Shown here piece after piece: positions 1-64,000 of a stretch of DNA of 64,000 nt; within the stretch, counting starts at the first letter, position 1, and every line of letters starts with the position of its first letter. Below the pieces are notes generated by a model, which did no database searches, was not told the DNA's origin, and saw only the letters and a list, made by a program, of their open reading frames with translations. The stretch covers positions 3,410,001 to 3,474,000 of the forward strand of contig NZ_CP041616.1 of assembly GCF_007197575.1 (NCBI RefSeq). The letters run 5' to 3'. The translations under genes and the position numbers were made by a program. This DNA comes from Ornithinimicrobium ciconiae. Lineage in GTDB: Bacteria; Actinomycetota; Actinomycetes; Actinomycetales; Dermatophilaceae.

Positions 1-1269
1 CATCGAGTCGTTGAGACGTCCGTCGCGTACCAGCCCGTCAAGCTCGGCGATGTGCGCCGGGGTGACGCCCAGCTCGGTCACGGCGGTGCCGGCGTCGTTG
101 GCACGGCGGGCCAGGTCACCCATCCACCACTTGCGGGCAGCAGCGGGCGTCGCACCCGCGGCGACGGTCTCCCCGATGACCTCGACGGCACCGGCGTTGA
201 GCACGTCGCGCATCTCCAGGTCCGAGAAGCCCCAGTCGCCCTGCAGCCGCTTGCGTCGCTCGGCCGGGGGCTCCGGGAGGGTCGCGCGCAGCTCTTCGAC
301 CCGCTCACGGGTCGGCGCGACCGGCACCAGGTCCGGCTCGGGGAAGTAGCGGTAGTCGTCGGCATCGGACTTCGGGCGCCCCGAGGTGGTCACCCCGGTG
401 TCCTCGTGCCAGTGCCGGGTCTCCTGCAGGATCTTCTCGCCGGAGTCGAGCACCGCCGCGTGGCGGCACATCTCATAGCGCACAGCACGCTCGACCGAGC
501 GCAGGGAGTTGACGTTCTTGGTCTCGGTGCGGGTGCCCAGCGGGACCGCGAGCTGCTCGGGCGAGGTCGCGCCGTCACCGGCCTTCGCGCGCAGCGAGAC
601 GTTGGCGTCGCAGCGCACGTTGCCCTGCTCCATCTTGACCTCGGAGACGTCCAGCGCCTTGAGCAGGTCGCGCAGCGCGGAGACATAGGCCCGCGCCACC
701 TCGGGAGCCCGCTCCCCCGCCCCCGTGATCGGCTTCGTGACGATCTCGATGAGCGGGATGCCGGCCCGGTTGAAGTCGACCAGGGAGTACTCCGCACCGT
801 GGATGCGGCCGGTCGCCCCACCGACGTGGGTGGACTTGCCGGTGTCCTCCTCCATGTGCGCGCGCTCGATCTCGACCCGGAAGGTCGAGCCGTCATCCAG
901 CTCCACGTCCAGGTAGCCCTCGAAGGCGATCGGCTCGTCATACTGACTGGTCTGGAAGTTCTTGGGCATGTCAGGATAGAAGTAGTTCTTCCGGGCGAAC
1001 CGGCACCACTGCGCGATGGAGCAGTTCAGCGCCAGGCCGATCCGGATCGCCGACTCCACGGCGGTCGCGTTGACCACGGGCAGCGCCCCGGGCAGGCCGA
1101 GGCACACCGGGCAGACCTGCGTGTTGGGGTCGGCGCCGAAGCCCAGCGCGCACCCGCAGAACATCTTGGTCGCGGTGTTCAGCTCGACGTGGACCTCCAG
1201 GCCCAGCACCGGGTCATACCTGGTCAGGAGCTCGTCATAGGCGACGACGTCCTCGATCTGCGTGCTCAC
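1..1269 (-). CDS. gatB: Asp-tRNA(Asn)/Glu-tRNA(Gln) amidotransferase subunit B, 3' end cut by window
   Basis: GatB is the kinase/transamidase core of the GatCAB complex, which turns Glu-tRNA(Gln) and Asp-tRNA(Asn) into the amide forms in the cytoplasm. Translation from a GTG at 1269 gives 423 residues before the window edge; the family is about 500 residues, so the C-terminal YqeY-like tail is missing. Seen directly: the N-terminal [11 protein letters not shown] segment, a Cys cluster (MFCGCALG followed by CPVCLG) typical of the zinc site, and the [13 protein letters not shown] signature. The GTG overlaps the gatA stop as GTGA, so translation is probably coupled. It is the last visible gene of a gatC-gatA-gatB operon. 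Identification is secure. Confidence 0.97.
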
Positions 1270-2831
1270 TTCGCCTCCTCGCTCACTGCTCCGGTGGTCA
1301 CCTCAGGAGCCCTGTCCAGCACACTGCCCGACCCGCCCCACTGCTGCGCGAGGAGGGCTTCGAGAGCCGCGCCCACGGCATACATCCGCTGGTCCTGGGT
1401 CGCCGGCGCCAGGATCTGTATGCCGACGGGCAGGCCGTCCTCGTCCGCCACCCCGGAGGGGAGCGAGAGCCCGGGGATGCCGGCCAGGTTGGCGGGGATG
1501 GTGGCGATGTCGTTGAGATACATCGCCATCGGGTCCTCCAGCTTGTCCCCGATCTTGAACGCCGTCGTCGGCGCCGTCGGGCTGATCAGCACGTCGGCCT
1601 GCTCGAACGCTGCCTCGAAGTCGCGGGCGATCAGCGTGCGGACCTTCTGCGCCTGGCCGTAGTAGGCGTCGTAGTAGCCCGAGGACAGCGCATAGGTGCC
1701 CAGGATGATGCGGCGCTTGACCTCGTCGCCGAAGCCGGCGTCGCGGCTGGCGGCCATCACCTGCTCGGCGCTGGGGGCCTCGACCCCCTCGGGGGCGACC
1801 CGCAGGCCGTAGCGCATCGCGTCAAAGCGGGCCAGGTTGGAGGAGGCCTCACTCGGCAGGATCAGGTAGTAGGCCGCCATGGCGTATTGGAAGTGCGGGC
1901 AGGAGACCTCGACGATCTCGGCGCCGGCCTGGCGCAGCAGTTCGACGGACTCCTCGAAGCGCGCCTGCACGCCGGCCTGGTAGCCCTCGCCGGTCAGCTC
2001 CTTGACGATGCCGACGCGCAGGCCGGTCAGGTCACCTGAACGACCGGACTCGACGGCTGCGACGAGGTCTGGGACCGGGGCGTCGATGCTGGTGGAGTCC
2101 ATCGGGTCGTGGCCACCGATGACCTCGTGCAGCAGCGCCGCGTCGGTGATGGTGCGCGCGCAGGGACCGATCTGGTCCAGGCTGGAGGCCAGCGCGATCA
2201 CGCCGTAGCGGGAGACGCCGCCGTAGGTCGGCTTGGCGCCGACCGTGCCGGTCACGGCCGCGGGCTGGCGGATCGAACCGCCGGTGTCCGAGCCGATGGC
2301 CAGCGGCGCGAGGAAGGCGGCGACCGCAGCCGAGCTGCCACCGCCGGAGCCGCCCGGGATGCGGTCCAGGTCCCACGGGTTGCGGGTCGGGCCGAAGGCG
2401 GAGTGCTCGGTGGAGGAGCCCATCGCGAACTCGTCCATGTTGGTCTTGCCGAGGATCGGCATCCGCGCGTCCTTGAGGCGGGTGACGATCGTCGCGTCGT
2501 AGGGCGGGATCCAGCCCTCGAGGGTCTTCGAGCCGGCCGTGGTCGGGATGCCCATCGTGCAGGCGATGTCCTTGACCGCGATCGGCACGCCGGCCAGGCG
2601 CGGCAGGTCCTCGCCGGCGGCACGCCGGGCGTCGACGTCCGCGGCCGTGGCGAGAGCACCCTCGGTGTCCACCTGCAGGAAGGCGTTGAGCACCGGGTTG
2701 AGCGCGGCGATCCGGTCCAGGTGGGCCTGGGTCAGCTCCACGGAGGTGAACTCGCCGGCCGCCAGGCCGTCGGCCATCTGCGCGGCCGTGAGGTGGGTGA
2801 GGTGGGGGTGCGTCGGCATACTCGTGCTCAC
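1266..2831 (-). CDS. gatA: Asp-tRNA(Asn)/Glu-tRNA(Gln) amidotransferase subunit A
   Basis: GatA is the glutaminase subunit of GatCAB; it releases ammonia from glutamine and channels it to GatB. The protein has 521 residues starting at GTG 2831, a little longer than usual because of a short N-terminal tail; an in-frame ATG lies four codons later. The amidase signature is complete. The Ser-cisSer-Lys triad is read as Lys87 (GVPIAVKD), Ser162 (in GGSGGGSS) and Ser186 (in GSDTGGS), with the family's 75- and 24-residue spacing. It overlaps gatC and gatB by GTGA, giving one tightly coupled operon. Confidence 0.98.
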
Positions 2832-3124
2832 TCCTCGTCCAGGATGCGGGGAACGCTGAACCGGTCCAGCTCGGACTCGGGCGCACCGGACAGCGCCTGC
2901 TCGGCGGTCAGGCTCGGGCGCGCCTCGTCGAGGCGGGTCACGTTGGTCAGCGGCAGCGGGTGACTCATCGGCGGCACGTCGTCGGCAGCGACCTCGTTGA
3001 CCTGGCCGACCCAGCCGACGATCTGGTCGAGCTGGCCGGCGAGGCGGTCGAGCTCGGCATCGGTGAGCTGGATGCGGGCCAGCATGGCGACGTGCGCGAC
3101 ATCGTCGCGGGACAGTGCGGACAT
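2828..3124 (-). CDS. gatC: Asp-tRNA(Asn)/Glu-tRNA(Gln) amidotransferase subunit C
   Basis: GatC is the small scaffold that clamps GatA to GatB. I place the start at ATG 3124, giving 98 residues beginning [18 protein letters not shown], which is the normal family N-terminus and length. A longer in-frame extension exists upstream but is rejected. Supporting the choice, a TAGACT box ends exactly 7 nt before this ATG and there is no Shine-Dalgarno sequence, which fits a leaderless transcript. The protein contains the conserved PMSHPLPL segment. First gene of the gatCAB operon; its 3' end overlaps gatA. Confidence 0.96.
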
Positions 3125-3131
3125 GGGGGTC

Positions 3132-3137
3132 AGTCTA
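3132..3137 (-). promoter_or_regulatory. -10 box of gatCAB, leaderless
   Basis: TAGACT on the minus strand, 7 nt before the gatC ATG, matches the actinobacterial TAnnnT -10 element. A TSS 6-7 nt downstream would fall on the ATG, so the operon mRNA is probably leaderless. The -35 region (TTCGGA, 18-nt spacer) is weak. Confidence 0.6.
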
Positions 3138-3190
3138 GGTTCCCGCCGGTCACGCTCCGAACCGTGCTCCCGCAAGCAACCTGTGCACGG

Positions 3191-3212
3191 TTATCCCGCC
3201 GGTGAGCGGGAT
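3191..3212. promoter_or_regulatory. perfect 8-bp inverted repeat in gatC / hypothetical divergent spacer
   Basis: TATCCCGC, a 6-nt loop CGGTGA, then GCGGGATA. The spacer separates two divergent genes, so a terminator role is unlikely. The position, about 55 nt upstream of the gatC -10 and 50 nt upstream of the other gene's -10, suits an operator for a dimeric regulator. That role is an inference. Confidence 0.4.
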
Positions 3213-3261
3213 ATATCCGTGACACCGGGGCAGCAGGCGTGCCCAGGGAGGTCGGAGGCGA

Positions 3262-3267
3262 CACAAT
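3262..3267 (+). promoter_or_regulatory. -10-like box of the hypothetical gene at 3275
   Basis: CACAAT lies exactly 7 nt before the ATG at 3275. It keeps the A at position 2 and T at position 6 of TAnnnT. There is no ribosome binding site, which again suggests leaderless expression. Confidence 0.4.
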
Positions 3268-3274
3268 CGCTCGT

Positions 3275-4105
3275 ATGCCGAGCACGTCGCCTCTCCCCGA
3301 CGCACCGGGGCCCGACGATTTCCGGGCCCTGGCGCGGTCCTCGCCGTGGCGCTTCGGCACGCTGCACTTCACGCACCGGCCCGAGGGCGAGGAGCCGGTC
3401 GAGGCGTGGTTGACCCGACCCGGGCACCTGGAGGTGGTGGCCCGCGGGGAGCGGCACGTGGAGACCGGCGTGCCCTACACCCGCGTTTCGTTCGGCTGGT
3501 CGGATCCCGGCCCGGTCCCGGCGGCTGACGCAGCGCCTGGCCTGGCGTCCCTGGACGCGGAGCCGGGGCTGGCACCGCCGGAGCTCACCGAGGGCTCCCG
3601 TGAAGGCAGCAGCTCGGGCGTGGCGCCCCAGTCTGTCGAGCCGGCGCGGCGCCCTGACGGGCTGGTGGTGGAGCGGCCGGACGCTCTCGACATCGAGTAC
3701 GACGACCCGATGTGGCAGAACTACCGGTGGGTGGCGATGCTCGACCCGGTGGAACTCTCCCGCGGGGTCGAGATCAGTGACGTGCATGCCCGTGAGCGCT
3801 TCGGGCGGCTCACCTGGACCGCGAGCGCGCGAGCCCTCCCGGAGTCGGCGGAGGACGCCGGCGACGGCTACGACCCACGGTGCTCCTGCTGCCCACTGCT
3901 GTTCGGCGCGGTGAGCCAGGCGCTGGAGTTCGGGGCAGGTGCCACCAGGGCGCCCTCGCCGGAGGAGGTCGCCGGTTACCCCTCTGCATACTGGGTCTCC
4001 CTGGACGTGGAGACCGGCGTGGTCGTCGACGTCGAGCCCCAGGACGGCGACCGCGCCCACGCCGCCTTCACCAACCAGGTCCACGAGGTTGGCGGGTTGG
4101 GCTGA
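3275..4105 (+). CDS. hypothetical protein with Cys-rich motif
   Basis: The gene encodes a 276-residue soluble protein that I do not recognise. It starts at ATG 3275; an upstream ATG at 3239 is rejected because the -10-like box sits between the two. No signal peptide or membrane segment is seen. The middle is Pro/Ala/Glu-rich and low in complexity (roughly residues 80-135). Towards the C-terminus there is a compact CSCCPLL cluster preceded by a YDPR turn, which could bind a metal. The last third contains YPSAYWVSLDVETGVVVDVEP. It stands alone, divergent from gatC and convergent with the DUF488 gene. Coding is supported by strong third-position GC bias. Function unknown. Confidence 0.7.
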   Translation: MPSTSPLPDAPGPDDFRALARSSPWRFGTLHFTHRPEGEEPVEAWLTRPGHLEVVARGERHVETGVPYTRVSFGWSDPGPVPAADAAPGLASLDAEPGLAPPELTEGSREGSSSGVAPQSVEPARRPDGLVVERPDALDIEYDDPMWQNYRWVAMLDPVELSRGVEISDVHARERFGRLTWTASARALPESAEDAGDGYDPRCSCCPLLFGAVSQALEFGAGATRAPSPEEVAGYPSAYWVSLDVETGVVVDVEPQDGDRAHAAFTNQVHEVGGLG

Positions 4106-4125
4106 CCGGATTGATCAGCGGTGGG

Positions 4126-4473
4126 TTACAGCCGATCGCGCAGCAGGTCAGCGAGCACGACGGCCTGGTTGTGCTCCTCGTCCTTGGCGCCATAGAGCAG
4201 GACGACGCGCTTGCTGCCCCGCGCCTCCTGGAGCAGTTTCTCGAACGCGTCGGCCCCCTTCAACTCGGCCCGATAGCGCTCGGCGAATTCCTCGAACTTG
4301 TCCGGGTCGTGGCCGAACCACTGGCGCAGTTCGGTGGACGGGCCGACCTCCTTGAGCCAGGTGGCGCTCAGGTCCTCCTTGGCGATGCCGCGCGGCCACA
4401 GACGGTCCACCAGGATGGCGTGCCACCCGGGAGGGGCCCCGTCATAGGCCCTCCGGATCGAGATCTCGGTCAT
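4126..4473 (-). CDS. DUF488 family protein (YeaO-like)
   Basis: A 115-residue protein of the DUF488 family, recognised by IRRAYDG near the N-terminus, LVDRLWPRG (about residues 21-29), FGHDPDKFEEFAERYRAEL, and VVLLYGAKDEEHNQA near the end. Members are small soluble proteins of unproven biochemistry. Its ATG overlaps the stop of the upstream mycoredoxin-like gene by ATGA, so the two are co-translated, which hints at a thiol or oxidative-stress link (inference). It converges with the hypothetical gene at 3275; only 20 bp separate them. Confidence 0.9.
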   Translation of the reverse strand: MTEISIRRAYDGAPPGWHAILVDRLWPRGIAKEDLSATWLKEVGPSTELRQWFGHDPDKFEEFAERYRAELKGADAFEKLLQEARGSKRVVLLYGAKDEEHNQAVVLADLLRDRL

Positions 4474-4724
4474 GCCACTGCCTCCAGCCGCTCACGGACC
4501 GTGTCGGGGTCAGGGTTGGTGTGCGGTATGCCGTCCATCACCACGGTGGGCACGGTCTCGTTGCCGTCGTTGACACTGCGCACAAAGGCGGCGGCGGCGT
4601 CGTCCTGCCAGATGTTGATCCACTGGGCCTGCTCGCCGAGGGCGCCGAGCGAGGTCCTGAGCTGCAGGCAGTATCCGCAGCCGGGCCGCCAGTAGATGAC
4701 CACCTCGCGCTCGCTCTCGGGCAT
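4470..4724 (-). CDS. mycoredoxin / glutaredoxin-like protein
   Basis: An 84-residue glutaredoxin-fold protein with the active site Cys16-Gly-Tyr-Cys19 in YWRPGCGYC, the motif of actinobacterial mycoredoxin-1, which reduces mycothiol mixed disulfides. A cis-Pro loop (ETVPTVVMDG, about residues 56-65) completes the fold. The start at ATG 4724 is fixed by a strong GGAGGAGG ribosome binding site 7-8 nt upstream; a longer in-frame reading is rejected. It is the first gene of a two-gene operon with DUF488. The family call is secure; the exact substrate is not proven. Confidence 0.92.
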   Translation of the reverse strand: MPESEREVVIYWRPGCGYCLQLRTSLGALGEQAQWINIWQDDAAAAFVRSVNDGNETVPTVVMDGIPHTNPDPDTVRERLEAVA

Positions 4725-4819
4725 GGCGAGAACCTCCTCCAGTCGCAGACTCCTCCCACCCTGCCACGGGCTGAGCCAGGAGGTCACGCGGGTCATCCGT
4801 GGGACGGAGACCTTTGCGG

Positions 4820-6307
4820 TCAGGCCTGCGGTGTGGGCCGGCGACGCCGGTCGTGCAGGTCCTTGTAGGCCACGGCCAGCGCAGAGAGGATCACCAGCGC
4901 GATCAGGCCGAACCCGAGCACAGCCGCGGTCGACCAGCTCGTGGTCTGCAGCGAGGTGAAGACCGCCGCGGTGATCACGGCGATGCCGATCGAGGTGCCC
5001 ATCCGCTGGCCGGTCTGCATGATCGCCCCGGAGCTGCCGGCATACTGCAGCGGCACCTCCGCGAGGGTGAGCGTCTGGTTGGGGCTGATCACGGTGCCCT
5101 GGGCGATGCCGATGAAGGACAGGGTCAGCAGCAGCCACCAGACGCTCAGGCCGACGGCCTCGTTGAGGAGCACGACTGCGGCGCTCAGACCGAGCCCGAT
5201 CAGCGCGAGGTAGAGCCCGCCGATGACGAGCCGGCGCCCGAGGCGCAGGACCCGCCGCCCTGCCCAGTTGGCTGCGAGCGCGGACAGCACGGCGGACGGC
5301 AGTCCCACCATGCCCGCCTCGAGGGCGGACCGACCGGCGCCTTCCTGCATGTAGAGCGCCACCAGCACCCAGATGCTGGTCATGCCGAGGAAGTACAGGG
5401 TGACGATGAGCGCGCCGTTGCTGAAGCTGCGGGTGCGGAAGATGTGCAGGTCCACCATTGGGCTACCTCCGCGAAGGGCATAGCGGCGTTCCCACCGCAC
5501 CCACCCGTAGACCAGCAGCACCCCGAACGGGAGCAGCAGCCAGGTCACCGCCGAGCTGCGTGCCTCCATAAACGGCCACAGGATCGCCAGGACGGCCACG
5601 CCGAGGAGCAACGACCCGATCGGGTCCAGCGAGCGCAGGGTGCCCAGCACCGAGCCGGCCTGGGCGGTGCGCTGGATCAACGGCTTCGGGAACCACAGCA
5701 GCGCCAGGACGATGGTGAGGATCCCGACCGGCACGTTCACCAGGAAGGTCAGCCGCCAGCCCAGGTCGGGACCACCCAGGTCGATGAGCAGCCCGCCGAG
5801 CACCGGCCCGATGGCGACCGAGACGCCGACGGTGCTGCCGAAGTAGCCGAACGCACGGCCGCGCTCGGCGCCACGGAAGTACTGCTGGATCATGCCGACG
5901 CCCTGGGGGTTCAGCAGCCCGGAGCCCACCCCCTGCGCGAAACGGGCGACGATCAGCCACTCTGCTGTTGGCGCGAAGCTGGCGGCGATCGAGGAGAGGG
6001 TGAAGGTCAGCACCCCGACTAAGAAGATGCCGCCGCGGCCCATCACGTCGCCCGCGCGCCCGGCGGCCACGAGCACCACCCCGAAGGTCAGGGCGTAGCC
6101 GGAAAGCACCCACTGCAGTTGGGAGTCGGTGGCCCCCACTCCCCCCTGGATCGCCGGGAGGGCGACGTTGACGATGCTCACGGAGATCAGGGACATGAAG
6201 ATCGCCGCGAGGAGCACCAGCAGGATCCGCCAGCGCGCGGGGTCGGGGACATAGTCGACCTGACCCGAGTCACCCTGCGCGCGCACCGACTGCTCCCCTC
6301 TCACCAT
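4820..6307 (-). CDS. MFS transporter, DHA2 (14-TMS) drug-efflux family
   Basis: A 495-residue major facilitator permease with about 14 hydrophobic segments, as in the DHA2 family that exports drugs or metabolites by proton antiport. Motif-A-like GRAGDVMGRGGIFLVG follows TMS2, motif C-like GPVLGG lies in TMS5 and LNPQGVGMIQQYFRGAERGRAFG joins TMS4 and 5. The start at ATG 6307 is chosen because upstream codons fall in a repeated, Pro/Gln-rich region (6344-6378). A weak ribosome binding site leaves the start uncertain. It ends in a short basic tail. No regulator is adjacent; the substrate is unknown. Confidence 0.9.
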   Translation of the reverse strand: MVRGEQSVRAQGDSGQVDYVPDPARWRILLVLLAAIFMSLISVSIVNVALPAIQGGVGATDSQLQWVLSGYALTFGVVLVAAGRAGDVMGRGGIFLVGVLTFTLSSIAASFAPTAEWLIVARFAQGVGSGLLNPQGVGMIQQYFRGAERGRAFGYFGSTVGVSVAIGPVLGGLLIDLGGPDLGWRLTFLVNVPVGILTIVLALLWFPKPLIQRTAQAGSVLGTLRSLDPIGSLLLGVAVLAILWPFMEARSSAVTWLLLPFGVLLVYGWVRWERRYALRGGSPMVDLHIFRTRSFSNGALIVTLYFLGMTSIWVLVALYMQEGAGRSALEAGMVGLPSAVLSALAANWAGRRVLRLGRRLVIGGLYLALIGLGLSAAVVLLNEAVGLSVWWLLLTLSFIGIAQGTVISPNQTLTLAEVPLQYAGSSGAIMQTGQRMGTSIGIAVITAAVFTSLQTTSWSTAAVLGFGLIALVILSALAVAYKDLHDRRRRPTPQA

Positions 6308-6343
6308 CAGGCAGCAACGCTGACCTGCACGCATTTGATTCCT

Positions 6344-6378
6344 GGCGGTTGGCGGCTGCGGTTGGCGGTTGGCGGCTG
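6344..6378. repeat. 20-bp tandem duplication upstream of MFS gene
   Basis: GGCGGTTGGCGGCTG occurs exactly twice with a 20-bp offset (6344-6358 and 6364-6378) in the non-coding spacer between the ligA 3' end and the MFS start. Confidence 0.85.
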
Positions 6379-6457
6379 AGTGGGACTGCGGTGGCGCGGA
6401 ACTGAGCTCGTGCGTCGCTGTGGTCGCGATCCCGATCACCACCCCCCTCCGATCTGA

Positions 6458-9790
<3,333 letters not shown>

Positions 9791-9820
9791 TCACCAGGAG
9801 GTGACCGAGCCGGGGGGCCC

Positions 9821-9879
9821 GACCCGCTCGTGGGCCAGTCGGTGGGACTCGACCCGCTCGTGGATCAGTCTGGTGTCGC
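9821..9879. repeat. 30-bp imperfect tandem repeat between convergent genes
   Basis: Two copies beginning GACCCGCTCGTGG, at 9821-9850 and 9851-9879, differing at a few positions. They abut the stop codon (9879-9881, minus strand) of the DMT transporter and lie 40 bp past the lipoprotein stop. No hairpin terminator is obvious here. Confidence 0.8.
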
Positions 9880-10970
9880 TAGAGCGCGCTGGACTGACCC
9901 ACGACATCCGGTGGGTTCGCCGGGCGCGCTGAGGTCGGCGCGCGATCCGCTGGCCCCGGGGGCAGCAGGGCCTCAGGCGGGCTCGGCGCGTCGACCGGCG
10001 GGGGTGAGGGATCCGTCGGTGTGCCCGGTGGCCTCGGCGCGCGGCCGATCAGGACCGAGGCAGCCAGGACCGTCACCCCGCCCAGCAGGACCACCGGCCC
10101 GAGCTGCTCACCCAGCACGAGGACACCGAGCAGCACCGCGACCACGGTGATCGGGTAGGTCACGCTCGTCGCGACCGTGGGACCGGCGGCACGCACGACG
10201 TCAAACTGCAGCCACTGGGCCAAGCCGGTCCCGACGACGCCCAGCACCACCACGGCCAGGACCGGCACCACCCAGTCGGTGCCGTGCAACGACCACGGGG
10301 TGCTGATCTCCTCCCCCGAGCCGAGCCACCACCAGAGCAGCAGGACGATCGGCATCTGGACCGTCGCGACCAGCACCTGAGCGGTCGGCATCGACAACCC
10401 GCCGGGATCGACGCTGCGCAGGAACCGTCGCACGTAGGTCCAGCCCACGCCATAGCTCGCCGACGCCGCCAGCACCATCGCGAAACCGACCGGGTCCGGT
10501 CCCCGCTCCACCGACCACGGCTGAAAGATGAGCATGACGCCGACGAAACCGATGGCCACGCCGACCATGCGGCGCCGACCGACCGGCTCGGAGCGCAGCA
10601 GCAGCATGGAGCACAGGACGGTCGCGACCGGGGTGACCGCGTTGGACATCCCGGCGATCGCGGAGTCGACCCGCTCCTCCCCGACCGCGAACAGGGTCCA
10701 CGGGATGGTGCACAGCAGGGTGCCGGTCACCAACAGGTGCCCCCAGGTCCGTCGACCGCGTGGCAGCCGCCCGCCGGTGAGGCGCAGCAGGAGGAGCAGC
10801 ACAGCGATCCCGCACAGCACTCGCAGGGTCGCCACCTGCACGCCCGACAGGGCCTCGACGCCGACCTTCATCAGCAGATAGCTGGAGCCCCAGATCAGGG
10901 CGATGGCGGCATACTTCGCCTGCCAGGGCCTGCCGGCCGTCGTGGGAGCAGCCGGCGGCGCGGGAGTCAT
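9879..10970 (-). CDS. EamA/DMT superfamily permease
   Basis: A 363-residue inner-membrane protein with two EamA repeats and about ten hydrophobic helices; the first repeat begins YAAIALIWGSSYLLMKVGVEAL and the second ends near VVLLGGVTVLAASVLIG. Such permeases usually export metabolites or amino acids; the substrate here is unknown. The last 50 residues are a Pro-rich cytoplasmic tail. The ATG (10970) overlaps the stop of the methionine-synthase-like gene as ATGA, so they form one operon. Confidence 0.9.
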   Translation of the reverse strand: MTPAPPAAPTTAGRPWQAKYAAIALIWGSSYLLMKVGVEALSGVQVATLRVLCGIAVLLLLLRLTGGRLPRGRRTWGHLLVTGTLLCTIPWTLFAVGEERVDSAIAGMSNAVTPVATVLCSMLLLRSEPVGRRRMVGVAIGFVGVMLIFQPWSVERGPDPVGFAMVLAASASYGVGWTYVRRFLRSVDPGGLSMPTAQVLVATVQMPIVLLLWWWLGSGEEISTPWSLHGTDWVVPVLAVVVLGVVGTGLAQWLQFDVVRAAGPTVATSVTYPITVVAVLLGVLVLGEQLGPVVLLGGVTVLAASVLIGRAPRPPGTPTDPSPPPVDAPSPPEALLPPGPADRAPTSARPANPPDVVGQSSAL

Positions 10971-11971
10971 CCCTGGGCTTCTTCGGCGAGCGCGCGGGCC
11001 GCCTCGACGGTGGCGCGGGTGATCGCTGCTGCCGTGTCGGGGGCTGTCCCGGCGAGTCCGCACGCGGGGGTCACACCGAGGTCGGCCAGGCTCGTCGGCG
11101 GCAGCCCGAGCTCGTGCCACCGGGTGGCCAGACGCTGCCGGACGGTGTCGTATGCCGTGGGACGGGTCGGCGACATCGCCCCCGCCCAGAACCGGACCCC
11201 GGACTCGACGGCGGTGGCCACAGAGTCCCAGTCGCGGGTGCGCAGCGTGGTGACGTCCAACGCGATCACGTCGGGGCCTGCGCCGCGCAGCAGGTCCACG
11301 GGTGGCTCGTCGCCGCAGCAGTGGATCACCGTGGTGGCGCCGGCCCCGCGGGCGGCGGACACGACGGACCCGAGCACGTGCTCGGCCTGGCTGGCATCGG
11401 GCGTGGGCAGCACCCGGTAGCCGGAGTCGGACCGCACCCGGCCGAGCAGGACCGTGGGCAGCGACGGCTCGTCGATCTGCAGGGTGAGCTCGGCACCGGG
11501 CACGAGGCGGGCCACATCCGCCAGGTGCAGCCCGACTCCCTCGGCCAGTGACTCGGCGAGGTCACGGGTGGCGCCGGCGTCGGAGAGGACCCGGTCACCC
11601 AGCGGCAGCCAGAGCGCTGCGGCGAGCGTCCACGGACCGGCGACCTGCAACTTCAGCGGCCCGGTCCACCCGTCGAGGGCCTCCGCGAGCTCGTCGAGGT
11701 CCTGGCGCCACCAGGACGAGGTGCGCTCGGCATCGCGTCCGGGGCGGTCGACCAGACGCCACCCCTGCGGCTGCAGGTCGACCGGCAGGTCCACCAGCAG
11801 TCCGGTGGCCCTCCCGATCATGTCCGAGCCGGGCCCGCGCTCGGGCAGCTCCGGCAGGTAGGGCACGGTGGTCACGCCCTCGGGGGACTCGGTGAGGAGG
11901 TCACGCACCGTCCGCAGTGCCTCACGAACGTCAGTTCCGGGCCAGGATCCGATCCCGGTTGCATGCACCAT
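10967..11971 (-). CDS. MetE C-terminal-like (cobalamin-independent methionine synthase-like) protein
   Basis: A 334-residue TIM-barrel protein related to the catalytic C-terminal half of MetE. The start at ATG 11971 gives MVHATGIGSWPG, the usual N-terminus of this short actinobacterial family (Rv3015c-like, also next to ligA in Mycobacterium). Zinc-ligand-like residues are visible in TTVIHCCGDEPPVD (His-Cys) and LGVTPACGLAG (Cys). The N-terminal MetE domain is absent, so full methionine synthase activity is doubtful; methyl transfer between small thiols is a plausible role (inference). Upstream lie three 22-bp tandem repeats. A GTG at 11986 is an alternative start. Confidence 0.85.
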   Translation of the reverse strand: MVHATGIGSWPGTDVREALRTVRDLLTESPEGVTTVPYLPELPERGPGSDMIGRATGLLVDLPVDLQPQGWRLVDRPGRDAERTSSWWRQDLDELAEALDGWTGPLKLQVAGPWTLAAALWLPLGDRVLSDAGATRDLAESLAEGVGLHLADVARLVPGAELTLQIDEPSLPTVLLGRVRSDSGYRVLPTPDASQAEHVLGSVVSAARGAGATTVIHCCGDEPPVDLLRGAGPDVIALDVTTLRTRDWDSVATAVESGVRFWAGAMSPTRPTAYDTVRQRLATRWHELGLPPTSLADLGVTPACGLAGTAPDTAAAITRATVEAARALAEEAQG

Positions 11972-11990
11972 GTCCGTAGTCAACACTGCG

Positions 11991-12056
11991 CCCACGACAT
12001 CGCTTCCCCCGGCCCACGACATCCCTTCCCCCGGCCCACGACATCCCTTCCCCCGG
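11991..12056. repeat. three 22-bp tandem repeats upstream of the MetE-like gene
   Basis: Copies at 11991-12012, 12013-12034 and 12035-12056; the last two are identical and the first differs at one base. On the minus strand each unit reads GGGGGAAGGGATGTCGTGGG, i.e. a purine-rich ribosome-binding-site-like run directly followed by ATG. They lie 20 bp before the MetE-like start, within its leader or promoter. Confidence 0.95.
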
Positions 12057-12179
12057 CCCGGGCAGGGTGGTGGCGGGAGCGCGCGCCGCCGGGCAGAAAG
12101 TGCGTGCAGAGGCGGAACAGGAGCCCGTTGTGGGACTGCGCGAGCACAACCTTCCGGGAAGGGCCATACTGGAGAGGTG

Positions 12180-12401
12180 ATGACAACTCGATCCGGGTCA
12201 CCCCGCAGACATCTGGAGACCAGTCCCTTCAAGCCACGAGTCGAGCCGGAGATCGAGCAATTCGAGATTGACGACCGGGTCTCGCACCAGTCGCACGGTC
12301 TCGGGCGGGTGATCGGCCAGGAGAGCGCGGCGGTCACCGTCGACTTCGGCGACTACACCCGTCGCATCGTCAGCCCGTTCCACCTGCTGGAGCGGCTGTA
12401 G
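12180..12401 (+). CDS. small Tudor/CarD-like domain protein
   Basis: A 73-residue basic protein; GTG 12177 is an alternative start, both behind GGAGAGG. The C-terminal 45 residues (FEIDDRVSHQSHGLGRVIG then AVTVDFGDYTRRI and FHLLERL) look like the Tudor-like beta barrel at the end of UvrD/PcrA helicases and the N-terminus of CarD, which contacts RNA polymerase. No helicase or sigma-factor part is attached. A role as a small RNA-polymerase- or nucleic-acid-binding protein is possible but unproven. It is divergent from the MetE-like gene. Confidence 0.75.
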   Translation: MTTRSGSPRRHLETSPFKPRVEPEIEQFEIDDRVSHQSHGLGRVIGQESAAVTVDFGDYTRRIVSPFHLLERL

Positions 12402-12409
12402 CTCCGCAG

Positions 12410-12460
12410 GCGTGAACCAGGGGTCAGCACCGGAGCGTGAACCACGAGGTCGGCACCGGA
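12410..12460. repeat. 25/26-bp imperfect tandem repeat
   Basis: GCGTGAACCA...GTC.GCACCGGA occurs at 12410-12434 and 12435-12460, directly after the Tudor-like gene and directly at the breakpoint of the fatty-acid-ligase remnant. Confidence 0.8.
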
Positions 12461-12560
12461 GCGTCCGCTCTCCGAAGATGAGTGCGGTCGTGTCGGAGTA
12501 GCGGGCGGCGCTGCGCCGTAGGACGCCGTCGACGGTGCTGGAGCGGGTGAGCAGTGACAT
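12453..12560 (-). pseudogene. remnant: first ~35 codons of an AMP-binding acyl-CoA synthetase
   Basis: From ATG 12560 the minus strand reads MSLLTRSSTVDGVLRRSAAR then YSDTTALIFGERTLR, which is the standard N-terminus of a long-chain acyl-CoA ligase (the segment before the Y-R-E-L turn). After about 35 codons the reading runs into the 12410-12460 direct repeats, and the rest of the roughly 500-codon gene is missing. The ribosome binding site (GAGGAGG, 6 nt before ATG) is intact. This is a decayed or deleted gene, not a working one. A short live peptide cannot be excluded. Confidence 0.7.
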
Positions 12561-12647
12561 GTCGGCCTCCTCGTGCGGCGGATCTGTGATGGTCCGCTCT
12601 CTCCACACCGTAGTCACCCCCGGCGGCAGAGGCACCCGGCCTGACGG

Positions 12648-13298
12648 CTACTCCCCGGGCCGGACGATTCCTGACTCGTAGGCCGCCACGACGACCTGCA
12701 CCCGATCGCGCAGCCCGAGCTTGGCCAACACGCGAGCCACGTGGGTCTTGACCGTCTGGACGCTGACGAAGAGGTCCGCTGCGATCTCGGCGTTGGATCG
12801 GCCCCTGGCCACCAGCACGAGCACCTCCTGCTCCCGCTCGGTCAGCTGGCCGTAGCCTGCCGGAGGACCGAGCTGCCCAGCCCGCGTGAAGTCCTCGATC
12901 AACCGTCTGGTGATGGACGGAGCAAGCAGTTCGTCCCCTCGAGCGGCAGCCCGGACACCAGCAACGATCTGGTCCCGGGGTTGGTCCTTGAGGAGGAAGC
13001 CGCTGGCACCGGCGACCAGCGCGTCATAGACGAGCTGCGAACGGTCGAAGGAGGTCAGGACCAGCACGTGGGTCCCGGGCAGGGTCCCGACGATCCGCTG
13101 GGTGGCGGTGATGCCATCCATCCCCGGCATCCTGATGTCCATCAGGACCACGTCCGGCCTGAGTTCATGAGCGGCATTGACCGCCTGTATGCCGTCGCCC
13201 GCCTCCCCCACCACGTCGAGGTCGGCCTCGGCGCCGAGGATCATCCGCAGACCGGTGCGCACGAGTTCCTGGTCGTCGACCAGCAGTACGGACGTCAT
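12648..13298 (-). CDS. NarL/LuxR-family response regulator
   Basis: A 216-residue two-component regulator. The receiver domain (1-120) shows the acidic pocket Asp8-Asp9, the phospho-acceptor Asp54 in VVLMDIRMPGMDG, the Thr/Ser switch (LVLTSF) and Lys104 (FLLKDQ). The C-terminal LuxR-type helix-turn-helix (about 148-205) contains LTEREQEVLVLVARGRSNAE and VQTVKTHVARVLAKLGLRDR. It is translated by ATGA overlap with the upstream sensor kinase, its evident partner. Its DNA target is unknown; no adjacent output transporter is present. Confidence 0.95.
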   Translation of the reverse strand: MTSVLLVDDQELVRTGLRMILGAEADLDVVGEAGDGIQAVNAAHELRPDVVLMDIRMPGMDGITATQRIVGTLPGTHVLVLTSFDRSQLVYDALVAGASGFLLKDQPRDQIVAGVRAAARGDELLAPSITRRLIEDFTRAGQLGPPAGYGQLTEREQEVLVLVARGRSNAEIAADLFVSVQTVKTHVARVLAKLGLRDRVQVVVAAYESGIVRPGE

Positions 13299-15151
13299 GG
13301 GGACATCGCCGGGGTGGATGGTCTCTGCACCGTCGAGCGTGCTGACGGCAAGGATGACGGGATTGTCGCCGCCACCTTGAATCCACCCGTCGGGAGGGGC
13401 CCGAACTCCAGTGCACCACCGCGTTCGCGGACCAGACCCGCGAGGCCCGTCAGCCCCGCCCCCGAGCCGAGACTGGACCAGGTGGCGTCTCCCGCCGGAG
13501 CGTCGTGACCTGGTCCGTGGGCGGTCCCCGGCCCGCCGTCGACCACCTCGACACAGACCCCGCTCGCAGCGCGGCTGACCACGGCGTCGACGCGGGCACC
13601 GGGAGCGTGACGCCCGGCATTGACCAGCGCCTCCCGCAGGACCCGGTGCGCCAGCGCTGTGTCAACACTGTCGAGCTCAGCCGGATCCGGGGTGACGAGG
13701 TGCAGCTCCAGCCCCAGTCGGTGGGCCAGCAGCCGCAACGCCGGCGCTCTCAGGCCGTCGCCAGGCTCCAGGGTGTGCAGGCCACGACGCAGCTCGGTCA
13801 TCCCGCTGCGCGTCGCGTCGGCGATGGTGGCCAGTGCGTCCGCGGACAGTGCGGCGCAGTCGTGCTGGACCGCACCAGCATTGAGGCAGACGACGCTCAG
13901 CGTGTGCGCCACCGTGTCGTGCAGGTCGCGCGCGATCAGCTGCCGCTGTCGCGCCACCGCCATCCGGATGTCGGTGTCGCGGAGCCGTTCCAGCTCGACC
14001 ACCACCTGCCGCATCTGCTCCGCACGCGAGGACCAGGAGGCAGCAGTCATGCCTGCACCCACCGCGAGCGCGGACCACGTCATGGTCGGCACCAGCCCGC
14101 CTGGGCCCGTGGCATCCGGCGTGCTGACGAGGGCGAGGACGGGGAGCCCGAGCCACAGCACCGCGACGCCCACCGCACGCCACCAACCGCGCGCACCGGC
14201 GCCCACGGCATACGCCGTCACGAGGAGGAGCCCGATCGGTGTCACCATCGCGGGGAGCGGGGTCAGCACACTGCTGGATGCCGTGCCGAGAGCGAGCACC
14301 GCGGCGAGGGCGACCAGGGGGACCTGGCGACGCACCAGCAGAGGGCTGGCCACCGCGAGAGCGAGGAGGACGTTGGCCCAGTCCGGGCCGCGGGAGGCGC
14401 TGCTGACCACCGATTCGACGGCCATCGCCGCGCCCAGGCCGGCCACCAGCAGGACGTCGGCCCTGCCCGGTGGGGTCTCGGTGGGGCGGGGCCGATGGAC
14501 CGTCTCTGTGGGGCCAGCCTCGTCGGCAGCCGGCAACGCAGATTCCTCACGCAGCACGCCGAGGGCGTCCCTTAGGTCGTCCAGCCCTGCCCGCGCGCTC
14601 ACCTCGATCTCCGCGAGTATGCCCCGGGCCGACACGTCCCCCTGGTCCCGAGCCCCCTCGGCGCGCAGCGCGATCGCGCCCATCCGCTCGGCGAGTCCGT
14701 GGTGCACCGCGAGCTCGATGCGGTGCTGCTCGTCGAGGCGCGCGACGGCGATCTCGTCCCGGCGCTGCTCGGCAAGGTGCTCGGACAGGGCAGCGAGCTC
14801 GCGCACCTGGCCGATGCGCGCCACCAGCACCGCACCCAGGAGCGCGGGCGCACCGACGAGGATCAGGAAGAAGGCGAGGTCGTCGACGGCCGCAAACTCG
14901 TGCCCGAAGTGGCGCTGGTTGGCGAAGGTGAGGGCAGCCGCGACTGTCAGCACGCCGGTCGCCGCGGTCGCGTGATGGGTCCAGGCGCCGAGCAGGCAGC
15001 CGGCAACGACGGCGGCCAGCAGCGCCATGGGGCTGTCGACGATCAGCCCCGAACCCACCGCGCCGTCCAGGACGGACGCCACGGCGATCGCACCGGCCAG
15101 CCCCACGGCGGACCACCTCCGCAGCACGGTCGTGCGCGCGTCTCGAGCCAC
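13295..15151 (-). CDS. sensor histidine kinase with two DHp-like domains
   Basis: A 618-residue membrane sensor kinase of the DesK/NarX (HisKA_3) class, starting at GTG 15151 with TAACCT exactly 6 nt upstream. Residues 10-112 hold about four membrane helices, followed by a coiled segment and a degenerate dimerisation-like helix pair (about 140-202) containing ELAVHHGLAERMGAIALRAE. A second membrane block (230-375) precedes the canonical DHp (His411-Asp412 in RDLHDTVAHTLSVV) and an HATPase_c domain with N box (EALVNAGRHAPG) and G box (GLTGLAGLVRERGG). The first module keeps His150 but has His in place of the catalytic Asp and has no ATPase, so it looks like a duplicated sensor half. Overlaps the regulator gene by 4 bp. 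Confidence 0.92.
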   Translation of the reverse strand: MARDARTTVLRRWSAVGLAGAIAVASVLDGAVGSGLIVDSPMALLAAVVAGCLLGAWTHHATAATGVLTVAAALTFANQRHFGHEFAAVDDLAFFLILVGAPALLGAVLVARIGQVRELAALSEHLAEQRRDEIAVARLDEQHRIELAVHHGLAERMGAIALRAEGARDQGDVSARGILAEIEVSARAGLDDLRDALGVLREESALPAADEAGPTETVHRPRPTETPPGRADVLLVAGLGAAMAVESVVSSASRGPDWANVLLALAVASPLLVRRQVPLVALAAVLALGTASSSVLTPLPAMVTPIGLLLVTAYAVGAGARGWWRAVGVAVLWLGLPVLALVSTPDATGPGGLVPTMTWSALAVGAGMTAASWSSRAEQMRQVVVELERLRDTDIRMAVARQRQLIARDLHDTVAHTLSVVCLNAGAVQHDCAALSADALATIADATRSGMTELRRGLHTLEPGDGLRAPALRLLAHRLGLELHLVTPDPAELDSVDTALAHRVLREALVNAGRHAPGARVDAVVSRAASGVCVEVVDGGPGTAHGPGHDAPAGDATWSSLGSGAGLTGLAGLVRERGGALEFGPLPTGGFKVAATIPSSLPSARSTVQRPSTPAMSP

Positions 15152-15157
15152 TCTCTG

Positions 15158-15163
15158 AGGTTA
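15158..15163 (-). promoter_or_regulatory. -10 box of the two-component operon, leaderless
   Basis: TAACCT on the minus strand, 6 nt before the kinase GTG, with no ribosome binding site between. The divergent membrane-protein gene starts at 15238, so the 86-bp spacer carries both promoters. Confidence 0.55.
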
Positions 15164-15237
15164 GGGCCACTGCAGGTCATCCGGCATCCCTCCGGAGGGT
15201 GACGACCTGAGGTCCGCCGCCGCGTCAGCCTTGATCC

Positions 15238-15660
15238 ATGACTACTTCACGCCTAGCTCTCATCGCCGCCACGACAAGTCTCGTCGCCTGGATCGCCAAG
15301 GCCGTGGCCACCGGCGCCGCCGGTGGACCGGGTCGCACCATGTGGGAGGACACGTTCTTCTTTGTCGGTCTTGCCGCTCAGCTTGTCGCCTTTGTCGCCG
15401 TCGCGCTTGCGCTGACCGAGTCCCGACCGCTCGCGGTGCGCCTCGGCGCCCTCTTCGGCGGGGCCGTCCTTGTCTTTGGTTTCGTCACCGTCTTCCAGCT
15501 CGTCATCGAGCGGGTGCAACCCATGGACGCCTCGTGGGTCTGGGGCGAGATCAACCTCTGGGTCGTCGCGGTCCTCGTCCTCGGAGCGGCGGTCCTGGCA
15601 CACCGTCGGGCCCACACCCCCGCCGTGCCTACTGCCCCTCGGCATCACCAGCCAGCCTGA
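15238..15660 (+). CDS. four-helix integral membrane protein, unknown function
   Basis: A 140-residue protein with four predicted membrane helices (about residues 5-25, 40-60, 70-92, 104-122) and a short hydrophilic tail. No catalytic motif is visible. It is divergent from the sensor kinase, sharing an 86-bp promoter region, so it may be part of the stimulus response controlled by that system (inference from position only). A strong bidirectional hairpin terminator follows. I do not recognise a named family. Confidence 0.75.
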   Translation: MTTSRLALIAATTSLVAWIAKAVATGAAGGPGRTMWEDTFFFVGLAAQLVAFVAVALALTESRPLAVRLGALFGGAVLVFGFVTVFQLVIERVQPMDASWVWGEINLWVVAVLVLGAAVLAHRRAHTPAVPTAPRHHQPA

Positions 15661-15711
15661 GTCGCGCCCCGAGTGCGCAGCCCCTGCCCGACCCCTTCAA
15701 CCTGTGCGACG

Positions 15712-15757
15712 AGAACGGACTTGTGCACGCGGCATACCCCCTGCACAAGTCCGTTCT
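15712..15757. terminator. bidirectional terminator, 16-bp perfect stem
   Basis: Arms 15712-15727 (AGAACGGACTTGTGCA) and 15742-15757 are exact inverse complements around a 14-nt loop. It sits between the convergent membrane-protein and DUF1345 genes. The loop itself contains CGGCATAC. T-rich tracts are weak on both sides, as usual in high-GC actinobacteria. Confidence 0.85.
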
Positions 15758-15789
15758 TGGTGTTCATCTTCGAGGGGGGGACGACCGGG

Positions 15790-16482
15790 TCAGCGCAGGA
15801 GCAGACTGACGACCGCGGCCAGGACCACCGTGTTGAAGCCGAAGGCCAGGATGCTGTGACCGGTGACGGTGCGGCGCATCCGTGGGGTCAGGACACTGAC
15901 ATCGGTGGCGGCGAAGCTCGTCGAGATCCCGGCGCTGAGATAGAGATAGTCGGTCCAGCTGCGACGTTCGGACTCCCCGGGGAAGCTTAGTTCCCGATGT
16001 CCGGATCGGGCGTCCTGCATCAGATAGGCCACGCTGTAGGTCAGCACCACCGTGAACCAGGCGCCGACCACCAGCACCGCCACGATCGGTCCGGCGACCT
16101 GCGGGGGCAGGACGCCCTCGGACAGGGCCCGCGGATACCAGAAGACGCCCAGGAGCAGTGCGATCACGCTCACGCCCTGCGCCGTGCCCGGGCCCGGGTG
16201 GGTTGCCACGATGTAGTGGTCGTACCAGTTGCCCGACCGTGACCCCTGCGCCCACTGCAGATAGTGCTCAGCGGGAGTCCTCGCGAAGACGAGGGCGGTC
16301 AATAGCACGTAGGTCACCAGATAGCTGGCCAGCAGCAGCAGGAACACCACGGGCAGCTGTTCCCCGAGGTCCTCGCCGCGGGCTTGCAGCACCAGCGCGC
16401 CGGTGACACCGACGATCAGGCCCACTGCCATCGACGCATAGCTGCGCCTGCCCTCCTGCAGCCAGCCCCCCGGCATACTCAC
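15790..16482 (-). CDS. DUF1345 family membrane protein
   Basis: A 230-residue membrane protein with five hydrophobic segments. It matches DUF1345 by [20 protein letters not shown] followed by [21 protein letters not shown] and [13 protein letters not shown], the family's signature end. Function is unknown. Start GTG 16482 overlaps the mnmA stop (GTGA); ATG 16476 is an alternative. It is the last gene of the iscS-mnmA run. Confidence 0.88.
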
Positions 16483-17579
16483 CGTCGCTGGCTCGTGGCG
16501 GTCGCGGCGATGGTCGCCGACCCCACCACGCGGGTCCCCTCATAGAGGACCACGGACTGGCCTGGGGCCACGCCGCGGATCCGCCGCTCCAACCGGACCT
16601 CCACCGTGTCGCCATCGGCCCAGGCCGTCGCCGGAATCTCCTCGCCGTGCGCGCGCACCTGAGCCCCGACCGACACGATGCCCTCGGGCGCGGGGCCGCA
16701 CCAGCGGGCGTGGTCGCCGGTGATCTCGTCCACCCCGAGCAGCTCGGCAGTGCCCACGACGACGGTGTTGGTCGCGGGGCGGGTCTCCAGGACATAGCGC
16801 GGCGCACCGTCGGCCGCGGGAACGCGCAGCCCCAGGCCCTTGCGCTGCCCGACGGTGTATCCGAAGCTCCCGCCGTGCTCCCCCAGCACGGTGCCCTCGG
16901 TGTCAACGATCTCGCCGGGCTGCTCCCCCAGGCGCTGCGCGAGCCAGCCGCGGGTGTCGCCGTCGGCGATGAAGCAGATGTCGTGACTGTCCGGCTTCTT
17001 GGCGATCGAGAAGCCGCGCGCGGCCGCCTCGGCCCGGACGTCCGGCTTGGTCGTGTCGCCCAGCGGGAAGAACGCGCGCGCGAGCTGCTCGGCGTCGAGC
17101 ACCCCGAGCACGTAGGACTGGTCCTTGGCCATGTCGACGGCACGGTGCAACTCGCGTCGGACCTGACCGGCGTCGTCAGGGGCCTCCCGGATCTGCGCGT
17201 AGTGGCCGGTGGCGACCGCGTCGAAGCCCAGCGCGAGCGCCTTGTCCAGCAGCGCGGCGAACTTGATCTTCTCGTTGCAGCGCAGGCACGGGTTGGGGGT
17301 GCGTCCTGCGGCATACTCCGCGATGAAGTCCTCGACCACATCCTCGCGGAAGCGTGCCGCCATGTCCCAGACATAGAAGGGGATGCCGAGCCGGTCGGCG
17401 ACCCGTCGCGCGTCCCCGGCGTCCTCGATCGTGCAGCAGCCGCGGGCGCTCTCGCGCAGCGTGGCTGCGGACTGGCTCAGCGCGAGGTGCACCCCGACGA
17501 CCTCGTGCCCGGCCTCCAGCATCCGGGAGGCGGCGACGGCGGAGTCGACCCCGCCGCTCATGGCAGCGACGACCCGCAT
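16479..17579 (-). CDS. mnmA: tRNA-specific 2-thiouridylase MnmA
   Basis: MnmA thiolates U34 of Lys, Glu and Gln tRNAs using sulfur delivered from IscS. The 366-residue protein starts at ATG 17579, which gives the P-loop [10 protein letters not shown] at residues 8-17. The nucleophile is Cys98 (TPNPCLRCN) and the persulfide Cys is Cys202 ([12 protein letters not shown]). The [12 protein letters not shown] and LYEGTRVVG segments mark the central and C-terminal barrels. The ATG overlaps the iscS stop by one base (TGATG), matching the functional partnership. Confidence 0.97.
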
Positions 17580-18781
17580 CAGGTGGCCCTGGCGGCGCCC
17601 CGTGCCCGGCGGCCCCGGTCGATCGCCCCGGGCAGCGCGGCCAGGAAGGCGTCCACGTCGGCGTCGGTGGAGGTGCGTCCCAGAGTCAGCCGCAGCGACC
17701 CGCGGGCGTCCTCCTCCTCGATGCCCATGGCGAGCAGCACGTGGCTGGGCTGCGGCACCCCGGCCCGGCACGCCGACCCGGTCGAGCACTGCACGCCAGC
17801 GGCGTCGAGCAGATAGAGGAGGGAGTCGCCGTCGCAGCCAGGGACCCGCAGGTGGGCGTTGGCCGGCAGACGTCGGCTGCCGTCGCCCGGCTCCCAGAAG
17901 CCACTCACCTGGATCGTCGGGTCCAGGGCGAGGGCTCCCTCGATCAGCCGGTCGCGCAGGCCGATCATCGTCTTGGCGTGCAGCTCCTGGTCGGCCACGG
18001 CTCGGCGCACAGCGATCGCCAGGCCGGCGATGCCCGCCGTGTCCAGGGTGCCGCTGCGGATCTGCCGCTCCTGGCCGCCGCCGTGGGTCAGCGGGACCGG
18101 GCTCTGGTCACGACCTGCCACCAGCAGGCCGACACCGACGGGCCCACCGATCTTGTGCCCGGTGAGGGCGACCAGGTCGGCGCCGACCTCGCCCAGCGGC
18201 AGTGGCACCTGTCCCAGGGCCTGGACCGCGTCGGTGTGGAAGGGCACGCCGTGCTCGCGCGACAGCGCTGCCAACTCGGCGACCGGCTGCACCGCTCCGG
18301 TCTCGTTGTTGGCCCACATCACGCTCACCAGGGCTGCCTCGCCGGACCGCTCCCTCAGGACCTGCGCGAGCACGGCCGGGTCGACCCGGCCTTCGACGTC
18401 CGGCTCGAGCCAGACGATGTCGGCGCCGTGCTCGGTGACCAGGTGCTCGACGGAGTCCAGGACGGCGTGGTGCTCGATGGCGCTGACGATCAGCAGGTTG
18501 CGCCCGGTGTCGTTCTCGTGGTTCTGCAGCCAGGTGCCCTTGACGGCCATGTTGTCGGACTCGGTGCCGCCGGAAGTGAAGATGACCTCCGAGGGCCGCA
18601 CCCCCAGGTCGCTGGCGATCGACTCCCGGGACTCCTCGACAATCCGCCGCGCGTCGCGTCCCGCTCCGTGCAGCGAGCTCGGGTTGCCGACCCGGTGCAT
18701 GTGATCGGCGATGGTCTCGATGACCTCCGGCAGGACAGCCGTGGTCGCCGCGTGGTCGAGGTAGGTGGGAGCGTCGGGCAC
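17579..18781 (-). CDS. iscS: cysteine desulfurase (IscS/NifS family)
   Basis: A PLP enzyme that mobilises sulfur from cysteine for tRNA thiolation and iron-sulfur clusters. It has 400 residues from GTG 18781, giving [14 protein letters not shown] at the N-terminus; GATGAT lies 6 nt upstream. The PLP Lys is in [14 protein letters not shown], the His of the cofactor stack is in [10 protein letters not shown], and the catalytic Cys is in [11 protein letters not shown]. An upstream in-frame extension is rejected because it enters the 32-bp element. It forms an operon with mnmA. Confidence 0.96.
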
Positions 18782-18787
18782 CGACCC

Positions 18788-18793
18788 ATCATC
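18788..18793 (-). promoter_or_regulatory. -10-like box of iscS-mnmA
   Basis: GATGAT, 6 nt upstream of the iscS GTG, between that start and the 32-bp repeat array at 18815-18868. The array would therefore overlap the -35 region and the area just upstream. Confidence 0.4.
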
Positions 18794-18814
18794 CCACCGG
18801 TGCCGTAGCCACCA

Positions 18815-18868
18815 AATTTGAGAGGGGTTTCGTAGGCCCACCCCGCATTTTGAGAGGGGTTTCGTAGG
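18815..18868. repeat. 32-bp iterated element, locus A (2 copies)
   Basis: Core copies at 18815-18836 and 18847-18868 share TTGAGAGGGGTTTCGTAGG exactly and are separated by a 10-bp spacer CCCACCCCGC. This gives the 32-bp period seen at the other loci. Position: just upstream of iscS, downstream of the etfA terminator. Confidence 0.95.
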
Positions 18869-18914
18869 TGCGGCTCACCGCGGACCCGGCTCCCCGGCAT
18901 CCACACAGAGACAG

Positions 18915-18950
18915 ACCGGCTCCGATGCTCGGGTGAGCGTCGGAGCCGGT
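18915..18950 (-). terminator. etfBA operon terminator
   Basis: Arms ACCGGCTCCGA (18915-18925) and TCGGAGCCGGT (18940-18950), continued by a T-G wobble and a GCTC/GAGC inner stem with a GGGT tetraloop. It lies 21 bp past the etfA stop and isolates etfBA from iscS. Confidence 0.85.
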
Positions 18951-18971
18951 GCTGTATGCCGTGTGGCGGGG

Positions 18972-19931
18972 TCAGCCCTTGCGGGTCTGGACCTCCTGGG
19001 TCGCCTGGGGCAGGACCTTGAACAGGTCGCCGACGACGCCGAAGTCGACCAGTTCGAAGATCGGAGCCTCGGGGTCCTTGTTGATCGCGACGATGGTCTT
19101 GGAGGTCTGCATGCCCGCACGGTGCTGGATCGCTCCGGAGATCCCGGCCGCGATATAGAGCTGCGGGGAGACCTGCACACCGGTCTGGCCGACCTGGGAT
19201 GCGTGGGGGTACCACCCGGCGTCGACCGCGGCGCGGGAGGCACCCACGGCGGCACCGAGGGAGTCCGCGAACGCCTCGACGGGGCTGAAGTCGCCCGCGG
19301 TGCCGCGGCCGCCGGAGACCACGATCGCGGCCTCGGTCAGCTGCGGACGCCCGGAGGCGGCCTTCTCCTTGCGGTCCACGATCTTGGCGGCGGTGGCCTG
19401 CTCGGACAGGGACACCGTCACGGTCTCCTCGGCCGCCGCGCCCTGGGCCTCCTGAGCCGGGATCGAGTTGGGCTTGACCGTCACGATCGGGGAGCCCTTG
19501 GTGACCGAGGTGGTCACGGTGTAGCTGCCGGCGAAGACGGACTGCACGGTGCGCACCCCGCCACCCTCGCCCGGCTGGACGTCCACGGCGTCGGTGACCA
19601 GGCCAGACTCGGTCTTGATCGCCAGACGGCCGGCGATCTCCTTGCCCTCCGAGGTCGAGGGAACCAGCACCGCAACCGGGCTGGTCTGAGCCACCAGTTG
19701 GGCCAGGACCTCAGCGGTTGGGGCCACTAGGTGGTCGGTGACCGCAGGGTCCTCGACGCGGTAGACCTTCGCCGCGCCGAACTGCGCCAGGGTCTGCTTG
19801 GCGTTGTCGAAGCCAGAGCCGACGAAGACGGCGGACGGCTCACCCAGGCGGGCCGCGGCGGTCAGCATCTCAGCGGTGGTCTTGCGGACGTTTCCGTCGA
19901 CGTGGTCGACCAGAACGAGCACTTCAGCCAT
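18972..19931 (-). CDS. etfA: electron transfer flavoprotein subunit alpha
   Basis: EtfA binds FAD and, with EtfB, passes electrons from acyl-CoA dehydrogenases to the quinone pool. The protein has 319 residues. The C-terminal FAD domain is complete: [27 protein letters not shown], and the PROSITE-type signature around [18 protein letters not shown] and [20 protein letters not shown]. It follows etfB by 27 bp with a GAAGGAGAA ribosome binding site, and is followed by a strong terminator. The same gene pair precedes iscS-mnmA in Mycobacterium. Confidence 0.97.
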
Positions 19932-19958
19932 GATGGTTCTCCTTCTCTTCCGGTCGGG

Positions 19959-20741
19959 TCAGACGAACTTGCGGGAGGCGAGGAACTCGGCCAGGGCCTT
20001 GCCGCCCTCGCCCTCGTCGGTGACGATCTCGCCCGCGGCGCGCGGCGGACGCGCCTCGACCTGCTCGACCTTCGTCCAGGCGGCGTCGAGTCCGACCTGG
20101 CTGGCGTCCACGCCCAGGTCAGCCAGACCCCAGGTCTCCACCTGCTTCTTCTTCGCCGCCATGATCCCCTTGAAGGAGGGGTAGCGCGGCTCGTTGATCT
20201 GGTCGGTGACCGAGACCACGGCCGGCAGGGACGCCTCGATCGTCTCGGAGGCGGCGTCGCCGTCGCGGCGGATCCGGGCGGTGCCGCCCTCGACGGTCAG
20301 CTCGGAGGCGAAGGTCACCTGCGGCAGACCCAGGCGCTCGGCCAGCATCGCCGGCACCACACTCATCGAACCGTCGGTGGAGGCCAGGCCGGTCAGCACC
20401 AGGTCGACCGGGCCGATCTTCTTGATCGCCTCGGCCAGCACAAGCGAGCTGGCGACGGCGTCGGAGCCGGCGATCGCGTCGTCCAGGACGTGGACGCCCT
20501 TGTCGGCGCCCATCTGCAGGCTCTTCTTGATCGCGTCCACGGCGTCCTCCGGACCCATGGTCAGGATCGTCACCTCACCCCCGTCCCCGGCTTCGTTGAT
20601 CGCCAGAGCCGCCTCCACGGCATACTCGTCCAGCTCGGAGAGCAGACCGTCCACGGCCTCGCGGTCAGTGGTGTTGTCGGCCTCGAAACTGCGGTCGGAC
20701 TGCGCGTCCGGCACGTACTTGACACACACGACGATGTTCAC
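19959..20741 (-). CDS. etfB: electron transfer flavoprotein subunit beta
   Basis: A 260-residue EtfB with N-terminal MNIVVCVKYVPD, AMP-binding TGLASTDGSMSVVPAMLAE and C-terminal IMAAKKKQVETW, all characteristic. It starts at GTG 20741 behind a GAGGA ribosome binding site. It is the first gene of the etfBA operon. Together with the enoyl-CoA hydratase, thiolase and 3-hydroxyacyl-CoA dehydrogenase in this window, it serves fatty-acid oxidation. Confidence 0.97.
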   Translation of the reverse strand: MNIVVCVKYVPDAQSDRSFEADNTTDREAVDGLLSELDEYAVEAALAINEAGDGGEVTILTMGPEDAVDAIKKSLQMGADKGVHVLDDAIAGSDAVASSLVLAEAIKKIGPVDLVLTGLASTDGSMSVVPAMLAERLGLPQVTFASELTVEGGTARIRRDGDAASETIEASLPAVVSVTDQINEPRYPSFKGIMAAKKKQVETWGLADLGVDASQVGLDAAWTKVEQVEARPPRAAGEIVTDEGEGGKALAEFLASRKFV

Positions 20742-20820
20742 GTGTCGATCCTCATCGTTGGGAGCGGATGGTTCCTGTCACTCATCTTCGCACTGCCCCG
20801 GCACACCACACCAAACGGGG

Positions 20821-21570
20821 TCAGCTCAGGGCTCGGAAAAGCACGTCCATCCCGAGCACGACCACCGTGAGGAAGGGAAAGATGAAGGCGGTCAGCCACT
20901 GGACTGCCGTGCGGGTCGGCGCGGGGCGGCGCGGGTCGAGGATCTCGTCGGGCTCGGCGAGGTCGGCCCAGGTCAGCACCACCTGCAGCGCCAGCGCCAG
21001 CACACCGGCGACCGCCATGGTGCCCCAACCGACCTCGACCACCGTCTCGCGCAGCAGCACCTGCGGGATCAGCAGCGCAGTCAGCACGGCAAAGGGCAGG
21101 ACAAAGGTCGTCCACCGGTGGCGCACCAGCCAGGTCATCGCCGGCCCGGGACGCAGGGCGACGATGAGGGTCAGCAGCAGAGCGAGGCCGACCGCCACCA
21201 GGTCCCCCTGGGAGACCGCGACCAGACCGCCCTCCACCCAGGCCTCGACTGCTCGCGGCACCACGACCAGCCCCACGAGGCCGAGAAGGAGCCCGATGAC
21301 GGTGCTGGTCCGGAGCCGGAAGGTGCGCGGGGCTGTCCCCTCCACCAAGGAGCGGGAGTATGCCGCCGGGTCACCGAAGGCCTGCTCGGCGCTCTCCCCC
21401 GACTCGGCACAGTGCGTGTCGACGACCGCGAGCGCGTCCCCGATCTCGACTCCGGTGCGGTCGGCGAGACGCTGCTCGAAGACGAAGGTCTCGCGCCAGC
21501 TCCGGTCGATGTGCGGGGTGCTGCGCCCGACGTCGTTGCCTGCGGGCAGGTCACTGTTGGTGCTGGTCAT
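20821..21570 (-). CDS. HAAS-type membrane partner of PadR
   Basis: A 249-residue protein. The N-terminal part (about 22-75) has the HAAS look: ETFVFEQRLADRTGVEIGDALAVV then DTHCAESGESAEQAFGDPAAY. It is followed by about five membrane helices. HAAS proteins are regularly encoded after padR genes and are thought to sense signals. Its ATG overlaps the padR stop (ATGA), so they are co-translated. The start at 21570 is chosen for that overlap; a long upstream in-frame extension is only a shadow of padR. Confidence 0.85.
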   Translation of the reverse strand: MTSTNSDLPAGNDVGRSTPHIDRSWRETFVFEQRLADRTGVEIGDALAVVDTHCAESGESAEQAFGDPAAYSRSLVEGTAPRTFRLRTSTVIGLLLGLVGLVVVPRAVEAWVEGGLVAVSQGDLVAVGLALLLTLIVALRPGPAMTWLVRHRWTTFVLPFAVLTALLIPQVLLRETVVEVGWGTMAVAGVLALALQVVLTWADLAEPDEILDPRRPAPTRTAVQWLTAFIFPFLTVVVLGMDVLFRALS

Positions 21571-21926
21571 GAGTTGGCCCGTCCCTTCGAGACGATCTGG
21601 TCGGTCAGTGCGCGGGTGATGGTAGTGAACTCGGCCCAGGCGGCTGCCTGCCGCTGCGCCTCGGCCCGCCCGACCGCGGTGAGCTGATAGAACTTGCGGC
21701 CCGGTCCGCCCTCTCCCGGCCGCCACTCGACCTCGACGTGGCCCGCCTCCTCGAGGCGACCGAGCAGCGGATAGAGCGTGCCCCCCTTGATGGTGCCCAA
21801 CCCCGCGTCGCCAAGACGTGAGGCGATGGCATAGCCATAGGTCGGGCCGTCGCACAGGATCCGCAGCGTGCAGACGCTCAGCACGCCGCGCAGCCACTCG
21901 CTGGGCCACTCCTGTTCTGCATTCAT
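21567..21926 (-). CDS. PadR-family transcriptional regulator
   Basis: A 119-residue winged-helix repressor. The recognition region is visible as LRILCDGPTYGYAIASRLGDAG and GTIKGGTLYPLLGRLEEAGHV, followed by the wing EVEWRPGEGGPGRKFYQLT and a C-terminal dimerisation helix. PadR proteins usually repress their own operon; the symmetric operator overlapping its start supports this. First gene of the padR-HAAS operon. Confidence 0.94.
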   Translation of the reverse strand: MNAEQEWPSEWLRGVLSVCTLRILCDGPTYGYAIASRLGDAGLGTIKGGTLYPLLGRLEEAGHVEVEWRPGEGGPGRKFYQLTAVGRAEAQRQAAAWAEFTTITRALTDQIVSKGRANS

Positions 21927-21961
21927 GACTAGATGATGTCACTAACTAGTCAGGCACGTCA
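21926..21961 (-). promoter_or_regulatory. padR promoter and probable auto-operator
   Basis: TGACTAG (21926-21932) and CTAGTCA (21946-21952) form a 7-bp inverted repeat with a 13-bp centre. On the minus strand TTGACG (21956-21961) is a -35, and CATCAT (21933-21938), 6 nt before the ATG, is the -10 at 17-18 bp. The palindrome covers the -10 and spacer, so bound PadR would block transcription; the mRNA would be leaderless. Confidence 0.7.
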
Positions 21962-21977
21962 ACTAGCCTGCCCCTCC

Positions 21978-22063
21978 ATTTTGCGAGAGGCTTCGCAGGG
22001 CCTCCGCGCCATTTTCGAGAGGTTTCGCAGGGCCTCCGCGCCTTTTGCGAGAGGTTTCGCAGC
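21978..22063. repeat. 32-bp iterated element, locus B (3 copies, variant)
   Basis: Copies at 21978-21999, 22011-22031 and 22042-22063 with the variant core TTTTGCGAGAGGNTTCGCAG. Spacers are GCCTCCGCGC(C), period 31-33 bp. In this variant TGCGA and TCGCA can pair around GAGGCT. It lies between the divergent padR and VOC genes. Confidence 0.9.
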
Positions 22064-22092
22064 CTGTCGGTGCCGCCCCCTACCGTCGCTCC

Positions 22093-22452
22093 ATGACAAG
22101 CACGCACCATGCGATCGACTACATCGAGATCAACGTCCACGACCTGACTGTGGCGCGCGAGTTCTATTCCCGTGCCTTTGGGTGGCAGTTCACCGCCTAC
22201 GGTCCCAGCTACGCCGGCATCCAGGCACCAGACGGGCAGGGCGAGGTCGGCGGGCTCAACGCCGAGGGCACACCCGGACCGGGCGGTCCGCTGGTCCTGC
22301 TCTACTCGGAGGACCTGGGTTCGACCCTCGCCGCCGTGGAAGCCGCAGGTGGACGGGTCCTCCAACCTCCCTACGCGTTCCCGGGCGGACACCGGTTCCA
22401 GTTCGCCGACCCCAGCGGCAACCAACTGGGCGTGTGGTCCCCTAGCTCGTGA
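22093..22452 (+). CDS. VOC-superfamily (glyoxalase-like) protein
   Basis: A 119-residue single-domain VOC protein made of two beta-alpha-beta-beta-beta units. The first metal-ligand-like position is in IDYIEINVHDLTVAREFYSRA and the second half ends in HRFQFADPSGNQLGVWSP. The substrate is unknown; this subfamily is often annotated as glyoxalase or bleomycin-resistance-like. The start at ATG 22093 is fixed by TACCGT (22081-22086) exactly 6 nt upstream, a leaderless arrangement. Confidence 0.88.
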   Translation: MTSTHHAIDYIEINVHDLTVAREFYSRAFGWQFTAYGPSYAGIQAPDGQGEVGGLNAEGTPGPGGPLVLLYSEDLGSTLAAVEAAGGRVLQPPYAFPGGHRFQFADPSGNQLGVWSPSS

Positions 22453-22462
22453 CCGTGCCGCG

Positions 22463-22504
22463 CCGCGCCTCGGCCTGCGGCCGCGGCACCTCGGCCTGCG
22501 GCAG
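22463..22504. repeat. 21-bp tandem duplication after the VOC gene
   Basis: CCTCGGCCTGCGGC occurs at 22468-22481 and 22489-22502, with similar flanks, 15 bp past the VOC stop codon. Confidence 0.75.
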
Positions 22505-22578
22505 CTGCACCACGGGCTGCCCTCGACTCTATGGTCGCCAGCATTGCATCCGGACGTGCCACAGCGCACGATGTGCCC

Positions 22579-23613
22579 ATGAGCCTTGAACTGGGACTAG
22601 ACACCTTCGGTGACATCGCGAACGGGGCCGACGGCGAGCCGCTGCACCCGGCAGAGGTGGTCCGGGAGGTGCTCGCCGAGGGACAGCTGGCCGACCGGCT
22701 GGGCCTGGACTTCTTCGGGGTCGGGGAGCACCACCGTCCCGACTACGCCATCTCGGCGCCGGACACCGTGCTGGCCGCCCTAGCCACCACCACCGAGCGG
22801 ATCCGGCTCGGGACGTCGGTCACCGTGCTCAGCTCCGAGGATCCAGTGCGAGTGTTCGAGCGCATCTCGACGGTGGACGCGCTCTCCCGCGGCCGCGCGG
22901 AGATCACCGTCGGCCGTGGGTCCTTCATCGAGTCCTTCCCGCTGTTCGGCTATGCGCTGGAGGACTACGAGGTCCTCTTCTCGGAGAAGCTCGATCTGCT
23001 GGCGCACCTGCTGACCGGGGAGCCGGTGCGCTGGGAGGGCACCACGCGTTCGCCGCTGGAGGTGGAGCAGGTGCTGCCCGGCACCGAGAGCCAGCGGCTG
23101 ACCACCTGGGTGGGCGTCGGGGGCACCCCGCAGTCCGTGGTGCGTGCCGCGTCCTACGGGCTGCCGATCGTGGTGGCGATCATCGGCGGTCCGGCACGTC
23201 AGTTCGCGCCGCTCATCGACCTCTATCGCCGGGCACTGACTCAGGCCGAACTCCCCGAGTTGCCGGTCGGCGTGCACTCACCGGGTCACGTCGCCGCCAC
23301 GGACGAGCAGGCCCAGGAGGAATACCTCGGTCCGTTCGTGGAGTACATGAACCGCCTGGGCCAGGAGCGGGGCTGGGCACCGATGACCGAGGACCGGGCG
23401 CGGGACCAGCTCGGACTGCACGGCGCCGCCTATGTCGGATCGCCGGAGACCGTCGCCCGCAAGATCGCTGACACCGCGCGCCTGCTCGGCCTCTCTCGCT
23501 TCCAACTCAAATACAGCATGGGTCACCTCCCCCACGCCCAGCGCCTGGAGTGCATCAGGCTGTATGCCGAGCAGGTCGCCCCGCGCGTGCGGGAACTCCT
23601 CGCGGCCTCCTGA
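22579..23613 (+). CDS. LLM-class flavin-dependent oxidoreductase
   Basis: A 344-residue bacterial-luciferase-like TIM barrel. Visible hallmarks are FFGVGEHHRPDYAISAPD near residue 45, TERIRLGTSVTVLSSEDPVR, and FERISTVDALSRGRAEITVG, which build the flavin site. The LLM family uses FMN or F420 to oxidise diverse small molecules; the substrate cannot be told. The start at ATG 22579 gives the normal MSLELGLDTFGD terminus and has CACGAT 6 nt upstream. A single-gene unit convergent with the enoyl-CoA hydratase. Confidence 0.92.
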   Translation: MSLELGLDTFGDIANGADGEPLHPAEVVREVLAEGQLADRLGLDFFGVGEHHRPDYAISAPDTVLAALATTTERIRLGTSVTVLSSEDPVRVFERISTVDALSRGRAEITVGRGSFIESFPLFGYALEDYEVLFSEKLDLLAHLLTGEPVRWEGTTRSPLEVEQVLPGTESQRLTTWVGVGGTPQSVVRAASYGLPIVVAIIGGPARQFAPLIDLYRRALTQAELPELPVGVHSPGHVAATDEQAQEEYLGPFVEYMNRLGQERGWAPMTEDRARDQLGLHGAAYVGSPETVARKIADTARLLGLSRFQLKYSMGHLPHAQRLECIRLYAEQVAPRVRELLAAS

Positions 23614-23643
23614 CACACAGGCCTCACGGGCCGGGACGCCGCA

Positions 23644-23681
23644 CGCCCTCCCCACGAGCCCGGTTGGGCGTGAGGAGGGCG
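23644..23681. terminator. possible terminator between LLM and enoyl-CoA hydratase genes
   Basis: CGCCCTCC (23644-23651) pairs with GGAGGGCG (23674-23681); an alternative pairing CACGCCC/GGGCGTG overlaps it. The long loop makes this weak. Confidence 0.35.
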
Positions 23682-23707
23682 CGCTAGGCGGTTGTCCTAC
23701 TTCTGTC

Positions 23708-24514
23708 CTACTTCGCGATGAACTTGGCCTTGCCGGGCCCGTCCTGCACGAACGAGGTCATGCCGATCTGCCGGTCCTGCGTGGCGAAGACCCCTGCGAA
23801 GAGCATCGCCTCCATCGCCAGGGCGGTGTCCAGGTCGGTCTCCATCCCGCGGTCGATGGCCTCCTTGGCCGCCCGTAGGGCGTAGGCCGGACCACTGGCG
23901 TACGTCGCTGCGCGGGCTCGCGCTGCGGCATACACCTGGTCGGGCTCGACCACCTCATCGACGAGACCGATCGCGAGCGCCTCCTCGGCGTCGACCATCC
24001 GGCCGCTGAAGACCAGGTCCTTGGCCTTCGCGGTGCCGACCAGGCGCGGCAGGCGCTGTGAGCCACCGGCACCGGGGATGACGCCGAGCAGGATCTCGGG
24101 CTGGCCCAGCTTGGCGTCGCTACCGACGATGCGGAAGTCGGCGCACAGGGCCAGCTCGCAGCCGGCACCGAGGGCATAGCCGGTGATCGCGGCGATGGTC
24201 GGCTTGGGGATGTGCGCCACCGCCTTGAAGCGCTCCTGGATGACGGCGGCCCGGTCGACCATGTCGGTGTAGGACATGGTCTCCATCTCCTTGATGTCCG
24301 CGCCGGCGGCGAAGACCTTCTCCCCGCCGTAGATGATCACGGCGCGCACCTCGGCGTCGGCCGTGACGATGGCGGCGGCCTCACCGAGGGCGTCCTGCAC
24401 CGCCGTGTCCAGCGGGTTCATCTTCGGACGGTCAATCACGATGGTGGCGATGCCGTCCTCGATCTCGACGCGCACGTGCTCGGTGGAGGTCTCCACCGTG
24501 CGGATCTGCGTCAT
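23708..24514 (-). CDS. enoyl-CoA hydratase/isomerase family protein
   Basis: A 268-residue crotonase-fold enzyme, most like short-chain enoyl-CoA hydratase, which hydrates trans-2-enoyl-CoA in beta-oxidation. Oxyanion-hole segment FAAGADIKEM (about 68-77) and both catalytic glutamates are present: Glu120 in ALGAGCELALCADFRI and Glu140 in GQPEILLGVIPGAGG, with the canonical 20-residue gap. Its ATG overlaps the stop of the YbjN-like gene (ATGA), so it is the second gene of that operon. Confidence 0.95.
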   Translation of the reverse strand: MTQIRTVETSTEHVRVEIEDGIATIVIDRPKMNPLDTAVQDALGEAAAIVTADAEVRAVIIYGGEKVFAAGADIKEMETMSYTDMVDRAAVIQERFKAVAHIPKPTIAAITGYALGAGCELALCADFRIVGSDAKLGQPEILLGVIPGAGGSQRLPRLVGTAKAKDLVFSGRMVDAEEALAIGLVDEVVEPDQVYAAARARAATYASGPAYALRAAKEAIDRGMETDLDTALAMEAMLFAGVFATQDRQIGMTSFVQDGPGKAKFIAK

Positions 24515-25122
24515 GACTCGCCGCCAGCGCCGGGCTCGCCGTTCCCGCCGGACTCCGGGCGCGGACGGCGCAGCCCCTCAGACAGCCACGGGCCCACCTT
24601 GGGCTGCTCGCCGGAGGCGACCGCGTCCTGGTGCTCGCTGACGATGTCACCGGTGCCACCGGCGGCGATGTCGGCCTCGCGCTTGGACTTGGCCGCGATG
24701 TTGCGGTGCCAGAGCTGCACGGCCTGCAGGATCATGCTCACCGCGATCTGCAGCTTGGCCTTCGGGTTCTCCTTAGGCGCGATGACCTGCTCCACGCTCA
24801 GGACCAGGTTGCCCGCAGCGATCCCGGCCTTGACCAGGTTGACGCCCAGGGTGATGTCATTGCACCCGTTGAGGCGGGTGAGCAGGTCCTCGGGGACGTT
24901 CTCAGAGATCTTCCACTGTCCGTAGACACGCAGGATGTCCAACTGTCCACCGGTCAGCGAGCGGGCAAACAGCTGCTGCTCCTGGGCGACAAACTTCACG
25001 TCACCGTCGGAATCGAGGTCGGGCTGCAGCTTCAGGTCCTGGAGTGCGTCGAGCACGCGGCCACGGAGCGGGTGCTCGTCGGGCGGCGGGGGAAAGTTCG
25101 GCAACGAGGTCGGGTCGGTCAT
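24511..25122 (-). CDS. YbjN-domain protein
   Basis: A 203-residue soluble protein with a YbjN/CesT-like alpha-beta domain (about 20-150): GDVKFVAQEQQLFARSL, LDILRVYGQWKI, and DITLGVNLVKAGIAAGNLVLS. The family resembles secretion chaperones, but its actinobacterial role is unknown. A hydrophilic Gly/Pro-rich tail of about 50 residues follows. The start ATG 25122 has TACGTT 6 nt upstream, suggesting a leaderless mRNA. Operon with the enoyl-CoA hydratase; divergent from glgX. Confidence 0.82.
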   Translation of the reverse strand: MTDPTSLPNFPPPPDEHPLRGRVLDALQDLKLQPDLDSDGDVKFVAQEQQLFARSLTGGQLDILRVYGQWKISENVPEDLLTRLNGCNDITLGVNLVKAGIAAGNLVLSVEQVIAPKENPKAKLQIAVSMILQAVQLWHRNIAAKSKREADIAAGGTGDIVSEHQDAVASGEQPKVGPWLSEGLRRPRPESGGNGEPGAGGES

Positions 25123-25128
25123 GACTCC

Positions 25129-25150
25129 AACGTAACTGAGTCCTTAGGCT
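25129..25150. promoter_or_regulatory. back-to-back leaderless -10 boxes, ybjN-like / glgX
   Basis: TACGTT on the minus strand (25129-25134) lies 6 nt from the YbjN-like ATG; TAGGCT on the plus strand (25145-25150) lies 6 nt from the glgX ATG. The spacer between the two start codons is only 34 bp, so each -35 must lie near or inside the opposite gene, and the two polymerases would compete. Confidence 0.6.
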
Positions 25151-25156
25151 GCCACC

Positions 25157-27272
<2,116 letters not shown>

Positions 27273-27280
<8 letters not shown>

Positions 27281-27352
27281 TGTGAGAGGGGACCCCCTAA
27301 TTTGAGAGGGGTTTCGTCGGTCGTTCCCGGGTTTTTGCAGGGGTTTCGTAGG
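27273..27352. repeat. 32-bp iterated element, locus C, fused to a stop-codon duplication
   Basis: Cores at 27299-27320 and 27331-27352 (32-bp offset, spacer TCGTTCCCGG) share GGGGTTTCGT. Immediately before them CCCCCTAATNTGAGAGGGG occurs at 27273-27291 and 27293-27311, so the glgX stop TAA (27278-27280) is duplicated along with half a core. Confidence 0.9.
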
Positions 27353-27458
27353 TGTCGGACCACGACGTCCCCGGACCGCGACAGCCCCGTGGCAGCCCCT
27401 GATCGCTGCCCTGTGGACAACGAAAACGAGCCTCCCCGCGCCCGTGTCACGATCGGCC

Positions 27459-28742
27459 ATGGGCGAGAACGAACTGTTGCTACGACATGCCGAGAACTGG
27501 GCGGCGGCCAAGGAGCGGCCGCTGGACCGGCACCTGTTGGAGGCGGTCCTGGAGGCGTGGGCTCGGCACGAGGCGCAGTCTGTCCAGCGCTGGCCGACCG
27601 GCTCCGCCGAGAGCCTGCTGCTGCACCACCTCCCGGCCGAGAGGCCGCTTGAGGACTCCGAGGCGGGGGCGCTGGTTCAGAGTCTGGAGACCTTCTGGCG
27701 GTTCCTGCGCAGCACCGGCCGGATGCGTTCCGGCTCGGCCGACCCCAGGGATCTGGTCAAGGAGGCCCGGCGCGTTGCGCCCGCCATGGCGACTGTGCCC
27801 CCTGAGTGCGCGCGCACCACGACCGTCGAGGAAGCCCTGACTGAGTGGTCCGCCCACGTCAGAGACGAGGACTGGGACGATGAAGAGTTCGACGACGAGG
27901 GGGAGGACTACCTCGACCAGCTGAAGGACGAGTTGAAACACGAAGAGACCTGGGCGCTCCTCCCATGCGTCGAGGACTGGGCTCAGGATCTGTCGCTCGA
28001 AAGCTCCGCAGCGGAGGCCAGAAGGGCACCCTTCGTGCTGGAGTGCCTGCGTTTCGCCCAGTGGGTCGGGGAGGGGAGGGGGGTCACCGGAGGTGTCCTG
28101 TGTCCCGCCCAGATCCAGGAGGCTTCACGCAGGTTCGGCCTCGTGGACTGGGAGCGTGAGTTCCTGGCACGCTCACCGTTGCGCGAACCTGGTGGTGAGC
28201 TCTCGCCCGCCCTGCGACATCTCCAGCCCGATGCGGAACTCGGCAGCCTGGACCACCTGGTCGCCCACCGCGCTCTCCGTTCCCTGTGGTACGCCTGCGA
28301 GGCCGGCGGTCTCATCGCAATCCACTCCACAACTGTCTGTGCCACCCCTGCTGCGGACGCGCACTATCTGCGCTCCGACGACGACTGGGTGGATCTGGCA
28401 CTGACGGCCGCGGTCGCGGCGGTCCAGGAACGTCTCTTCCTCGAGCCCGTCGACCCACTGCTGCGGGTGATCTTCCCGTTCCTGGCTGCAGAGGGGGACC
28501 GGGTCGAGCTCCCTGACGTGCAGGGATGGTGGTGGGAGCACGACGCCAGCCCCTGGGCTTCACTAGAACTCACGCCGGCCCAGGCCAGGCTGGCATCCGA
28601 TCGCCAGGTGGAGCGCCAACTGTGGGCGCTGGAGGACACCGGACTGTGGCGGCGCGACGGTCAGACGCTGCACCGCACAGCGCTGGGCATGGACATGGCC
28701 ACTCTCAGCGCGGACGACCCGACGCAGTTCTTCGGTGTCTAG
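27459..28742 (+). CDS. hypothetical protein, acidic, 427 aa
   Basis: A 427-residue soluble, acidic protein that I do not recognise. The start ATG 27459 has CACGAT 5 nt upstream, and upstream sequence is repeat-rich. Residues about 115-160 are strongly acidic (DEDWDDEEFDDEGEDYLDQL) and probably flexible. The rest is helical with many Trp residues, such as HAENWAAAKERPLDRHLLEAV at the start and GWWWEHDASPWASLELT near the end. There are no membrane segments or nucleotide-binding motifs. It resembles the loosely defined actinobacterial proteins with plant-disease-resistance-like repeats only in composition. Single gene. Confidence 0.7.
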   Translation: MGENELLLRHAENWAAAKERPLDRHLLEAVLEAWARHEAQSVQRWPTGSAESLLLHHLPAERPLEDSEAGALVQSLETFWRFLRSTGRMRSGSADPRDLVKEARRVAPAMATVPPECARTTTVEEALTEWSAHVRDEDWDDEEFDDEGEDYLDQLKDELKHEETWALLPCVEDWAQDLSLESSAAEARRAPFVLECLRFAQWVGEGRGVTGGVLCPAQIQEASRRFGLVDWEREFLARSPLREPGGELSPALRHLQPDAELGSLDHLVAHRALRSLWYACEAGGLIAIHSTTVCATPAADAHYLRSDDDWVDLALTAAVAAVQERLFLEPVDPLLRVIFPFLAAEGDRVELPDVQGWWWEHDASPWASLELTPAQARLASDRQVERQLWALEDTGLWRRDGQTLHRTALGMDMATLSADDPTQFFGV

Positions 28743-28766
28743 AAGGCCTCGCTGACCCGCTCGCCG

Positions 28767-29693
28767 TCATACTCCCGCACGGTGCGGACAGGACCACGAG
28801 TCCAGGCGCTGGTCCCGGGACCGGGCCCGCTCATAACCCTCCCGAAGGAGCGCCTCGGTGTGGTCGCGGTCCTCGTTCCAGATCTCGACCACCGTCATGT
28901 TCATCGCCTCAAAGCGCGCCCGTCGCGCTCGGTCCTTCTCCGGAGCCAGGTCGAGGTGATGCCAGAACCCCTGGTACTCGGCTGCGAGTCCGCTCGCGGA
29001 GTCGAACAGGTCGGGCCGGCCCACGAAGTCACCGAAACGATCGTGCACCGGCTCGTTGACCAGCGGGGACGGCAGGCCGGCCTCGAGCCAGTCGTAGCGC
29101 AGTTCACTCTCCGGGACCGACTCTGCCCGTTCGCTCACGAGCGGCACCAGATCACGGACACCGCCGAGACCGTGCAGACCGCCGAGCGGGTCCAGGAAGG
29201 TCGCGAAGGCGGCGGGCTCGATCAACCCGAACCTCGCCGACAGATCGAGCATGGCGAGCCGGCGCGCCCCGGACCTGGTCCAACGTGCCAGATCCAGCGC
29301 GGTCCGGGGGCCGCTCGTCACCCGGAGGTCGCCGATGTCGACCTGGTGTTGCCGCGGGATCCGCGACCGCCGGGGCCGTAAGCCCCTCGTGTCGTAGCCC
29401 CCGGCGGTGTCGGGGACGCACAGGTCGACCGGTCGCAGCCGGGCTCCGTTGACGGTCCCATCGACAAAGGTCTCCGGGACGCCGTGGACCACGGCTGCGG
29501 CCCACCCGGCGAGCACCGATCCCGCGGGGGCTTTCTCCCACGCGGCGTGGATCCTGACGAGTCTGCCGTCCTCCGGCTCCCGGCCCACGACGCGCAGACC
29601 TGTCATCCCCTCGACCCGAGGCAGCTGGTCGACCCCGTGTCGCGTCATACCGTCCGCCAGCAACTCCCCCGTGCGCCTGATCTGGAATGTCAT
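28767..29693 (-). CDS. AbiEi/DUF559-like protein with PD-(D/E)xK-like fold
   Basis: A 308-residue protein typical of actinobacterial AbiEi-like/DUF559 genes. The N-terminal 80 residues suggest a winged helix; the C-terminal part carries ESELRYDWLEAGLPSPLVNE, then VGRPDLFDSASGLAAEYQG and a His pair, consistent with a very-short-patch-repair-like nuclease core (Glu, PD, E-x-Q in place of E-x-K). The start ATG 29693 follows a good AGGAGGTGG ribosome binding site. No clear toxin partner is adjacent, so a toxin-antitoxin role is doubtful. The neighbouring spacer carries element D. Confidence 0.75.
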   Translation of the reverse strand: MTFQIRRTGELLADGMTRHGVDQLPRVEGMTGLRVVGREPEDGRLVRIHAAWEKAPAGSVLAGWAAAVVHGVPETFVDGTVNGARLRPVDLCVPDTAGGYDTRGLRPRRSRIPRQHQVDIGDLRVTSGPRTALDLARWTRSGARRLAMLDLSARFGLIEPAAFATFLDPLGGLHGLGGVRDLVPLVSERAESVPESELRYDWLEAGLPSPLVNEPVHDRFGDFVGRPDLFDSASGLAAEYQGFWHHLDLAPEKDRARRARFEAMNMTVVEIWNEDRDHTEALLREGYERARSRDQRLDSWSCPHRAGV

Positions 29694-29807
29694 GTGCGCC
29701 ACCTCCTGCGCACAGGGTGGCGGGAGGTATGCCGACACTCCAGACCTGCCGCCAGGCCTGGGGAGAACGTGGGTCGCGCGAGCGCCCTGTGGACGGGACC
29801 GGCACAA

Positions 29808-29884
29808 CCACTACGAAAACGCGGGGTGCACCGACGAAACCCCTCTCAAAATGCGGGTTCCACCTACGAAACCACTATCTTTTT
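29808..29884. repeat. 32-bp iterated element, locus D (2 copies plus a remnant)
   Basis: Cores at 29831-29852 (CGACGAAACCCCTCTCAAAA) and 29863-29884 (divergent 3' half), spacer GCGGGTTCCA; a shortened copy ends at 29820 before spacer GCGGGGTGCA. Orientation is opposite to loci A-C. It lies between the glgP 3' end and the start of the AbiEi-like gene. Confidence 0.9.
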
Positions 29885-29897
29885 GGGGGGAGGGGGG

Positions 29898-32477
29898 TCA
29901 GGCGTTCGCCACCAGCCCGAGCTCGGCGTCGCTGGCCAGCAGCGGGTGGGCCGGCAGCACGCGCACGGTCCAGCCGAGGCTGCCCGTGCGGGTCAGCGCG
30001 AGCTCACCGTCGAACCGGTGCTTGCCGCCCTCATAGGACTCCACCGGCTCCAGCACGCTGGTCTCGACCTCGGTCAGCTCGTCGGACTCGGACGCCCGGC
30101 CGAAGGCCACCTGCACGGTGACCTCCTCCGGCGAGAGACCACCCAGTGCGAGATAGGCACGCACCCGCACGGTCTCGCCGACCTGGGGAGTGTCGCTGAC
30201 CCCTTCGGCCTCGACGTGCTCCACACGCACCGACGGCCATGCCTGGCGCAGCCGCGCGACGCGCTCAGCCAGGTCGCGCGCGCCCTCAAAGTTGCGCTGT
30301 GCGACGGCCCGGCCGGCACGCGCCGCAGGCAGATAGAGCGACTGCGTGTAGTCCTGCACCATCCGGTCGGCCATCACCTTGGGGCCGAGCGTGCCCAGCG
30401 TGTGCGTGAGCATCTCCAGCCAGCGGGTCGGCAGACCGGCCTCGTCGCGGTCGTAGAAGGTCGGGACGACGTTGTTCTCCAGCAGGTCATAGAGCGCCGA
30501 CGCCTCGAGCTCGTCACGCCGCTCGTCGTCGACACCGTCGGCCGTGGGGATCGCCCAGCCGTTCTCGCCGTCGAACCACTCGTCCCACCAGCCGTCCAGG
30601 ATCGACAGGTTCAGGGCACCGTTGAGCGCGGCCTTCATGCCGGAGGTGCCACACGCCTCAAACGGGCGCAACGGGTTGTTGAGCCAGACGTCGCAGCCGG
30701 GATAGAGCCGCTGCGCCATCGCGATGTCGTAGTTGGGCAGGAAGACGATCCGGTGCCGCAGCTTCGGGTCGTCGGTGAAGCGCACCATCTCCTGGATGAG
30801 TCGCTTGCCGGTGTCGTCGGCCGGGTGCGCCTTGCCGGCGATCACCAGCTGCACCGGACGCTCCTCGTCGAGCAGGATCTTGGCCAGCCGCTCCGGGTCG
30901 CGCAGCATCAGGGTCAACCGCTTGTATGTCGGAACTCGCCTCGCGAAGCCGATCGTCAGCACGTCGGGGTCCAGGACGTCATCGATCCAGCCCAGTTCCG
31001 CCGACGTCGCACCGCGGTCGCGCATCGACTTGCGCAGCCGGGTGCGGGTCTCGGCCACGAGCTGTTCACGCATCTCGCGCTTGGTCGACCAGATCCGGTC
31101 GGTCGGGACCTGGTCGACGCTGGAGAAGGCAGTGCCGTCCTGGATGGCGTGCGGGCCCATGAACTCCGTTGCCAGGTCAAAGACCTTGCGGTCCACCCAG
31201 GTGCCGGCGTGCACGCCGTTGGTGATCGAGCCGATCGGCACCTCGGACTCGTCGAAGCCCGGCCACAGCCCCTTGAACATGCCGCGGCTGACCGCACCGT
31301 GCAGCACGGAGACGCCGTTGGCGCGCTGACCCAGCCGCAGGCCCATCACCGCCATGTTGAACACGCCGGTGTCGCCACCGCGATAGGTCTCGGCGCCCAG
31401 CTCCAACAGCTTGGTCAGCGGCACGCCGGGCAGCTCCGCGGCGCCACCGAAGTGCTGACCGATCTGGTTGATGCCGAACCGGTCGATGCCGGCGGGCACC
31501 GGGGTGTGGGTGGTGAAGACGGTGGAGGCCCGCACCGCGCGCAGCGCCTCTTCGAAGGTCAGGTCGGCGGCCTGGGTGAGCTCGCTGATCCGCTCCAGCC
31601 CCTGGAAGCCGGCGTGGCCCTCGTTCATGTGATAGACGTCCGGCTCCGGAGCGCCGGTCAGTCGGGACCACAGCCGCAGGGCACGGACCCCGCCGATGCC
31701 GAGCAGCATCTCCTGCTGCAACCGCTGGTCGCCCCCGCCGCCATAGAGACGGTCGGTCAGGTCGCGCCTGCTGGCGTCGTTGGTCTCCACGTCGGAGTCC
31801 AGCAGCAGCAGCGGCACCCGCCCGACCTGGGCACGCCAGACGTGGGCGTCCAGGTGCGCCCCGCCCGGCATCGCCAGGGAGAGCACCGCCGGGCTGCCGT
31901 CGGCCTCGCGCAGCAGCGACAGCGGCAGATCGTCGGGGTCCAGCACCGGATAGGACTCCTGCTGCCACCCCTCGGCGTTGAGCCGCTGACGGAAGTAGCC
32001 ACTCTTGTAGAACAGCCCGATGCCCACGATCGGCACGCCGAGGTCGGAGGCGCTCTTGAGGTGGTCGCCGGCCAGGATGCCCAGGCCGCCGGAGTACTGC
32101 GGCAGTGCGGCGGTCAGGCCGAACTCCGGGGAGAAGTAGGCGAAGGCCTGCGAGAAGTCATCGCCGGCGGCGGCCTGCGCCTCGCGCTGATACCAGCGCG
32201 GCTCGCTCAGATAGCGCTGCAGTCCCTCACCGGCCTCGCGGGCCCGCTGCACGAAGCCCGCGTCACCCTCCAGCCGGGTCAGGTCGGCCGGCGTGAGCGA
32301 GCTCAGCATGGCCATCGGCTGGCGGCGGCACTCCTGCCACTTCACCGGGTCGATGCTCTCGAACAGATCGAGGGTCGGCGGGTGCCACGACCAGCGCAGA
32401 TTGAGCGCGAGATCGTGCAGGGGGGACAGTGCGTCGGGCAGAACGGTGCGCACGTGGAGTCTGCGGATGGCCTTCAC
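29898..32477 (-). CDS. glgP: alpha-glucan phosphorylase GlgP
   Basis: A GT35 phosphorylase releasing glucose 1-phosphate from glycogen ends. It has 859 residues from GTG 32477, the length of the mycobacterial homologue. An N-terminal DUF3417 segment (LHDLALNLRWSWHPPTLDLF) is followed by FSPEFGLTAALPQYSGGLG, VYHMNEGHAGF, VFTTHTPVPAG and the PLP-region motif NPLRPFEACGTSGMKAALNG. A start upstream is rejected because TACCCT lies 7 nt before this GTG. It is divergent from glgE, an order conserved in Mycobacterium. The last 100 residues form a beta-rich tail. Confidence 0.96.
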   Translation of the reverse strand: MKAIRRLHVRTVLPDALSPLHDLALNLRWSWHPPTLDLFESIDPVKWQECRRQPMAMLSSLTPADLTRLEGDAGFVQRAREAGEGLQRYLSEPRWYQREAQAAAGDDFSQAFAYFSPEFGLTAALPQYSGGLGILAGDHLKSASDLGVPIVGIGLFYKSGYFRQRLNAEGWQQESYPVLDPDDLPLSLLREADGSPAVLSLAMPGGAHLDAHVWRAQVGRVPLLLLDSDVETNDASRRDLTDRLYGGGGDQRLQQEMLLGIGGVRALRLWSRLTGAPEPDVYHMNEGHAGFQGLERISELTQAADLTFEEALRAVRASTVFTTHTPVPAGIDRFGINQIGQHFGGAAELPGVPLTKLLELGAETYRGGDTGVFNMAVMGLRLGQRANGVSVLHGAVSRGMFKGLWPGFDESEVPIGSITNGVHAGTWVDRKVFDLATEFMGPHAIQDGTAFSSVDQVPTDRIWSTKREMREQLVAETRTRLRKSMRDRGATSAELGWIDDVLDPDVLTIGFARRVPTYKRLTLMLRDPERLAKILLDEERPVQLVIAGKAHPADDTGKRLIQEMVRFTDDPKLRHRIVFLPNYDIAMAQRLYPGCDVWLNNPLRPFEACGTSGMKAALNGALNLSILDGWWDEWFDGENGWAIPTADGVDDERRDELEASALYDLLENNVVPTFYDRDEAGLPTRWLEMLTHTLGTLGPKVMADRMVQDYTQSLYLPAARAGRAVAQRNFEGARDLAERVARLRQAWPSVRVEHVEAEGVSDTPQVGETVRVRAYLALGGLSPEEVTVQVAFGRASESDELTEVETSVLEPVESYEGGKHRFDGELALTRTGSLGWTVRVLPAHPLLASDAELGLVANA

Positions 32478-32484
32478 ACAGCAC

Positions 32485-32539
32485 AGGGTATGCCGTGGGG
32501 CAAGTGCGCCGTGCACTCCCCCGGCGGGACCGGTAGCGT
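32485..32539. promoter_or_regulatory. divergent promoters glgP / glgE
   Basis: Minus strand: TACCCT (32485-32490), 7 nt from the glgP GTG. Plus strand: TAGCGT (32534-32539), 7 nt from the glgE GTG. The start codons are only 69 bp apart, so the promoters overlap and expression of glucan breakdown and synthesis may be mutually exclusive (inference). Confidence 0.55.
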
Positions 32540-32546
32540 CTGCAGC

Positions 32547-34609
<2,063 letters not shown>

Positions 34610-34610
<1 letters not shown>

Positions 34611-36343
34611 TGCGGGGCCTCAACCTCCAGCAGCCGGGGCTCAAGCACGACCCCGACTGGTTCAAGAAGGCCGTCTTCTATGAGGTGCTGGTGCGCGCCT
34701 TCGACGACTCCACCGGGTCGGGCTCGGGTGACTTCAGCGGCCTGATCAACCGGCTGGACTATCTGCAGTGGCTCGGTGTCGACTGCCTGTGGCTGCCACC
34801 GTTCTATGCCTCCCCGCTGCGGGACGGCGGCTACGACGTGGCCGACTACACCGCCGTCCTTCCCGAGTTCGGCACCCTGCCGGAGTTCCAGGAGCTCATC
34901 TCCCAGGCGCACGCGCGCGGCATACGCATCATCACCGACCTGGTGATGAACCACACCTCCGACCAGCACGCCTGGTTCCAGGCGTCCCGGGCCGAGCCGG
35001 ACGGGCCCTACGGCGACTTCTACGTCTGGTCGGACACCGACGACAAGTATGCCGACGCGCGCATCATTTTCGTCGACACCGAGGTGTCCAACTGGTCCTT
35101 CGACAGCGTCCGCCGGCAGTTCTACTGGCACCGCTTCTTCAGCCACCAGCCGGACCTCAACTTTGAGAACGAGGCCGTGCAGGAGGCGATGTTCGACGTC
35201 GTCCGGTTCTGGATGGACATGGGCATCGACGGCTTCCGCCTGGACGCCGTGCCCTACCTGTTCGAGGAGGAGGGCACCAACTGCGAGAACCTGCCGCGCA
35301 CCCATGAGTTCCTCGCCCGGCTGCGGACCATGGTGGACGAGGAGTATCCCGGTCGGGTCCTGCTCGCCGAGGCCAACCAGATGCCCTCGGAGGTGGTGGA
35401 CTACTTCGGCACCCCCGAGGCGCCCGAGTGCCACATGTGCTTCCACTTCCCGGTGATGCCGCGGCTCTACTACGCGCTGCGGGAGGAGAAGGCCGAGTCG
35501 ATCATCCGGGTGATGAACGAGACGCCCGCCATCCCGGAGGGCACCCAGTGGGGCACCTTCCTGCGCAACCACGACGAGCTGACCCTGGAGATGGTCTCCG
35601 GGGAGGAACGCTCCGCGATGTACGGCTGGTATGCCCCCGACCCGCGGATGCGCGCCAACATCGGCATCCGGCGCCGGCTCGCACCACTGCTGGACAACTC
35701 CCGGCAGGAGATCGAGCTGATCAACGCCCTGCTGCTGAGCCTGCCCGGCTCACCGTGCCTCTACTACGGCGACGAGATCGGCATGGGGGACAACATCTGG
35801 CTCACCGACCGCGACGCCGTCCGCACCCCGATGCAGTGGACCCCGGACCGCAACGCCGGCTTCTCCACGGCGGACCCCGGCAAGCTCTATCTGCCGGTGA
35901 TCTCCAGCCTGGTCTATCACCACGGCGCGGTGAACGTGGAGGCGCAGATGGCCACCGGTTCCTCACTGCTGCACTGGGTCCGAGGAATGCTCCAGGTCCG
36001 CTCGCGGCACGAGGTCTTCGGGATCGGTGAGTTCACCCTGTGCGAGGCGGACAACCCTGCTGTGCTGGCCTTCACCCGGGTGGTCCCCACGGCCCCAGCC
36101 GGTCCGGACGGGGAGCGCCCCGAGCTGGAGGTCGAGGGTCGGCGCGGCGTCCTGTGCGTCAACAACCTGGCGGCCAAGCCGCAGGCGGCTCGCATCAAGC
36201 TGCCCCCGGAGCTGGGCGGGGCGCTCACCGTCGACCTGTTCGGCGGCACGGGCTTCCCCGACGTCGACGACGAGGGCATGATCCATCTGACACTGGGCTC
36301 GCAGGACTTCTTCTGGCTCGGTCTGACTCCCGAAGGAGCATGA
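34610..36343 (+). CDS. treS: trehalose synthase TreS (maltose alpha-D-glucosyltransferase)
   Basis: TreS isomerises trehalose and maltose and supplies maltose for the kinase. The 577-residue GH13_16 enzyme shows [33 protein letters not shown], nucleophile Asp212 ([10 protein letters not shown]), Glu254 (LLAEANQMP) and Asp322 ([12 protein letters not shown]). The ATG overlaps the glgE stop by one base (TGATG). No maltokinase domain is attached, unlike the TreS-Mak fusions of other bacteria; here the kinase is fused to GlgB instead. Confidence 0.97.
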
Positions 36344-39300
36344 ATGACCACGCTGTCGCCCGCCTTCTCCGAGTTCCTGCCCGGCTGGGTCGCCTCCCAG
36401 CGCTGGTTCACCGGCAAGGGACGCACCCCGTTGCTGCGCCGCGTCGGCGGTTATCAGCTCCAGGACCCGGCTGGTGAGGTCGGCGTCGAGGTGCACCTGG
36501 TGGTCGATGAGTCCGGTCCCGAGCCGGTCACCTATCACGTGCCGCTCACCTCCCGCGGGCAGGCTGCCCCCGAGCTGCACACCGCCCTGGTGGCTACGAC
36601 CGAGCACAGCGAGCTGGGTCAGCGCTGGATCTATGACGGCTGCCACGACCCGGCCTATGTGCAGGCCCTGGCCGACCTGATGCACTCCGGGTCGAGTGCC
36701 CCCGGCGAGGACGGCACCGTCCTGACCGGCGACGCCACCACGGTCCGGGCGGCCGGGCCCCGCCCGGTCGTGCGGCGCAGCGCCGTCCTGGTCGGCGAGC
36801 AGTCCAACACCTCGATCATCGTCGAGACCGGTGAGCCGGGTCAGTCCGCGCCGGTGATCATCAAGGTCTTCCGGGTGCTGCACTCCGGGGAGAACCCCGA
36901 CGTGGCGGTGCAGAGCGCGCTCGCCGAGGCCGGCAGCACCCTGGTGCCGCAGCCGGTCGGCTGGGTCACCGGCACCTGGCACGACACCGACGGGTCGACG
37001 GCGCAGGGCCACCTCGCCTATGCGCAGGAGTTCCTGCCCGGGGTGCAGGATGCCTGGCGCACCGTCCTGGTCGCGGCCCGCGAGGAGAGCGACTTCTCCG
37101 ACCGGGCCCGTGAGCTGGGTGTCGCGACGGCTCAGGTGCACGCCACGCTCCGCGAGGCCTTCGGGACCGAGGAGCTCACCCCGCAGCGCCGCGGCGCTCT
37201 GGTGGACGGGCTGCGCGAGTGGCAGCAGCGTGCGGTCGAGGCGGCCCCGGAACTGGCCGCGGACGACGAGCAGATCTCCGCCGTGCTGTCCGCAGCCGAT
37301 GACGTGGACTGGCCTGTGCTACAACGCATCCACGGCGACTATCACCTGGGCCAGGTGCTCGACGTGCCGGACCGCGGGTGGGTGCTGGTCGACTTCGAGG
37401 GCGAGCCGCTGCGGCCGCTGCACGAGCGCTCCCTGCCCGACCTGGCACTGCGCGACGTGGCCGGCATGCTGCGCTCCTTCGACTACGCCGCCGGGTCGAT
37501 CGCCCAGGACGCCGACCTGGACCGGGCCAGCTGGGCACGATCCACTCGGGCCGCCTTCCTGGAGGGCTATGTCGGCGAGTCCGGCGTCGACCTGGACGCC
37601 TCGGCTCCCGTGCTGGCCGCCCTCGAGCTGGGCAAGGCGCTCTACGAGGTCGTCTACGAGGCCCGCAACCGCCCCGCCTGGATCGGCATCCCGGTCGCCG
37701 CCGTCCGCGCCCTCATCGGCTCCTCCCCCTCCCCCGACCGAGCGCACGATGTGGCGTCCTCAGGCTCAACCGCCGGTGACAACAACAGCACCCCGAGCGC
37801 AGAGTCTGACGACCGGGCGCCCCTCGGTGGCTTGGCCGCTGGTGCCAGCGACACCCCCCAGGAACCCCAGGTCGCCACGGGCCAGCCCGACACCACCGGG
37901 TCATCCGAGGAGCAAAACCCCTCCAAAAATACGCGGGAGGCCGACAAAACCCCTCCAAAAATTGGAGAGAAACCGCTCGACGGGCACGAGGTGGAGCGGC
38001 TCATGCGGGGGCTGCACCGCGACCCGCACTCGGTGCTGGGCGCACACCCGCACGACGGCGGCATCACGGTCCGGACCCTGCGGCCGCTGGCCGAGTCGGT
38101 CACCGTGGTGACGCAGGGCGGCGAGCGCCACCCCATGCGCCACGAGACGCACGGCATCTGGACCGCGGTGCTGGCGCGTCCGGACATCCCCGACTACCGG
38201 CTCGAGGTCTCCTGGGGTGACGGCGTGGGCCACCTCCAGGACGACCCCTACCGCTTCCTGCCCACGCTGGGCGAGATGGACCGACACCTGATCGGCGAGG
38301 GACGTCACGAGCAGCTCTGGACCGTCCTGGGCGCCCACCTGCGCACGTATGACGGACCGATGGGTCAGGTGCGCGGCACCAGCTTTGCGGTGTGGGCACC
38401 CAATGCCCGCGGGGTGCACGTGGTCGGCGACTTCAACCAGTGGGACAACACCGCGCACCCGATGCGTGTCCTGGGCGAGAGCGGCGTCTGGGAGATCTTC
38501 GTGCCGGGCGTCTGGGAGGGCAACCGCTACAAGTTCGACATCACCGGCCCCGACGGGCACCGCCGCCTCAAGGCCGACCCGATGGCCCGCGCCGCCGAGC
38601 AGCCTCCGAGCTCGGCCTCGGTCGTGTCGCACAGCTGGCACGAGTGGCAGGACGCGGACTGGATGCGTCAGCGCGCCGAGCGTGACCCGCACACCGGCCC
38701 GATGAGCATCTATGAGGTGCACCTGGGCTCCTGGCGCCAGGGGGCCTCCTACCGCGACCTGGCAGAGCAGCTGACCAGCTACGTCAGCCAGATGGGCTTC
38801 ACGCACGTGGAGCTGATGCCGGTGATGCAGCACCCCTACGCCCCGTCGTGGGGTTACCACGTGACCGGCTACTACGCGGCCGACTCACGCTTCGGCTCCC
38901 CCGACGACCTGCGCTATCTGATCGACCGGCTGCACCAGGCTGGCATCGGCGTGATCCTGGACTGGGTGCCCGGTCACTTCGCGACGGACCCGTGGGCACT
39001 TGCCCGCTTCGACGGGACCCCGATCTATGAGCACCCGGACCCGCGCCGCGGGTGGCAGAACGAGTGGGGCTCCTACATCTTCGACTTCGGTCGCCCGCAG
39101 GTGCGCAACTTCCTGGTCGCCAACGCGCTGTTCTGGCTGGAGGAGTTCCACGCCGACGGCCTGCGCGTGGACGGGGTCGCCTCCATGCTCTACCTGGACT
39201 ACTCGCGCAACGAGGGTGAGTGGTTGCCCAACAAGTACGGCGGGCGGGAGCACCTCGAGGCCGTCGCGCTGCTGCAGGAGACCAACGCCACGGCCTACCG

Positions 39301-40218
39301 GCGCAGCCCCGGTGTCGTCATCATCGCCGAGGAGTCGACGTCCTGGCCCGGGGTCACCCGGTCCACCTCGAGCGGTGGGCTGGGCTTCGGCTTCAAGTGG
39401 AACATGGGCTGGATGCACGACTCGCTGGACTACATCAAGCACCAGCCGGTCCACCGCCAGTACCACCACCACCAGATGACCTTCTCGCTGATGTATGCCT
39501 TCTCCGAGCAGTTCGTCCTGCCGATCAGCCACGACGAGGTCGTGCACGGCAAGGGCTCGCTGGTCCGCAAGATGGGTGGCAACGACCGCTGGCAGCAGCT
39601 CGCCAGCCTGCGCGCCTACCTGGCGTTCATGTGGGCCCACCCGGGCAAGCAACTGCTGTTCATGGGCCAGGAGTTCGCCCAGATCGGCGAGTGGGCGGAC
39701 GGGCGCAGCCTGGACTGGTGGCTGCTGGACCAACCGGCGCACGTCGGGGTCCAGCACCTCGTGCGCGACCTCAACCTGACCTACCGCGACACTCCTGCCC
39801 TGTGGGAGCTGGACCACAAGAGCTCGGGCTTTCAGTGGCTGGACGCCGACGACGCCCGCGGCAACACCTTCAGCTTCATCCGGTATGGCGGCGAGTCACC
39901 TGCGGGGGACCGTCCTGTTCTCGTGGCGGCAGCTAACTTCTCCGGCTCGCCCCGGGAGGTCCGGGTCGGCGTGCCCCGCCCGGGCAGCTGGCGCGAGCTG
40001 ATCAACACCGACGCGCACACCTACGGCGGCTCGGGGGTCGGCAACCTGGGCAGCGTCCAGAGCACCGACCAGCCCCACCAGGGGCAGGCCCACTCGGTGA
40101 CCCTCACCCTGCCGCCGCTGGGCGTGCTCTGGCTGACGCCGGAGGGCCGGGCCGCTGAACTCACCGAACCCGCCGACGACTCCGACATCGCCGCCAACCA
40201 CACTCCCCAGGAGGAGCC

Positions 40219-40222
<4 letters not shown>
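36344..40222 (+). CDS. mak-glgB: maltokinase - glycogen branching enzyme fusion (Mak/Pep2-GlgB)
   Basis: One uninterrupted 1292-codon frame. Residues 1-460 are maltokinase (maltose + ATP to maltose 1-phosphate): QRWFTGKGR, Lys174 (VIIKVFRVL), catalytic Asp332 in IHGDYHLGQ and [10 protein letters not shown]. Residues 461-545 are a disordered Ser/Thr/Pro/Glu linker. Residues 546-1292 are Glg[19 protein letters not shown]48 ([18 protein letters not shown]), nucleophile Asp943 ([10 protein letters not shown]), Glu996 (VIIAEES) and Asp1064 (ISHDEVVHG). The two enzymes are normally separate neighbours. Codons 523-540 are a 32-bp element array (E). A Met at residue 554 could allow separate GlgB initiation. 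Directly follows the treS stop. Confidence 0.93.
37909..37962. repeat. 32-bp iterated element, locus E, inside a coding region
   Basis: Cores at 37909-37930 and 37941-37962, both with AAAACCCCTCCAAAAAT, spacer ACGCGGGAGG, offset 32 bp. It is translated as the Mak-GlgB linker. The A-rich runs stand out from the roughly 70 percent GC surroundings. Confidence 0.9.
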
Positions 40223-41847
<1,625 letters not shown>

Positions 41848-41859
<12 letters not shown>

Positions 41860-41950
41860 GCGGTCTAGGCATCCGACGTCTCGTGACCGCTCTCACCAGC
41901 TGAGCGGTCTAGGCATCCGACGTCTCGTGACCGCTCTCACCAGCTGAGCG
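41848..41950. repeat. 44-bp exact tandem duplication across the pgm stop codon (2.3 copies)
   Basis: Copies at 41848-41891 and 41892-41935 are identical; a third partial copy runs to 41950. Each begins CTCACCAGCTGAGCGGTC and so contains the last codons and TGA of pgm. Inside each full unit GAGCGGTC and GACCGCTC can pair as a hairpin; the third copy has lost that hairpin. Confidence 0.97.
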
Positions 41951-41988
41951 TTCTTGGGCACCCTTGCGTCTCAGTGCCAGTGGTTCGG

Positions 41989-42060
41989 CGTCTTACAGCC
42001 GGTTGTGTCTCTTCGAGCCGGTTGCAACAGGCTCGAAGAGACATATCCGGCTCTAAGACG
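41989..42060. terminator. long bidirectional terminator after pgm
   Basis: Arms of 31 nt (41989-42019 and 42030-42060) pair with three mismatches around a 10-nt loop; the inner 14 bp (TGTCTCTTCGAGCC) are perfect. It separates the convergent pgm and thioredoxin-TPR genes and is unusually long for a bacterial terminator. Confidence 0.85.
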
Positions 42061-42113
42061 ATGCCGCAGACGTCGGCGCAGTTGGTGCGTGCGGCGCGGG
42101 TAGTCCGGCGTGC

Positions 42114-43169
42114 CTAGAAGAGCGCGCTCATCAGCGACCCGCGGGCCTTCACCACGCGCGGGTCGGTCCCGCCGATGACCTCGAACTGACCGAGCAGGTG
42201 CTGGCGGACGGTGTTGCGCTCGTCGCCCGCGGTGCGCTTGACCAGATCAATCAGGCGCAGGAAGGCATCCTCGACGTGCCCGCCGACCAGGTCCAGGTCC
42301 GAGGCCTGGAGCTGGGCCTGCACGTCGGAGGGGTCAGCGGCGGCGGCAGCCCGCACGGCGTGAAGGTCGAGCCCCGTGGTGCGTCGGAGCAGCTCGACCT
42401 GTCCGAGGCCCAGTCGGGCGTCCTCGTCCTTGGGGTTGTCCTGCAGCGCCTGCTGATAGGCCTGGGCCGCGGCGTCCAGGTCGCCCCGGTCGATCGCGTC
42501 GTAGGCCTCCTGGTGCAGCGCGGGGATCTGCGGCTCCTCGCCCTCGTCTCCAGCGGGAGCACCGCCCACGTTCTCGACGCGTCCGGTGACACCGTTGGCC
42601 ACGGCCGCCGAGAGGAACTGCTCCAGCAGCGCACGCACCTGCTCGATGGGCTGGACGCCGAGGAAGAACGGCACCGGCTGTCCCTGCAGGAGTCCGACCA
42701 CGACGGGCAGGGCGCTGACCTGGCCGAAGGCCTCCTGGAGCACTGGGGAGAGGGCCTGCACCACCCCAGGGCTGCCGGCGATCTCGACCGCGACCACCCG
42801 GAAGCGACCCTCCTGGGCCACCGCCTCATCGGCCAGCGTCTGGACGAACTGAGCAGACTCGGGGATCTGATCGGTGTAGAGGACCAGCACAGCCGGCACG
42901 GCCATGCTGCCGTTGACGACCGTCGCGAAGGACTCATCCGTCGCGTGGACCAGGACCCCGTCGCCACCGGCGGCAGCTCCACCAGTCGGAGCACCACCAG
43001 TCGGAGCACCGCCAGCTGCACCACCAGGGCCACCTGGTTGAGCACCGGGGGCCCCCGGCTGAGCCCCCGGACGCCCAGCTGGCGCCTGCTGACGCGGCCG
43101 GGACAGTGCCGAGAGGTCGACGGCGCCGCGCAGGGCGGCATTGAGCGACTGAGGGCTGGGCTGTGTCAT
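42114..43169 (-). CDS. thioredoxin-fold/TPR co-chaperone-like protein (YbbN/CnoX type), no CxxC
   Basis: A 351-residue protein: a Pro/Gly/Ala-rich flexible N-terminus with PTGGAPTGGA repeats (about 28-75), a thioredoxin fold (80-190), then TPR repeats (225-351: EAYDAIDRGDLDAAAQAYQQ). The active-site position reads TDQIPES instead of WCxxC, so it is not a redox enzyme, as in CnoX/YbbN-type holdases. The homologue also lies beside glgB in Mycobacterium. Start ATG 43169 with GACAAT 6 nt upstream. Single gene between two strong terminators. Confidence 0.9.
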   Translation of the reverse strand: MTQPSPQSLNAALRGAVDLSALSRPRQQAPAGRPGAQPGAPGAQPGGPGGAAGGAPTGGAPTGGAAAGGDGVLVHATDESFATVVNGSMAVPAVLVLYTDQIPESAQFVQTLADEAVAQEGRFRVVAVEIAGSPGVVQALSPVLQEAFGQVSALPVVVGLLQGQPVPFFLGVQPIEQVRALLEQFLSAAVANGVTGRVENVGGAPAGDEGEEPQIPALHQEAYDAIDRGDLDAAAQAYQQALQDNPKDEDARLGLGQVELLRRTTGLDLHAVRAAAAADPSDVQAQLQASDLDLVGGHVEDAFLRLIDLVKRTAGDERNTVRQHLLGQFEVIGGTDPRVVKARGSLMSALF

Positions 43170-43175
43170 GTCCCT

Positions 43176-43181
43176 ATTGTC
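43176..43181 (-). promoter_or_regulatory. -10 box of the thioredoxin-TPR gene
   Basis: GACAAT, 6 nt before the ATG, no ribosome binding site. It lies 60 bp past the terminator hairpin at 43242-43285, supporting an independent unit. Confidence 0.5.
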
Positions 43182-43241
43182 ACCCGGCAGATGGTCATCA
43201 CGGAATCCACTCCCCCGCGGCACCTCGGTGACCACACAGAG

Positions 43242-43285
43242 AGGTATGCCGCACCGCCAGTCAGGACTGGGGGTGCGGCATACCT
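43242..43285. terminator. terminator after the lipoprotein gene, built on GTATGCCG/CGGCATAC
   Basis: Arms AGGTATGCCGCACC (43242-43255) and its exact complement (43272-43285), continued by CCAGT/ACTGG after a G-G mismatch. It is 20 bp past the lipoprotein stop. The base of the stem is the over-represented GTATGCC word. Confidence 0.85.
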
Positions 43286-43304
43286 GTGGTGCAGTGGGTG
43301 GTGA

Positions 43305-44456
43305 TCAGCTGCCGTCGGAGCGGACGACCTGCTCACGGGCGGCGATCACGACGGGGTCGCCCTCGGTCTTGATGTGCACCGCCAGGAAGACGTCGGTCGT
43401 CATCTTGGCGCTGTTGTTGATCACGTCCTCACCAGACAGGTGGGCAAAGGCCGCGGGGGCCTCCAGGTAGGTGCCGGACTTCACGTCAAACGTGCTGGTC
43501 CTCCGGAGGACCGGGAAGGTGATCGCGGACCCGTCGGCGAGCTCGATGGTGCGCAGCGTGCCCGTGCGCAGGTCGTGCTCCTGGGTCAGCGTGGCCTGGT
43601 CGGCGACCTCGGCGGCCTGCTGCTCGGCGGCCTTGCGCACCTGCGGACCGTAGTCGTTGGTGCGGAAGTCCGGCCGGTCCTCGGCGAACGGGAAGTCCAG
43701 GATCACGAAGAGCTGGTCGACGACCTGGCTCGGGGACCAGTTCAGGTCTCCCTTGCCCTCGCGCAGCACCGGCGACCCCTCGGAGCGGGGGTCGAAGGTG
43801 GGCACCTCCGTGCCGGCGAGCATGGGTGCGCTCCAGCCGATCTTCCAGGTCTCACCGTCGTCCTCGCTGACCAGCAGGTGCAGCTCGGGGAGCCCGGACT
43901 CGGGGACGGACTGCACGACGATGAAGGCCGGGGACTCCCCGTCCTCACGGCTGATCGCCAGCACGTTGGGGTTGGTCGGGTGATAGTCGATGATCGGGTC
44001 GATGCCGACCTCGCGCAGCGCGGTCGCGGCCTCGGCCGCCCGCAACTCGGAGCCGACGAAGGTCTTCTCGTTGAGCTCCGCCGCCTCCTCGGGGTCGGCG
44101 TTCTGGGAGTCGCCGGCCTGCCGCATCAGGGTGGCTGCGATCTCCTCGGCTTCCTCGACGGAGATGACGCCAGCACCCTCGGCGGGCGCGGTGATCTTGC
44201 CGTCGTCGGTGGTCTGGGCCGCGTCGCCGGGAGCCGAGGTGGCCTCGCCCGCGTCGCCGGTGGAGACGCCGGTGTCGCCGGTCGTGCTCGCGTCGTCACC
44301 GCCGGTGGCCGAGGCGGAGTCGTCGGTGGAGACGCCGTCGTCGGCGGAGCTGGAGGTGGGGTCAGTGCTCTCGTCGGGGTCCTCCGAGCCGCTGCAGGCA
44401 GACAGCAGCAGCGAGGCCGAGAGGGCGAGGGCGAGGGCAGGGCGGGACAGCTTCAT
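43305..44456 (-). CDS. secreted lipoprotein, unknown function
   Basis: A 383-residue lipoprotein. The signal peptide LALALSASLLLSAC ends in lipidated Cys21; residues 22-95 are an Asp/Ser/Thr/Gly stalk; the remaining 285 residues form the extracellular domain (IIDYHPTNPNVLAISRED, LHLLVSEDDGETWKIGWSAP). It resembles actinobacterial lipoproteins of unknown role. The start ATG 44456 has TACCAT 6 nt upstream in an AT-rich promoter. Confidence 0.88.
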   Translation of the reverse strand: MKLSRPALALALSASLLLSACSGSEDPDESTDPTSSSADDGVSTDDSASATGGDDASTTGDTGVSTGDAGEATSAPGDAAQTTDDGKITAPAEGAGVISVEEAEEIAATLMRQAGDSQNADPEEAAELNEKTFVGSELRAAEAATALREVGIDPIIDYHPTNPNVLAISREDGESPAFIVVQSVPESGLPELHLLVSEDDGETWKIGWSAPMLAGTEVPTFDPRSEGSPVLREGKGDLNWSPSQVVDQLFVILDFPFAEDRPDFRTNDYGPQVRKAAEQQAAEVADQATLTQEHDLRTGTLRTIELADGSAITFPVLRRTSTFDVKSGTYLEAPAAFAHLSGEDVINNSAKMTTDVFLAVHIKTEGDPVVIAAREQVVRSDGS

Positions 44457-44462
44457 AACGAA

Positions 44463-44468
44463 ATGGTA
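44463..44468 (-). promoter_or_regulatory. -10 box of the lipoprotein gene
   Basis: TACCAT, 6 nt before ATG 44456. The region 44457-44500 is far more AT-rich than its surroundings. The rest of the spacer to the DUF1353 gene (ends 44596) shows nothing further. Confidence 0.6.
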
Positions 44469-44595
44469 AACCTTTGATGGTGAGTAACACCTAATCCGCC
44501 GAACTCAGGTAACGCCCAGTTCTGGCTGGTAATCCCGCCCCCGAGCACCAATTCGGTGTGACGCACCCCTCACGGCTGCCCCCGATGCGGAGTGC

Positions 44596-45417
44596 TCACT
44601 CCTCGTCGGCGGGCACCCGGTCCAGCCGGACCCGCTGCTCCGCCCTGGCCTTGTCCTCGACGCGGACCCCCTCATGGTTGGCCGGTCCGCTGACGATCCG
44701 CTCCACGACGCGGTAGGCCCCGACCAGCAGGGCCAGCACGACGGTCACGTGCAGCAGGAACGCCAGCGCCACGCCGGTGATCACCCCGGCCCGCCACAGC
44801 CTGCCCCACGACGCACCGAGCACAGCCGGGATCACGACGGCTCCCACGGCGCCGCCCAGCAGCTTCTGCCACCACGGTGTGTCCTGGCCGCCCATCCAGG
44901 GCACCAGATCGATCACGTTGAAAAAGTCCAGGGTGGCCAGCACCCCCAGCACGGTCACCGTGCCCAGCAGCCCGATCAGCACCGCCCGGGTCCAGGCCTT
45001 CCCCGAGTGCCACATGGTGCTCATGCTGACCGCCGACCACATCAACCACGCCCGGACCCGCCCGGTGCCCAGCCCGATCATCGCCTCCCGAAAGATCCGA
45101 TCTGCCTCGGGCCGGGCAAACGGCTGACCGTCGCGGTCGGTGTCGGGACCCAGGAAGGCACCGGGCCGGACCAGGGCATCGTGCAGCACCGCAGCAGGCA
45201 GGAAGTCCCCGCTCTTGGGCACCAGCCAGGTGAACAGCGCCGGGACGGAGGCCAGATCGGTCATAAAACGCCGCAGATCAGCAGGCACCACGAAGCACTC
45301 CGCATAGTGGTCGCTGCGGAAGCCGATCTGGCGCAGCAGCGTGAAGTCGCGTCCGTCGATGCTGCGCAGCTCAAGCCGCAGCGGCCCACCCTCCTGCGCG
45401 TCGAAGAACTCCCCCAC
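44596..45417 (-). CDS. DUF1353 protein with C-terminal membrane helices
   Basis: A 273-residue protein. Residues 1-135 match DUF1353, a phage-tail-derived/peptidase-like family: FVVPADLRRFMTDLASVPAL, then FLPAAVLHDALVRPG and RIFREAM. Residues about 140-240 add three membrane helices, so the domain is anchored. Start GTG 45417 lies 6 bp past the GNAT stop, so they share an operon. The cytoplasmic C-terminal tail is charged. Biochemical role unknown. Confidence 0.85.
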   Translation of the reverse strand: MGEFFDAQEGGPLRLELRSIDGRDFTLLRQIGFRSDHYAECFVVPADLRRFMTDLASVPALFTWLVPKSGDFLPAAVLHDALVRPGAFLGPDTDRDGQPFARPEADRIFREAMIGLGTGRVRAWLMWSAVSMSTMWHSGKAWTRAVLIGLLGTVTVLGVLATLDFFNVIDLVPWMGGQDTPWWQKLLGGAVGAVVIPAVLGASWGRLWRAGVITGVALAFLLHVTVVLALLVGAYRVVERIVSGPANHEGVRVEDKARAEQRVRLDRVPADEE

Positions 45418-45423
45418 GTCGCC

Positions 45424-45969
45424 CTAGCTCCGGACCATCCGCGTCTCGACCAGCCCGTCCTCCCGGTCCGTCGCCGTGGCGCCGTCAAGCCGGAACCCGT
45501 TGCGCTGATAGAACCGGATCGCCCGGTCGTTGCCGTCGGCCACCCACAGGTATGCCGGGCGGTCACCCAGGACCTCATCCAACAGGGCCTGCGCCACCCC
45601 GGTGCCATAGTGCTCGGCGACCACATTGATCGCCCACAACTGGGTGTCGGTCGGCCCGTCGTCCTCCCGGGCCGGACCGACACTGATGAAGCCGACCAGC
45701 TGCCCGCCGTGCTCGGCCACCGCGACCTGCTCACCCCGGGCGCTGCGCCCGTCCTGCAACAGGTTGGGCCCCGCCTCGCCCGACTCCTCGGGCACGAGAC
45801 GGCGCCCCCAGCCCTGGGCGAAACGGTGCGGCGTCAGAGCCGCGAACGACTCCTCGTCCATCAGCCCGACATAGGCCTCCTGCCACACCCGGCAGTGCAG
45901 CGCACCCAGCGCCTCGACGTCGTCGGCGCTCGGGGGACGGATCAGGTATGCCGACTCCTCCTCAGCCAT
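45424..45969 (-). CDS. GNAT-family N-acetyltransferase
   Basis: A 181-residue GNAT fold. N-terminal HCRVWQEAYVGLMDEESF is typical of one GNAT subgroup; the acetyl-CoA motif A is LWAINVVAEHYGTGVAQALLD (Gln-x-x-Gly-x-Gly replaced by a relaxed form) and motif B is WVADGNDRAIRFYQRNGFRL. Substrate unknown. Start ATG 45969 with TAGGTT 6 nt upstream; first gene of a pair with DUF1353. Confidence 0.92.
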   Translation of the reverse strand: MAEEESAYLIRPPSADDVEALGALHCRVWQEAYVGLMDEESFAALTPHRFAQGWGRRLVPEESGEAGPNLLQDGRSARGEQVAVAEHGGQLVGFISVGPAREDDGPTDTQLWAINVVAEHYGTGVAQALLDEVLGDRPAYLWVADGNDRAIRFYQRNGFRLDGATATDREDGLVETRMVRS

Positions 45970-45975
45970 GTTCCT

Positions 45976-45981
45976 AACCTA
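45976..45981 (-). promoter_or_regulatory. -10 box of GNAT-DUF1353
   Basis: TAGGTT on the minus strand, 6 nt before the ATG at 45969; leaderless spacing. Confidence 0.5.
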
Positions 45982-46049
45982 GCGGCAGGGTCGGACAGTT
46001 GGCCATGGCCGAGACGCTCCTCGTGACAAGAGAGGTCGAGGGGTGGACG

Positions 46050-46613
46050 ATGGGTGTCATGACGGCCATGCCGCGGACAGGCGAGGAGTGGACGGTCGAT
46101 GACCTCGACCGCCTGCCCGACGACGGCCTGCAGTATGAACTGCTCGACGGGTTGCTCGTCGTGACCCCCGCCCCGGTGCTCCTGCACCATCGAGCCGTCG
46201 GCAACCTTCACCTGGTGCTGCGTCAGGCCTGCCCGCCCGGGCTCGAGGTGTTCTTCTCTCCGGTGGACTGGCGCCCTGACGTGCAGACGTCACTGCAGCC
46301 GGACCTGCTCGTTGTCCGCACTGAGGACGTCGCTGTCAAGAACATCACCGTGCCGCTCGTCCTGGCCGTTGAGGTGCTCTCGCCCTCGACCCGGCGCAAG
46401 GACCTGGTGCTCAAGCGCTCCAAGTATGAGGACACTGGCGTGCAGTCCTACTGGCTGGTCGATCCCGAGGAGCCCTCGGTGCTCGCGCTGGACCTCGCGG
46501 CGGGCCGCTATGTCAGCGCGGGCGAGGCCCACGGCTCGGAGCGACTGCGCCTGCAGCGCCCGTTCGAGGTTGAGCTCGTCCCGGCCGAGCTCGTGGCACC
46601 ACCGCCCGGCTGA
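46050..46613 (+). CDS. Uma2-family endonuclease-like protein
   Basis: A 187-residue Uma2 (DUF820) protein with a PD-(D/E)xK-like core: WTVDDLDRLPDDGLQYELLDG, the metal Asp in QTSLQPDLLVV, and Glu/Lys in VLAVEVLSPSTRRKDLVLK and KYEDTGVQSYWLVDPEEPSV. Uma2 proteins are nuclease-like, widespread and of unclear purpose; some derive from mobile elements. Start choice (ATG 46050; ATG 46059 also possible) follows a GAGGGGTGG ribosome binding site. Single gene. Confidence 0.9.
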   Translation: MGVMTAMPRTGEEWTVDDLDRLPDDGLQYELLDGLLVVTPAPVLLHHRAVGNLHLVLRQACPPGLEVFFSPVDWRPDVQTSLQPDLLVVRTEDVAVKNITVPLVLAVEVLSPSTRRKDLVLKRSKYEDTGVQSYWLVDPEEPSVLALDLAAGRYVSAGEAHGSERLRLQRPFEVELVPAELVAPPPG

Positions 46614-46621
46614 GGACGAGC

Positions 46622-47851
46622 TCAGTCCTGGGTGGGCACCCGCACGATCAGGGCGTCACCCTGACCGCCACCGCCACACAGGGCCGCGGCGCCGGTGCCG
46701 CCGCCGCGGCGACCCAGCTCGAGGGCGAGGGTCAGGACGAGGCGCGCACCCGACATACCGATCGGGTGGCCCAGCGCGATCGCGCCGCCATGGGGGTTGA
46801 CCCGCTCGGGGTCCAGGCCCAGCTGCTTGGTGGCGGCCAGGCCGACCGCAGCGAAGGCCTCGTTGATCTCGACGACGTCGAGGTCGGCGGGCTCGATGCC
46901 CTCCTTCTTGCAGGCGGCGAGGATGGCGTTGCCCGGCTGGCTCTGCAGCGAGGAGTCGGGGCCGGCGACGACGCCGTGGGCGCCGATCTCGGCGATCCAG
47001 GACAGGCCGAGCTCCTGTGCCTTGGCCTTGCTCATCACGACGACCGCGGCGGCACCGTCGGAGATCTGCGAGGCGCTGCCGGCGGTGATCGTGCCGTCCT
47101 GGGAGAAGGCAGGACGGAGCTTGCCGAGAGACTCAGTGGTCGTCTCGGCGCGGATGCCCTCGTCGGTGCGGAACTCGATCGGGTCGCCCTTGCGCTGCGG
47201 CACCGGGACGCTCACGACCTCCTCGTCGAAGACGCCGGCCTCCCACGCCTGTGCGGCCAGCTGGTGGCTGCGCGCGGAGAAGGCGTCCTGCTCCTCGCGG
47301 CTGAACTCAGCGTCCGCGGTGTTGGCGTCCTCGGTCAGGTTGCCCATCGACTGGTCGGTGAAGGCGTCCCACAGGCCGTCGTGGGCCATGTGGTCACGCA
47401 TCGTGACGTCGCCGTACTTGAAGCCCGCGCGGCTCTTCTCCAGCAGGTGCGGGGCGTTGGTCATGGACTCCTGGCCGCCGGCGACGATGACGTCGAACTC
47501 CCCGGCGCGGATGAGCTGGTCGGCCAGCGCGATGGCGTCCAGCCCAGACAGGCAGACCTTGTTGACGGTCAGGGCCGGCACGTCCATCGGGATGCCGCCC
47601 TTGACTGCGGCCTGCCGGGCGGGGATCTGCCCGGCGCCGGCGGTGAGGACCTGGCCCATGATCACGTAGTCCACCTGGTCGCCGGTGACACCGGCCCGCT
47701 CCAGGGCCCCCTTGATCGCGAAGCCACCCAGGTCAGCACCGGAGAAGTCCTTGAGACCACCGGACATGCGTCCCATCGGGGTGCGGGCACCACCGACGAT
47801 GACCGACACGGTGGGGCCACCTGAGGTGGTGGGTTCGGTGGGCGCAGTCAT
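46622..47851 (-). CDS. acetyl-CoA C-acyltransferase (thiolase)
   Basis: A 409-residue thiolase that condenses or cleaves acyl-CoA units. Nucleophile Cys100 in [12 protein letters not shown], the HEAF-like loop as INEAFAA, catalytic His in [11 protein letters not shown] and second Cys in [12 protein letters not shown]. The enzyme could be biosynthetic or degradative; the pattern fits acetyl-CoA acetyltransferase. A GGAGG ribosome binding site precedes the ATG. The 47852-47933 spacer to the rhodanese gene holds its own leader. Confidence 0.95.
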
Positions 47852-47933
47852 GAGGGTCCTCCAGCGACATCGACGGGCAGCGATCTGACCTCCATCGTAA
47901 CGAGGCCCGGGCGGGGTTCTGTGCCGGGATCCG

Positions 47934-48374
47934 TCAGCGACGGATGTCTGCTGGTCCGGCGTCGACCGGGTGCCCGGCCGCGACCCAGGCCTCGACCCCG
48001 CCGACGAGGTCGGTGGCGTTGGTTAAGCCCACGGAGCGCAGGCTGGCGGCAGCCAGGCTCGAGCTGCAACCCTGGCGGCACACCACCACGATGACCTGCT
48101 GGTAGTCGGTCACCTCCGGGATGCAGGTGATCGACTGCGGGTCGAGGCGCCACTCCAGGACGGTGCGGTCGATCACGATGGCCCCCGGCAGCTCGCCCTG
48201 CTCCGCCCGCTGGGCCTCGGTGCGGGTGTCGATCACGATGGCGCCGGCCTCCCACAGCGCCGGCAACTGGTCCGGGCTCACCCGCTTGACACCCTCGCGG
48301 ACCTGCGCCAGCCGTGCATCGATCCCCGCGCCGGGGTGCCGGCCCTCACCGCGACTCCTGTCCTGGGGTGTCAC
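47934..48374 (-). CDS. rhodanese-domain sulfurtransferase-like protein
   Basis: A single rhodanese domain, 146 residues. The active-site loop is Cys99-Arg-Gln-Gly-Cys-Ser-Ser in [19 protein letters not shown] marks the N-terminal strand. Such proteins shuttle sulfane sulfur; the partner is unknown. Start GTG 48374 overlaps the amidohydrolase stop. A small hairpin overlaps its own stop codon. Confidence 0.92.
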
Positions 48375-49945
48375 GCAACCACGTTTCCGTGCACCAGGTG
48401 GCCGCCGATGACGGTCGCCGCCACGCTCATCTCGCGCAGCACCCGTGCCTGCTCACCCGCGCGCTCGCCGTCGGGAGGGGCACCGGGCAGCCCACCCTCG
48501 GCATACGGGTCGGTGTCCAGGAGCACCAGGTCACCGGGCTGCCCGACGGTCAGTCGGCGCCCGTCGACGGAGGCGGCCAGCGCCTCGGCGGGGGTCAGGG
48601 AGAGCTCCGGGTGCCACGCGTCGCCCTCTGGACTGCCACGCCAGACCGCCGCGGCCATGGCCAGCCACGGGTCCAGCGGGGCGACGGGGGCATCGGAGCC
48701 CAGAGCGAGCGGGATCCCTGCCTCCAGCAGCGGCCGGTAGGCGAAGGCGTGGCGGGTGCGGTCCGGCCAGAGCCGCTCGGTGGCGTCCCGGTCGTCGATC
48801 AGGTGCGCCGGCTGGATGCTGGCCCGCACCGGCAGGCCGGACCAGTGAGGCAGGTCGGCCGGGTTGACGAGCTGGGCGTGCTCGATCGAGCCGGTGGCCC
48901 CGGTGACCCGAAAGACCTCGAGCGCCTGGCGGACGGCACGGTCGCCGATCGCGTGCAGCGCCGTCTCCAGCCCGTGCTCACGCGCCCGGTCGACCAGCCG
49001 GGTCAGCTCCTCCTGGGTGAAGTTGGGCAGGCCGTGGACGTCGGCGAGGTCCGCGGAGTCGGCATAGGGGTCGCAGCACCACGCTGTGCGGGTGTTGAGC
49101 GATCCGTCGGAGATGACCTTCAACGGCCCCATCTGCGCCCAGCCGTCGGTCCCGGGCAGCGGGGTGCCGGTCCGCCACCCCCGCTCGATGATCTCCTCCA
49201 GGCGACTGGCATAGGCACCGGTGCGCACCCGAAACGGCCCGCGCGCGGCGAGCCGGCCGGGCCACAGGTCCCAGGCGGGGCTGAACTCCAGGTCGACGAT
49301 GCCCACCACACCCTGCGCCCGGGCGGCGGTGATCGCCTCCAGCACCGCGGCCTCGGCCAGGTCGGCCGCGCCGGGCAGGTCACCGAGACGGTCGTAGGCG
49401 TCGAACCACTCGTTCTCGGCGACGACGCCCTCCCGCGGTGGGCACGCCAGGAGGTGCAGGGCGGCGGAGTTGAGCCAGCCGTGGTGCCCGTCACCGCTGA
49501 TCAGCACGATCGGGCGTCCCGGGGAGACTGCGTCCAGGTCGGCCACCGTGGGCTGGCGTGCCCACCCGGCCGTGCGGTGCCCCCAGCCGATCAGTGGGGC
49601 GGCGATGCCAGAGCCAGCCGCCGACGCCTCCCCTGTTGCGCTCGCTGCCAGGGCGCGGCGCACCCGCTCCACCGCCTCGTCCACCCCGCCGGTGCCCGAC
49701 AGGTCGAGCCGGGAGCGCACCAGGGCCCACTGGATCATGTGGACGTGCTGGTCCCACAGGCCGGGGACCACCCAGCGACCCGCGCCGGCGAGCTCGGGCA
49801 CGCCCGCGGCAGGCAGGTCGGGCGCGATCGCCGCCACGACGCCGTCCTGGATGAGTATGTCGACGGGCTCGGTCCCCGGGGCCTGGTCGGTTGAGGTGCG
49901 GTCCAGGGCCACGGGCCGGACATCGCGCACCAGCAGTTCGGTCAT
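48371..49945 (-). CDS. amidohydrolase family protein (YtcJ-like, Amidohydro_3)
   Basis: A 524-residue metal-dependent hydrolase. The first metal site is GLWDQHVHMIQW (about 62-73); GHRTAGWARQPTVADLDAV and PIVLISGDGHHGWLNSAAL are typical of the YtcJ branch; ALHAIGDRAV and GSDAPVAPLDPW give later ligands. The substrate is unknown, since YtcJ proteins are hard to assign. Start ATG 49945 with TAACGT 6 nt upstream. First gene of an operon with rhodanese. Confidence 0.93.
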   Translation of the reverse strand: MTELLVRDVRPVALDRTSTDQAPGTEPVDILIQDGVVAAIAPDLPAAGVPELAGAGRWVVPGLWDQHVHMIQWALVRSRLDLSGTGGVDEAVERVRRALAASATGEASAAGSGIAAPLIGWGHRTAGWARQPTVADLDAVSPGRPIVLISGDGHHGWLNSAALHLLACPPREGVVAENEWFDAYDRLGDLPGAADLAEAAVLEAITAARAQGVVGIVDLEFSPAWDLWPGRLAARGPFRVRTGAYASRLEEIIERGWRTGTPLPGTDGWAQMGPLKVISDGSLNTRTAWCCDPYADSADLADVHGLPNFTQEELTRLVDRAREHGLETALHAIGDRAVRQALEVFRVTGATGSIEHAQLVNPADLPHWSGLPVRASIQPAHLIDDRDATERLWPDRTRHAFAYRPLLEAGIPLALGSDAPVAPLDPWLAMAAAVWRGSPEGDAWHPELSLTPAEALAASVDGRRLTVGQPGDLVLLDTDPYAEGGLPGAPPDGERAGEQARVLREMSVAATVIGGHLVHGNVVA

Positions 49946-49951
49946 GGCTGC

Positions 49952-49957
49952 ACGTTA
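49952..49957 (-). promoter_or_regulatory. -10 box of amidohydrolase-rhodanese
   Basis: TAACGT on the minus strand, 6 nt before ATG 49945, leaderless spacing. Confidence 0.55.
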
Positions 49958-50092
49958 AGGCCACGGGCTGGCGCCCACGAAGACCGACACCACCCGCGGT
50001 CGGTCCGGTGGGCGGGACTGCGCGAGCCAACGGACCGGATGCCTGCGGGAGCACGCGTGAATACGTGCATGCCAGGTGTCGCACCCAGTCGG

Positions 50093-50098
50093 TAGGCT
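50093..50098 (+). promoter_or_regulatory. -10 box of methylmalonyl-CoA epimerase gene
   Basis: TAGGCT, 7 nt before ATG 50106, identical in sequence to the glgX box. No ribosome binding site. Confidence 0.6.
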
Positions 50099-50105
50099 CG
50101 GCCGC

Positions 50106-50612
50106 ATGACCGGCCTGCCCGCCTCCGTGACCCCGCTGCTGCTCGCCATCGACCACGTGGGGATCGCCGTGCCCGATCTCGACGCGTCCATCGCCTTCCA
50201 CACTGACGTCCTCGGTCTGGTGGTGCTGCACGAGGAGACCAACGAGGAGCAGGGCGTGCGCGAGGCGATGCTCGGCATCCCGGGGGCGGCGGAGGGCTCC
50301 GCGCTGATCCAGCTCCTGGCCCCGGCCAGCCCGCAGTCCACCATCGCCACGTTCCTGGACCGGTCGGGCCCGGGGCTCCAGCAGCTCGCCTACCGCGTCG
50401 CCGACGTCGAGGCGGTCTCGGCGGTCCTGCGCGAGCACGGTCTCCGTCTGCTCTATGACGCTCCACGCCGTGGCACTGCCGGGAGTCGGATCAACTTCAT
50501 CCACCCCAAGGACGCCGGCGGGGTGCTCGTCGAGTTGGTCGAGCCCGCCAGCTCGAGCGCCGAGGTCGGTGCCCACGGCGCGGTGGAGACGGAGCGGTCC
50601 ACGCGTGGGTGA
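50106..50612 (+). CDS. mce: methylmalonyl-CoA epimerase
   Basis: A 168-residue VOC-fold enzyme that interconverts (2S)- and (2R)-methylmalonyl-CoA in propionate metabolism. IDHVGIAVPDLDASIAFHTDV carries the first metal His, GPGLQQLAYRVADVEAV the second ligand region, and INFIHPKDAGGVLVELVE the C-terminal Glu. Start ATG 50106 follows TAGGCT by 7 nt. The mutase itself is not in this window, but the cobalamin adenosyltransferase at 58.3 kb fits the same pathway. Confidence 0.93.
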   Translation: MTGLPASVTPLLLAIDHVGIAVPDLDASIAFHTDVLGLVVLHEETNEEQGVREAMLGIPGAAEGSALIQLLAPASPQSTIATFLDRSGPGLQQLAYRVADVEAVSAVLREHGLRLLYDAPRRGTAGSRINFIHPKDAGGVLVELVEPASSSAEVGAHGAVETERSTRG

Positions 50613-50622
50613 GGATGGACCC

Positions 50623-52200
50623 GTGACTGAGGGTGAGGCGGCCAAGGGTGAGGCCCCAGGGGGTGCGACTCGCGAGCGTGGTGCAACTCGCGAGCGCGCG
50701 GCGGCCCGGGAGCCGTCGTCAGCGAGCCGCGGCGCAGCACACGAGAGCCCCAGCCGACAGACCCCTGGGAGCCACTCGGCGGGCCGCTCAACGACCGAGA
50801 CCCTGACGGACAACCCGGCGGCAGACAGCCCGACAACCGACAGCCCCACGACCGGCAGCTCAACGGCCAGGGACCAGCCCCCCGCGGGCCCGGCGCCCGG
50901 CTCCCGCGTCGCCCGTCGACTCCGGCTCCCTCGCAGGGGCCGAGGTGGGAGCAGCGTGCGCGGCCGCAGCCGCGAGGCGGTGGAGTCCTGGCGCCGCTAC
51001 CGCGAGACCCAGCTCACCGAGCTGGCCGAGAGCAACCGGCTGCAGCGCGAGCTGATCGAGCGCACGCACGCCACCTCCCACAGCGGCACCACTCCGGCCC
51101 CGCCCGTGACGCCCGAGGGCGAGTCCCCCGAGGAGCCGGTCGTTGAGAAGCGACGCGAGCTGATGATGGTCACCTCGCCCTTCATGTTCGGCTTCTTCGG
51201 CGCGCTGGGGGTGCTCGTCGCCTGGTGGCTCGCGCAAAACGTCGGCCGACTGGGGTCGGTGATCACCTTCATCCTGATCGCGATCTTCGTCACCCTGGCG
51301 CTCAACCCCATCGTGGAGAGCCTCACCCGCCGGGGCCTGAGCCGACCGGCAGGTGTCTTCGCCGTCTTCCTCGGCATGATCGCGGTGCTCGGCCTGTTCG
51401 GCTGGTTGGTGGTGCCCACCATCGTGCAGGAGACCTCCACGCTGATCGAACGGGCTCCGCGCTACTTTGCTGACCTCAACACCCAACCGTGGGTCATCGA
51501 CCTCAACGAGCGCTACGACCTGGCCGAGCGGATCAACACCGAGGTCGAGAACCGTCTCGAGGACACCAGCTTCATCTCCACCATCTTCGGCGGCGTCCTC
51601 GGTGCAGCCGGTGCGGTGGCCGGTGGGCTGATCGGCTTCTTCACCGCCCTGGTGCTCACGCTCTACTTCCTCGCGGCCCTGCCGACCGTCAAGGACGCGG
51701 CCTACAAGGCGGTGCCGTTGAGCCGGCGCCCCCGGGTCATTGGACTGGCGGAGGAGATCATGCGCCGGGTGGGTGGTTATGCCCTGGGCCAGGTCGCGGT
51801 GGCCACCATCAACGGCGCCTGCTCCTGGGTGATGATGCAACTCCTCGGGGTGCCCTATGCCATCGTGCTCGCGGTCCTCGTCGGGATCCTAGGGCTGATC
51901 CCCCTGGTGGGCGCCACCCTCGGCGCGGTCATCGTGGCTCTGGTGGCCCTGAGCCAGGGCTGGGTCATCGCCCTGATCGTGGGCATCTACTACGTGATCT
52001 ACCAGCAGTTCGAAAACTACGTCATCGTGCCGCGCGTCATGGCCCGCACGGTGTCGGTGCCGGGTGCTGTCACCGTGGTGGCGGTCTTTGCCGGAGGCAC
52101 CCTGATGGGCGTTCTCGGCGCGCTCATCGCCATCCCCGTGGCGGCCGGTCTGCTGCTGCTTTACAACGAGGTCGTCATCCCCCGCCAACAGCGCCTCTGA
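50623..52200 (+). CDS. AI-2E family (PerM-like) transporter with long disordered N-terminus
   Basis: A 525-residue membrane protein. The C-terminal 340 residues are a typical AI-2E/PerM unit with about eight helices, including FMFGFFGALGVLVAWWLAQN and the NYVIVPRVMARTVSVPG signature. The first ~180 residues are unusual: repetitive (GATRERGATRER; TDSPTTDSPTTGSS) then a basic coiled segment (VESWRRYRETQLTELAES). Start GTG 50623 has GAGGA 7 nt upstream. The family exports signals or small molecules; the substrate here is unknown. Its stop codon lies in a 37-bp duplication. Confidence 0.9.
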   Translation: MTEGEAAKGEAPGGATRERGATRERAAAREPSSASRGAAHESPSRQTPGSHSAGRSTTETLTDNPAADSPTTDSPTTGSSTARDQPPAGPAPGSRVARRLRLPRRGRGGSSVRGRSREAVESWRRYRETQLTELAESNRLQRELIERTHATSHSGTTPAPPVTPEGESPEEPVVEKRRELMMVTSPFMFGFFGALGVLVAWWLAQNVGRLGSVITFILIAIFVTLALNPIVESLTRRGLSRPAGVFAVFLGMIAVLGLFGWLVVPTIVQETSTLIERAPRYFADLNTQPWVIDLNERYDLAERINTEVENRLEDTSFISTIFGGVLGAAGAVAGGLIGFFTALVLTLYFLAALPTVKDAAYKAVPLSRRPRVIGLAEEIMRRVGGYALGQVAVATINGACSWVMMQLLGVPYAIVLAVLVGILGLIPLVGATLGAVIVALVALSQGWVIALIVGIYYVIYQQFENYVIVPRVMARTVSVPGAVTVVAVFAGGTLMGVLGALIAIPVAAGLLLLYNEVVIPRQQRL

Positions 52201-52260
52201 CCCGCGCCGCCAACTCCCCCGCCAACAGCGCCTCTGACCCACGCCGCCAGCTCCCCCGCC
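52179..52260. repeat. 37-bp tandem duplication across the AI-2E stop codon (2.2 copies)
   Basis: Copies at 52179-52215 and 52216-52252 begin CCCCCGCCAACAGCGCC and differ at two bases; a third start runs to 52260, directly against the stop codon of the convergent gene. The TGA of the transporter (52198-52200) is duplicated in copy two. Confidence 0.95.
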
Positions 52261-52716
52261 TCAGCGCGGACCGACCCGGCACCACCGGGACAGTTCGGTC
52301 AGGGCGAGGTGCCGTGCCTGCGGCGTGCCGGTCAGCACGACGATGCCCCAGCCGCTGGTCAGGTGGATCGTCAGCGCCGTCGCCCGCGAGGGGTGCGGCT
52401 CGACGAAACTTACGTTCTCATAGGGATGGTGCTTGGGTCCGCGCACAAAGCGGGTGTACGCAAAACCCTCCGGACGCACCCACAGGGTGCCGCGCACGGC
52501 ATACCGCCCGAGCGCCAGCCACGGCAGGCTGGAGTGGACCACCGAGATCTGCTGGGTCGGGATCTGCGCGGCGGGCCCCTGCGCCCCGGCGGTGAGCGTC
52601 GGCTCCGGGCTGGGTCGTCCGTGATACCAGAAGATGAAGCCCCCGATCGCCGCGATGACGGCCACCACGGCCAGCAGGATCCCCAGCACGAGCAGCAGGA
52701 CTGCGGTGTCACTCAC
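52261..52716 (-). CDS. single-pass membrane protein, unknown function
   Basis: A 151-residue protein: one N-terminal membrane helix (about residues 5-30, LLLVLGILLAVVAVIAAIGG), a Pro/Gly linker, and a beta-rich domain of about 95 residues (YAVRGTLWVRPEGFAYTRF, TIHLTSGWGIVVLTGTPQ). The domain resembles a PH-like/bacterial membrane-flanked domain but I cannot name it. Start GTG 52716 overlaps the zinc-binding gene stop (GTGA). Confidence 0.75.
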   Translation of the reverse strand: MSDTAVLLLVLGILLAVVAVIAAIGGFIFWYHGRPSPEPTLTAGAQGPAAQIPTQQISVVHSSLPWLALGRYAVRGTLWVRPEGFAYTRFVRGPKHHPYENVSFVEPHPSRATALTIHLTSGWGIVVLTGTPQARHLALTELSRWCRVGPR

Positions 52717-53024
52717 GCCCAGGCCTGCCCGGGACGGCGCCGGTCGCGCGCGTTCCAACAGGCGGTGTGCCAGTGGCGTCGGTTCTCCACCCCGTGCATG
52801 CTCGAGGTCGGCCAGGCCACCGTGTGCGGGGTCGCGGCAGAGACATCTTGCTGGCACCCGGGGCACAGATAACTGCGCCCGGAGTCGTTACCCCGGACGT
52901 GTCGCGCCGCCAGCGCCCGACCCTCGAACTCGACCTCGTCCAGCACGGGACCCCGCTCGGGCGGGGGCCCACCCCGGCGCGGCGGCACCCGGCCACCGCG
53001 TCGCTTCCGGTTGGAGCGCCCCAT
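52713..53024 (-). CDS. small putative zinc-binding protein
   Basis: A 103-residue protein with a basic N-terminus (GRSNRKRRGGRVPPRRGG), then a compact zinc-site candidate YLCPGCQQDV followed by His and Cys in HWHTACW. It is conserved in position as a short protein ahead of the membrane gene. Probably nucleic-acid- or ATP-linked, but no catalytic motif is seen. The ATG overlaps the dehydrogenase stop by one base (TGATG). Confidence 0.75.
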   Translation of the reverse strand: MGRSNRKRRGGRVPPRRGGPPPERGPVLDEVEFEGRALAARHVRGNDSGRSYLCPGCQQDVSAATPHTVAWPTSSMHGVENRRHWHTACWNARDRRRPGQAWA

Positions 53025-54679
53025 CACTCTCCGCCGAGGAAGGGCTCCTCCAGCAGCACGTGCTCGACGAGCAGCGGCGAGGGCGCCAGGTGGGCTTGGA
53101 AGCCGGCGGTGCCGGAGTAGAGCTCCTCGGCGACGGCGAGCACCTCGTCCGCCCCCAGGTGATCGATCATCGCAAACGGACCGACCGGGTAGCCCAGACC
53201 GAACTGCAGGGCCGTGTCGATGTCCTGCGCGCTGGCATAGCCCTCGTCCAGCATCCGCACGCAGTCGTTGAGGTGGGTCACCAGCAGCGCGTCGACGACC
53301 AGCCCGGTGCGGTCCTTGCAGACCACCGGCGCGGCACCGATCGCCGTCACCACCGAGCGAAGCGTGGCGATGGTCTCCTCGGAGGTCTTGATCGTCTTGC
53401 CCACCTCGACCACCTGGCCGTTCGGGGTCGGTGCGTGCACCCGCAGCACGACCGTGTCCGAGGCCCGCCCGCTGATCGCGGCCAGCGCCACGGCGGAGTA
53501 GGTGTTGGCCGTGGCCAGGATCGTCCCCGGCGCGGTGACCTCGCCCAGCTCGGCGAACAGGTCGTCGACGTCGCGCGGCTCCCCGGCCGCCTCGTCCTCG
53601 ACGTCCTCGTCCTGGGCCTCGAGGACCAGGCCCACGGAGGCCAGCGACGAGAGGTCCCCTGAGGGGTCGGTCAGGTGCGTGACGGCATACCCCCCCTGCT
53701 CGAAGCGACCGCGCAACTCCTCGGCGAGCGCACCGGTGCCCAGCACGGCGACCGACTGCACGTCCCGGCCCGCGACCGCCACCGGAGTGAGCTCGTCCTC
53801 GACGACCTGGCCGCTGCCGGGCTTGGCGAAGGTGTAGAAGCCCCGTCCGCTCTTGCGACCGTGCCGCCCCGCCAGCACCATCCGCTCCAGCATGGTGCTG
53901 GGTGCGTGCTCCTGTCCGCGGCTGTGCGAGTAGATGACGTCCGAGATGTGGTGCATGACATCCAGGCCCACGAGGTCGCCCAGGGTCAGCGGTCCCATCG
54001 GCAGGCCGATGCCGACGTGCACCGCGGTGTCCAGGTCCTCCCGGCTGACGTGACCGCTCTCATACATCCGCATCGCGGCGCAGAAGTAGCCGTAGAGCAG
54101 GTAGTTGGCCACGAAGCCGGCCCTGTCGCCGATCACGATCGGCTTCTTGCCCAGGCTCTCGGACAGGCTCCGCAGCGTCTCGGTGACCTCGGGGTCGGTC
54201 AGCGGCGTGGTGATGACCTCGACGAGCTTGAGGATCGGCGCAGGGTTGAAGAAGTGCAGGCCGATGATGCGACCCGGCACCTGTGCGGGAGCGGCGATCT
54301 CGGTGATCGACAGGCTGGAGGTGTTGGTCGCCACGATCGCGCCGTCACCGAGCACGTCCTCGAGCTTGCCGATCACCTCGTGCTTGAGGGCCATGATCTC
54401 CGGCACGGCCTCGACCACCAGGTCGGCCGGCGCCAGCTCGGCATAGTCCGTGGTGATCGTGATCCGGTCCAGGATCTCGGCCTGGCCCGCCTCGTCCAGC
54501 TTGCCCTTGGCGACGGCCCGGTCGGTGGAGGCCTGCAGGATGGACCGGCCGCGCTCGGCATACTCCTGGCTGCTCTCCACCCCGATCACGGTGAGCCCGC
54601 CCCGGGCAAACACCTCCACGATGCCAGCACCCATGGTGCCCAGTCCGACGACTCCAACAGTTGAGATCTCACGTGGCAT
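53024..54679 (-). CDS. 3-hydroxyacyl-CoA dehydrogenase with duplicated C-terminal domain
   Basis: A 551-residue PaaH/FadB-type enzyme that oxidises 3-hydroxyacyl-CoA with NAD. The N-terminal Rossmann motif is GLGTMGAGI (12-20); catalytic His142 lies in GLHFFNPAP and the partner Asn follows (NYLLY). After the first helical domain (ending near 300) comes a degenerate Rossmann unit and a second helical C-terminal domain ([20 protein letters not shown]), as in larger family members. GAGGAT is 6 nt upstream of the ATG. It heads an operon with the zinc-binding and membrane genes. Confidence 0.95.
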
Positions 54680-54703
54680 GCGCCGATCCTCTCACCCCGC
54701 ATC

Positions 54704-54709
54704 TACAGT
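54704..54709 (+). promoter_or_regulatory. -10 box of nucS
   Basis: TACAGT, 7 nt before GTG 54717; supports the chosen start and a leaderless nucS mRNA. Confidence 0.6.
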
Positions 54710-54716
54710 GTTGGAC

Positions 54717-55412
54717 GTGCGTGTCGTGATTGCCCGGTGCAGCGTGGACTATGAGGGGGCCCTGCAGGCCCACCTTCCCCTGGCCACCCGTCTGCTGATG
54801 GTCAAGGCCGATGGTTCGGTCCTGATCCACTCCGACGGCGGCTCCTACAAGCCGCTCAACTGGATGGCACCCCCGTGCCGTATGACGGAACTCACCCCGG
54901 ACGAGGAGGAGACCGAGCAGGGGGTCGAGTCGGTGTGGCTGGTGCGCCACGGCAAGCGGGAGGACACCCTGCGGATCCGGCTGCACGAGGTCCTCTCGGA
55001 CACCTCCCACGACCTCGGGGTGGACCCTGGCCTGGTCAAGGACGGGGTGGAGGCTCAGCTGCAGGCGCTGCTGGCCGAGCACATCTCGACGCTGGGCGAG
55101 GGCTACACGCTGCTGCGCCGGGAGTTCGGGACCGCGATCGGCCCGGTGGACATCCTGTGCAAGGACAGCTCCGGGGCCACCGTCGCGGTGGAGATCAAGC
55201 GCCGCGGAGACATCGACGGGGTGGAGCAGCTGACCCGCTATCTGGAGCTGCTCAACCGCGACCCGCACCTGGCGCCGGTGCAGGGCGTCTTTGCCGCGCA
55301 GGTCATCAAGCCGCAGGCGCGGGTGCTGGCCACCGACCGCGGGATCCGCTGCGTGACACTGGACTACGAGGCCCTACGCGGCATGGACAACGCCGAGTCC
55401 CGGTTGTTCTGA
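54717..55412 (+). CDS. nucS: mismatch-specific endonuclease NucS
   Basis: NucS (EndoMS) cuts at mismatches in actinobacteria and archaea and replaces MutS/MutL for replication fidelity. It has 231 residues from GTG 54717. The C-terminal nuclease shows Asp145 (GPVDILCKD), Glu159 and Lys161 ([12 protein letters not shown]) and [10 protein letters not shown]. The last residues AESRLF resemble a sliding-clamp-binding motif. The N-terminal dimerisation domain begins [12 protein letters not shown]. No mutS/mutL is seen in the window, as expected for the lineage. Confidence 0.97.
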
Positions 55413-55470
55413 GGTTCCGCCTCGTCCCGACCGGACGCACGGGCCTCTGGCGCTCGGCGGCGGCGCACCC

Positions 55471-55476
55471 TAGATT
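55471..55476 (+). promoter_or_regulatory. -10 box of the second VOC gene
   Basis: TAGATT, 6 nt before ATG 55483. Confidence 0.6.
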
Positions 55477-55482
55477 CTGCCC

Positions 55483-55944
55483 ATGAGCACCGAATTCCAG
55501 GTGACCTTCGACTGCGCCGATCCACAGCGCCTGTCACTGTTCTGGCGCGACGCCCTCGGCTACGTGCACCCACCTCCGCCGGGGGTCCAGTTCGCACCCG
55601 GCGAGGACCCACTGGCTGCCTGGGAGGAGTTCCTCGACGGACTCCAGGTGCCCGAGGGTCAGCGCAACGACCGCTCGGCGCTGGAGGACCCGGAGGGTCG
55701 GCGTCCGCGGCTGTTCTTCCAGCGCGTGCCCGAGAGCAAGCAGGTGAAAAACCGCCTGCACCTGGACGTGCGGGCAGCCCCCGGGCTCCAGGGCGAGGCA
55801 CGGCTGGCCGCACTCGAGGCGGAGTGTGAGCGATTGGTGGCGCTCGGCGCCACCCGCGTCCAACGCTTCGAGCCGGAGCCCTATGTCAGCGGCGGCTTCA
55901 TCGTGATGCAGGACCCTGAGGGCAACGAGTTCTGCCTGGACTGA
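55483..55944 (+). CDS. VOC family protein (Glyoxalase_6-like)
   Basis: A 153-residue single VOC domain: FQVTFDCADPQRLSLFWRDAL at the start, LHLDVRA in the middle and VMQDPEGNEFCLD at the end, the layout of the actinobacterial Glyoxalase_6 group. The substrate is unknown. TAGATT sits 6 nt before the ATG, so leaderless. It is a separate unit from nucS, 70 bp downstream. Confidence 0.9.
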   Translation: MSTEFQVTFDCADPQRLSLFWRDALGYVHPPPPGVQFAPGEDPLAAWEEFLDGLQVPEGQRNDRSALEDPEGRRPRLFFQRVPESKQVKNRLHLDVRAAPGLQGEARLAALEAECERLVALGATRVQRFEPEPYVSGGFIVMQDPEGNEFCLD

Positions 55945-56003
55945 GCGCCGACCACCGCGGGGCGCCGGGTGCGCGCGCCGGGCAGCGGGGGCAGAATCAG
56001 CCC

Positions 56004-57551
56004 ATGACCCGCCGCGCCGCCATCGCCGCACCCAATCCCGCCGCGACCTCGGCCGGACTTCACGCCCTCGGGGCCGGAGGCAACGCGGTGGACGCCGCCA
56101 TCGCCGCCATGACCACCGCGACGGCCACCGAGCCGGGCATCGTCAGCCCGTTGGCCGGGGCGTTCATCAACGTCTGGCCGACCGATGGCGACCCGGTGGT
56201 GATCGACGGAAACGTCGAGATGCCCGGTCGCGGCGCCGACCCCGCGCGGTTCGGCAGCGGCCTGATCGAGTGCGTGACGACATACGGCGGGGGGCTGACC
56301 ACCTATGCCGGGCCGGGCGCGGTCGCGACCCCGGGCATGTTTGCCGGGATGGGGCTGGCGCACGAGCGCTTCGGCGCCGCGCCGTGGAGCGAGCTGTTGG
56401 GGGTGGCGGCCACCATCACCGCCGACGGCTTCCAGATGAGCCACACCGCGGCGAGCTACTTCGAGCTGGTCGCCCACACCATCTTTGCCTGGGACCCGAC
56501 CACCCGGGGCATCTACACCAACGACGCGAGCGCCTGGGCGCCCGGCCAACTGCTGCGCGACGACAACCTGGTGGCGACGCTGCGGCAGATCGGCGAGGAG
56601 GGTGCGGCCAGTGTCTACTCGGGCGACATCGCGGCGCGGATCGTGGCCGACATGGACGAGCGGGGCGGGCTGATCACGGCACGGGACCTGGCCGAGTACC
56701 GCCCCATGGTGCGCACCCCGCTGCGCACCACGCTCGGCGCCTGGGACCTGGCCGCGAACTCGCCGCCGGCGATCGGTGGCGCGGTGTTGACCGCGATGAT
56801 GAGGCTGCTGGGCGATGTCAGTGAGCGGGTCTCCCCGGCGCACGCCGCGCGGGTGATGAAGGACGTCCTGGACCTGCGGCTGCACCGGGTCGATGTCGCC
56901 GACGACCTGGAGGTCGCGGGGCACGAGCTGCTCGAGACGATCGCCGAGCTGGGTGCGGTCGGGCTGCCGACCTCCCAGGACACCGCGCACGTCTCGGTGG
57001 TCGATGACGACGGCAATGCCTGTGCCATCACGGCGTCCTCGGGTTATGGCTCAGGGATGTATGTCGGGGGCACCGGCATGCTTGGCAACAACGCCCTCGG
57101 TGAGCCGGAGCTCAACCGCCGCGGCCTGCACGCGCTGGTCCCGGGCACACGCCTGGCCTCCAACATGGCACCGACGACGGCCCGGCACCGGGACGGCACG
57201 GTCCTGTCGATCGGCACCCCCGGGGCGGATCGCATCACCACGGCTCTGCTGCAGGTGCTGGTCCACTTCTGTCTCCATGGAGAGACGCTGCAGTATGCCG
57301 TTGACGCACCTCGGCTGCACGTGCGTCACCTGGAGGACGGTGGGGTGCGGATCGACTATGAGGAGTCGGACGAGCTGCAGGAGGCGCTCACCGGCATCGT
57401 CGGTCGGTCGACCGGTGAGCTGGTGCCCTTGCACGCGCACGCCCGGCACGCAATGTTCTTTGGTGGGGTGGGAGCGGCCCTACGCACCCCGGAGGGGGAG
57501 CTCACCGCGGCGGCGGACCCCAGGCGGGACGCCGCCACGGCGGTCGGCTAG
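56004..57551 (+). CDS. gamma-glutamyltransferase-family protein
   Basis: A 515-residue Ntn-hydrolase-type GGT homologue. The nucleophile position is Thr327 (SQDTAHVSVVDDDGNACAIT), preceded by ALGAGGNAVDAAIAA at the N-terminus and followed by GTRLASNMAPTTA. There is no signal peptide, so it is cytoplasmic, unlike most GGT enzymes; glutathione is absent in actinobacteria, so the substrate is probably another gamma-glutamyl or amide compound (inference). CAGAAT lies 6 nt before ATG 56004. The stop codon lies within 24-bp tandem repeats. Confidence 0.9.
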   Translation: MTRRAAIAAPNPAATSAGLHALGAGGNAVDAAIAAMTTATATEPGIVSPLAGAFINVWPTDGDPVVIDGNVEMPGRGADPARFGSGLIECVTTYGGGLTTYAGPGAVATPGMFAGMGLAHERFGAAPWSELLGVAATITADGFQMSHTAASYFELVAHTIFAWDPTTRGIYTNDASAWAPGQLLRDDNLVATLRQIGEEGAASVYSGDIAARIVADMDERGGLITARDLAEYRPMVRTPLRTTLGAWDLAANSPPAIGGAVLTAMMRLLGDVSERVSPAHAARVMKDVLDLRLHRVDVADDLEVAGHELLETIAELGAVGLPTSQDTAHVSVVDDDGNACAITASSGYGSGMYVGGTGMLGNNALGEPELNRRGLHALVPGTRLASNMAPTTARHRDGTVLSIGTPGADRITTALLQVLVHFCLHGETLQYAVDAPRLHVRHLEDGGVRIDYEESDELQEALTGIVGRSTGELVPLHAHARHAMFFGGVGAALRTPEGELTAAADPRRDAATAVG

Positions 57552-57613
57552 CTGGTCGGCTCTGCGGTCAGCTAGCTGGTCAGCGGGGGGTCGGCTAGCT
57601 GGTCAGCGCGGCG
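57542..57613. repeat. 24-bp tandem repeat across the GGT stop codon (3 copies)
   Basis: GGTCGGCTAGCTGGTC recurs at about 57542, 57566 and 57589. The GGT stop TAG (57549-57551) recurs in each copy. The third copy extends into the 3' end of the convergent STAS gene (stop at 57603). Confidence 0.9.
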
Positions 57614-57992
57614 GCAGGGGTGGCATCGGTGGCAGGTGCGGCATCGCGCCGCCCATGTGCATGGTGTCCACCCGGGCCAGGACCAGGTGCAGCCGGGTGA
57701 TGCGCATCAGTCGCTCGAGCCGCTCGGAGGCCTCGGCAATAACCAGCCGACGGTTTTGTCGGCGGGCTCGTTGGTGGAGTCCCACCAGGACGCCGAGCCC
57801 GGTGGCGTCGGCGACCTCGGCCTCCCTGAGGTGGAGGATCAGGTCACCCTCGCCGGCCGCAAGAAGTCGCTGCAGGTGGGCACGCAGCTCGGGAACCGTG
57901 CGGACGCCCAGCTGCCCCCTGATCGTCGCCTCACGCCCCGGTGAGTCGATCGACAGCTCAATACCCGGCCCTGCCCACACCACTGCGGTCAT
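57603..57992 (-). CDS. STAS-domain protein (anti-anti-sigma-factor-like), no phospho-Ser
   Basis: A 129-residue STAS domain: ELSIDSPGREATIRGQLGVR, then LILHLREAEVADATGLGVLVGL. In SpoIIAA/RsbV the segment is D-S-S-G; here Asp is followed by Ala-Thr-Gly, so the regulatory Ser is missing. The protein ends with a His/Met/Pro-rich tail (MHMGGAMPHLPPMPPLPPR). Start ATG 57992 has GGAGG 5-8 nt upstream. No kinase or sigma factor is adjacent. Confidence 0.88.
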   Translation of the reverse strand: MTAVVWAGPGIELSIDSPGREATIRGQLGVRTVPELRAHLQRLLAAGEGDLILHLREAEVADATGLGVLVGLHQRARRQNRRLVIAEASERLERLMRITRLHLVLARVDTMHMGGAMPHLPPMPPLPPR

Positions 57993-58260
57993 GCCATCCT
58001 CCACCCGAATGAAACACTGCGCTTGGCACACGCCTGTCGCGCTGCCACACAGTCTTATTCCTAGAACGTCGTGGATCCACCTTTGGTTGCACCCAGGTCG
58101 GTCACGATTTCGTAAAATGATCTCAACGGTCTCGCCTCCCCGCGTCCCCCTGGAGAATGAGTTCCGGGGCACGGGCCGCGGCGCGTCCATGCTGTCCGTC
58201 ACACGCTACGCGGAGCAGGCCACCGGGACGAACGATTTTGCGCGATGCGATGATGCAGGC

Positions 58261-58917
58261 ATGGTCATCCTCAACCGGATCTACACCCGCACCGGCGACG
58301 ACGGCACCACCTCCCTGGGCGACTTCAGTCGCACCGGCAAGAACGATCCGCGGCTGGTGGCCTATGCCGACACCGACGAGACGAACTCGGCGATCGGCGT
58401 GGCTGTCGCCACGGGCAGCCTGCGTGAGGACGTGAGCGCCACCCTGGTGCGGATCCAGAACGACCTGTTCGATGTCGGGGCCGACCTCTGCGCACCGCTG
58501 CGGAAGAGTTACGAGCACCCACCGCTGCGCGTGCAGGCGGTCTGGATCGATGAACTTGAAGCGGACTGTGACCGCTACAACGACGAGCTGGGCACGCTGC
58601 GCTCCTTCATCCTGCCCGGCGGATCCCCCGGCTCGGCCCACCTGCACGTGGCCCGGACCGTCGCCCGACGCGCGGAGCGGTCCTCGTGGGCGGCGCTGGA
58701 GGCGTATGGCACCGAGCCGGCAGCTGCCGACGCCGAGCGGGGCACCGGCGGCGTCAACCCGCTGACTGCGAAGTATCTCAACCGGCTCTCCGACCTGCTG
58801 TTCATCCTGGCCAGGGTCGCCAATCTCGAGGCGGGCGGGGACGTGCTCTGGCAGCCTGGGGGCGGCCGAGCCGAGCAGCCGGCGAAGGACCGAGGCCGCT
58901 CCGCCACCACGTCCTGA
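58261..58917 (+). CDS. cob(I)yrinic acid a,c-diamide adenosyltransferase, PduO type
   Basis: A 218-residue PduO-type ATP:cob(I)alamin adenosyltransferase that makes adenosylcobalamin for methylmalonyl-CoA mutase and others. The ATP site is IYTRTGDDGTTSLGDFSRTG; RIQNDLFDVGADL, FILPGGSPGSAHLHVARTVA and AKYLNRLSDLLFILAR are hallmarks. GATGAT lies 6 nt upstream of ATG 58261. A Ser/Arg/Gly-rich tail of about 25 residues ends the protein. Confidence 0.95.
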   Translation: MVILNRIYTRTGDDGTTSLGDFSRTGKNDPRLVAYADTDETNSAIGVAVATGSLREDVSATLVRIQNDLFDVGADLCAPLRKSYEHPPLRVQAVWIDELEADCDRYNDELGTLRSFILPGGSPGSAHLHVARTVARRAERSSWAALEAYGTEPAAADAERGTGGVNPLTAKYLNRLSDLLFILARVANLEAGGDVLWQPGGGRAEQPAKDRGRSATTS

Positions 58918-59002
58918 CCGGACACCGTCTGTGATCGGACACAAGGTCTGGTGCGTCTGAGTCCCACCGAGCGCACCGCTGGTGATCTCTCCTCTACGAC
59001 CG

Positions 59003-59042
59003 CGTGCGTGACCGCTCCCGGGTCCGGGAGCGGTCACGCACG
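59003..59042. terminator. bidirectional terminator, 18-bp perfect stem
   Basis: Arms CGTGCGTGACCGCTCCCG (59003-59020) and its exact complement (59025-59042) with a GGTC tetraloop, between the convergent adenosyltransferase and His-rich lipoprotein genes. Confidence 0.92.
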
Positions 59043-59082
59043 AGCGGCCTGTTGCGCAGGCCAGACGTCGCTGGGCGGTGGA

Positions 59083-59832
59083 TCAGTCGTGGTGCACGTG
59101 GCAGCTGGCCTCAACCCGCAGTGGGCGGCCGTCCGACAGTTCCCCGGTCAGCGTGAGCCCGAGCGTGTGGTCGTCGCGCTCGACGTCGACGACCGCGTCG
59201 GTCAGCGGTAGCCGGTAGCCATCGAGGGTCAGCTCGAGCGCGTAGATCGGCGCCTGGCCGTCGGTCTCGGGCATCTCCTCCAGCGCCAGGCCGAGATAGT
59301 CCCCCTGTGCCGCCGCGTCGTCGGAGTAGTTGGTGCCGAAGTGCGCAAGGAACAGCGCCCCACGGTCCTCGCAGGTGGCGCCCTCGACCTCGGTGTCCTT
59401 GTCGTCGCCGACGACGAACCTGGCCTGGCCCTCGTCGCAGTAGCGGACAACCTGTTCACCGACGTCAGTCACCGTCGTGCCGCACTCGACTAAGGGGTCA
59501 GCAGGGCGGGGCGGACCTGCGGTCACCACGGCGTCGTCGGCTGGCTCGTCCCCATGGTGGTGAGCACCAGCATCAGCCGTGCCGCTGCTCTCGTCATGGT
59601 GGGCATGGTCGTCTGGGGTCACGCTGCTCTCGTCGTGATGGACGCCGTGGTCCTCAGCGTGCCCGGCGGGACCCCCGGTGTCCGCCACGGAGTCGTGCTC
59701 CTCGGAGTGCTGTCCGGCGTCGGGCCCAGCCCCGGTGGGGGTGCCGGTGCACGCTGACACCGACACCCCCACCGCGAGCACAAGGCTGACGACCCGGGCC
59801 GAGGCCCTGACGGAGCTTCCGGCTCGGGTCAT
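59083..59832 (-). CDS. His-rich lipoprotein, putative metal-binding
   Basis: A 249-residue lipoprotein: the signal peptide ends in VSVSAC (Cys28), then a His/Asp/Glu-rich region (residues 40-95: HSEEHDS, HAEDHGVHHDES, HAHHDES, AHHHGDE) likely to chelate metal, then a C-terminal domain with three Cys (VECGTTV, YCDEGQ, CEDRG) and an ELTLDGYRLPLTD core. It follows the LVIVD gene by 3 bp, so the two form an exported pair. Metal binding is inferred from composition. Confidence 0.85.
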   Translation of the reverse strand: MTRAGSSVRASARVVSLVLAVGVSVSACTGTPTGAGPDAGQHSEEHDSVADTGGPAGHAEDHGVHHDESSVTPDDHAHHDESSGTADAGAHHHGDEPADDAVVTAGPPRPADPLVECGTTVTDVGEQVVRYCDEGQARFVVGDDKDTEVEGATCEDRGALFLAHFGTNYSDDAAAQGDYLGLALEEMPETDGQAPIYALELTLDGYRLPLTDAVVDVERDDHTLGLTLTGELSDGRPLRVEASCHVHHD

Positions 59833-59835
59833 GGA

Positions 59836-61323
59836 TCAGCCGTTCTGGGCGTAGGTGGGACGGACGATGTCCACCCCACGCGAACCATCGGCGATGTACA
59901 TCACGTCACCGACCCAGTAGGGCGCCCAGTGCGACCCGCCGTCCGCCCGGTAGTAGGCGATCTGCGTCGGGTTCGCGGGGTCACTGACGTCGATGAAGTG
60001 CGTGCCCTGGCCGTAGTAGGACTGGGCGAGCACCCCATCACGCAACTGGAAGTAGTGCGCCGAGCACCCGGCACCGGGCAGGCTGCCCGGCTTGCCGTAG
60101 GGGCTCCACTCGGAGATCACCGGCAGGCGGTACGGGTCCGCCTCGGTCGAGCCCCACGCCTGACCCTGCTCGCTGTCGGCCAGGTCGACAATGAGCAGAC
60201 GACCGTCCGTCTCGCAGGACGAGGTGAAGTTCTCGATGGTCACGAGCGCCACCTTGCCGGCGTCGTAGTCGCCCAGCGACTCGAGCGGACGCACCAGGTT
60301 GTGCGCGAGCGAGCCACCCCAGGTCTCCTGGTTGGACTGGTAGAACTTGCCACCGGCGTAGGGCACGGGGTCCGTGGCGGAGGCCACGCGGTAGCGGTTC
60401 TCCACCGGGTCCCACTGTCGGCCCTTGGTCCAGTAGCCGCGGATGCCACCAGCGCCCGAGACCCACGCAACACCGGCCTCGTCAACCTGCACGTCGTGCG
60501 AGTAGTCGGTCACGCCGTCATTGCGTCCCAGGTCGATTGCATACTCGTGGACCTTGGGCTTCTTGGGGTTGCGGATATCGACCGCGAAGATCGGGCGGCC
60601 GTCCCAGTCCTCGGGCTGCCAGTCGGCGGGACGCGGCCCACCAGACCAGAGGAACTGGCAGTCGTTGACGCAGGTCGTGGTGTGCCCCGCAGGCACCTCG
60701 GTGTAGCTCAGGACCTTCAGGTCGTGCGGGAACTTGGCGTCAACGATGTAAACACCGGACTCCCCGGTGGCCTGGTTCTGACCGAAAGCACGGGGGTCGC
60801 GAGCCATGAAGACCAGCTTGCGCTTGGGGTCGACATCCATGTCCTCGTTCTGCCAGAAGCCCGGCATGTCGATGGAGTCGAGCGGGAGCGGGTGCTCGGG
60901 GTCACTGATGTCGTAGGACTTCAGGCCGAAGCGTCCGGTGACGAACATGACCTTCTGCTTGCCCGGGTAGTCGATGAAGTTGATCGCGGTCGCACCGACG
61001 GCCTCGGGCAGCTGACCGATGAACTCGACGTCCTTCGAAGCGCCGGTCGGCGGCGTGGTGACCAGGGTGCTCGGGCCAGTCTGGGCGTTGCCGTGGCCCT
61101 TGCCCTTGCCGTTCCCCTTGCCATTGCCCTTGCCTGCGTCGGCAGCCTCGACGGTCGTGCCGTCTGACGCCGCCTGACGGGCGGCCGCCATCTCCAACTC
61201 TTCCTTGTAGTGGTCGGTGCAGGCGGCCGCAGCGACCGGAGTCAACGCCAGGCTGACGGTCGCCGCCACCATGACGAGCCTTCTGAGAAAGCTCGACCTA
61301 TGGGGTGTGGGAGATCTACGCAT
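59836..61323 (-). CDS. exported LVIVD-repeat beta-propeller protein
   Basis: A 495-residue secreted protein. The N-terminus (RSSFLRRLVMVAATVSLALT) is a signal peptide; VAAAAC may be a lipobox. A Gly/Lys/Asn/His-rich linker (about 90-105) precedes LVIVD-type repeats such as YDISDPEHPLPLDSID, VYIVDAKFPHDLKVLSYTE, IFAVDIRNPKKPKVHE and FIDVSDPANPTQIAYYR, which fold as a propeller. Function unknown; such proteins often accompany cell-surface or metal-handling systems. First gene of a pair with the His-rich lipoprotein. Confidence 0.9.
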   Translation of the reverse strand: MRRSPTPHRSSFLRRLVMVAATVSLALTPVAAAACTDHYKEELEMAAARQAASDGTTVEAADAGKGNGKGNGKGKGHGNAQTGPSTLVTTPPTGASKDVEFIGQLPEAVGATAINFIDYPGKQKVMFVTGRFGLKSYDISDPEHPLPLDSIDMPGFWQNEDMDVDPKRKLVFMARDPRAFGQNQATGESGVYIVDAKFPHDLKVLSYTEVPAGHTTTCVNDCQFLWSGGPRPADWQPEDWDGRPIFAVDIRNPKKPKVHEYAIDLGRNDGVTDYSHDVQVDEAGVAWVSGAGGIRGYWTKGRQWDPVENRYRVASATDPVPYAGGKFYQSNQETWGGSLAHNLVRPLESLGDYDAGKVALVTIENFTSSCETDGRLLIVDLADSEQGQAWGSTEADPYRLPVISEWSPYGKPGSLPGAGCSAHYFQLRDGVLAQSYYGQGTHFIDVSDPANPTQIAYYRADGGSHWAPYWVGDVMYIADGSRGVDIVRPTYAQNG

Positions 61324-61404
61324 GCGACATCGTTGTCCTTTCACACAGGGATGACGCCTCTGACCCCCCGGGGGCGCTGGGTGGAGCCTGCCCCATGCAT
61401 CGCT

Positions 61405-61446
61405 GCAGCGCAAGCAATATGACCAATTTGTTATCTCAGACAACAA
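61405..61446 (-). promoter_or_regulatory. AT-rich promoter/operator candidate of the LVIVD operon
   Basis: The most AT-rich stretch of the region, with a TTGTT...AACAA inverted repeat (61428-61446) overlapping a possible -35 (TTGTTG) and a CATATT -10. It suggests regulated expression, for example by a metal-responsive protein (speculative). Confidence 0.4.
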
Positions 61447-61464
61447 TCCAGCCAGAGACCCGGT

Positions 61465-61893
61465 CTAGGCGACGTTGGCGTTCCAGCCCGGAGGCACGGA
61501 CTCCAGCCAGGAACGCAGACCGGTGTAGTGCTCCAGCCCGAGAGCCAGCTCAAAGCGCGTGTCGGCATACTCGCAGGGCACAGCGATCACCGGAGCATTC
61601 AGCCACGGGAAGGCGGCGGGGTTCTCCTCGCGGGCGATGCCCAGGTCCAGGGCGGAGCGTTGCCACTTGTGCAGCGGCTGACGAAAGGGGCCGCCGCGAC
61701 CATAATGGTCGAGACGGCCCGTGTCGTAGTGAAGCAGCCCGCGGCTCCAGTCCTCGTGCTCGCCAGAGCGGTAGGCACAGGGGAAGGAACGGGCACTGCC
61801 AGCGAAGTGGTGGAAGGCCAGCAGGCCGATGCCCATGACCAGCGCAGCCGAGAGCACCGCGAGCGCGATGAGCACGAGGACGCCGGCATCCAT
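61465..61893 (-). CDS. DUF2550 membrane protein
   Basis: A 142-residue protein with one N-terminal membrane helix (VLVLIALAVLSAALVMGIGLL) followed by a conserved cytoplasmic domain (PCAYRSGEHEDWSRGLLHYD, RGPFRQPLHKWQR-like, VIAVPCEYADTRFELAL). It follows atpC by 7 bp, the order found in Mycobacterium (Rv1312), so it is co-expressed with ATP synthase. Function unknown. Confidence 0.92.
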   Translation of the reverse strand: MDAGVLVLIALAVLSAALVMGIGLLAFHHFAGSARSFPCAYRSGEHEDWSRGLLHYDTGRLDHYGRGGPFRQPLHKWQRSALDLGIAREENPAAFPWLNAPVIAVPCEYADTRFELALGLEHYTGLRSWLESVPPGWNANVA

Positions 61894-61900
61894 GGTCAGC

Positions 61901-62170
61901 TCACGCGCTGAGTCCGGAGGCGTCCACCTGGGCCGCCACGATGGTGACCCGGTTGTGGTCCACCGACAGGAAACCGGAGTCGATGGTCACGGTCTCCCGC
62001 GCCCCTCCGGTCTCGATCATGACCTCACCCTCGACCAGGACGCCCAGCAGCGGCGTGTGGTCCGGCAGGATGCCGAGCTCACCATCGATGCTGCGAGCGC
62101 GCACAAAACTGGCTTCGCCCTTCCAGACCATCCGGTCGGCGGCGACAAGCTCAACCTGCAGTGCACTCAC
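61901..62170 (-). CDS. atpC: F1F0 ATP synthase subunit epsilon
   Basis: An 89-residue epsilon subunit: VELVAADRMVWKGEASFVRA, GELGILPDHTPLLG and VDHNRVTIVA. It is the short actinobacterial form and lacks the long C-terminal helical hairpin of E. coli. Start GTG 62170 behind GGAGAGG. It is separated from atpD by an unusual 181-bp spacer with a hairpin and repeats. Confidence 0.97.
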   Translation of the reverse strand: MSALQVELVAADRMVWKGEASFVRARSIDGELGILPDHTPLLGVLVEGEVMIETGGARETVTIDSGFLSVDHNRVTIVAAQVDASGLSA

Positions 62171-62215
62171 GTGCGGTGTCCTCTCCGTGGCTGTGTGTTA
62201 TCAGTCTAGTCCCGA

Positions 62216-62248
62216 GGGCGGGCGGCGACGTGATGCCGCCGCCCGCCC
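62216..62248 (-). promoter_or_regulatory. strong GC hairpin between atpD and atpC
   Basis: GGGCGGGCGGCG (62216-62227) pairs perfectly with 62237-62248 around a 9-nt loop, without a T-tract. On the minus strand TAGACT follows it (62204-62209), about 30 nt before the atpC GTG. It could stop or pause transcription, protect mRNA, or mark an independent atpC promoter. Which one is undecided. Confidence 0.6.
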
Positions 62249-62283
62249 TGGGACCGGTGACCCGCAAGCGGGTCTGGTGTTCG

Positions 62284-62319
62284 GTGAGCTGCCCAGTGAG
62301 CTACCCGGTGAACTGCCCG
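62284..62319. repeat. 12-bp tandem repeats (3 copies) in the atpD-atpC spacer
   Basis: GTGAGCTGCCCA, GTGAGCTACCCG and GTGAACTGCCCG are consecutive 12-bp units at 62284, 62296 and 62308, with a fourth decayed copy. They lie between the atpD stop and the hairpin. Confidence 0.85.
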
Positions 62320-62351
62320 GTGACCGGGTCAGCTGCTCCGGGTGAGCTCGG

Positions 62352-64000
<1,649 letters not shown>

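Follow-up and report, generated by a model that had tools for sequence, protein, structure and literature searches.

Phased tandem arrays at gene edges in Ornithinimicrobium ciconiae and related bacteria resemble a DNA boundary signal with a putative protein reader

Five arrays in the window and their genome-wide family

The window, a 64-kb stretch of the Ornithinimicrobium ciconiae genome (G000), contains five loci at which a short sequence is repeated in tandem, and an earlier note on this DNA, which gave them two or three copies each, had placed all five correctly. Together with the genes preceding arrays C and D, they are:

18816..18868 (+): array A, two units at a 32-bp interval, antisense to the (-) genes on either side
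21979..22063 (+): array B, three diverged units, between divergent genes
25208..27280 (+): GlgX gene (TIGR02100), preceding array C
27300..27352 (+): array C, two units, 19 nt behind the stop codon (27278-27280) of the GlgX-type gene
29799..29883 (-): array D, three units, 14 nt behind the stop codon of the gene at 29898-32477 (-)
29898..32477 (-): gene preceding array D, putatively glgP
37909..37961 (-): array E, two units, antisense, within the ORF at 36344-40222 (+)

The start called for the gene at 17579-18781 (-) is 34 nt away from the head of array A, and an orthologous array occurs at equal offset in G007 (L250). Array B lies 29 nt ahead of the called gene start at 22093 (+), in the orientation of that gene. 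Array C has orthologous arrays in G014 and G019, and a 20-bp stretch comprising the stop codon and half a core is duplicated at 27272-27311. The first unit of array D has AAAA where TTTT is expected; read by eye, arrays are present at this gene end in six of the eight nearest relatives. The ORF containing array E has orthologues that also contain arrays in G018 and G007, one with a two-unit match in G014 and one with a core match in G019. Rfam returned no match in the window at gathering scores. Other tandem repeats near stop codons in the window have periods of 26, 44, 37 and 24.

The 21-bp core has 81 matches with at most three mismatches in the 4.09-Mb genome, and its reversed control has none. 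The same search finds five matches in the window, in arrays A, C and D (against none in 100 shuffles), while arrays B and E were recovered by profile search. The unit comprises about 25 bp (CCCA plus the core) and a C-rich spacer; the 22-bp core and 10-bp spacer of the earlier note give way to this, although its fixed 32-bp period of three helical turns stands. In 57 arrays, taken from the window and from 37 stretches fetched around matches (stretches picked for containing a match, and so not a random sample of the genome), 85 of 92 unit intervals are exactly 32 bp, so the element is neither confined to five loci nor without a preferred spacing elsewhere. One of these arrays has a single unit and the other 56 have two or more (28, 21, 6 and 1 arrays with two, three, four and five units, respectively), amounting to 149 copies. 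A 57-nt two-unit model finds at least 124 places at E<=0.01 (150 of 936 candidates scored), with longer arrays counted more than once through overlapping places, and extrapolation from these gives an estimate of very roughly a hundred arrays. The predicted hundreds per genome are plausible as a number of copies.

Core positions 4-6, 9 and 18 are variable, for which reason we dropped RNA-guided binding. Six of 215 units, all of them first units, have an A-tract in place of the T-tract. In many arrays the spacers are similar among the units, and since one array's units share a spacer, slippage probably adds or removes units within an array. With spacers alike within many arrays and about 11 nt long, and with one to five units at many loci in this genome, the arrays differ from CRISPR, in which constant repeats separate unique spacers. 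Polarity relative to replication, on the assumption of an origin at base 1, which is not established, was 26 of 65 places among the matches listed for O. ciconiae (p=0.14).

Placement at gene edges and dialects among relatives

Orientation relative to genes, which the earlier note had described as mixed, proves strongly ordered. In O. ciconiae 39 of the 57 arrays stand behind a same-strand stop codon, and 13 of the remaining 18 are antisense, close to a start codon or within a gene. Among the 177 arrays of nine genomes for which both neighbouring genes are known, 113 lie behind a same-strand gene (71 convergent-sense and 42 codirectional-sense). Arrays most often start exactly 4 nt past the stop codon (39 of 86 in seven species), and 52 of these 86 begin 3-5 nt behind it, when 6.5 would be expected under uniform placement. 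TAA is the stop codon at 12 of 32 arrays, compared with 12 of 241 stop codons away from arrays within these stretches (p=9e-7). Where an array is antisense to both neighbours, the start codon it faces is within 36 nt in 24 of 27 cases. In all, 46 of the 177 are antisense upstream of or within genes, and some are kept there across several species. The 23 arrays inside genes are antisense in 19 cases and sense in four (p=0.003), one of the latter, in G012 with a 60-bp interval, being doubtful; the O. ciconiae dialect has in-sense stop codons, so this bias may be translational, and in the dialect of G007 and G019, stop-free by reading, the division is nine to two (p=0.065). A further 11 arrays, including array B, lie between divergent genes and precede one of them in sense. 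Of the 22 array-bearing convergent gaps in O. ciconiae, only three have arrays from both genes.

Close species have arrays at orthologous gene edges written in other 'dialects' (TTTTTGGGGAGGTTYGGACCG; TTGCCAGGGAGTTTGCRCC); more distant species have CACCGGACGCG arrays with a 22- or 33-bp period, and those of another genus are TGACGTTTCGCG arrays with a 21-bp period, such that periods across dialects are roughly two or three helical turns. The search of the genome and relatives that the earlier note had proposed finds its 32-bp phase prevailing in O. ciconiae, G007 (45/45 intervals), G014 (25/25) and G019 (33/39). Intervals are 31 or 32 bp in G015 (57/58), 33 bp in G012 (12/15) and 22 bp in G011 (98/98, or 94/94 without one array listed twice), while G034 has 21-bp arrays in two gene gaps and 21-bp steps among its matches. 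Single matches with six mismatches in G012 do not exceed the reversed control (26 intergenic versus 54 in all), so only multi-unit arrays and the stricter search count there, and the seven arrays listed for that genome include an antisense reading of one array besides the doubtful in-gene pair. No convincing dispersed family was seen by eye in 200 kb each of G027 and G044, the latter from another family. Exact-pattern searches of genome contigs gave no match for a first pattern and nine stretches for a second, six in one MAG (JAAYYA01) and three in Bacteroidia, Bacteroidales and Fibrobacter records that we read as chance.

At many gene edges, different species and dialects have an array in one common orientation, often at equal offset. 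In orthologous arrays of different dialects the spacer letters are only weakly more alike than permuted pairs (p=0.03), and the core is so in the first unit (p=0.04) and not in the second (p=0.9). Last units score below first units in all four species compared.

A proposed polar boundary and its alternatives

Array-bearing convergent gaps have fewer strong hairpins than others: 27 of 53 contain one, against 33 of 36 array-free gaps, the latter mostly from O. ciconiae (21/36), for gaps of 90-450 nt and a cut-off of our choice, -16 kcal in 36 nt (p=6e-5). The deficit runs in the same direction in all five species and holds for the sequence past the array when lengths are matched (p=0.002), and it suggests that arrays stand in for hairpins in these gaps. 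Codirectional gaps have no such deficit (25/32 with an array, 53/71 without). In O. ciconiae alone, with a 130-nt limit, hairpins occur in 4/20 convergent gaps with and 18/23 without an array, and in 8/14 and 19/32 codirectional gaps, respectively. The arrays themselves have no consensus RNA fold in 118 two-unit segments, all from own-type arrays, with a mean z against mononucleotide shuffles of +0.37 in sense and -0.11 in antisense. RNA structure was rejected on these grounds, as was an intrinsic terminator, which would need a GC hairpin with a T run behind it; the missing fold and the A-tracts that replace T-tracts argue for a DNA rather than an RNA element.

We propose that an array is a DNA site, neither RNA nor coding element, composed of at least two asymmetric sites of about 25 bp that lie head-to-tail, two or three helical turns apart, and that a putative sequence-specific protein would bind cooperatively on one face of the DNA. 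Such binding had been raised as a possible role in the earlier note, and we judge it the best explanation of the 32-bp phase. The array head (the CCCA-TTTT side) abuts the gene edge, either in sense directly behind a stop codon or, in antisense arrays, shortly before a start codon or within an operon. Once bound, the protein would be a polar roadblock, obstructing RNA polymerase on entry from the head but not in the tail-to-head direction, and transcription units would be closed in place of hairpin terminators and antisense transcription stopped. The specificity of the binder would drift between lineages and its sites would follow, leaving a private dialect to each species or species group. 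That arrays are oriented, protein-bound DNA boundaries of this kind, limiting read-through and antisense transcription through a lineage-shifting binder, we give a probability of roughly 0.45. That they represent a bacterial family of phased polar gene-end boundaries, replacing hairpin terminators and shielding operons, with binder and sites co-evolving fast, is a tentative proposition with the odds somewhat against it.

Several observations sit uneasily with a boundary: the lack of a hairpin deficit in codirectional gaps, the 11 arrays in sense upstream of genes, of which array B does not fit a simple polar reading, and the four in sense within genes. The weak resemblance of letters between orthologous arrays of different dialects would fit replacement as well as drift in place. 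Polymerase stopped by a roadblock at 4 nt past the stop would also not yet have copied the stop codon, unless the first unit yields. No candidate binder gene was found; BldC was rejected, as its equivalog (NF033787) is above the cut-off in none of 12 genomes, with weaker MerR-like matches in all 12.

The arrays could instead be vertically inherited miniature mobile repeats, REPIN-like, moved by a non-Y1 enzyme that prefers gene ends, with dialects that reflect each lineage's enzyme. This we consider unlikely, but it would account for dispersed copies of species-specific sequence, for a doublet as the minimal unit, as only one of the 57 arrays is single, and for letters hardly more alike across dialects than permuted ones, as expected from replacement. 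REP doublets are a proposed replicative unit (PMC3116915), and REP termini are described as supplying stop codons to flanking ORFs, with some REPs within ORFs (PMC3733652). Against it, own-type arrays do not fold, array A is unmatched in phage or plasmid records (and the exact own-dialect pattern in IMG/VR), PF01797, the Y1 REP-type transposase, is found in none of 14 genomes when a control search is positive in 5 of 14 known genomes, and many gene edges are occupied across dialects in one orientation, often at one offset. Mobility, the alternative offered in the earlier note with slippage, is thus weakened by shared placement and by the absence of PF01797, although another enzyme might be responsible; slippage within arrays stays probable.

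A 3' UTR RNA element, bound by a protein or small RNA with an effect on message stability or ribosome release, would explain the fixed place behind the stop codon, down to the exact 4-nt offset, and the excess of TAA stops. We think it improbable, given that the message would carry the complement of the 46 antisense arrays, that periods are 21, 22 and 31-33, and that there is no fold and A-tracts can replace T-tracts. Still less probably, the arrays mark the cell's own DNA for uptake or exchange and are best tolerated at gene ends; species-specific dialects and gene-end association recall DNA uptake sequences (DUS), whose dialects are reported to track phylogeny and which often form inverted pairs at terminators (PMC3630211), but here there are about a hundred arrays per genome and not thousands of short single motifs, the copies are tandem and phased, and convergent gaps of O. 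ciconiae seldom have arrays from both genes. Neutral minisatellites, formed by functionless slippage of junk at gene ends, could draw on the other tandem repeats of the window and the weaker last units, but are very improbable when one core recurs at many unlinked loci with fixed period and offset, at shared orthologous places that a partial ortholog table suggests are conserved beyond chance.

If the polar boundary is real, bacteria would have, in addition to hairpins and Rho, a genome-wide means of closing genes by fixed protein roadblocks. The dialects would then offer a natural experiment on the joint shift in specificity of one DNA-binding protein and its many sites, and engineers could draw orthogonal boundaries from them. 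Should the mechanism be wrong, a hairpin-less repeat constant in place, phase and orientation, with letters private to species groups, would still need explanation.

Comparison with known systems

Our literature search found no described counterpart of phased gene-end arrays, in agreement with the earlier note. In eukaryotes, Reb1 and TTF-I terminate transcription by an orientation-dependent roadblock. The arrays share with these the placement of oriented sites directly behind genes, but are bacterial, tandem, phased, present at many genes and subject to dialect turnover, and their binder and terminating effect are presumed. A review describes roadblock termination in yeast and in single E. 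coli cases, where tests with LacI indicate that RNA polymerase can stall at a DNA-bound protein, leading to termination with Mfd; its sections on E. coli concern single sites or engineered tests and mention no genome-wide gene-end arrays (PMC10310618).

BldC of Streptomyces is described as binding cooperatively and directionally to a variable number of direct repeats, with narrowing of the AT-rich minor groove; judging from consensus and probe lengths its repeats are about one turn apart, and the sites described are at promoters (PMC5859096). Like the DUS of Neisseriaceae, the arrays are species-specific dialects of a genome-wide motif, and DUS dialects are thought to be mirrored in their binding protein; the DUS are short and number in the thousands, frequently forming inverted pairs, and the cited account of them makes no mention of 21-33-bp phased arrays (PMC3630211). 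REP/REPIN elements with their RAYT transposase are similarly dispersed and mostly extragenic, specific to species or strain, arranged as doublets, near stop codons and sometimes inside ORFs, and some tandem REP arrays are reported to exist (PMC3116915). The arrays described here differ in being direct rather than inverted, in lacking palindromic unit, hairpin doublet and Y1 transposase, and in combining a fixed helical period with shared placement across dialects.

The repeat unit and its dialects

The five repeat loci (A to E) that the earlier note had claimed were all recovered in the window, G000:C1:3410001-3474000 of the source genome (G000), which is a single contig of 4,092,907 bases. 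In our reading direction the unit is CCCA-TTTT(3 variable)AG(n)GGTTTCGT(A/C)GG, with a C-rich spacer after it, and its variable positions are interspersed among conserved blocks; units stand head to tail, and we call the CCCA-TTTT side the head. A profile built from 81 sites had no match in reversed stretches. Across 38 stretches, the window and 37 fetched around matches, there were 149 units in 57 arrays (one with a single unit), spaced by 32 bp in 85 of 92 intervals. A two-unit model, with 150 candidates scored per genome, identified at least 124 places in the whole source genome, at least 72-123 in each of the relatives G014, G009, G018 and G023, at least 19 in G007, at least 17 in G019 and at least one in G012; among the matches listed for G015, G020 and G011 there was none.

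With up to three mismatches, the source genome's own core occurs in seven of 58 genomes including G000, all within the genus, and the other six are its closest relatives by the protein of the D gene (29898-32477, minus strand), at 86-89% identity. Other arrays are spelled differently. At the same tolerance, TTTTTGGGGAGGTTTGGACCG has 94 sites in G019, 63 in G007, 19 in G018, 10 in G000, five in G014 and two in G009, and none in the remaining 25 of 31 genus genomes or the reversed control. A third form, TTGCGAGGGAGTTTSCGCM, has 43 sites in G015 (controls zero in both directions) and seven in G020 against a control of five, with none in G000, G012 or G022. In 400 kb of G012, multi-unit GACCGGACGCGTGACCTGGCGG arrays with a period of 33 bp lie behind stop codons, while CACCGGACGCGTGGNCGGGC (up to two mismatches) has 40-46 sites in each of G011, G012, G017, G028 and G029, 14 in G030 and 0-5 in the rest of the 58 genomes (reversed control 0-3). 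Every interval in G011 is 22 bp; 22 of its 30 listed arrays, one entered twice, follow a same-strand gene, and several supply that gene's stop from their first unit, as does an 11-unit array of period 22 bp in stretch L341. In G034, from another genus of the family, GTGACGTTTCGCGRGGM has 193 sites at up to one mismatch against 0-2 in the other 185 genomes, and a 200-kb sample holds 21-bp units at gene stops in two gaps. Near-identical 31-bp units also occur in G009 (L083:2989-3102, plus strand; L083:3750-3832, minus strand), whose other arrays have a period of 32 bp. Agreement in place and phase leads us to read all dialects as one kind of element, with the distant ones as putative homologues.

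Placement at gene edges

Genes were called by a codon-usage gene caller written for this analysis, and 177 arrays from nine genomes were sorted by context.

Gene context of 177 arrays in nine genomes
71: in a convergent gap, behind a same-strand gene
42: behind a same-strand gene, next gene codirectional
27: antisense, between codirectional genes
19: antisense, in-gene
11: between divergent genes
4: sense, in-gene
3: context incomplete

Among 86 behind-stop arrays from seven species, 39 begin exactly 4 nt after the stop and 52 at 3-5 nt, against 6.5 expected were placement uniform across the gap. In 17 the stop codon lies within the array itself, and eight are more than 20 nt away, the offsets being less tight in G015. 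In 36 of the 42 cases with offset 4, stop and core are separated by CCCA, CCAA or ACCA; these are the unit's own 5' letters, and the array therefore directly adjoins the stop. For 24 of the 27 antisense arrays between codirectional genes, the head is no further than 36 nt from the start codon it faces; nine of the 19 arrays that lie antisense within a gene follow this near-start pattern and overlap the preceding gene's end. The head thus points mostly toward a gene edge and the tail away.

At arrays, TAA is strongly over-represented among stop codons: 12 of 32, compared with 12 of 241 for the other genes in the window and fetched stretches of G000. Separately, tandem repeats of 44, 37, 24 and 26 bp (window 41843-41974, 52178-52267, 57538-57614 and 12410-12464, respectively), outside the 32-bp family, lie at or just 3' of stop codons. 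A 20-bp direct duplication ahead of array C (27272-27311) includes half a core together with the stop codon, and looks like a copy of the stop-array junction itself.

The genes concerned are of mixed kinds. The 40 scanned for families, from 45 listed in G000 ahead of or around arrays, include RsmH, release factor 1, GlgX, polyphosphate glucokinase, GuaB1, RelA/SpoT, UbiA, a HerA-like ATPase, biotin carboxylase and peptidase M1, and some are without a family. Array E encodes part of a long reading frame (36344-40222), a putative maltokinase-GlgB fusion.

At many loci, placement is common to several species. Read by eye in 18 genomes, the D-gene end bears phased arrays in G000, G009, G018, G019, G007 and G014, another form in G015 and at most a trace in G023; none was seen in G012 or the nine more distant genomes. 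Counterparts of array E lie within the orthologous frame in G018 and G007; there, G014 has a two-unit match and G019 a core match. In partial samples matched to the 57 sampled G000 arrays, raw counts without a formal chance expectation, a gene edge is shared by 10 of 25 arrays in G007, 8 of 30 in G019, 6 of 18 in G014, 2 of 7 in G009, 1 of 28 in G015 and 1 of 7 in G012. The letters themselves are close to saturation across dialects: over 27 pairs, spacers agree at 5.22 of 11 positions, where permutation gives 4.81 (p=0.03), and the cores, tested against permutation, give p=0.04 for the first and p=0.9 for the second. The letters may have changed in place, or arrays may have been replaced.

A putative roadblock to transcription

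RNA folding of own-type arrays gave no structure. The main periods (21, 22 and 31-33 bp) suggest sites on a single face of the helix. An A-tract replaces the T-tract in six of 215 units, all of them first units, as would be predicted for recognition by groove shape. Of the convergent gaps, 27 of 53 with an array have a strong hairpin against 33 of 36 without (p=6e-5). This deficit also holds outside the array when lengths are matched (p=0.002); in codirectional gaps the frequency is not different (25 of 32 with, 53 of 71 without). The hairpin deficit, the outward orientation and the antisense placement inside operons suggest a polar roadblock, in which a putative bound protein would halt RNA polymerase from one side and so close the transcription unit, a reading to which we give slightly less than an even chance (about 0.45). 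A caveat is that polymerase stopped by a protein 4 nt past the stop codon would leave that codon uncopied; we therefore propose that the first unit gives way or that the second is the actual barrier. The 11 arrays between divergent genes, array B among them, and the four sense in-gene arrays do not fit a polar roadblock.

Comparison with known systems

Cooperative head-to-tail DNA binding is described for BldC (PMC5859096), and BldC may serve as a model for the binding proposed at the arrays; no BldC equivalog (NF033787) scored over the cut-off in 12 genomes. REP elements, according to PMC3733652, lie close to stop codons, as do the arrays, but two features that define REP, a hairpin-forming unit in own-type arrays and a Y1 transposase in 14 genomes, were sought here and not found. 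In the open-access literature, covered through titles and abstract openings, no description of such arrays was found. For these two reasons we regard this as a new kind of element. In its mode of action it may resemble roadblocks of the Reb1 type.
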